A stretch of DNA of 34,157 bases from Aureococcus anophagefferens (Eukaryota > Sar > Pelagophyceae > Pelagomonadales > Pelagomonadaceae): the NCBI RefSeq assembly GCF_000186865.1, contig NW_008705608.1:90069-124225 (forward strand). The letters are read 5' to 3'. The notes under the pieces are model-generated. The model worked only from the letters and a program-made list of their open reading frames with translations. It was not told where the DNA came from and ran no database searches. This document shows, piece by piece, positions 1-34,157 of the stretch. Position 1 is the stretch's first letter, and each line of letters starts with the position of its first letter. The translations under genes were made by a program, and so were the position numbers.

Positions 1-1
1 G

Positions 2-161
2 GGCGGCGGCGGCGGCGGCGCGCCGAGCCGCTTCGGCGACCGGGGCGGCGACCGGGGCGGCGGCTTCGGCGGCCCGCCGGACCGCGGCGGCGGCCGCTTC
101 GCGTCGATGCGCGACGGCGACGGCGACCGCTTCGGCGGCGACGGCGGCCGCTACGGCGACC

Positions 162-199
<38 letters not shown>

Positions 200-994
200 C
201 GCTACGGCGGCTACGGCGGCGGCGCCCCGCAGGCGAGCCGCGGCCCCGCGGAGGAGTTCCCGTCCATGGCGAGCGCGCCGAGCGGCGCCTCGAACGGCCG
301 GTTCCCGACGGCGCAGCAGGAGAAGGAGTACAAGGAGGCGAAGCTCCAGGCGGAGAAGGAGCTCCAGATCGCCCAGAAGAAGCTCGCCGCCGCGAAGCGC
401 GCCGAGGCCGAGAAGGTCAAGGAGGCGGAGGCGAAGCGGAAGGCCGCGGAGAAGGCCGCCGCGGCCGAGGCCAAGGCCGCGGCCTTGGCGAAGCGCGCCG
501 CGGACCTCGAGCGCGACACCGCGGCCGTCAAGGGCCTCGTCGACGGCGGCGCCGTCGGCGACAAGCTCGCCGCGGCGGCGAAGGAGCTCAAGCCCCGCGC
601 CATGGCCTTCGCGCTCGCGTTCTACGGCGCGAACGGCGCCGACCTCGCGTGGCTCGAGCCCGACCGGTGCGGCGCGGCGCTCAAGGCCGTCGCGCCCGAG
701 GGCGACGTCGCCGCCCAGGTCGACCTGCTCTTCGCGACGCAGCAGCACTTCCACGGCCTCGACTTCCCCAAGGACGACGCGGGCAAGGCCCTCGTGCAGC
801 AGGCGTTCAAGAGCCTCTTCCTCACGGAGGTCGTCGACATCGACGCGTTCGAGGCCTGGCGCGACGACGAGTCCGAGGAGCGCGACGCCATCCCGGGCAA
901 GATCAAGACCCTCACGCAGACGACGGACTTCTTCTCCTACCTCGACACCGTCGACGACGACGACGACGACGACGAGGACGAGGACGAGGACTAG
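2..994 (+). CDS. eIF4G/eIF5-type W2-domain protein, 3' part (5' end off window)
   Basis: The frame is open from the left edge to a TAG at 992-994, so the first in-frame ATG (107) is probably internal. The visible protein starts with a Gly/Arg/Asp-rich low-complexity segment (RGG-like, including a poly-Gly run near 165-200). A Lys/Glu/Ala-rich coiled-coil-like stretch follows (about 310-520), then a helical C-terminal domain that ends in an acidic tail of Asp/Glu. The end of that domain (Lys-Thr-Leu-Thr-Gln-Thr-Thr-Asp-Phe-Phe, then the acidic run) resembles the aromatic/acidic W2 box that closes eIF4G, eIF5 and eIF2B-epsilon. W2 domains bind other initiation factors or kinases in the cytoplasm. 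Inferred role: translation initiation or RNA binding. The assignment rests on the last 100 or so residues; the RGG part is too simple to be diagnostic. Confidence 0.6.
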
Positions 995-1488
995 GCGGCG
1001 CCGCCCGCCGGACCCGGACAAGACCGAACCCCTCCCGCCACCCCTCTGTCCCTCGCCCGCCCCCCTCCGCGAACAGGCCCAGCGACCCTTAAGCAGCTGG
1101 CCTCTCGTCGTATCGCCGCGCGACGACCACGAGGCGTCGTGCCGCGGCGGCGCGTCGCCGCGGAGAGTGTGCACATGGGCGAGGCACAGGGCGAGGCGGC
1201 GGCCTCGCGCCGCTGGCTCCCTCGGATCGCCGAGGTATCCCGCAAGCCCCCTGGATAAGCAACGCAGGAGGCGTCGCAGGGCGAGGCAGACGCCGTAGGA
1301 CGCCTAGCAGGCCTCCCTCGACGTCCAAGTGGAGATTGAGCGAGCATCTCGCGACGACCCAGGCCGCCCGCCTGCGCCAATCCGCGCGGGCACGAGGGCG
1401 CATCTTTTGAATCAGTCTTAGCGCGTCCACCTGTGCGGCTTCGCCTCGTGAGCAGGCGCCCGCAAGCCCCGGGGCGCCGTCGATCGCG
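995..1488. other. Intergenic region, nothing recognised
   Basis: About 490 bp between the W2 protein and the F-box-like gene. Open frames on both strands here read as arginine-rich shadow translations typical of GC-rich noncoding DNA. No repeat, tRNA or introner is seen. It presumably holds the 3' UTR of the first gene and the promoter of the second. Confidence 0.4.
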
Positions 1489-2592
1489 ATGGCGGCCTCC
1501 AGATTGGGGTCCTTGCCGTGCGACGTCATGGCACACCTGCTCACCTACGCCGACGCGTCGGGCGTGCTTTGCTACGAGAGCACGTCCCGGGCCATGCGCG
1601 ACCTGGTGCAAAGCTTCGAGACTTCGCTGTGGAGCGCGCTGTTGCGCGCGACGTGGCCGCGCGAGGGCGAAGCGCTCGCGTCGCTGGGCAATGGTTTTTT
1701 GCCTCGCTCAGACGGACCTCGCCAGGTCATGGCTCCTGACAGCTGTCGGCGCATATTTCGCGCGTTCCGCACGAGTCGTGACGCGAGGACGAACATCGCG
1801 CGGCTCGACGCGAACGGCTTCCACGACGATCGAACGGGCTTCGAAGCATTCGTGGCGCGTTGTCAGGCCAGAGTCGGCGCGGCGGCGATCAATCGACTCG
1901 CATTCCTCGTGACCATGGGTGAATTCAGCGGTCTAGCGACGTGGCAGATGTTTCCCGATGGACTTGGTCTAGGAAGAGAGAAATTCGGTCTCGGCTGGTC
2001 CCCGCGGGTCAATATCATGGAGCAGACGCAGTTTCGATTCGATTGCAGTTTCGAGGGTCATGGTTGGTGGACGCCGGAGGCTATTCGAGAAAAGCTGGGT
2101 AGCAAACTGCAACAGTCGATTCATGTCATTGACGTGCAAAGCTTTGAATGCGTCCAGTTTATCAAGGATGTCCACCCTTGGTCAATCGAGATTCTCGATA
2201 GAGACTATGAAGCCGAGAGACTCAAGGCAGGAGATTTGCTCACATACTCCGCTGGAAACTGTGACCTGTTCCGGCACAATCGCGAAGAGCACTTCAGCGA
2301 GAGTTCGCTCAACGAAAGGCTGATCGAGAGCGATCGCGTGGAAGCCTGCATGCTCGAACCCTTCGCCACCCTGAGACCTATCGGCTCTGATGGTAGCTTT
2401 CAGCTCCAATCTCTTACCCTGTCCTTTGACCACGGCGAATACCAGAATGTGCGCTCCACAGATCATTTCCTCGAGTTCATTGCCGACGTCGTCAAGCAGA
2501 CCCATGCACCCGTGACTGGCCGCCCCGGAGACGACTACAACTCGGACCGTACCTCCTACACCAGCGACTCAGATGACCGCTCCGACTACTAA
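1489..2592 (+). CDS. F-box-like protein, otherwise unrecognised
   Basis: A 367-residue intronless ORF. Residues about 6-45 (Leu-Gly-Ser-Leu-Pro-Cys-Asp-Val-Met ... Ala-Met-Arg-Asp-Leu-Val) look like an F-box, which in other proteins docks Skp1 in SCF ubiquitin ligases. The rest has no motif I recognise; a Trp-rich stretch near residues 180-200 and a Ser/Asp-rich tail are visible. From about 1900 onward the codons are much less GC-biased than in most neighbours (many codons end in A or T). That suggests relaxed selection, a young gene or transferred DNA. The ATG at 1489 fits where F-boxes normally start. It is convergent with the minus-strand ORF at 2687. Confidence 0.6.
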   Translation: MAASRLGSLPCDVMAHLLTYADASGVLCYESTSRAMRDLVQSFETSLWSALLRATWPREGEALASLGNGFLPRSDGPRQVMAPDSCRRIFRAFRTSRDARTNIARLDANGFHDDRTGFEAFVARCQARVGAAAINRLAFLVTMGEFSGLATWQMFPDGLGLGREKFGLGWSPRVNIMEQTQFRFDCSFEGHGWWTPEAIREKLGSKLQQSIHVIDVQSFECVQFIKDVHPWSIEILDRDYEAERLKAGDLLTYSAGNCDLFRHNREEHFSESSLNERLIESDRVEACMLEPFATLRPIGSDGSFQLQSLTLSFDHGEYQNVRSTDHFLEFIADVVKQTHAPVTGRPGDDYNSDRTSYTSDSDDRSDY

Positions 2593-2686
2593 TACGATCC
2601 GGAGCCTAGGTCGCTTAATTCGCAGGGGGCGATCTCGAGCTCCGCGCGGACGCTCGCGGGTCCGCCTCGGCGCGGAGGGGTCGTAT

Positions 2687-3025
2687 TCACATGAGCGCGG
2701 CGGCGGCGAGGGCGATCGACAGCCCCGCCCAGGCGAGGGGGCCGAACTTGGGCACGCCGACCGCGTCGCACTCCGTGAGCGCGAACTTGACCGTGACGGC
2801 CGCGGTGAAGAGGTACATCGCGGCGAAGGCCTCCGCGGCGGACGCGCCCGCCGCGAGCGCGCCGAGGTAGACGCCGGTGGTGCACATGACCGCGCCGACC
2901 ATCTTGAGCATGGACTTGCCGAGCGGCGAGAGCGGCACCGTGACCTTGTAGAGGTCGACGGTGAACTCGGGAAATAAAATTTTACAGTGAACGAGCACAG
3001 AAAGGCGCAGATTAGCGTATGGCAC
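2687..3025 (-). pseudogene. Small multi-helix membrane protein, apparently 5'-truncated
   Basis: The frame gives 112 residues, but the first 20 or so codons have AT-rich, noncoding-like composition. Strong GC-rich coding bias begins abruptly near 2968. From there the protein reads as a short amphipathic lead, then three or so hydrophobic helices (Ala/Gly/Leu/Met-rich), ending at a TGA at 2687-2689. The start codon lies only a few bases past the stop of the upstream minus-strand TPR gene, leaving no room for a promoter. It is therefore either a fragment that lost its 5' exon or an exon of a transcript I cannot resolve. A CCCGAG just before the bias change could be a splice acceptor. I do not recognise the family. 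Confidence 0.4.
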
Positions 3026-3031
3026 CTCCCG

Positions 3032-3910
3032 TTAGAACCGCTGGAAGGGCCGCGTGTCCGCGGCGACGCGCGCCCTCGCGTCGCGGCTCGCGAGGAAGCG
3101 CGCGTAGGCGTCGAGCGTCCGCGGCGTCCAGCGGCCGACGACGACGTCGACGGTGCTGTAGAGCTCGCACCAGTCGGAGCCGCCGAGGCCGCGCTTCGGC
3201 GGCGAGAGGCCGTTGGGCGACGTCACCGTGGGCACGCAGAGCGCCGCGTAGGCCTCCTCGGCGCCCGCGCGGTCGCCGCGCTCGAAGCGGATCGCCGCGA
3301 GCAGCGCGCGGCCGTCGACGAAGTTCGGGTCGCGGCGCACGAGGTTCGCCGCGCGGCGCTCCGCGTCGCCGGCGTCGCCGAGCTCCAGCGCCGCCTGGGC
3401 CCGGTTCGACGCGGGGATCGACGCGAGCGCGCGCTCGTTCGCGAGGGCGGCGGCCAGCGACCGGTCGTAGGACCGCGCGGCGGCGTCCCAGCGGAGCAGC
3501 ACGGCCTGGGCGTTGCCGAGGTTGTTCCAGGCGAGCGCGTCGTCGGACGCCGCGAGCGCGACGGACCGGGAGAAGGACGCCACGGACGACTCGAGCAGGT
3601 CCCGCGCGGCGCCCGTCGGGGCCGCGCCGAGCGTCGACGCCTTGGAGCCGAGGATCAGCTCCAGCGTCCCGCGGTTGCCCCAGCAGAGCGCGTCGTCGGG
3701 CCGCCGCGCCGTGAGCGCCGTCCACTGCCGGAGCGACGCCTCGTAGTCGCCGCCGTTGAAGGACCGCAGGGCGTCGTCGACCTCGCCGCCGCGCGCCGCC
3801 GCCGGGTCGAACGCCGCCGCCGCGGCCGCCGCGCCGAAGGCCCGGCGCGACGCGACGCGCAGCGCGCCGCACGGCCGCGCGACGGCGAGGAGGAGCGCGA
3901 GCCGGTGCAT
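3032..3910 (-). CDS. TPR-repeat protein with secretory or plastid presequence
   Basis: Start at the ATG 3910-3908, which gives 292 residues. The frame extends upstream, but that part is not coding-like. The N-terminus has a short hydrophobic signal (Met-His-Arg-Leu-Ala-Leu-Leu-Leu-Ala-Val), then a Ser-Arg-Arg-Ala-Phe-Gly motif followed by an Ala run. That could be a plastid transit peptide plus a twin-arginine lumen signal. The body is helical with tetratricopeptide-like pairs (for example the Trp-Asn-Asn-Leu-Gly-Asn segment), so it is probably a protein-protein scaffold. A thylakoid-lumen location is inferred from the Arg-Arg/Ala-rich segment only. It is divergent from the sulfotransferase gene, with about 205 bp between starts. 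Confidence 0.65.
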   Translation of the reverse strand: MHRLALLLAVARPCGALRVASRRAFGAAAAAAAFDPAAARGGEVDDALRSFNGGDYEASLRQWTALTARRPDDALCWGNRGTLELILGSKASTLGAAPTGAARDLLESSVASFSRSVALAASDDALAWNNLGNAQAVLLRWDAAARSYDRSLAAALANERALASIPASNRAQAALELGDAGDAERRAANLVRRDPNFVDGRALLAAIRFERGDRAGAEEAYAALCVPTVTSPNGLSPPKRGLGGSDWCELYSTVDVVVGRWTPRTLDAYARFLASRDARARVAADTRPFQRF

Positions 3911-4115
3911 GGCGCGGGTGCGGCAGCGCTGTCGCAGCGGCTGGTTCGACGCGGCGGTGTCGCAGACCTCTGGCACGCCTCGCTGCCGGACGGCGCTGCG
4001 TGCGGACGGCACAGTCGGGCCTGAGGTGGACCTGACCAGGCTGGGAGAAGGCCTCCTGGGTTGTTGAACATCAAGTTGCAGTTTTTTTATTCGAGAGAGC
4101 ACGATGTGAATCGAC

Positions 4116-5347
4116 ATGCGCTCCCTGGCGCCGCTGCTCTTGCTGCACCGCTGCTCCGCAGGCTTTGAACGGGCGTGCAACGAGAGTTTAACGCCGAAGG
4201 GCGCGCACAAGCACAACGCAACACCCCCCGTGGGCTTCGTCGTGCTGAAACAGGGCAACAGCGGGAGCAGTTGGTTCTCGTCGATGATCGCGCGCCTCGA
4301 CAAGACCTACTTCCTCGACGAGGCCTTCACGAACAGCGGGGCGCACGCCGCGCCGGCGAGCGACGCCGACCTCCGGCGCTACCTCGCGCGCGCGCTCGCG
4401 GAGCCCACGGGCTACTACGGCCAAGGCGAGGGCTGCCCGCGCTGGGCCGCGTGCAGCCCGGGCCCTCGCCTGCTTCGTGGACAGGAAGTGCCGCCTGCGC
4501 GCCGTCGGCTTCAGCTACAACCCGCTGCCGAGCGACGGCGGCGCGCTCGCGCCCTTGGGTCGCGTCGTGCCGGCGTGGCTCGTCGCAAACGTGCCCGCCG
4601 CGCGGCTCGTCGTCTGGGTGCGGACGAACGTCGTCAAGATGGCCCTGGCGACCCACGGCGACAAGGCCGCCGCGCGCGACTACGCCGCGACGGGCCCGAG
4701 CGACCCGGCGAAGCGCCTGGCCAAGTGGCGCGCGTCTGTGCCGAATTCGACCACTGGTTTGGGGGGTCCCCACCAAACTTCAGAATTCTCTAGCTCGGTC
4801 AAATCGAAGTCGATTCGGCTGATTTTTGGACGGATCGATTGCTCTCGTCGATTTCTCGAAGCAAAGCCGAAGAGGTTGCGTCGAAACTGTCGCGTACGCT
4901 CACATTGAAGTCGAGTTGAAGATTTGAATTCGGCACAGGCGCGCGTACGACCGGTCGGACCTCGGCCACTTCGCGGACAGCGTCAACGCGCGGATCCAGC
5001 GCAACATGGCGCTGACGGACTGGGCCCACGCCGCGGGCGACGCCGCGCTGCTCTGCTACTACGAGGCCTTCCAGCTCGACGCCTACGCCGAGATGGAGCG
5101 GGTCCGCGCCTTCCTCGGCGTGCCCGAGACGCCCGGGCGCGCCTACGACTCCGCGTCGGTCAAGGCCAGCTCCGAGGACCTCCGACGGCTCGACGCGTTC
5201 CCCGCGCTCCGGCGGCTGCTCCTCGAGACGAAGAACGACTGCCTCCGCGCCATGCTCGAGGACACGACGCCGAGGGTCTACCCGGCGTGCCGCCTGTTGA
5301 CGGTCGCGGGCCTCGCCGCTCTTTCGGGAGCGAGCGGCCGTAACTGA
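4116..5347 (+). CDS. Sulfotransferase-like protein, one introner intron and one frameshift
   Basis: Exons are 4116-4727 and 4939-5347. Joining them across the introner gives Lys-Trp-Arg-Ala-Tyr-Asp-Arg with no lost base. The N-terminus has a short signal-like segment. Residues about 37-55 (Val-Val-Leu-Lys-Gln-Gly-Asn-Ser-Gly-Ser-Ser-Trp) match the PAPS 5'-phosphosulfate loop of sulfotransferases. The C-terminal Tyr-Glu-Ala-Phe ... Arg-Ala-Phe-Leu-Gly-Val-Pro segment is typical of the family, which moves sulfate from PAPS to carbohydrate or protein acceptors, often in the Golgi. The frame changes by one base near 4460-4462, in a CCCGGG run. Removing one G restores a continuous protein of about 339 residues. 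That is either a sequencing error or a real disabling mutation. Confidence 0.6.
4736..4938 (+). mobile_element. Introner copy A (203-bp subfamily), functions as an intron
   Basis: This is a 203-bp element with perfect 13-bp terminal inverted repeats (CTGTGCCGAATTC at the left, its reverse complement at 4926-4938). It is flanked by the 8-bp duplication GCGCGCGT at 4728-4735 and 4939-4946. The predicted intron is 4728-4938 (211 bp), phase 2, starting GC and ending CACAG. The interior aligns without gaps, apart from substitutions, to the reverse complement of copy E (27599-27801). It is unrelated to the coding sequence around it. Orientation is the same as the gene. Confidence 0.9.
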
Positions 5348-5409
5348 GCCGCGTTAGGCTTTTGCACAACTCCTAGCCGCGACACCGAACGTTACGTCCC
5401 GCCCCGCCC

Positions 5410-6801
5410 CTAGCCGGCGAGCTCGAGGATGGCGTGCTTCTTCTTGCCCGAGCTCAGCTTGACGTCGACGCCGGCCTCGAGCGCGACGGTCGCGTCGACG
5501 TCGTCGACCTTGGCGCCGTCGAGGCGCGCGCCGCCGCCCTTGATGAGGCGCTTCGCCTCGGACTTGGACTTGGCGAAGCCCGCGGAGACGAGGGCGTCGA
5601 CGACGGTGATCTCCGCGTCGCCCACGGCGACGCGCGGGAGCGACGCGGCCGAACCGCCGCCGCCCGCGAAGAGCCGGTCGACCGTCGCGTGGATGTCGGG
5701 CAACGCGTCCGCGCCGTGGAGCAGCGTCGTGCAGGCGTCGGCGAGCCGGCGCTTCGCGGCGTTGACGGCCGCGGCGTCCGGCGCCGCCGCGAGCTCCCGC
5801 TCGAGCGCGTCTACCTCCTCGAGCGGCGCGTCCGTGAACATGCGCGTGAACCGGACGACGTCGTCGTCGACCGTGTTCCGCCAGAACTGCCAGTAGTCGT
5901 AGGGCGCGAGCTTGCCCGGGCTCAGCCAGACGGCGCCCTCGGCCGTCTTGCCCATCTTGCGGCCGTCGCTCGTCGCGATGAGGGGCGCCGTGAGCCCCAC
6001 GAGGCTCTTGCGGTCGACGCGCCGCGCGAGCTCGACGCCCGACACGATGTTCCCCCACTGGTCGCTGCCGCCGAGCTGGAGCTTGACGTCGTAGCGCCTC
6101 GCGAGCTCGACGAAGTCGTAGGCCTGGAGGATCATGTAGTTGAACTCGAGGAAGCTCAGCGGCTGCTCGCGGCCGAGGCGCTGCTTCACGGACTCGAAGC
6201 TCAGCATGCGGTTCACGGAGAAGTGGGACCCGAACTCCCGGAGGAACTTGACGTAGGCGAGCTCGTCGAGCCAGTCCGCGTTGTTCACGAGGACCGCCCC
6301 GCCCGGGCCGAAGTCGAGGAACTTGTCGAAGATCGCGCTGATGCCCGCGATGTTGCCCGCGATGGCGTCGTCGTCCAACAACTTCCGGCTCTCGTCCTTG
6401 CCGCTCGGGTCGCCGACCTTCGTCGTGCCGCCGCCGACCAAAACCACGGGCGTGTGGCCGTGCTTCTGGAGGAGCCGGAGGATCATGATCTGGAGTAAGG
6501 AACCGACGTGCAGGCTGTCGGCCGTCGCGTCGAACCCGAGGTACGCCGCCACGGGCCCGCCGCTCATGGCCTCGTCGAGGCCGGACAGGTCCGTGCACTG
6601 CGCGAGGTAGCCGCGTCCAATAAATTCACGCAGGAACGCGCTCTCGAGGCTAGACGGGTCCACGGCGTCGGGGGCCGCCGGCTCGGCCGTCGACGCGCGG
6701 CGCAGCGGCGCAAAGCGGGCCGCCGACCGCGGCGCGACGCGCACGAGGCACCGCGCGGTCCGCGACGCCAGGAGCATGACTAAGGTGACCGTGGGCCGCA
6801 T
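5410..6801 (-). CDS. Tyrosyl-tRNA synthetase, bacterial/organellar type
   Basis: A 463-residue class I synthetase that charges tRNA-Tyr with tyrosine. The N-terminal 45 or so residues are Arg/Ala/Ser-rich without acids, a mitochondrial and/or plastid targeting sequence. Residues 98-101 are His-Val-Gly-Ser, the HIGH motif. The Asp-Gly-Arg-Lys-Met-Gly-Lys-Thr segment is the KMSKS loop, and a Gly-Gly-Ser-Asp-Gln-Trp-Gly-Asn motif of the tyrosine pocket is intact. The last 65 or so residues form an S4 RNA-binding domain, as in bacterial TyrRS. Length matches the bacterial type plus a presequence, so this is the organellar rather than the cytosolic enzyme. Start could be the ATG at 6801 or an internal ATG at 6777. 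It shares a promoter of about 120 bp with the divergent plastid protein gene. Confidence 0.93.
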   Translation of the reverse strand: MRPTVTLVMLLASRTARCLVRVAPRSAARFAPLRRASTAEPAAPDAVDPSSLESAFLREFIGRGYLAQCTDLSGLDEAMSGGPVAAYLGFDATADSLHVGSLLQIMILRLLQKHGHTPVVLVGGGTTKVGDPSGKDESRKLLDDDAIAGNIAGISAIFDKFLDFGPGGAVLVNNADWLDELAYVKFLREFGSHFSVNRMLSFESVKQRLGREQPLSFLEFNYMILQAYDFVELARRYDVKLQLGGSDQWGNIVSGVELARRVDRKSLVGLTAPLIATSDGRKMGKTAEGAVWLSPGKLAPYDYWQFWRNTVDDDVVRFTRMFTDAPLEEVDALERELAAAPDAAAVNAAKRRLADACTTLLHGADALPDIHATVDRLFAGGGGSAASLPRVAVGDAEITVVDALVSAGFAKSKSEAKRLIKGGGARLDGAKVDDVDATVALEAGVDVKLSSGKKKHAILELAG

Positions 6802-6921
6802 CGGAGGCGCGCGGCGCGGATGACGAGGCGGGCCGCAGACCTCAAGCGTCTCCGTCTCGCCTCTGTCGCTGCATCGTGCCGAAGCGAGTCGGAGTGCCGG
6901 GCTTCTCTGCCAGCGGTCGCA

Positions 6922-7458
6922 ATGGCTCCGAGGATATTATCAATCCTGCTGGCCCTCGCGGCCTCAGCGGCGGCCTTCCAGGCCCCGGTCCCGCGCCACG
7001 CGACGACGGCGCTGCGCCTCGGCGACGACCTGCCGGAGGTCGAGCCCGGGGCCATCGATTGGGATGACGAGTTCAAGAAACTGAAGCGCGGCGAGATCGA
7101 CACGGGCGCGGCGCGACGAAACGAGGCCGTGTGCGCGCCCCGCGTCGCACCCGTCCCTCCTCGACGGCGCGCGCGCGACCGCCGAGAGACTTGAGCCGCG
7201 CGCGCGCGACCGCGACCGCGGACCCCGCGCCGCAGGCTCGACGTCGAGCGCGCGGGCCGCGTCGCGCGGCAGAACGTGCGCCAGACGACGCAGAAGGTGA
7301 CGTCCACCGCGCGGTCCGCGGCGCGCAGCGCGCCGAAGATGCCCGCGGTGTCCAGCGACGCCAAGTTCTGGTTCGGCGTCCTCGTCGCGCTGTCGGTCTT
7401 TCCGCTCATCGTCAGCTCCCTCCAGGGGCCGCCCGACGTGTCGTCCGTCTACGTCTAG
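6922..7458 (+). CDS. Small plastid-targeted single-helix membrane protein
   Basis: Proposed exons are 6922-7130 and 7236-7458, giving 143 residues with a GT-AG intron of 105 bp. The donor is the least certain part. The N-terminus is a hydrophobic signal peptide ending Ala-Ala-Ala-Phe-Gln-Ala-Pro, the ASAFAP-like cleavage motif of bipartite plastid presequences in algae with secondary red plastids. The mature part is short, charged and helical. It ends with one transmembrane segment (Phe-Trp-Phe-Gly-Val-Leu-Val-Ala-Leu-Ser-Val-Phe-Pro) and a short tail. I do not recognise the family. The length and topology would suit a small subunit of a thylakoid or envelope complex, which is inference. Confidence 0.65.
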
Positions 7459-7626
7459 GCCGCCGCCGCCCCCGCCCACCCGCCCGCCCCTGCACACACC
7501 CGCGTAAACGTCGCGCGACGTCATTCGCGACGTCCGCCGCTCGGGAGGAAAAGGGCACCGTGTCGACGCTGCCCCATCAAGCTGCCCAGTCCGGTGAAAG
7601 TCTGGTGTTGCCCGCGGCGCTCGGCC

Positions 7627-10600
7627 ATGGGTCGCCGCGGCCGCCTGCTGCTGCTCCTCTTCGCCGGCGCGGAGGCCTGGCAGAAGTGGGCCTACGAGTC
7701 GAACGCGACGCAGGAGTGGCGCGACCTCTGGCGGCTGCCCCAGGGCCCCGGCGCGCGGCGGGGCCACACCATGGTGCTCTTCAACACGATGATCCTCATG
7801 TTCGGCGGGCGGTCCAACGAGGTGCGGCGGAACCACGTGCCCAAGACCTACGAGATCGAGACGGTCAACGGCACCATCGACTTCGTCAGCTACGACAAGA
7901 ACCCCATCGTCGACGGCACGTGCCGGTTGACGAATTCGTCCGAGGCCGGCGGCAACGCGTCGGCGTACTACGTCTGCGACAACCAGATCGACGTGGGCCT
8001 CTACTTCAACGACGTCTGGGCCTACGAGCTCAACTGCACGCGCTACGGCGACCTGCCCTGCGTCGAGCACACGTGGACGGTGCTCAACTACGGCGCGCAT
8101 CGCGGCGGCTGCAAGTACATCTTGGGCCGCGAGATCTGCACGCACCCGAGCGAGCGCTGGCTCCACGGCGCCGCCATGTTTTTAGATTCGACCATGCTCA
8201 TCTACGGCGGCTTCAGCCAGCGCTGCGAGGACTACTGCGACGACCTGTGGAGCTTCGACGTCCGCGACGGGTCGTGGATGGAGATCTACGAGGTGGGCCA
8301 CTTCAACCCGGGCGAGTCGCCGGGCAAGCGCTGGAAGTTCTCCATCGTGGCCGACGGGACGACGTTCTACATCTTCGGCGGCTTCCGGCTCTGGCACGGC
8401 TTCTCGTCGGACAACTCGGAGGACAACCGGTGGGACTCGTACGAGCTGCTGCCCCAGGGCGGCTACCTGAGCGACCTCTGGGTCTACGAGAAGCGGCTGC
8501 TGGCGCCGGAGGAGCCCATGCCGACGTCGTCGGCGGGGCTCGGCACCTGGACGAACCTCACGGAGAAGCTCACGCGCACGACGGGGCAGGACAAGAGAGC
8601 GAAATTCCCAACTTCAAAGGCTCGTTTCTCGGCCGTTTTCCACTCGTTTCGGCTGATCTTTGGACGAGCGATCGTCTCTCGGAACGGTCTCGAAGCGTGG
8701 ATGTGTTTTCTGTAACGCACGCGCGCGGAACACTCACGTTGAAGCGACGTTGAATCACCCTTGTGCTGCCCAGGTGCACGACGATCCCGGGCGACACGTG
8801 GGACGAGCGCGACGCGCAGTCGTGCGTCGCGTCCTGGCCCCAGGCCCGCGCGGGCCACGTCGCCGCGCTGGACCAGGAGCGCAACGGCATGTGGATCTTC
8901 GGGGGCTACACGACCTTCTTCCCCTACCTGTCCACGGACGGCCCGGGCTCGGGCCTCGGCGTCGTCGCGAAGCCGACGGCCCAGGGCTTCATTCCGTTTC
9001 CGGACTACCCCTACTACCTCGACGATCTGTGGTTCTACAATTTGACGGACGGCTACTGGACGTTGATCGCGCCCGTGTCGTCCTCGAACCCGGCCCCGCG
9101 GTGCGACACGACCTTGGTGCTCGACGGGCGGATTTTGATCATGTTCGGCGGCTTCAACGGGTCCCACCACTTCGACGACACGTGGTACTTCAACACGACG
9201 GAGTCGTCCATGCGCTGGCTCCAGAAGAAGGGCGTCGTCTACCCGCTCTGGCCGGAGAACTGCACGTCGGACCTCGAGACCGTCGAGGACAACTTGGACG
9301 AGTGCTTCCTCCTCGAGTGGAAGCGGCCCGTGCGGGCCCACTGCCAGTCGCCGTCCCAGGCCGGCTGCCGCTTCAACGACTGGTACGCGCCGGACCCGAA
9401 CAACAGCGCGCTCAACTTCGGGACCTACAACGGCGCGCCGTTCTACGGCATCGTCGACGCGCGGGACAGGGCAGGACAAGAGTGATTCAACGTCGCTTCA
9501 ACGTGAGTGTTCCGCGCGCGCTCGTTCCAGAAAAAGCATCCACGCTTCGAGACCGTTCCGAGAGATGATCGCTCGTCCAAAAATCAGCCGAAACGAGTGG
9601 AGAACGGCCGAGAAAGGAGCCTTTGAAGTTGGGAATTTCGCACTCTTGTCCTGCCCAGGCGCGCGACCCGGCGCCGACGGAGCCCGCGGGCGAGAACCAG
9701 CCCATCGTGCCCGAGGCGGCGACGGGGCCGCGCCAGTGGGTGCGGGGCGCCCAGTGGTGGAACGACTCCTGGGTCGCGCGCCACGAGCGCCTCGGCGACA
9801 TCGGCGACTACTTTGTGGAGGTCGAGACCGTCGACGACGCGAACGAGTCGTACACGACGTACAGCGGCACCTACTACCGGCGCTGCACGTCCGTCAAGGG
9901 CGAGGTGACGCGCGGCGGCACCATGGGCTGGCGCGGCGGCACGACGGACGGCGTCGCGGGCCGCGCGACGGAGCCGATCCTCGTGCCGCAGCCGCGGCGG
10001 CGCGCGCCGGGCTGGGACGGGTGCCGCGACCAGTGCTTCGGCGTCGTCCCGTCGAACCTGTACATGGACGCGAGCAATTTGTTCGACTGCCCCCTCGACG
10101 CGACGCTCCTCCCGGACATCGGCCTCCAGTACCTCCACCCGAACCAGCGGTCGGACCACGCGGCGATCAGGGCAGCAAAAGAGAGCGACATTCCCAACTT
10201 CAAAGGCTCCTATCTCGGCCGTTTTCCACTCGTTTCGGCTGATCTTTGGACGAGCGATCATCTCTCGGAACGGTCTCGAAGCATGGACGCTCTTTTCGGA
10301 ACGCGCGCGCGCGGAACACTCACGTTGAAGCGACGTTTCATCACTCTTTTGCTGCCCAGGCGGCGATCCACGCGCCCATGCTCGGGCAGACGCCGACGGA
10401 GAGCCGCTTCCTCGGCGAGCTTTATATTTTTGGCGGCGTGGGCTACGAGCGCGAGTACTACCAGACGACGAACACGACCTTCCAGACGGCCGTGCTCGAC
10501 GACATGTGGCGCCTGGGCATCCACGACTGCCCCTACAACTGCTCGAACCAGGGCGACTGCGTCTACGGCTTCTGCCGCTGCTACCCGGGCTACTACGGCG

Positions 10601-11259
10601 TCGACTGCTCCAACATCTCCTGCCCCGGCGACTTCTGCTACATCGACGAGGACACGAACATCCAGGTCTGCCAGCACTGCTGCCAGGCGGGCTACAACCA
10701 CACGGACGGCGACTCGTACGAGATCGACGTGCCGCGCGTGCCCTGCTCCTTCGAGAGCCAGCAGCTCGACGGGTCCTTCGGCGAGTCCAACGGCATCTGC
10801 GACGGCTTCGGCACCTGCCAGTGCGCGCCGCCCTACATCCTCGACGACTGCAGCGTCAAGGACTGCAAGCACAACTGCTCCGCGCGCGGCCACTGCTCCG
10901 TCGAGTTCCCCGTGAGCCGCTGCATCTGCAACCCGGGCTACTACGGCGAGTACTGCCAGTTCAAGGTCTGCCTGAACAACTGCTCCTACCCGAACGGCCA
11001 CTGCGACCCCGTGACGGGCGAGTGCGAGTGCGAGATGATGTACGAGCCCTACTTGAACACGCGCGAGTACCACCGGTGGGAGGGCGAGGACTGCTCCTAC
11101 CTGTGGGCCTACTGCGCCGGCACGAAAGCGACGCCCGCGGCCTGGGCCCTCGTCGGCGGCGCCGCCCTCTACCTCGGCCTCGGCCCCGGCGGCGCGCCGC
11201 GGCGCCGGAAACGCCGGCGCCGCGGTCGGCCGCGCGTGCCGCCGCGGGGGATGCCCTAA
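7627..11259 (+). CDS. Secreted kelch-repeat/EGF-like type I membrane protein, three introner introns
   Basis: Exons 7627-8573, 8774-9458, 9659-10159 and 10360-11259 join in frame to 1010 residues. Residues 1-17 are a signal peptide (Arg-Arg then a Leu run, Ala-Gly-Ala-Glu-Ala). Kelch blades with the Phe-Gly-Gly or Tyr-Gly-Gly signature lie near residues 45-65, 179-205, 233-255, 340-360, 425-445 and 729-740. Three Cys-rich EGF/tenascin-like modules follow at about 768-794, 880-908 and 912-940. A hydrophobic helix lies near 970-988, and a strongly basic tail closes the protein. Many Asn-X-Ser/Thr sites fit secretion. The architecture resembles attractin/MEGF8-type adhesion or receptor proteins; the ligand is unknown. 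All three introns are introners, in both orientations. Confidence 0.85.
8582..8773 (+). mobile_element. Introner copy B (192-bp subfamily)
   Basis: A 192-bp element in the kelch gene. Its ends are CGGGGCAGGACAAG and, at the right, the reverse complement of CTGGGCAGCACAAG. The flanking duplicates are GCGCACGA (8574-8581) and GTGCACGA (8774-8781), with one mismatch. The intron 8574-8773 (200 bp, phase 2) starts GC and ends CCCAG, and splicing yields Leu-Thr-Cys-Thr-Thr-Ile-Pro. It lies in the same orientation as the gene and aligns end to end with copies D and F, and with C reversed. Confidence 0.9.
9467..9658 (-). mobile_element. Introner copy C (192-bp subfamily), reversed relative to its gene
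   Basis: A 192-bp element with ends CAGGGCAGGACAAGAG and the reverse complement of CTGGGCAGGACAAGAG. Only base 2 differs between the arms. The flanking duplicates are GCGCGGGA (9459-9466) and GCGCGCGA (9659-9666). The intron 9459-9658 (200 bp, phase 0) starts GC and ends CCCAG. The sequence is the reverse complement of copies B and D, so an element inserted backwards still supplies an acceptor from its other end. Confidence 0.9.
10168..10359 (+). mobile_element. Introner copy D (192-bp subfamily)
   Basis: A 192-bp element with ends CAGGGCAGCAAAAGAG and the reverse complement of CTGGGCAGCAAAAGAG. It sits in a perfect 8-bp duplication GCGGCGAT (10160-10167 and 10360-10367). The intron 10160-10359 (200 bp, phase 0) starts GC and ends CCCAG. 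Splicing gives Asp-His-Ala-Ala-Ile-His, continuous with the next kelch segment. Orientation is the same as the gene. Confidence 0.92.
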
Positions 11260-11316
11260 CACCCGTTCTATGCGAACCGCGCCTCGTACGCGGGGGATGC
11301 CCGAAAAACCCGTTTA
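11243..11316 (+). repeat. Imperfect direct repeat at the 3' end of the kelch gene
   Basis: Two copies of about 29 bp, at 11243-11271 and 11289-11316, share an identical 14-bp core (CGCGGGGGATGCCC) followed by a similar A/C-rich stretch ending in TAT. The first copy contains the kelch stop codon and the second lies in its 3' flank. A C run (about 11327-11335) follows just before the stop of the convergent minus-strand gene. Confidence 0.6.
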
Positions 11317-11333
11317 TACGGAAGCCCCCCCCC

Positions 11334-12221
11334 CTAGTCCTTGGTCTCGACGGCGACCTGGCCCTCGTCGGGCGCGGGCGCGACGCGGCGGCGGCGGCTC
11401 CGGCTCCGCCGCGAGGGGATGCGGAGCCGCGTGAAGAGGCGGCTCACGCGGCTCCGGTGGAGCGACGTCGGCTTGCTCGTCGGCGGCGGCGCGTCCTCCC
11501 AGGCCTTCTGCGGCGGGTCCACGGAGAGGGCCGTCGGCGTCTTGGGCTTGGGGAGCGCCTCCGCGGGCGGCTCGTCCGCCGCGGGCGCCTCCGGGAACCG
11601 CAGCGGCCCCCGGAGCCGCCGCGCCTCGGCGGCAGAGAGCGCGTCGCCGACGTTGACCGCCGGCGCGCGGCCCGCGCCGTCGAAGTCGCGCCAGGTCTCG
11701 TTGAAGAGCGCGAGCACGCGCCGCGTCGCGTCGGACGCCGAGACGCGGAGGTGTCCGGCGACCGCGGCCACGGACCCGAGCCGCGCCACGTCGCCGAAGG
11801 CGCGCAGCGCCGGCGGCGCCGCCGGCTCCTCGAGCGCGTCGAGGGCCGGCGCGAGGTCCCGCGCGGGGCCCGGCGAGCCCGAACCGTCGGCCGCGAAGCG
11901 GCCCGGCGTCCGCCGCTCCGGCGACGCCATGGCCATGACGACGGACCCGTCCATGCTCTCCTCGAGGCGGTCCGGCGGCGCGTCGACGGAGGCGACGGAC
12001 ATGTCGAGGCTCGGCGACGCCGACAGCGTCGGGGGCGCCGCCTTCGGGGCGCGCGTCTTCTTCTTCTTGCGCACGTTTTTCGGCTGCGTCGGCGCGACGC
12101 TGATGGGCTCCAGCTTCTTGAGCGACGTCGACGCCGGCATATCGCCGAGCCGCCGGGCGGCGAGCGGGTCGCTCGGCGCGCCGAGAGGGCGGAGGACCGC
12201 CAGCCCGGGCTCCATGGACAT
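11334..12221 (-). CDS. Low-complexity basic protein, unrecognised
   Basis: The ATG at 12221 gives 295 residues. The frame extends upstream to 12266, but the region before the ATG is less GC-biased. The protein is Pro/Ala/Ser-rich with a Lys run near residue 50 (Lys-Lys-Lys-Lys-Thr), an Ala/Leu-rich helical stretch in the middle (about 130-205), and a C-terminus dense in Arg/Ser. The basic patches could be nuclear localisation signals. No domain is recognised and no function is proposed. It converges on the kelch gene with about 75 bp between stop codons. Confidence 0.5.
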   Translation of the reverse strand: MSMEPGLAVLRPLGAPSDPLAARRLGDMPASTSLKKLEPISVAPTQPKNVRKKKKTRAPKAAPPTLSASPSLDMSVASVDAPPDRLEESMDGSVVMAMASPERRTPGRFAADGSGSPGPARDLAPALDALEEPAAPPALRAFGDVARLGSVAAVAGHLRVSASDATRRVLALFNETWRDFDGAGRAPAVNVGDALSAAEARRLRGPLRFPEAPAADEPPAEALPKPKTPTALSVDPPQKAWEDAPPPTSKPTSLHRSRVSRLFTRLRIPSRRSRSRRRRVAPAPDEGQVAVETKD

Positions 12222-12300
12222 GTCGGGAGCGCTCCGTGTCCAGCGCGCGGGCTGCCGCGTCGGCAAATCTCAACCGTTCGGTGTGAATCTTGCCCTTCAA

Positions 12301-12416
12301 TTGCCGTTGTTGATTGGTCGTGCGGCAAGGCTTCGTCTCGCGCAGTCTTCAGAAAGTTTGTCAGTGGCGTTGTGATTTCAAGGCCTGCCAGCCGCACGAC
12401 CTATCAACAACGGCAA
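12301..12416. repeat. 116-bp inverted-repeat element (26-bp arms)
   Basis: The arms at 12301-12326 and 12391-12416 are reverse complements over 26 bp with one mismatch. They begin TTGCCGTTGTTGAT and enclose a 64-bp loop. The element ends two bases beyond the stop codon (TAA at 12418-12420, minus strand) of the glycosyltransferase gene, so it would lie in that gene's 3' UTR and could form a long hairpin. It has no similarity to the introners and no clear target duplication. It could be a MITE-like insertion or a transcript-end structure. Confidence 0.75.
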
Positions 12417-12417
12417 G

Positions 12418-13845
12418 TTACGGCGCCTTCTGCATGCCCGGCGCGCCGTGGACGGCCGCGAGGTCCCAGCCCGGCGGGAAGGGCTCCTCGGCCGCGGAGC
12501 GCACCTTGCCGCAGGCCGTCGCGCGCGGCTGGAGGCAGAGCTCCGCGCGGTCCACGTTGACGTACGTGTCCGGCGCCTCGAGCGCGTCGAGCACGCGCGG
12601 GTTGAACTCCTTCGCGAGGAAGGTCGTGTTCACGTAGGCGCGCCACTCGTTCCACCACCAGCCCGTCATCACGACGATCCAGGGCTTGTGGAACAGGTAC
12701 TTGACGGGCCCGTGCATCTCGCGGACGTTGAGCTTCACGTGGTCGTACCAGGGCTTGTCGAGCCAGACGAAGTGGGCCATGGACACGTGCTCGTAGGCCT
12801 TGGCCCGCACGCCCGACGCCGCGCCGGCGGCGGCGGCGAGCACGGGCGCGAAGCCGTAGGCGCAGTAGGGCGCGCCCATCCAGCCCCGCGACACGGGCCC
12901 GTTGTCGCGCTCGCCCGGGAACGCGAGCTGGACGTTGAAGCGCGCGGGCAGGTAGTGGACGGGCACGTCGCTGCGGCCGATGGCGAGGTTGATGAGATCC
13001 TGGCCGCCGGACATGTAGCCGCGCGACGCCTCGACGACCCTGGCGCACCACGCGGCCCAGCCCTTCTCGACCATCTTCGCGTTGTTGAAGACCAGCACGC
13101 CGTAGTTCGTGCCGTCGCGGAAGGCGAAGCCCGCCGGCGCCGCCTCCTGCAGCGCGGCGCGCGACCGGTTGTCGTAGAAGGCCGGGTAGCCCACGAGAAG
13201 CTCGTCGCGGTCGCGCTTGCCGTCCGGGCGGAGCGGGTCGTCGAGCGACCGCTGGGGCGCGTCGGCGTCCCAGCACTCCTTGGGGTAGACGCGGATCATG
13301 CCGATGCCCGCGACCTTGGGGAGCTCCTTCAATAACAGGTTGTCCGTCGCGAAGACGTCGTAGTCGATGGCGACCGTGTACGCGTAGCCCCGTTCCGCCA
13401 AGATTTCGGGCACGACCATGGGCATGTAGCAGTGGGGCGGCCAGGGCGTCTTGTAGTGGGCGTGGATGTCCGAATTCTGGTAGCGGATCTTGATGATGAG
13501 GTCGATGAGCGGGTGGTCGATGACGAGCGTCTCGACGCCGAACTGCTCCTTGGCCGTCGTGAGGCTCCGCGTGTTGACCAAACAGGGCGACGTCTGGTCC
13601 GCCTGCCACCAGGGCCCCGTCGTCGCGTCGCGCGGCAGCCGCTTGCAGTGCTGCTCGTTCCAGTCGCCGTCGCCGACGACGAAGAGGCCCGCGTCCGGGT
13701 AGAACTGCCTGACGCGGAGCAGCGCGACGAGCGCGGGCTTGAGGCCGAAGCTGTTCGTGCTCACGGCGAAGGCGACGCGGGGGTCGCTGGCTCCTATTCT
13801 CAGCAGGAGGAGCAGGCCGAGCGCGCGGGCAGCCCCGGCCATCAT
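12418..13845 (-). CDS. Secretory glycosyltransferase, GT8-like
   Basis: The ATG at 13845 gives 475 residues. A longer frame to 14091 crosses the divergent promoter and is not favoured. Residues 1-20 form a signal peptide or anchor (Met-Met-Ala-Gly ... Leu-Leu-Leu-Leu-Leu-Arg). The fold signature is GT-A: an Ala-Ile-Asp-Tyr-Asp motif at about 159-163 supplies the metal-binding DxD, and an Asn-Tyr-Gly-Val-Leu-Val-Phe-Asn stretch and a Gly-Gly-Gln-Asp-Leu-Ile-Asn segment match the later GT8/glycogenin-like motifs. It probably transfers a sugar from a nucleotide sugar in the ER/Golgi; donor and acceptor are unknown. Length is typical for Golgi enzymes. The gene is divergent from the channel gene, with about 175 bp between starts. 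Confidence 0.75.
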   Translation of the reverse strand: MMAGAARALGLLLLLRIGASDPRVAFAVSTNSFGLKPALVALLRVRQFYPDAGLFVVGDGDWNEQHCKRLPRDATTGPWWQADQTSPCLVNTRSLTTAKEQFGVETLVIDHPLIDLIIKIRYQNSDIHAHYKTPWPPHCYMPMVVPEILAERGYAYTVAIDYDVFATDNLLLKELPKVAGIGMIRVYPKECWDADAPQRSLDDPLRPDGKRDRDELLVGYPAFYDNRSRAALQEAAPAGFAFRDGTNYGVLVFNNAKMVEKGWAAWCARVVEASRGYMSGGQDLINLAIGRSDVPVHYLPARFNVQLAFPGERDNGPVSRGWMGAPYCAYGFAPVLAAAAGAASGVRAKAYEHVSMAHFVWLDKPWYDHVKLNVREMHGPVKYLFHKPWIVVMTGWWWNEWRAYVNTTFLAKEFNPRVLDALEAPDTYVNVDRAELCLQPRATACGKVRSAAEEPFPPGWDLAAVHGAPGMQKAP

Positions 13846-14020
13846 CGTCAGCGTCGAGGTGCAATGTCGACACGGCACTTCATCGTAAAAATAGCGGCTT
13901 ACGACGATGGAATGCGCCCACTCTGAGTCGCCGCGACGGATCCTAGCAACGAGCTCCACGCTCGGATAGAGAGCTCGATACGTCGTGAGCCGTTCGCCGC
14001 GTGAGCCGCTCCGTCGCACC

Positions 14021-16439
14021 ATGACCGACGACGGCCGGCGCGGCTCCATCGACGCCTCGCCGCTCGACGCCGCGGCGCCGTCGCCCCTCACGTCCGCCGC
14101 CGGCGCCGACGACGAGCTCTACGAGCAGGCCCTCGGTGCGCTGGCGTCGTCCGTGGCGCTGCTGGAGGCGCTCGGGCGGAGGCACGTCGCGCCGTCGCCG
14201 GGCCAGCTCGACCGCTCCCGGGCGCTCGCGTCGCGGTGCGCGTCCGCGTCCGAGGACGCGTCGGAGGAGGCGCTCGGCATCCTGGAGAAGCCCAAACCCA
14301 CGGGGAGCCGCATGGCCGCGTGGAAGCGGCGCGCGGAGCTCGCCATGACGGCCCAGCACATGGCGCGGAAGGCGCACCAGCGCCGCCAGAAGGACCTCGA
14401 CGACCGCGAGCGGCTGCGCATCGCCGCGGCGTCGTCCATGTCCGGGAAGAAGCCCGAGGAGTACAACGCCGAGGAGGCGCGCGCCAAGGTCCACGGCGAC
14501 ACGCTCGAGCGGTCCCTCGCGCGCGCGGACGCGGCGTGCTGCGGGAAGAAGGCCGCCGCGCCGCGGGAGAAGCGGCGGAAGAAGGGCCGGGGGTACCTCG
14601 ACCGGAACGCGTCGCAGACGGAGAACATGATGCTCCGCCTCGCGATGATGTCGAGCGCGCGCGAGGCGAGCCGCTTCTCCGTGCACCCGGAGTCGCGGCT
14701 CGTGCAGCGCGAGTCCTACGCGATCATCTTGGCCATGCTCTTCACGGTCGTGGAGATGCCGCTGAGCCTGGGCTTCGGCGACGACGCCGTGAACCGCGGG
14801 CCCGTCATGCCCGGCGTCCTCTGCGCCCTCGACATGCTCTTCATCGCCGACGTGGCCCTGAACTGCGTGACGGGCGTCCAGGACGGGCCGGAGATCGTCA
14901 TGCAGCAGCCGCGGATCCTGGCGCGGTATTTGAAGGGGTGGTGCGCGATGGACGTGATCTCGTCGGTGCCCCTGGCGACGCTCGCGGCGCTGAGCTTCGA
15001 CGTGGGCGCGCTCCGGACTTTGCGTTTGTTGAAGGTTTTCAAGCTCGCGCGATTGGCCAAGGTCACGCGCGTCGGCGAGGTCACGCGGAATCTCGTGGAC
15101 AGCGGCTTCGTGAACCAGGCCTTCGTGTCGCTGGTTGCTTTGCTCGTCCTCTTCGGCGCGGTGCAGCACTGGCTCGCGTGCCTCTACTGGGCCGTCGCGC
15201 GGCGGACGGAGCACGACTGGGGCAAGGACGAGGCGAAAGCCCGGGGCTTCGCGCCGGCGGCGGACCTCGCGGACGAGCCCCTCGGCGCGCGGTTGGTTTT
15301 CGCCTACCACTGGGCCGTCTACGCGACCTACGCGGCCGTGCCGAACACGATGGGGACCCTGCGGCTGAAGCCGGCCCAGTCGCTCTACTGCGTCTTCTGC
15401 GCGCTCGTGGGCATGCTCTTCATGTCCGTGCTCATCGGCGAGGTCGCGTCGATCCTGGACGACATCCGCATCGAGGACCACGACAAGCAGGCGGCGCTCA
15501 AGTCCATCGACGAGTTCATGAACCACCACAACATCGCCTACGAGCTGAGGGCGCGCATCCGGCTCCACTACATCTTCCTCTACAACAACAAGCACACGCG
15601 GCGCTTCGACGACATCTTCGCCGTGCTCCCCGCCGAGCTCAAGAGCAAGCTCTCCGTCGGCGTCCGCGTGCCCTATTTGAGGCGGACGTCCTGCTTCGTC
15701 GACCTCCGGCCGACGTGCGTGTCCGCGGTCGCGTCGGCGATGGTCACGACGCACTACGCGCCCATGGACCTCGTCTTCTCCCAGTCCGAGGACGCCGACG
15801 GCGTCCGCTGCATCGCCGACGGCAACGTCTTCCACTTCATCCGGGGCCTGCCCTGGCCCAAGGTCATCGCCGCCACCAAAGTCGACGACACCTTCGGCGA
15901 GGAGTGCGTGCTCCTCATGAAGAGCCGCATGTTCGTCTACGGCACGACGCAGCGTCCCGCGGCCTTGACGATTTTCGAGAGCTTTGGGGTGGGAAAACGA
16001 TGAAAAATCGTGACCGACGCACTTGGTAGGCACGATGGCGCACGTCCACTGCGAGATCTTCTGCCTGCCGGCCTTCGAGGTCGACGTGCTGGGCCACCAG
16101 TACCCGACGTTCAACCCGTCGGTCTACGCGTCCGCGGAGCGCAAGCTCGCCGCGCTGCAGCTCGCGCTCACGCGCCACATCCTCGCGCCGCGGCTCCACG
16201 ACTTCGTCGTGCGCTGGAAGCGGCGGCACGAGCCCGCGCCGCGGCCCGGCTTCTCCCGGCTGGGGTCGCAGTCCATGCACGACATGGGGTCCTTCATCTC
16301 CAAGCAGGCGCGCCAGCTCTCCGTCCGCGTCGCGCCCCTCGTCATGGGGGGGCAGAAGCCGCCCGCGAAGCTCGCGCCGCTCGAGAGCACCGCCGAGCAC
16401 TCACAAACACACACGTACACGCGCACATCCGGGGACTAA
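14021..16439 (+). CDS. Six-helix cyclic-nucleotide-gated/EAG-type cation channel
   Basis: Exons 14021-15953 and 16030-16439 give 780 residues. The 76-bp GT-AG intron is placed because splicing rebuilds the Arg-Thr of the cyclic-nucleotide phosphate-binding cassette (Gln-Arg-Thr-Met-Ala). S1 lies near 233, S2 near 271 (Asp-Met-Leu-Phe-Ile-Ala-Asp-Val), S3 near 306 (Gly-Trp ... Ser-Ser-Val-Pro), S4 near 330 with Arg/Lys every third residue, S5 near 368, the pore near 429-447 and S6 near 454. The C-linker and cNMP-binding fold follow at about 561-665. The long N-terminus is helical and basic. The pore has no Gly-Tyr-Gly: it reads Pro-Asn-Thr-Met-Gly-Thr-Leu, so K+ selectivity should not be assumed. 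The Thr/His-rich last 15 residues may be wrong. Confidence 0.85.
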
Positions 16440-16458
16440 GTCGATATAAGGCGATATG

Positions 16459-18413
16459 TTACAGGGGACCCTCGGCCGCCTCGGCGCCGTCGTCCGCGTC
16501 GGACGCGCGGCGCGGCGCGGCGGGCGACGCCGGCGCTTCGTCGGCCTGGCGCGCCGCGAGGCGGCCCTGCTCGCGGAGCGGCCGGAGCTGCGTCCGCGCG
16601 TGGGCGATGGACTCCTCGGTCATGGCCGTGATGGGCGCGAAGACGAGGCGGTCCTCGAGGCCCGCGCGCCGGTCTCTTGGCCGCGCGGCGACGTCGAGCA
16701 CGTTCACCTTGCACATGCCCCAGTGGCCGCGCGCGATCTCCCCCAGCAGCTGCGTCCGGCTCCAGCGCGCGTCGCCCCAGAAGCAGTAGACCGTGCCCCC
16801 AAAGGGCTCCGCGTCCGCCGGCGGCGGCGCCGTCTGCGTCGCCGACTCCGCGCCCGGCGGCGGCGGCTCCGGCGCCGCGGCGTCCGGCGGCGGCGGCGGC
16901 GGCGGCGCGGGCTCCGGCGCGTCGAGCTCCGCGGGCGCGTCGTCCTCGTCCGAGTCCCCGGACTCGTCCTCGTCCTCGTCCTCGCCTCCTCCTCGTCCTC
17001 GGAGTCGACGCCGAAGAGGCTCGACGGCTCGAGCGCGAGGTTCTCCGGCTTCACCGCCAGGACCCGGCCCGCGTCCGCGTCCGTCGTCGCGAGCACGACC
17101 TGCCAGCGGCCCTGGCGCGCCGACAGCACGACGGCGAGGCGGCCGTTCAGGCGCGCAGCGCTCGTGAGGCCCCGGAGCCGCACGCGCTGGCCCGGCCCGA
17201 GCCGCGCGTCGCCCGGCGGCGCCGACTCGTCGTCGACGGTCGACGTCTCCGCGGCGTCGTCGTCGCGGATGCGCTTCTTCGACCCGGGCGGGTCGCGGCA
17301 GCGCGCCGCGAGGCGCGCGGCGAGGAAGAGGGCCTCGTCCAGCGTCTCCACGACCTTGTAGCCCGCCGCGCCGCCCGCGCCGAGGACGAGGCATCGGACG
17401 ACCGACCGCTCGTCGCAGGGGCCTCCCACGTGGTGCACGACGGCCACGCGCTCCGCGGCGCGGGCCCAGGTCGCGCCGCGCGCGGAGCGCACCTTGGCCA
17501 GCGCCGCCGCGCGCGCCCGCGACGCGCGGGGCGCGTCGTTGAAGGATGGCGGTAAAGGCCGCGCGAGGTTGACGGCCGCGACGTGGTCGTCGCCGCACGT
17601 CCGCGGCAGGAGCGCGCCGCGCGGGTCCACCTCGGCGAGCACGACGGTTGCTGGGGCTGTTAAGGCTTGGAACGCGGCCAGCAGCGCGTCCTCGTCGTCC
17701 GCGGCGACGTCCGCCAGCGAGCCGCGGCCCGTGACCTTCAACCGCTTCCCGCGGAGCACGACCATTAAACCGCCGTCCGCCATGGACCGCAGGCGCCGCA
17801 GGGAAGCTTCCGAGTCGAGCTCCAGCGCGAACAGGCCGTCGTCGTCCTCGACGCCCGTGATGAGGTAGGCCCCGCCGGACCAGTGCTCGTACGACGACGC
17901 GCGCCGCAAACTCCGCGGCATCGAACCCAGCTGCGCGGCGAGCTCCGCGGTGAATTCCGCCCCCGCGCCGATGACGCAGCCCTCGTCGATCAAGCTCGCG
18001 ATCTCGACGCCCGTGAAGGACTGCATGAGCTCGTGGCGCGTCGGCGGCGGGCACGTGTAGGGTTGTTTGCAGACGTTGCAGTCGTGCTGCCGCTGGTCCT
18101 CGCCGTGGAACATGGGGTGCGTCGGCTGGGACACGAGCACCATGCGCTGCCAGCGGCGCAGGCAGTCGAGGTGGACCCACTTCTGGCCGCCCTTGCAGGC
18201 GCAGGGACTGATCAATTCGCCCTCCTCCTCGCCGTCGAAGCAGTAGCGGCAGAGCTTCTCCTCGCCGTCGTCGCCGTCTTGTGGTGGCGGCGGCGGCGGC
18301 GCGGCCGCGGGCGGCGGCGGCGGCGCCGCGGTCGCGGCGGCCGGCGGCGGCGGCGGCGGGGCATCGGGGACCGCCGCTCCCGGCGGCGGGGCGTCCGATC
18401 CAGCGTCTGCCAT
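16459..18413 (-). CDS. RING-CH (RINGv) domain protein, one frameshift in an acidic repeat
   Basis: The ATG at 18413 starts a Pro/Ala-rich lead. A C4HC3 RING-CH domain follows at about residues 55-128 (Cys-Arg-Tyr-Cys ... Cys-Ala-Cys ... His-Leu-Asp-Cys ... Cys-Asn-Val-Cys), as in MARCH-type E3 ubiquitin ligases. Unlike most MARCH proteins no transmembrane helices are visible. Around 16984-16985 the frame changes inside a Glu/Asp-coding repeat. Adding one T (plus strand) would keep the acidic run and lead into a conserved-looking C-terminus (Tyr-Cys-Phe-Trp-Gly-Asp-Ala-Arg-Trp ... Gly-His-Trp-Gly-Met-Cys) ending at 16459, about 651 residues in total. A sequencing slip in the repeat is likely. 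The stop lies 19 bp from that of the convergent channel gene. Confidence 0.75.
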
Positions 18414-19072
18414 GCTCGTTGGCTGTGGAGAGATTCTCGAGGCCTCGGCACGATCGAGCGTCGATCCGCGGCGCTGGGGGGGGTCTCTCGAGCTCCGCGA
18501 GCAGCGGCGCCGGGAGACGACGCAAGCGGCCCCGCGGCGCAAGCGTTTTGGACGAGGTTCGTGCCAGACCTCTCTGGTTACATCCGCACACACACGCGAG
18601 AAGGCACGATCCTCCCGACAGGACACAAGTTCGACGGCGAGATGCTCCAGCTCCGCGACGCGAGGAAGCGCCGCGCGGACGACGTCACACTCGCGGCGGT
18701 GGGTCGCGCGGGGGCCTTCGTGGACGAGCAGCTCGAGGGCCGCGCGGGCCTCGGTGACGGCCGACCTCGCCGCCGGCCAATTCGCCGTAGAGGTGCTCCC
18801 TGAGGCCGTTGTGGAGACTCCGTGGTAACACGGGCATGAAGCCCGATGGGCCGGTTCAGCCCGCCGACGGCTCCCTGGGCCGCCCCCGGACCCTGGCCGA
18901 CGGAGGCGTTTCTTCGTCTTCCTGACGGCGACCTGCACGGCCCTGAGCAACGCCGCGCATGTGTATAGGTCGACAACGTCGTCTTCATATCGCCGCTCCA
19001 TTCACTCACGCGCGCGTGCAAGCCCGGCTGCTACGTCGCCGTCGGCAAGCCACCACACCCGCAAACTTGAAA
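18414..19072. other. Intergenic region, nothing convincing
   Basis: About 660 bp between two minus-strand genes. Short open frames on both strands have no hydrophobic pattern, domain or consistent codon bias. The stretch is less GC-biased near 18940-19080. No introner-like ends or long inverted repeats are seen. It should contain the promoter of the RING-CH gene and the 3' UTR of the HIT gene. Confidence 0.4.
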
Positions 19073-19756
19073 CTACGACCCCTCCTTAGGCTTCGCGCCG
19101 TCGCCTCCGCGGAGCCGCGCGAGGACGTCGTCGACGTCCGCCGCGTGGAGGCCGTGCGCGAAGAAGACGAGCGTCGTCCAGACCGACACCTGGCTGACGG
19201 GCGCGAGGACGTGGAGGTGGAGGTGGTCCACGCTGTTAAACGGCCGGCGATGGAAGCGGAGCCAGTAGTCGTTGGCCTTGAACGCGTCGGGCTTCTCGCG
19301 CGCGCAGATGTCGAGCGCGATGCGCTTGAGGTCCTCGACGACCGGCAAATCCTCGGGTCCCAGCGCGTCCGGGTCCTGGAGGAGGCGCCGCTTCGGGATG
19401 ACGAGGCCCGCGAGCGGCGCGTAGGGCTTGATGTTGCGGAACGCGAAGTAGGTCTCGTCCTCGTGGAGCACGCGCACGGGCTGCTCGCGGCGCAGCAATT
19501 TGCCGAAGACCGTGGGATTCTTCTCGATGTCCTCGGCGAGCGTGCTGTAGCGCTCCCGCGGCACGATCGAGCGCTGGCAGCCGAAGGCGCGGAACATCTC
19601 CGGCAGCGTCGACGCCCACAGGCCCAGGGCGAAGGGCGCGCAGAGCAGCACGGCGACGACCCGCCGCGTCCGGCGCATCCAACGCGGAGCAGCGGCGCGC
19701 GGCGGAGAGGCACGCGGAGCGCAGCGCGCGGCGCACAACGCGCGCACCGCGGACAC
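19073..19756 (-). CDS. HIT-family nucleotide hydrolase/transferase, membrane-anchored or targeted
   Basis: A 227-residue ORF. Residues 178-182 are His-Leu-His-Leu-His, the histidine triad (His-x-His-x-His) that forms the nucleotidyl-enzyme intermediate of HIT proteins. The upstream Phe-Arg-Asn-Ile-Lys-Pro and Leu-Val-Ile-Pro-Lys segments are the usual HIT core. An N-terminal basic stretch is followed by one hydrophobic helix (about 32-50), which could be a signal anchor or part of a targeting sequence. An ATG at 19678 just before that helix is an alternative start. It likely acts on a purine nucleotide phosphoramidate or dinucleoside polyphosphate; the exact substrate cannot be read from sequence. 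Confidence 0.85.
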   Translation of the reverse strand: MSAVRALCAARCAPRASPPRAAAPRWMRRTRRVVAVLLCAPFALGLWASTLPEMFRAFGCQRSIVPRERYSTLAEDIEKNPTVFGKLLRREQPVRVLHEDETYFAFRNIKPYAPLAGLVIPKRRLLQDPDALGPEDLPVVEDLKRIALDICAREKPDAFKANDYWLRFHRRPFNSVDHLHLHVLAPVSQVSVWTTLVFFAHGLHAADVDDVLARLRGGDGAKPKEGS

Positions 19757-19824
19757 CGACGGCGTCGGCAGGCGCCGCGAGAGCTATTGCCACAAAACTT
19801 CAATTTTGTAATGTTTACGTCAAC

Positions 19825-19981
19825 AACCGCCGTCTCCGGGCAGCCATCCTCCGTGTTCGTGCTCTCCGAGCGCCGAGACGCGGCCGTCGTCCGGGGAGCG
19901 CGCTTCACGAACCACCGTCTCCGCGGGCAGCCATCCTCCGTCTCCCGTGCTCTGCGACCGTCGTCCGTGACAGCGCGTCGA
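19825..19981 (+). repeat. Imperfect tandem duplication upstream of the SAP/methyltransferase-like gene
   Basis: Two units, 19825-19909 and 19910-19981, share an identical 17-bp core (GGGCAGCCATCCTCCGT at 19838-19854 and 19925-19941). The flanking matches (Ccgtctcc before, Cgtgctct and Gtcgtccg after) occur in the same order. The array ends 8 bp before the ATG at 19990. It therefore lies in the promoter or 5' leader shared with the divergent HIT gene. Confidence 0.65.
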
Positions 19982-19989
19982 CGGCAACC

Positions 19990-21231
19990 ATGCCGCTGCC
20001 CGGGCGCCCCCTCCAGTACGGCGAGCTGCCGACGAATTCCATCTACCACCGGCCGACGCTGCGCCACCCGCTGCACCCCGCGCGCCCGGCGACGCACGTG
20101 AGCCGCGGCGCCCGGGCCCGCGCGCGCATCGCCAAGTCGGGCCTGCGCCGGCGGTGCTACGTGCCCGAGCACCGGCGGAGCCGCGCCGACGCCGCGAAGA
20201 CGCTGGTGCTCGAGCCGCGGCCCGGCGCGGTGCCCGCGGCCGCGCGCGAAAAATACTGCGCCATGTGCGCGAGCCCGGGCCGGGCCCCGTCCGCGAGCGC
20301 CGCCGCGGACTACGACGCCGCCTTCGAGTGGCGCCACACGGGCGTCGAGCTCCGAAGCCGCGTCGACTGCCTCAGCGCGCTGGCGGAATGCGGCGACAAG
20401 CAGTGCGGCTGCTACCGCCTGGGCGCCTTCGGCGACTCGCGGGAGGTCTTCAGCACGGCCGTCGCGCTGGAGGCGCAGCGCCGGTTCCCGAGCTTCGTGC
20501 CCGGGCGCCACGCGGGCGCGCTGCGCTACGTGTCCGTCGGCTGCGGCTTTCTCCTGTCGGACTGGGAGGTGCTCACGCGGCTCTTGGGCTGCGGCTACCG
20601 CGTCGAGTCCGCGGCGCTCGTCGACACGCTCTACGGGTCGCGCGACACGCGCGCGACGGCCGCGCTCCAGCAGCTCGCGGACTGGGTCCACGGCGCGCAG
20701 CGCGGCGGGCCCGAGGCGTCCGTCGTCGCCTACGCGTCGCTCGCCGCGTTCGGCGCCGCGACGGCCAACTGGTGCCACCTCTTCGTGCAGATGGACGCGT
20801 CGGACATCGACGGCGAGACCGCGCTGGACCTCGCGTGCCGGACCCTCGCGCCGGGCGGCGTCTACGCGCGCCTCGAGAACCACCAGCGCAAGGGCGCCTT
20901 CGCGGGCGCCTGGGCGAAGACTGAGGCGGGCGCCATGGAGCCCGTCGACGACTTCATCTCCAACGCGCGGGCCCACGTCGAGACGGACCGAGAGAGGCGG
21001 CGAGAGGCCGACGCCGCGCCGCTACCGCAAACGGCGACGCTCGACGACCTCCTCGCGCGGAGCGGCGCGAGCCTGCGGCGCGAGTGCGACCTCCGGGGCA
21101 TCGACGCGACGGGCGCGCGCGAGGGCGTCGCGCGGCGCCTCCTCGACGCCCTCGGCGACGGCGCGGCCGGGCCGCCGTCGTCGAAGCTCGCGCGCAAGCT
21201 CGGCCGCGACATCGCACGGGCCTATGGCTGA
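19990..21231 (+). CDS. Methyltransferase-like protein with C-terminal SAP-like motif
   Basis: A 413-residue intronless ORF. The N-terminus is basic. Residues about 177-215 (Leu-Arg-Tyr-Val-Ser-Val-Gly-Cys-Gly ... Ala-Leu-Val-Asp) resemble the glycine loop and second strand of a Rossmann-type SAM-dependent methyltransferase, and a Leu-Ala-Pro-Gly-Gly-Val-Tyr segment (near 297) fits motif III of that fold. Residues about 352-390 (Leu-Arg-Arg-Glu-Cys-Asp-Leu-Arg-Gly-Ile-Asp ... Ala-Arg-Arg-Leu-Leu) look like a SAP helix-extension-helix, a nucleic-acid-binding motif. Catalytic activity is uncertain because the Gly loop is Gly-Cys-Gly-Phe rather than the usual G-x-G-x-G. Confidence 0.55.
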   Translation: MPLPGRPLQYGELPTNSIYHRPTLRHPLHPARPATHVSRGARARARIAKSGLRRRCYVPEHRRSRADAAKTLVLEPRPGAVPAAAREKYCAMCASPGRAPSASAAADYDAAFEWRHTGVELRSRVDCLSALAECGDKQCGCYRLGAFGDSREVFSTAVALEAQRRFPSFVPGRHAGALRYVSVGCGFLLSDWEVLTRLLGCGYRVESAALVDTLYGSRDTRATAALQQLADWVHGAQRGGPEASVVAYASLAAFGAATANWCHLFVQMDASDIDGETALDLACRTLAPGGVYARLENHQRKGAFAGAWAKTEAGAMEPVDDFISNARAHVETDRERRREADAAPLPQTATLDDLLARSGASLRRECDLRGIDATGAREGVARRLLDALGDGAAGPPSSKLARKLGRDIARAYG

Positions 21232-21240
21232 TTCAGACCA

Positions 21241-21376
21241 CCGCCGGACCCCGGATTTCGTTCACAACTTAAGGGGGAGGGGAGATCGCACTTTGAGATC
21301 GCGGTCGTTCCGGGACCGCCGCCGGACCAACTTGAACCCCGGCTTTCGTTCACAACTTAAGGGGGAGGGGGGGATC
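21241..21376 (+). repeat. Direct repeat in the convergent 3' region
   Basis: Copies at 21241-21287 and 21319-21376 share an identical 27-bp core (21256-21282 and 21344-21370, offset 88 bp, containing CGTTCACAACTTAAGGGGG). The second copy has a short insertion upstream of the core and runs into the stop codon of the minus-strand hemerythrin gene (21375-21377). The repeat fills nearly the whole space between two convergent genes. Confidence 0.7.
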
Positions 21377-22700
21377 ACATGCCCTTCTGCCGCTTAGAGA
21401 AGAAGGAGAGGCCCTTGGTGCGGCCCTCCGCGGCGCAGAGGCGGCAGGACGGCGGCGGGATGGCCGAGACCGCGGCGGCGATCGCGCTCGCGAGGGCCGG
21501 GTGGCCGCAGGGGAGGCAGGCGATGGTGTCCGTCGAGTGGAAGAGCGACTCGCCGCTGAGGCTGCAACTCGGCGAGGCGCCGCCGCCCCGGCCGGCCGCG
21601 CCCGCGCAGACGTGCGTGTCGAGATTCGCCAGCGACACGCACATGTTGCACTTCATGCAGTGGTGGAAGTCGATGCCGAGGCCGTGGCCCCGGCGGCAGA
21701 CGTTGCAGAAGGGGCAGTGGTACGTCGGGATCATGGACGAGTCGAAGAGCTTGCAGACGCCGCAGTGGTACGCCCCGGCTTTCGTGCCGCAGCCGCCGCA
21801 GACCCCCCCGACGGGCCCCCAGACGCCGCAGGCGCCGCAGAGCATCTGCTCGACGCGCGCCGACTCCATGGCCTTGCCGCAGCCCGCGGCGTCGTGGCAC
21901 TTGCGGCAGCAGACCGTCGCGCCGCAGCAGGGCGCGCGGACGCGCGTCGTGTGGCCGTAGTGCGGGCACGGCGCCATGGGCTTCGGCGGCGTCGCGGGCG
22001 GCGGCGGCGGCGGGTTCGCGCCGAGGAGCGGCGGCGGCGGCACGCGCTGCGTCGAGCCGAGCTCGTGGTCGAGCCACTCGCGGAACTTGGTGCGCTTCGC
22101 GACGTCGCACATCGTCGCCAAGACGTGGCGCGCGTGCTCCGGGGCTAAATGATTGACCTCCATGCGGATCGTCTTCGCCAACACGTCCGCCGGCCGGCTC
22201 CCGATGACTAGCCCCACGAGCACGCCGAGCTCGCAGTCGTCGAAGCGCGCCAACGCCGGGAAGATCTGGTCCTCCTCGCGCATCATGTGCTCGCACAGCC
22301 GCTCCTTCAACGACACGAGCACCGCGACCGTCTCCCGCGTCACGCCCCGGGCCGACGCCTCGACGACCGCGGCCTCGCAGGCCTGCATGGCGTTGGCCTC
22401 CTCGATGTGCTCGTCGGCCGCCTCCGCCGCTAAGGAGCAGCCCTTGCGCGCGAGCGCGGGGAAGATGAAGTCGTCCTCCGCGGACGAGTGGGAGCTGAAG
22501 ACGGCGTCGAAGTCCCTGTAGCGCCGCTCGAGGGCGTGGAGGCCCTCGGCGTACCGGCCCATGCCCGCCAAACCGCTCGCGAGCTGGCACATGGACTCGA
22601 GCTCGAAGCGCATCGCCCGGTGGAGCAGCGTGATCTCGACGAGCGGGCTCCGCGACACGATCTCCTTGCGCTTGCGGCTCGGGGCGGCGCGGGCCCTCAT
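21375..22700 (-). CDS. Hemerythrin/CHY-CTCHY zinc-finger protein (BRUTUS/HRZ-like iron sensor)
   Basis: A 441-residue ORF. Residues about 20-155 form a hemerythrin-like HHE four-helix domain: His27, His71-x3-Glu75, His98 and His138-x3-Glu142 are candidate di-iron ligands. A CHY zinc finger follows at about 244-290 (Cys-Pro-His-Tyr ... Cys-Cys-Arg-Lys-Cys-His), then a CTCHY finger at about 298-365 (Cys-Gly-Val-Cys-Lys ... His-His-Cys). A RING-like C-terminus at 379-422 is missing some ligands. This order is that of plant BRUTUS/HRZ, nuclear E3 ligases that sense iron and oxygen and trigger degradation of iron-response factors. Those carry up to three HHE domains; this one has one. Ligase activity is doubtful unless the RING is functional. 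Confidence 0.85.
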   Translation of the reverse strand: MRARAAPSRKRKEIVSRSPLVEITLLHRAMRFELESMCQLASGLAGMGRYAEGLHALERRYRDFDAVFSSHSSAEDDFIFPALARKGCSLAAEAADEHIEEANAMQACEAAVVEASARGVTRETVAVLVSLKERLCEHMMREEDQIFPALARFDDCELGVLVGLVIGSRPADVLAKTIRMEVNHLAPEHARHVLATMCDVAKRTKFREWLDHELGSTQRVPPPPLLGANPPPPPPATPPKPMAPCPHYGHTTRVRAPCCGATVCCRKCHDAAGCGKAMESARVEQMLCGACGVWGPVGGVCGGCGTKAGAYHCGVCKLFDSSMIPTYHCPFCNVCRRGHGLGIDFHHCMKCNMCVSLANLDTHVCAGAAGRGGGASPSCSLSGESLFHSTDTIACLPCGHPALASAIAAAVSAIPPPSCRLCAAEGRTKGLSFFSKRQKGM

Positions 22701-23103
22701 CTCGCCGGGGTTGCCGCGGCGCGACGTCTTTGGGTGTGTCTGGGCGCCCGCCCCGGCGTGCGGAGACGAGCTGAACGCGGGTGAGAGTGGGAAGTGGCCG
22801 CCGTCGACGGGATCGACGCGCCCCGCTCGAATTCGGCGCGGCGTTTATGGGTGTGGGTGTTGGGGCGGTGTCGAGGGCGCCCCCGCACGGCCGAAATCGG
22901 CTGTGCAGGCCAAGTTGACGAAACACGGACGCGCGGCTCGCAGGCGGCGACGGCAGTCAAGTCCGGGCAAAGGCCTAAATAGAGCATGCACGTGCCTCCT
23001 TAAGGAAGCGGGCTTCGATGCAACTTTAGCCTAACCTTTGAATTTACCCTCGTCTCGAACCTGAACGGCCTAGCACAGCCGACTCGGTACGTCAAATACC
23101 CAC
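22701..23103. other. Intergenic region with a small perfect-loop hairpin
   Basis: About 400 bp between two minus-strand genes. The only structure seen is a 10-bp stem with one mismatch around a 2-base loop at 22885-22906 (GCACGGCCGA, AA, TCGGCTGTGC), too short to interpret. The last 130 bp are less GC-rich. No coding signal is convincing on either strand. Confidence 0.35.
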
Positions 23104-24108
23104 TTAAAACCCCCGCCGTTTCGCCAGGTCCTCGAGCGCCGCGTCGACGTCGGCCGCGCGCAGCTCCGGCGCGGCGGCGACGGGCAGGTCGCGCGGCGGC
23201 CCGCGCTCGCCCGCGAGGCCCGCGGCGGCCAACAGCGCGTCGACCTCGGTCCGCGCCAGCGGCCGGGCGGCGCCGACGGGCAGGTCGCCGAGCTCGAGGG
23301 GCCCGACGCGGTCGCGGTGGAGCGCCGTCACCGAGAGACCCGCGCGCTCCGCGAGCCTCCGGACCTGGCGGTTGCGGCCCTCGGCGATGACGACCGCGAG
23401 CGTCGCGGTCGCCGCGCGCCGCGCCTCGATAGACACCTCCGCCGGCGCCGTGCGGACGCGCTCGCGCGTGTGCGGCGTGACGTCGTCGAGCGGCTCCGCC
23501 AGCGACCGCAGCGCCCGCTCGCCCGCGGCGCCCGCCGGCACGCCGGCGACGTCGAGGACGTAGGCCTTGGTCGTGGTGCCGGCGGAGATGAGCCGCTTGC
23601 TCACGGCGCCGTCGTCCGTGAAGAGCAGCAGCCCCGTCGTGTCCTTGTCGAGCCGGCCGACGGGGCCGAGATCCGGGAACCCGTCGGGCAGCACATCGAA
23701 GACCGTCGTCGCCCGGCCCGACGCGTCGCGCTGCGTCACGCAGCCGAGGGGCTTGTGGAACATGAAGTAGTAGTGCCGCCGCTTCGCGAAGGACTCGCGC
23801 CGGCTCGTCGCCGACGCTTCGCCGTTCCAGGGCCGCGCGCATCGGCCGGCGCGCGCGCCGCGCGCGGTCTTGCGCACCTTGCGCGTCGCCAGGCCCGTGA
23901 GCCGTGCGAGCGTCGTCGCCGTCGCCGCCGACGGGTAGGGCACGAGCGAGCGCTGGATGCGCGAATCGGAAAGCAGCTCCTGCGGGTAGCGCTGCGCCGC
24001 CGCCAGCCAGCGCCGCCGCCGCCGCCAGCGCGCGACGATCGCGGCTGCTGTCGCCGCGAGCGCCGCCGCGAGCGCTGCGCGCGCGAGCGTCGGCGTCGTC
24101 GAGAGCAT
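23104..24108 (-). CDS. RNA pseudouridine synthase, RsuA/RluB/E/F family
   Basis: The ATG at 24108 gives 334 residues. A longer frame to 24189 would enter the 88-bp divergent promoter. An N-terminal Ala-rich hydrophobic stretch followed by Arg run (about 10-33) looks like organelle targeting or a membrane anchor. The catalytic domain has the family opening Phe-His-Lys-Pro-Leu-Gly (about 117-122). The motif Gly-Arg-Leu-Asp-Lys-Asp-Thr-Thr-Gly-Leu-Leu follows, with catalytic Asp154, and then Glu-Gly-Arg-Asn-Arg-Gln-Val-Arg-Arg. The enzyme isomerises a specific uridine in rRNA or tRNA to pseudouridine, probably in plastid or mitochondrion. An S4 domain, common in this family, is not evident, though residues 45-90 might be a degenerate one. 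Confidence 0.88.
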   Translation of the reverse strand: MLSTTPTLARAALAAALAATAAAIVARWRRRRRWLAAAQRYPQELLSDSRIQRSLVPYPSAATATTLARLTGLATRKVRKTARGARAGRCARPWNGEASATSRRESFAKRRHYYFMFHKPLGCVTQRDASGRATTVFDVLPDGFPDLGPVGRLDKDTTGLLLFTDDGAVSKRLISAGTTTKAYVLDVAGVPAGAAGERALRSLAEPLDDVTPHTRERVRTAPAEVSIEARRAATATLAVVIAEGRNRQVRRLAERAGLSVTALHRDRVGPLELGDLPVGAARPLARTEVDALLAAAGLAGERGPPRDLPVAAAPELRAADVDAALEDLAKRRGF

Positions 24109-24196
24109 ACGCTGGACGGTGCTAGCTCCAGCTACGCTGGGCCCTGCCGCTCCATCATCATCATCATCTCCCAAAACTCTCTGTGGCAAGAGCTCG

Positions 24197-24793
24197 ATGG
24201 AGCGCGCGCGCGACGGAGACGACTTCGGGCGCGACCGGCGCGACGACAGGCGCAGCTCGCGTAGTCGCGAGCGGAGACGCAGCCGCTCGCGCAGCCGCGA
24301 CCGGCGCGAGCGGAGGCGGAGCCACGACCGCAGCCGTAGAGATCACAGAGACCGCAGCCGCGACCGCAGCCGTGGAGACCGCAGCCGTGGAGACCGCAGC
24401 CGCGGCGACCGCGACCGGAGCCGCAGCCGCGGCGACCGCGACCGGAGCCGCGGCGACCGGAGCCGCGACCGGCGCGACGGCTCGCGGGACCGCGACCGCC
24501 GCGCGGACGACGCGTACGGCTTCCGGCGCCGCTCGCCGCCGCCGCGCCGCGCGCCGCCGCCGCCGCGCCGCGCGTCGCCGCCGCGCCGCGCGCCGCCGCC
24601 GCCCGTCGACGACGAGCGCTTCCGCCCGCGCGGCGACGGACCGAAGCGCCTGCGGCCGAACGCGAAGTCCTTCGCCGGGTTCCTCACGTCCGTCGTGAGC
24701 TCCCGCGAGCGCGAGGACCGCGAGCTCCGCCAGGCGGCGGACGCGCGCCTGGCGGAGCTCGAGTTCGGCGACCGCGACTTCCACAGCGCGTAA
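24197..24793 (+). CDS. Arg/Ser-rich (RS domain) protein
   Basis: The ATG at 24197 gives 198 residues. Residues about 10-115 are an RS/RD-rich array, including tandem Arg-Gly-Asp-Arg-Ser and Arg-Asp-Arg-Ser units (about 24340-24490) that are near-identical at the DNA level. Residues 115-145 are Pro/Arg/Ala repeats. The last 50 or so residues are non-repetitive and look like the conserved part (Lys-Ser-Phe-Ala-Gly-Phe-Leu-Thr-Ser-Val-Val). RS domains mark nuclear splicing factors and speckle proteins; no RRM is visible, so an RS-related accessory splicing role is inferred. The minus-strand frames over it are shadows. Confidence 0.75.
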   Translation: MERARDGDDFGRDRRDDRRSSRSRERRRSRSRSRDRRERRRSHDRSRRDHRDRSRDRSRGDRSRGDRSRGDRDRSRSRGDRDRSRGDRSRDRRDGSRDRDRRADDAYGFRRRSPPPRRAPPPPRRASPPRRAPPPPVDDERFRPRGDGPKRLRPNAKSFAGFLTSVVSSREREDRELRQAADARLAELEFGDRDFHSA

Positions 24794-25040
24794 GGTTTTC
24801 TTCGCGGGCTGTAAAGGGTGGTGTTGTGGGTGGATAAGGCGTCCGGCGAGCGCGGGACGACGGCGGTACGCGTCGGCCGCACCATCCGCCCATCGAGGCG
24901 GGTGTGGAAGGCGCGGGCGCGTGCGGGTCGACGTCGCACGTGAAGTACGCGTCGCTCGCACTGCTCGCACTGAAAGTTGAAGCCGATATTGACTTGGGAG
25001 AGCTCTTCGATGGTCTCTCAGTAGACGCGAATCCACTAGC

Positions 25041-28000
25041 ATGGCGCGCCTGTATGACTACAGCAAATGGGACAAAATCGACACGGACGACGCGAGCAGC
25101 AGCGACGACGACGACGGCGAGGTCGTGATAGAGAACGACTGGGCGGAGGAAGACCGGCCGCCGCCGCAAACGGTGACCGACGTCGCCGCGCTCGCGGACG
25201 CCGACGACCGCCGGCCGCCGCCGCCGCCGGAGCCCGTCCCGAACGTCGTGCACGGGCCGGAGCTGCCGCCGCCGCCGCCGCCGCCGCCGCCGCTGCCGCG
25301 TTGGGAGGTCGACGGCCTGCCGGCGACGCTCGTCGAGTGCGAGGCGTGCGACGTCGAGAATGAGAACGCGCGCGGCGAGCTCGAGGAGCTCTGCCGCGGC
25401 TTCCTCTGGGTGCCCGGCATCCGCGGGTCCCAGCGCGGGGGCTTCGCGCCGCCGGCGATCCGCGTCGAGACGGGCCCGGTCGCGGCCGCGGGCGCCGTCG
25501 CCTTCGCGACGCGCGCGCCGGACCGCCTGCCGTCCTCGAAGAAGGACGCCACCCGGCTCGCCTTCGCGGCGGCGCTGCCGCACGTGCGCGCGCGCATGGC
25601 GGGCGTGCCGCCGCTCGAGGGCACGAAGAAGCAAAAGGCGGCGGCGCGCGCCGCGGCGACGCCGCGGACGCGGCTCGAGCTCGCGGGCGCGGCGCTCGGC
25701 TGGGACGCGCCGGAGTTCGAGGGGAAGACGTGCCGCTGGGGCAAGGCGGACGCGCGCCGCTCCTCGACGGCGCCGAACAACCGCGAGGGCGGCGACGTCG
25801 CGCAGCTCGCGGCGCTCGTCGCTCTGCGCGCGATGGAGGCCGACTACGGCGCGGGCGGCGCGGCCGTCGTCGACGCCTTCGTCCGCCAGGCGCAGGCGCC
25901 ACCCGAGCCGGTGCGCGCGCCGCCGCAGGACGGGGGCGTCGAGGAGGCCAAGGAGGAGCCGCCGCCGCGCGCGACCGCGGCGCGCGCGGCGCGCCCGCCC
26001 CCAGTCGGCGGCGGCTCGTCGGTGCTCGACGTCGCGGCGCGCTGCTGCGGCGGCGACGAAGACGCGGGCAAGGGCCGCAACAAGGGCGGGCGGCCCATGA
26101 GCGACGACGAGATCGAGCGGTTCCGCGCGGCCGTCGTCGGCCTCGAGGTCGCCTGGGGCGCGGACTCGCGCGGCGTCGTCGAGGGCGTCGAGCGGCCCGC
26201 GGACGAGCTTCGCGTGCGAGGCTTCGGGTCCGCGGGCGAGGCGCCGACGGTCGCGGCGTGGTGGGAGGCCGTCGGCGGCGGCGAGAAGTTCGGCGTCAAG
26301 GCCGCGGCGACGGCGCTCGGGAGCGGCGACGGCGACAAACTCGCGGCGGAGCTCTGCCGGCGCCGCAAGCTCAGATTCCCGGCGTTCCCCTGCCTGGCCA
26401 TCGCCGGCGGCTCCCTCGTGCCCCTGGAGCTCGCGACTCTCGTCGACGGGGGAGCGCCGGTGGACGAGGACGACGACGCGGCCGCGCGGCGCGCGGCCGC
26501 CGCGGAGGCGCGCGCCGCGGCCGACGACGCGGCCGCCGCGGGGGCCGCGGCGCTCGCGGCGCGGGTCGTGCTGTGCCTGCGCGCGGGCCGCGGCCGCGTG
26601 AACCTGTCGCAGTTCGCGGACGCGCTCCGCGACCGCGGCTTCGCGGCCCTTCCGGGGACGCGCGGCCGCCGCCGGCAGCTCGAGGGGCTCGCGGCCGCGT
26701 CGGGCGGCGCGTTCGCGGTCGTCGCCGACGCCGCGTCCGCGTGCTGGGTCGAGCTCGGCGACGGCCAGGACTACGCGGCGCCGCCGCCGATCGCCGCGCC
26801 GCCGCCGCCGGCCGCCGTGTTGCCGCCGCCGGCCGCCGCGCCGCCCGTGCCGCCGCCGCCGGCCGCCTTCGCCGCGCCGGTCGTCGCGCCGCCGCCGCCG
26901 GCCGCGCCGTTGCCGCCGCCGGCCGCGGGCGCGGAGGACTGGCTCGGCGACGAGGACGAGGACCTGGGCGCCGTCCCCGGCGGCGCGCTCGAGCGGCTCC
27001 GGACCATCGGCTGGGGCGACGCGGCCTTCGACGCGGCCGCCGCGACGCACCGCGCCGACGAGCCGGAACGCATCCTCAAGTTCCACCAGCTCCTGGGCGC
27101 GGAGCGGCACCGGGCGGGCGTCGAGCCCCACGACGACGCCTGCGCGTGCTTTTGGCTCCGCGTCGACGGCGTGGGCTTCCACAACTGGAGCCCGCGGCGC
27201 GGCGTGACGATGCCCTACGACGGCCGCGTCCACGGCGCCTTCGTCGCCGCGGCGCGCCGCGCCGTCGCCGACTTCCGCCGCCACGGCCTCGATCCCCTCG
27301 CCGCCTTCACGGAGAGCGACGAGATCACGTTCTTATTTCGGGGCCCGGCGACCACGGCCGGCGGCGCGTCGGACCCGCGGCGCCGCCTCGAGACCTTCGC
27401 CGCGGCCGTCTTCACGTCGGCCTTCGCCGCGGCGCTCCCGGGAGAGATGACGGACGGGGGCAACGACGGCTTCTTCGACGCGCGATCGTTCGCGGCCTCG
27501 TCGAACGCCGCGGGCCTCGCGGCGCTCGTCTGGCGGCGCCTCGACACGACGCGCAACGCGAGCTCCCAGGCGCTCCGCCACCTGCACGACGTCACGATCT
27601 GTGTGGAAATCAAATCTTCAACCCGACTTCAATGTGCGCGTAATTGAACGGATTGCGCCGGAATCTTCGGCTGAGCTTCGAGAGCTCGACGAGAGCAATC
27701 GATTCGTCCAAAAGTCAGCCGAATCGACCTCGATTTGACCGAGCTCGAGAGTTCTGAAGTTTGGTGGGGATAACCCAGCTCACTGGTTGATTTCCACACA
27801 GGTCACGATCACGCCGGGCAACCACAAAGAGCAGCGCGGGCGCCTCGCGGCCCTCGGGACGCCGTGGGCGTCGCTGCCGCCGGAGCTCCGCTACGGCACG
27901 CTCCTCCTCGCCGGCGACGACCGCACCCACAACGTGCGCCTCCGCGTGCCGCGCACGGCCGACGAGGCGCGCGTCCTCGACCGCGCGGTCTTCGACGAGC

Positions 28001-28050
28001 AGCGCTGGACCGACGCGCTCCACGGACCGCACCCGCGAGCGCGCGTCTAG
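25041..28050 (+). CDS. Thg1-like 3'-5' RNA polymerase (tRNA-His guanylyltransferase family) with long N-terminal extension
   Basis: Exons 25041-27590 and 27802-28050 give 932 residues. The Thg1 palm lies in the last 250 or so. Val-Asp-Gly-Val-Gly-Phe-His has the first metal-binding Asp at 709, and Glu-Ser-Asp-Glu-Ile-Thr-Phe has the second near 760. The segment across the introner and the Leu-Pro-Pro-Glu-Leu-Arg-Tyr-Gly end match the end of eukaryotic Thg1, so the gene must be spliced. Family members add G to the -1 position of tRNA-His or repair tRNA 5' ends. The preceding 680 or so residues are unusual: acidic start, poly-Pro blocks, Ala-rich linkers and a short region near 515-570 that might be a winged-helix/LOTUS-like fold (weak). 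Further introns in exon 1 are not excluded. Confidence 0.75.
27599..27801 (-). mobile_element. Introner copy E (203-bp subfamily), GT donor, reversed relative to gene
   Basis: A 203-bp element with perfect 15-bp terminal inverted repeats (CTGTGTGGAAATCAA and its reverse complement). It sits in a perfect 8-bp duplication GTCACGAT (27591-27598, 27802-27809). The intron 27591-27801 (211 bp, phase 0) starts GT and ends CACAG. The reverse complement aligns with copy A over the full length without needing gaps, yet the terminal repeats differ from those of A. Removing it gives Leu-His-Asp-Val-Thr-Ile-Thr. Confidence 0.92.
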
Positions 28051-28093
28051 TCGGAAGAGTCGGCATCTAAGTTCGTCGCTTCTTACTTGAATC

Positions 28094-28921
28094 TTAGTCG
28101 TGCGCCTCTTCCTGCGCCTGCGCGAGCGCCGCCGCTGCCGCTTCCTCGTGCGGTGGCCCGACGACCATCATGAGCAGTGGCTCGGACCAATTTTCGCCCT
28201 CCGGCTTCTCCTTATGCCGCAAGTTGCACAACTTTTCGTCATCGAGGATGAGGCGCCCGTCAAATATCAGTTGAGCATCTGCGGGACACGATTCGCCCCT
28301 TGGCGTTTTGCGTAGTTTGTCGTAGATACCTCGAACAGAACGATTGCAGTTCTCCAAAATGATCAACTCAGGGCCACTGGGAATCAAGCGCAGATGCATG
28401 ATTCGCATGCGTGGTAGCACGTCTAGCTTTGGCAAACGCAGTTTGAGCTGATTTATGGTCTGCGGACAACAACTCGCGCACGGGTTGAGCTCGAATGTGG
28501 GAGGGGGGTGAACTAAATCAACACGCAGACGCTTGAGCTTCGGACATCTGTCTGGAAGGAGCAGAAGCAGCGGCTTCGCCACAGAGCATTGTCGCAAGTC
28601 AAGGTGAACAAGCCCGCTGTAAAATCGCGTCGCACATTCGAATGCCGTGTCCGCTGACGCGAACGCGTCGCTGCCACAGCCGGATACACCGAGGAGCCGG
28701 CGCAACGATCCCACCGATTCTTTCTGCGCGCGGAACCGGCGCATGTCTTGGCAGAATGTGCGGTCGAGACAAGCAACCGAGGCCGCGACATCGAGATGCG
28801 CAGCGATAAAATCGAGGACCGAAATGGGTCTCAACAGCCGATCATCTTTTGGCACGAGGCGCGCGGAGCGCGCGGGGGGCGCGGGGGGCGCGGCCTCCTT
28901 GTCCTTGAGCGTCGTCACCAT
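28094..28921 (-). CDS. F-box-like/leucine-rich/ubiquitin-like domain protein
   Basis: A 275-residue intronless ORF. Residues about 30-63 resemble an F-box (Leu-Asp-Phe-Ile-Ala-Ala-His-Leu ... Cys-Leu-Asp-Arg-Thr-Phe). Residues 103-180 hold leucine-rich segments (Leu-Val-His-Leu-Asp-Leu-Arg-Gln-Cys). Residues 185-257 look like a ubiquitin-like fold: Ala-Gln-Leu-Ile-Phe-Asp-Gly-Arg-Leu-Ile-Leu-Asp-Asp corresponds to the Arg-Leu-Ile-Phe-Ala-Gly-Lys part of ubiquitin, and a beta strand (Leu-Leu-Met-Met-Val-Val) closes it without a Gly-Gly tail. Codon use is less GC-biased than neighbours, as in the F-box-like gene at 1489. It converges on the Thg1-like gene with 43 bp between stops. The domain calls are from motif reading only. 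Confidence 0.6.
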   Translation of the reverse strand: MVTTLKDKEAAPPAPPARSARLVPKDDRLLRPISVLDFIAAHLDVAASVACLDRTFCQDMRRFRAQKESVGSLRRLLGVSGCGSDAFASADTAFECATRFYSGLVHLDLRQCSVAKPLLLLLPDRCPKLKRLRVDLVHPPPTFELNPCASCCPQTINQLKLRLPKLDVLPRMRIMHLRLIPSGPELIILENCNRSVRGIYDKLRKTPRGESCPADAQLIFDGRLILDDEKLCNLRHKEKPEGENWSEPLLMMVVGPPHEEAAAAALAQAQEEAHD

Positions 28922-29205
28922 GCCGCCGCGCGCCTGTTGCCCGCGGGGTGTGCCTGCAAGATGATGTTCAACCTATAGCCGACTGCGTACGCCTCTGCGT
29001 CGTGCGGCGCTTCATGCGGCTTCCACTTCTACCGCAAGCCCTTACTCGGGCGCGAACGCGCGCTGGAGGTCCTGATGCAGCGGCCCAGGCTCGCGGTGCG
29101 CGCGTTCCGTCGCCCGCCAGCCCTCGATCTCGTCGGCGGACGACGGCCCCGGCGGGACGTCTAGAGTCGGTAACGAAACGAAAACTGGGAAGCCCCTTCC
29201 CCGCC

Positions 29206-32200
29206 CTAGACGAGGCCCGAGCCGTCGTCGAGGTCGAGGTCGTCCTTGGCGCAGAGGGGCTCGACCTCCTCGCCGCAGAACTCGGCGAAGTGCTTCGCGA
29301 GGCCCGTGGCCACGGCGAGGCGGTGGAGCCTCGCGCGGAGCTCGTCGAACACGCCGGGCTTGCGGGGCTTGTCCTTGCTCGTCAGGTGGTCGTCCTGGGC
29401 GTCGACGTCCGGCGGCTTGTAGAGCTTGAGCGCGAGGGACGAGAGGACGACGCTCAGGCTCGAGAAGACCATGCACGCGGCCGCGGCGGCCGGCGGGAGC
29501 CGCGCGCGCGTCGCCGGGTAGAAGGCGCCCGCGGCGACGGGGATGAGGACCATGTTGTAGCACGAGGCCCACAGGAAGTTGAGCTTGATGCGCGTGTAGA
29601 CCGTCTTCGCCAGGTGCAGCGACACGACGACGTCGCGGAGGTCGTTTTTCACCAAAACGACGTCCGCGGCCTCGATGGCCACGCGCGTGCCGTTGCCGAT
29701 GGCGATGCCCACGTCGGCCTGGGCCAGCGCCGGCGAGTCGTTGATGCCGTCGCCGACCATGGCGACGCCCCGGTGCACGCGCTGCAGATCCGCGACGCAC
29801 CGCTTCTTCTCCGCCGGCAGCGCGCCCGCGCGGACGCGCGCGGGCCGCAGCCCCAGGTCCTCGGCGACGGCGAAGGCCGTCGCCTCGTGGTCCCCCGTGA
29901 GCATCCAGACGTCGACGCCGCGCCGCCGCAGCGCCCGCAGCACCGCGCGCGCCTCGGGCCGCGGCGCGTCCGCGACGGCCACCGCGCCGACCACCGAGCC
30001 GTCGAGCGCGACGAAGACGGCCGTCTTCGCCGCGCGCCGCCAGCCGGCGACGGCGTTCCGCAGGTCCGGGTCGTCCAACCCCCGCTCGTCGACGCCCGCG
30101 TCCCGCATGAGGCCCAGCGAGCCCACGGCGAGCGCCCGGCCGTCGGCCAGCGCGCAGACGACGCCCTTGCCCTCGCGGTCCTCGGCGTTCGACACGGGCT
30201 CCGTGCCCAGCTTGCGCACCGCCGCGGCGTCGATCAGCGCCTTGGCGATGGGGTGCGCCGAGTGCTGCTCCGCGGCCGCCGCGAGCGCCAAGACGCGGTT
30301 CTTCGCGACGGAGCCCAGCGCGAACTCGCCCGCGAGCTCCGGCTGGCCCGTCGTCAGCGTGCCCGTCTTGTCGAGGACGACGCAGGACACGGCCTGGGCC
30401 GCCTCGAGCACGGCGCCGCCCTTGACGAGCACGCCGTGCCGCGCGCCGACGCCCGTGCCGACCATGACCGCCGTCGGCGTCGCGAGGCCCAACGCGCAGG
30501 GGCACGCGACGACGACGACGGACACCGCAAAGAGCAGCGCGAAGAGGAACGGGTCCCGCTCGTCGAGCCAGGCGTCGGGCATGGCGCCGCTCCGCGCGTA
30601 GGCGTACCAGCCGAGGAACGTGCAGGACCCGCAGAGGACGATGAACGGCGTGAACTTGGACGCGACGGCGTCGGCAAAGTGCTGCACGGGCGCCTTGTTG
30701 AGCTGGGCGTCCTCGACGAGCTTGGCGATCTGGGCGACGGCGCTGTCGCCGCCCGTGCGCTCGACGACGACGGCGAAGGCCCGGCCGCGGTTCACCGCGG
30801 ACGCGAAGACGGCGGCGCCGCGCTTCTTCTTGACGGCCGCGAACTCGCCCGTGATGGCGCTCTCGTCGACGTGGGCCGCGCCCTCGGCGCCGGCGAAGGC
30901 GCCCTCGTCCTCGACGAGCACGACCAGACCGTCCGCGGGCACGGCCTCGCCGGGGAGCACGCGCGCGACGTCGCCCTTGCGGAGCGCGTCCGCGGGGACC
31001 GTCGACGCCGCGGACTTGGCCGCCTCCGCGCGGAAGGCCCGCTCCAGCGCGGGCACGCCCGGGTCGCCCGGCGGCGCCTTCAGCAGCGCCTGGGCGGCCC
31101 GGGCCATGGCCTCGCCGCCGCCGAGGAGCTTCGCGTCCGTCGGCCGCAGGGCCAACAACGCCCCCACCGCGTCGGACGTCTTCATCTTCGCGCGCGCCTC
31201 GAGGAACTTGCCCAGGCTCACGAAGGTGATGAGCATGGCCGCCGTGTCAAATAGTAAATGCTCGTGGGACGCGTCGAAGAGGCAGCAGTCCACCAGGGAC
31301 GCGCACGAGTACGCGAAGACGAGCGACGTCGCCAGCACCACCAGCAGGTCCATGCCCAGGTTGCCCACGCGCACGCCGCGCCACGCGGAAACATAAAACC
31401 GCGCGGCCACAAAGACCTGGATCGCGCCGCCGCAGCCCGCGGCGACGGCGGCGACGCGCGTCATCTTGCCGTGGCAGGCCACGGGATGCGCCTGAGCAGC
31501 ACAAGGGTGATGCAACGTCGCTTCAACGTGAGTGTTCCGCGCGCGCGCGTTTCGGAAACAGCACCCACGCTTCGAGAGCGCTCCGAGAGATGATCGCTCG
31601 TCCAAAAATCAGCCGAAACGAGTGGAAATCGGCCGAGAGAGGAGCCTTTGAAGTTGGGAATTTCGCACCCTTTTCCTGCCACGGGATGCGCCCAGAAGTC
31701 GCGCGTCGCCGCCATCGCCGCGAACCACTTCGACAGCACGATGGGCAGCGTCAGCGCGGCGGCGGCGCTCAGCGTGCGCCGCCAGCCCGCGACCTCCGCC
31801 GCCGCCGACTCCGCGAGCACGGACTCGTCGCCCGCCGCGACGGACGCGCGGAACCCGAGCGCCTGGACGACCTCGATGAGCTCGCCCGGCCGCAGGGGCC
31901 GCCCGGCGAATTTCACGCGCGCCTTGTGGGTCGCGACGGAGACGACGGCGTCGGCGACGCCCGCGAGCTCGCCGAGCGCCTTCTCGACTTTCGAGGAGCA
32001 CGCCGCGCACGACATGCCCTCCACCCGCAGCACCACACTCCCGTCGCCCCGCGCCGCGTCCGTCTCGCAGACGTCGCAGCCGAATCCCGCCCGCCGCACC
32101 GCGCCCGCGATGGCCTCGGCGTCCGCGCGCGCGTCGAAGCGCACGACGCAGCGCTCCGCGAGGTACGCGACGCGGCAGGAGACCACGCCGGGCAACGCCT

Positions 32201-32561
32201 CGCACGCGGCCTCGCAGGCCTTGGCGTCGCGCGCGGACTTCATGCCCCGGACGCGCAGCTCCGCCTCGCTCGCGGGCGTCGCGCTCTCGAGGAGCGGGCT
32301 CACGCCCGCGGCCTCGCCCCGGGGCGGCGGCGCGCCTCGGTCGACGGCCGCGTCGAAGCCGACGCACTCGACCGCGTCGACGCAGGCCGCCTCGTCGACG
32401 CCCTCGCCCCAGACCCAGGCCTTGGCCTCCGGGTAGGACACCTCCGCGCGGCGCACGCGGCCCACGGACCGCAGCGCGTTCTGCACCGTCGTGCCGCAGC
32501 TCTGCTGGCACATCATGCCCTCGACGCGCAAAACGACGCAGGGCACCTCGCCGAGCTCCAT
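29206..32561 (-). CDS. Cu(+)-transporting P1B-type ATPase with N-terminal HMA domains
   Basis: Exons 32561-31692 and 31491-29206 give 1051 residues. HMA1 (8-70) has a Cys-x3-Cys loop (Gly-Met-Met-Cys-Gln-Gln-Ser-Cys). HMA2 (101-155) has lost both Cys of the loop. HMA3 (176-240) keeps canonical Gly-Met-Ser-Cys-Ala-Ala-Cys. The core has Thr-Gly-Glu-Phe at 504-507 (normally Thr-Gly-Glu-Ser), the transmembrane Cys-Pro-Cys at about 620-622, Asp-Lys-Thr-Gly-Thr at 664 (phosphorylated Asp), a Ser-Ala-His-Pro near 703, and Gly-Asp-Gly-Ile-Asn-Asp. The Tyr-Asn...Met-Val of the last helices fits copper specificity. It moves Cu(+) out of the cytosol using ATP, at the Golgi, plasma or plastid membrane. 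The ATG at 32561 is preferred over an upstream one at 32912, whose extension is low-bias sequence. Confidence 0.93.
31492..31683 (-). mobile_element. Introner copy F (192-bp subfamily) in the Cu-ATPase
   Basis: A 192-bp element. In gene sense it begins CGTGGCAGGAAAAGGG and ends with the reverse complement of CTGAGCAGCACAAGGG. The duplicates are GCGCATCC in gene sense (plus-strand 31484-31491 and 31684-31691). The intron is 31691-31492 (200 bp, phase 0), starting GC and ending CUCAG. Splicing gives Phe-Trp-Ala-His-Pro-Val-Ala-Cys. Orientation is the same as the gene. The 5' terminal repeat has extra identity to the exon beyond the second duplicate (14 bp shared in all). Confidence 0.9.
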
Positions 32562-32966
32562 GGCCGCGCGGTCCTTGTCCTGGCTTCCGAGGGCGCCGCG
32601 CGTCTGCTCTTCTTCCCCCCGGCCGGCGGCGTCGGCGTTCGCGACGATGTGGGAGGTCGCCGCGCGTCGTCGTCTCGGTCGGTGATGGATCTCCACCGCA
32701 GCCGATGATGATGTTCCTCGGCAACTGCACACAACTTTCAAAGGGTTGACACGGACGCCCCACGGGACGCCCCCCTCCGCCGCCGCCGCCCGTCTGTAGA
32801 CGACCACGACGAAAGATGCTAACGTGCGACGAGTCGCGGTGGGGTGTGCAAAAAAAGCGGCGAGGTGACGACGAAAGCAGGTTGGATGTCGATCGAGGGT
32901 GTTCGCGAGCACCGTGACGAGGCGAGGAGGCTTAGAGGCCTCCCGGGAGGCGGAGATGGCGGCCTG
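32562..32966. other. Upstream region of the Cu-ATPase
   Basis: About 400 bp between the start of the Cu-ATPase and the stop of the Ala-rich gene. An in-frame extension of the ATPase to 32912 exists, but it has mixed codon bias and no targeting-like pattern at its start, so I treat the region as 5' UTR and promoter. No repeat or introner seen. Confidence 0.4.
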
Positions 32967-33509
32967 TCATTGCGGCCGCCGAGGCGCGTGTCGCGCCGCA
33001 CCGAGGAATCTCCTCGGCAGGCAGCGCAACAGCGATGGTTGCTCGTCGGCCGGCGGCGGCGCCGCGGCGGCCACCGGTCGCGCCGCGGGCGCCGCCGCGG
33101 CCGCGGCGGCTTCGCGGCCCTCCGCGGACGGCGGCGCTGCCTCCACGGCCTCGACGGCCGCCGCTGGCGGCTCGGCGCGCGCCGGCTCGGCGTGCGGCGC
33201 CTGCGCCTCGGCGGCCGCGACGGCCGCGGCGGCCGCGGCGCGCGCCGCGGCCGACGAATCCAAGCGCGCCGTCAGGCCGTCCAGCATGGCCCCCAAGCGG
33301 CCCTCGTCCAGACCCTGGGGCTGGTACCAGCTCGCGCGCCGCCACTCCGTCCGGACGACGCGGCCCGGCGGTTCGAGCAGCCGCTCGAGGCGCCGCTCGA
33401 GGGCGCTGCGCGGCGCTCCGTCGACCTCGTCCTTCGTCTCTTCCACATACTCCCGGTCCGCGGGCAGCGACCGACGGGGCGCGCCGGCGACGTCGCTCCC
33501 GCGCACCAT
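32967..33509 (-). CDS. Ala-rich protein, unrecognised
   Basis: A 180-residue ORF. The first 85 residues are non-repetitive and charged (Val-Glu-Glu-Thr-Lys-Asp-Glu-Val-Asp ... Glu-Trp-Arg-Arg-Ala-Ser-Trp-Tyr-Gln-Pro) and look like real coding sequence. The remainder is an Ala/Glu/Pro-rich helix-like tail that could be a disordered linker or read-through of an unrecognised intron. The opposite strand has a comparable Ala/Arg/Ser frame, which I judge to be the shadow because it lacks a non-repetitive core. No function is proposed. Confidence 0.5.
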   Translation of the reverse strand: MVRGSDVAGAPRRSLPADREYVEETKDEVDGAPRSALERRLERLLEPPGRVVRTEWRRASWYQPQGLDEGRLGAMLDGLTARLDSSAAARAAAAAAVAAAEAQAPHAEPARAEPPAAAVEAVEAAPPSAEGREAAAAAAAPAARPVAAAAPPPADEQPSLLRCLPRRFLGAARHAPRRPQ

Positions 33510-33683
33510 TCACCGCCGCGTTGGTCTCACATGCGCACCGTGGCGGTAGAACGCAGTAGAAGGCAGTAAGTAAGGCAGCCCCTCCCTTGGTGTCATATGA
33601 GACCCCTACGAATCCGTAGAGCCAATAGTGACCACAAACCCTAGCCAAGATATTTACCCACTGCAACGTCGACGCAACGGCCC

Positions 33684-34157
33684 TCAGAAGAGGGCGTCGT
33701 GCTTCTCCCCGAGCTTCTGCGCGAGGTCGTCGACCTTGCGGCTCGAGGCGAACTTGCCCCGCAGGCCCGGGAGCTTCCGGCGCACGCTCGCGAAGAGCCG
33801 CTTCGCGTCGTGGCACCGGCGGACGCGGTCCTCGCGCGCGATGTCCACGGGGCCGGCGACGTCCGCGCGCGTCGCGTTGGCGACGAACTCGCCGTAGAGG
33901 TCGAGGGTCGACAACACGCCGGCGAGGGCGAGGGCGACGTGCTTCGGCGCGCGCCGCGCGGCGGCGTCGTCGCCCGGCGCCGCGGCGCCGTGCGCGTCCA
34001 GCAGGCCGTCGAGGAGCCGCCCGAGGTCCAGCGCGTCGTCGAGCGTCAGGCTCGTCAGGTCCACGCGCCCGAGGAAGTCGGCGGCGAGGGCGTAGGCGGC
34101 GCAGGGCCCGTCGCCGCGGTCCTCGGGCCGCAGCGCGCGGAACGCGGCGCCCGCTCG
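33684..34157 (-). CDS. Partial gene at right edge, helical protein, unrecognised
   Basis: On the minus strand the frame is open from the right edge to a stop at 33684, giving 157 residues of the C-terminus. It is helical and amphipathic: a Leu-Asp repeat (Leu-Thr-Leu-Asp-Asp-Ala-Leu-Asp-Leu), then a basic segment with Leu-Phe-Ala-Ser-Val-Arg-Arg-Lys. The pattern of the first part faintly recalls the middle of Sec7 (ARF-GEF) domains, but no diagnostic motif is present, so I leave it unassigned. The start lies outside the window. Confidence 0.55.
   Translation of the reverse strand, partial: RAGAAFRALRPEDRGDGPCAAYALAADFLGRVDLTSLTLDDALDLGRLLDGLLDAHGAAAPGDDAAARRAPKHVALALAGVLSTLDLYGEFVANATRADVAGPVDIAREDRVRRCHDAKRLFASVRRKLPGLRGKFASSRKVDDLAQKLGEKHDALF

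Follow-up and report, generated by a model that had tools for sequence, protein, structure and literature searches.

A stretch of 34,157 nucleotides from Aureococcus anophagefferens, here called the window, holds six sequences with the ends of DNA transposons, placed within four predicted genes. The initial annotation, made from the letters alone, regarded them as introners, i.e. DNA-transposon-like elements acting as introns, flanked by 8-bp target duplicates, and named Aureococcus among the hosts of the class. This interpretation is supported, and Aureococcus is indeed the source: TyrRS is identical to an annotated A. anophagefferens protein at 431 of 431 aligned residues, gaps aside. The six elements are very probably introners of two families with transposon-like ends, each predicted to be cut exactly from the mRNA. 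As in introners, many similar copies stand at unrelated positions, with the similarity reaching the predicted splice borders, and as in MITEs, they combine terminal inverted repeats with target duplicates of fixed length. Mass intron gain has few better-supported sources than introners. The phenomenon was known before in A. anophagefferens, whose genome allows a clean tally of the half of the splice signal that the element supplies and the half that comes from the target.

Elements and host genes in the window

Profile models derived from copies elsewhere in the genome recover all six elements within three bases of the positions first assigned to them, and none besides in the window (4736-4938, 8583-8773, 9467-9658, 10168-10359, 27599-27801, and 31492-31680). 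They fall into family A, of 192 bp, and family B, of 203 bp. Inverted ends, claimed for every copy, are present in all; those of the 203-bp copies match without a fault over 13-15 bases, and those of the 192-bp copies of the window are imperfect, with a second base that never pairs between both ends. The claim of 8-bp duplicates likewise stands with a qualification, as they are exact in four of the six copies and differ by one base in the other two, GCGCACGA/GTGCACGA at 8582-8773 and GCGCGGGA/GCGCGCGA at 9467-9658.

Each predicted intron comprises one duplicate and the element. E1 (4728..4938, plus strand) consists of the duplicate GCGCGCGT at 4728-4735 and a family-B element at 4736-4938, with the second duplicate at 4939-4946; its host is an open frame that matches no Pfam family and is open across E1 after removal. 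Three predicted introns on the plus strand lie in a gene for a kelch/EGF-like protein (7627..11259, plus strand). The first of them, E2 (8574..8773), joins GCGCACGA at 8574-8581 to a family-A element of plus polarity at 8582-8773, followed by GTGCACGA at 8774-8781. E3 (9459..9658) joins GCGCGGGA at 9459-9466 to a family-A element at 9467-9658 in the opposite orientation, i.e. minus polarity, followed by GCGCGCGA at 9659-9666. E4 (10160..10359) has GCGGCGAT at 10160-10167, a family-A element of plus polarity at 10168-10359, and its second duplicate at 10360-10367. E5 (27591..27801, plus strand) has GTCACGAT at 27591-27598 and a family-B element at 27599-27801 with its core on the minus strand; the second duplicate is at 27802-27809, and the host encodes a protein with a Thg1 (tRNA-His guanylyltransferase) domain (25041..28050, plus strand). 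On the minus strand, E6 (31492..31691) consists of GCGCATCC at 31691-31684 and a family-A element of plus polarity at 31683-31492, with the second duplicate at 31491-31484, and lies in the gene of a heavy-metal P-type ATPase (29206..32561, minus strand).

All six elements are thus inside open frames, in four different host reading frames, as had been described, and each frame closes up exactly once the element and one duplicate are removed. The frames left are uninterrupted over 1,010 aa in the kelch/EGF-like protein after removal of its three predicted introns, 932 aa in the Thg1-domain protein, and 1,051 aa in the ATPase. Unspliced, the kelch gene has seven in-frame stops, the first within E2, and its homologues carry no insert at the E2, E3, and E4 junctions.

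Copies across the genome

Further copies were sought in the genome, and at least 2,503 were found: a 19-base core has 2,503 exact matches in 49 Mb, compared with none for the reversed-pattern control, and the matches exceed chance. Among 142 copies, 129 were resolved with inverted ends and 8-bp duplicates, which the resolving procedure itself required, and 13 were not. The duplicates of the 129 have no mismatch in 99 copies, one in 26, and two in four. In the copies examined, the element ends coincide with the predicted intron borders.

Three window genes served to train a codon model, with which 123 copies from the rest of the genome were examined. The two flanks chose the same one of the six frames in 111 copies, compared with 671 of 1,066 random positions of the same loci, and 103 of the 111 have no stop. 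The phases of the predicted introns (50/21/40) match the supply of GC or GT (GY) in codons (p = 0.36 against supply). Many of the copies without an agreed frame may adjoin the border of a gene or an intron, and two of them have a neighbouring element within the flank.

Predicted splice sites at the element borders

On the coding strand, the 5′ duplicate begins with GY in 110 of the 111 frame-agreeing copies, compared with 32 of 111 at the opposite end, and the element ends with AG, again in 110 of 111, which further backs exact restoration. In all 100 copies where it can be decided, the strand predicted from AG and GY is the coding one. The same holds when no coding model is used, as copies with a single AG end have GY on the AG strand in 88 of 89 cases and at the opposite end in 25 of 89. 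These counts bear on the reading of the copies as ordinary transposons, which disrupt genes by chance location and are kept in the mRNA. Such an account fits the inverted repeats, the 8-bp duplicates, and the high copy number, all of them transposon marks, but it is hardly credible in view of the single coding frame that continues after removal in 111 of 123 copies, the full agreement of splice dinucleotides with the coding strand, and the stops of the unspliced kelch gene.

In the proposed mechanism, the 3′ splice site (AG) would be the element's own end, while the 5′ site (GC or GT) would be borrowed from the eight duplicated target bases. A transposase encoded elsewhere probably inserts the element via an 8-bp staggered cut. 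Where the duplicate begins with GY on the sense strand and the AG lies at the downstream end, the spliceosome would take out the element along with one duplicate, and this would restore the reading frame. Genic insertions failing either the GY or the AG condition would be purged by selection, which would leave the GY...AG pattern that is observed. An introner jump therefore likely creates a new intron rather than breaking the host gene.

The 5′ site carries nearly no information past its first two bases. GC is more frequent than GT (GC in 38 of 65 copies of family A and 23 of 46 of family B), and GT has a share of 0.45, about twice the 0.22 that it has in exons. If a site of little beyond GY, with GC ahead of GT, is true, how the spliceosome chooses it becomes the question.

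In a variant compatible with exact removal, the transposase would prefer targets that begin with GY, and this preference, exploited by splicing, would be the main reason why the duplicates start that way. As this variant would have it, GY and AG also share a strand in 11 of the 12 copies with no agreed frame. Against it, the 203-bp family has similar ends, and its GY side tracks the coding strand whichever way the element points, in all 21 copies of one orientation and all 15 of the other; the twofold enrichment of GT over exons is also what splice strength predicts. Target preference may have a part in the GY rule but is unlikely to be its main cause.

Another possible position for the 5′ splice site follows base 4 of the element; with it, every insertion would lengthen the coding sequence by 12 bases (eight of the duplicate and four of the element) and the protein by four residues. 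According to the Fig. 2F legend of Gozashti et al. 2022 (PMC9860276), 12 bases are added in an Aureococcus sp. family, and here element positions 5-6 read GC or GT at both ends of every one of the 121 near-full copies counted, so that an alternative splice site is available. Since 12 extra bases also keep the frame, an intact frame was not taken by itself to prove exact splicing. However, this position leaves the GY at the start of the coding-strand duplicate (110 of 111, vs. 32 of 111) without a reason.

The ATPase gene bears on the same point. Its product matches AURANDRAFT_33869, and the public protein P0216 (1,051 aa, two substitutions) is continuous across the exact predicted E6 junction, without the extra residues. 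The longest contig of P0216 has 3,335 bases, too few for both the 3,156 of the coding sequence and the 200 of an intron, so its DNA is without the E6 intron; the source may be an allele lacking E6 rather than spliced RNA. Together with the GY counts, the junction in P0216 makes the 12-base addition very improbable, and removal of one whole duplicate with the element is preferred. Two other public A. anophagefferens models disagree at the E6 junction, where P0218 has three extra residues and P0217 has six residues missing. Gene models that refuse GC or low-information sites would misplace introner introns, and the conflict between the public ATPase models suggests such misplacement.

Polarity, paired ends, and folding

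Polarity is nearly strict in the 192-bp family. The form CA...AG occurs at 1,122 places (571 + 551) and CA...TG at none, while CT...AG occurs at 13, of which seven were judged pattern artefacts, leaving about six. The direction of this family would be set by one base, the second from the end: it is T on the side of the 3′ splice site, where it is read as AG, and on the other side it is not T but mostly A or G. Because the T that gives AG stands at a single end, a 192-bp copy would be able to act as an intron in just one direction. The 203-bp family, by contrast, has AG mostly at both ends and could serve as an intron either way.

The two ends of one copy co-vary: 13.14 of 15 match, compared with 12.43 after permutation, and in the second comparison 12.74 match, compared with 11.73. 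Paired ends were rejected as proof of end-to-end conversion, since subfamilies could give the same match. Recurrent switching of polarity was not accepted either: the best tree has eight changes (shuffled mean 13.7), but strongly supported branches force only one.

At least eight end-to-end pairs occur in 103 of 111 predicted introns, as inverted repeats must give, and the folding energy lies mildly below that of shuffles (mean z -1.31, for the first 40 of the 111 and single-base shuffles). Folding was rejected as evidence of function, because pairing is inherent to inverted repeats and the energy is only mildly low. It is conceivable, though rather doubtful, that the GY, located eight bases outside the closing stem of the terminal repeats, belongs to an intron defined by structure and not by the usual U1 pairing, that a single repeat base sets the direction of splicing, and that an exchange of ends can flip it, splitting the family into two mirror-image lineages. 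If true, a one-base direction switch opens the descent of introners from ordinary transposons to testing.

Search for an autonomous partner

The partner that had been anticipated, with the same ends and a transposase, was not found by pattern searches limited to ends close to the common types or by protein family searches. Common ends with altered neighbours occur at eight and 12 places; 19 of these 20 contain the introner core with 0-2 mismatches, and the remaining one (L062) is ambiguous, with five mismatches. The hAT superfamily has 8-bp duplicates and CAGGG ends, and the P-element superfamily also has 8-bp duplicates. The hAT transposase models PF05699 and PF14372 had no matches in the genome, where their controls also matched nowhere. 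A KDZ family search gave no match, with a control that also matched nowhere, and a MULE family search gave none with a control that did match. The P-element model PF21787 has one match, with three in-frame TAG, while its control matched nowhere; the part examined near this match, which is without the upstream part, has no introner ends (best 11/16 and 11/15).

Comparison with known introners

Huff, Zilberman and Roy reportedly described A. anophagefferens introners in 2016 (Nature 538:533) as short non-autonomous DNA-transposon-like elements, which are said to carry one splice site, co-opt the other from the duplicate, and be removed exactly. The present elements are of the same type in the same species, and no difference from those introners is known. 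For the polarity of the 192-bp family, the GC majority, the low-information 5′ site, and the co-varying ends, no earlier description was found in the literature excerpts consulted.

Families with inverted ends, target duplicates, and a bias towards genes are described in excerpts of Gozashti et al. 2022 (PMC9860276). In its Fig. 2B legend, a Symbiodinium family likewise carries the 3′ site and takes the 5′ site from the duplicate, which is 4 bp in that example and 8 bp in the families of the window. GC 5′ sites make up 0-50% per family in the same excerpts, compared with the 38 of 65 and 23 of 46 found here. The 12 bases added by Aureococcus sp. family 4, as given there, are unsupported for the present elements. 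Amoebophrya introners, in the sections consulted of PMC7789003, similarly have inverted repeats able to form a closing stem and direct repeats at their borders. In contrast, those repeats are 3-5 nt with non-canonical, variable splice sites, whereas the duplicates here are 8 bp with GY...AG. A characteristic length of ~210 bp is given for A. anophagefferens introners in an excerpt of PMC9481584, and the related pelagophyte Pelagomonas calceolata has a peak of intron length near 210 bp in the same excerpt, a likeness in length.

Introner Elements and Their Host Genes

Exactly six repeats were found in the window by profile models built solely from copies outside it, and the six copies of the initial annotation are thus borne out. 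Family A comprises four elements of 192 bp, E2 (8582-8773), E3 (9467-9658), E4 (10168-10359), and E6 (31492-31683), and family B comprises two of 203 bp, E1 (4736-4938) and E5 (27599-27801). The core TTCGGCTGANNTTTGGACG is common to both families. The 8-bp target duplicates described initially flank every element, exact at four and with a single mismatch at two. An element plus one duplicate measures 200 or 211 bases, which is no multiple of three, and its removal nonetheless leaves open frames, in agreement with the restored reading frame that had been claimed: the kelch/EGF gene then encodes 1,010 aa after excision of its three elements, the P-type ATPase gene 1,051 aa, and the Thg1-domain gene 932 aa, and the frame that stays open across E1 has no Pfam match. 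By eye, the frame of the E1 host gene seems to shift upstream of the element, at 4455-4470, which may point to a further intron, to a frameshift, or to misassembly there. A small gene appears by eye to carry a likely ordinary GT...AG intron of ~109 bases without introner sequence at 7128-7236.

At 5410-6777 the window encodes a tyrosyl-tRNA synthetase that, gaps aside, shares 431 of 431 aligned residues with an annotated Aureococcus anophagefferens protein; another annotated protein from this species departs from it at 5 of 423 aligned residues. The ATPase matches AURANDRAFT_33869 of A. anophagefferens. Introners were reportedly described in this species by Huff et al. in 2016, a paper that PMC9481584 cites. 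They are also mentioned in the available text of PMC7789003 and PMC9860276, and these earlier descriptions make both class and species already known, as the initial annotation had stated for the class.

Copy Number and the Search for an Autonomous Partner

The assembly spans 49.05 Mb in 86 contigs. The exact core has 2,503 matches in it (1,241 + 1,262) and its reversed pattern has none, so the further copies that the initial annotation proposed to look for do exist; this number is a lower bound, because 4 of 44 near-full copies (loci L002-L038, some overlapping) lack the exact core. A non-random sample of 142 distinct core-bearing copies was drawn from the window itself, from the places listed first on contig C1 (100 listed, at least 50 loci of them used), from part of the best 40 matches to 8582-8773 (L001-L008 and 18 places), and from 18 places whose ends are unusual. 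Element ends and duplicates were resolved in 129 copies, with 13 failures; the duplicates have no mismatch in 99, one in 26, and two in 4, their length of 8 being assumed rather than measured since the procedure sought 8-bp duplicates. Median divergence from the family majority is 4.7% in family A (67 copies) and 10.8% in family B (48 copies).

The proposed search for an autonomous partner was also carried out, and neither end patterns nor transposase domain models revealed such an element in the genome. End patterns close to the common types and followed by non-introner bases occur at 8 and 12 places; 19 of these 20 hold an introner core with 0-2 mismatches, and the other, L062, matches it less clearly, with 5. 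The domains hAT (two models), KDZ, and MULE had no match in the genome, where the check on the search responded for MULE and was silent for hAT and KDZ. A single P-element-type transposase domain at C25:178372-178818 is interrupted by three in-frame TAG codons, and the examined part of its surroundings contains no introner ends.

The GY...AG Rule

The predicted intron consists of the 5' duplicate and the element, and it follows a GY...AG rule (GY being GC or GT) on the coding strand. Among 89 copies with AG at one end only, considered without any gene model, GC or GT starts the duplicate on the AG strand in 88 and at the opposite end in 25. Three window genes served to train a codon model, which was then run on 123 copies from elsewhere in the genome after deletion of the element and one duplicate. 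The same one of six frames was chosen independently by both flanks in 111 copies, 103 of them stop-free; at random positions in the same loci, 671 of 1,066 were frame-consistent and 593 stop-free. Of the 111 copies, 110 have GY at the coding-strand start of the 5' duplicate, compared with 32 at the other end, and 110 have an element ending in AG. Where AG and GY indicate one strand only, it is the coding strand (100/100). GY and AG also share one strand in 11 of the 12 remaining copies. At L110 (G000:C1:2490559-2490995), two introners lie ~60 bases apart, and the coding-frame test is uninformative because each sits in the flank of the other. The copy at L036 (G000:C1:859089) ends in AG, and its duplicate starts with GY on neither strand; as the flanks fail to score as a single coding frame, this may be an insertion outside genes.

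The predicted 5' site is GC in 61 of 111 copies and GT in 49, with GC in 38 of 65 in family A and 23 of 46 in family B. GT is still favored: it makes up 0.45 of GY at these sites and 0.22 in the exons alongside (p = 8e-8). Information relative to background is at most 0.11 bit per position at +3 to +8 and at most 0.16 at the six exon bases upstream. Five copies have duplicates differing at base 2, with intronic GC and exonic GT in four and the opposite in one; E2 is an additional case of intronic GC and exonic GT. Intron phases 0/1/2 number 50/21/40, consistent with how often codons supply GY (p = 0.36); a similar fit is reportedly described in the abstract of Huff et al. 2016.

Predicted Exact Removal of the Element

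The frame cannot separate exact removal from splicing that leaves 8 + 4 bases of each insertion in the transcript, because these 12 bases keep the frame as well. Such an addition has been reported for an Aureococcus sp. family in the available text of Gozashti et al. 2022 (PMC9860276), and G with C or T does stand at element positions 5-6 of both ends in all 121 near-full copies tallied. It is nevertheless very improbable here, as the GY rule speaks for exact removal, homologues, of which the closest has 81% identity, lack any insert at E2, E3, and E4, and the public protein P0216 (1,051 aa, two substitutions) runs across E6 as ...RDFW-AHPVACHG.... The longest P0216 contig, of 3,335 bases, is too short for 3,156 coding bases and a 200-base intron, and its source is either spliced RNA or an allele without E6. 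Annotated A. anophagefferens ATPase models conflict at E6 (31492-31691), with three residues more in P0218 and six fewer in P0217, probably due to gene finders rejecting the GC site.

Polarity and Paired Ends

The two ends of a family A copy never carry the same base at the second position from the end (0/66; 0.28 expected from base frequencies). The pattern CAGGGCAG...CTGCCCAG (CA...AG) occurs at 1,122 genome places (571 + 551; control 0 and 1), CTGGGCAG...CTGCCCAG at 13 (control 2 and 2), and CAGGGCAG...CTGCCCTG at none genome-wide (control 1 and 1), all counts covering the variant with the common inner bases GGGCAG. By our reading, 7 of the 13, which start with CTGGGCAGGGC on one strand, are pattern artefacts, and 6 remain. 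In the first 100 CA...AG places listed, AG lies by eye at one element end in 67 and at the other in 33; family A thus falls into two groups that mirror each other, and a copy of either group can act as an intron in a single direction. In family B, AG is present at both ends in 38 of 54 resolved copies. The polarity could plausibly have arisen from an unpolarized CAGGG...CCCTG transposon through a single base change that created AG. Support in a tree of inner sequences was too weak to date polarity switches.

The inverted repeats within a copy agree at 13.14 of 15 positions in family A versus 12.43 (sd 0.10) for randomly dealt ends, and at 12.74 versus 11.73 (sd 0.11) in family B. The available literature, which did not include Huff et al. 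2016 or any supplements, yielded no statement that these elements have a one-base polarity, a majority of GC sites, or paired ends, and novelty is not claimed for these features. Of the copies whose own ends match, 15 of 43 in family A and 14 of 26 in family B differ at both ends from the nearest relative by inner sequence. Any one of subfamily structure, end-to-end exchange, or selection favoring a closing stem could account for the paired ends.
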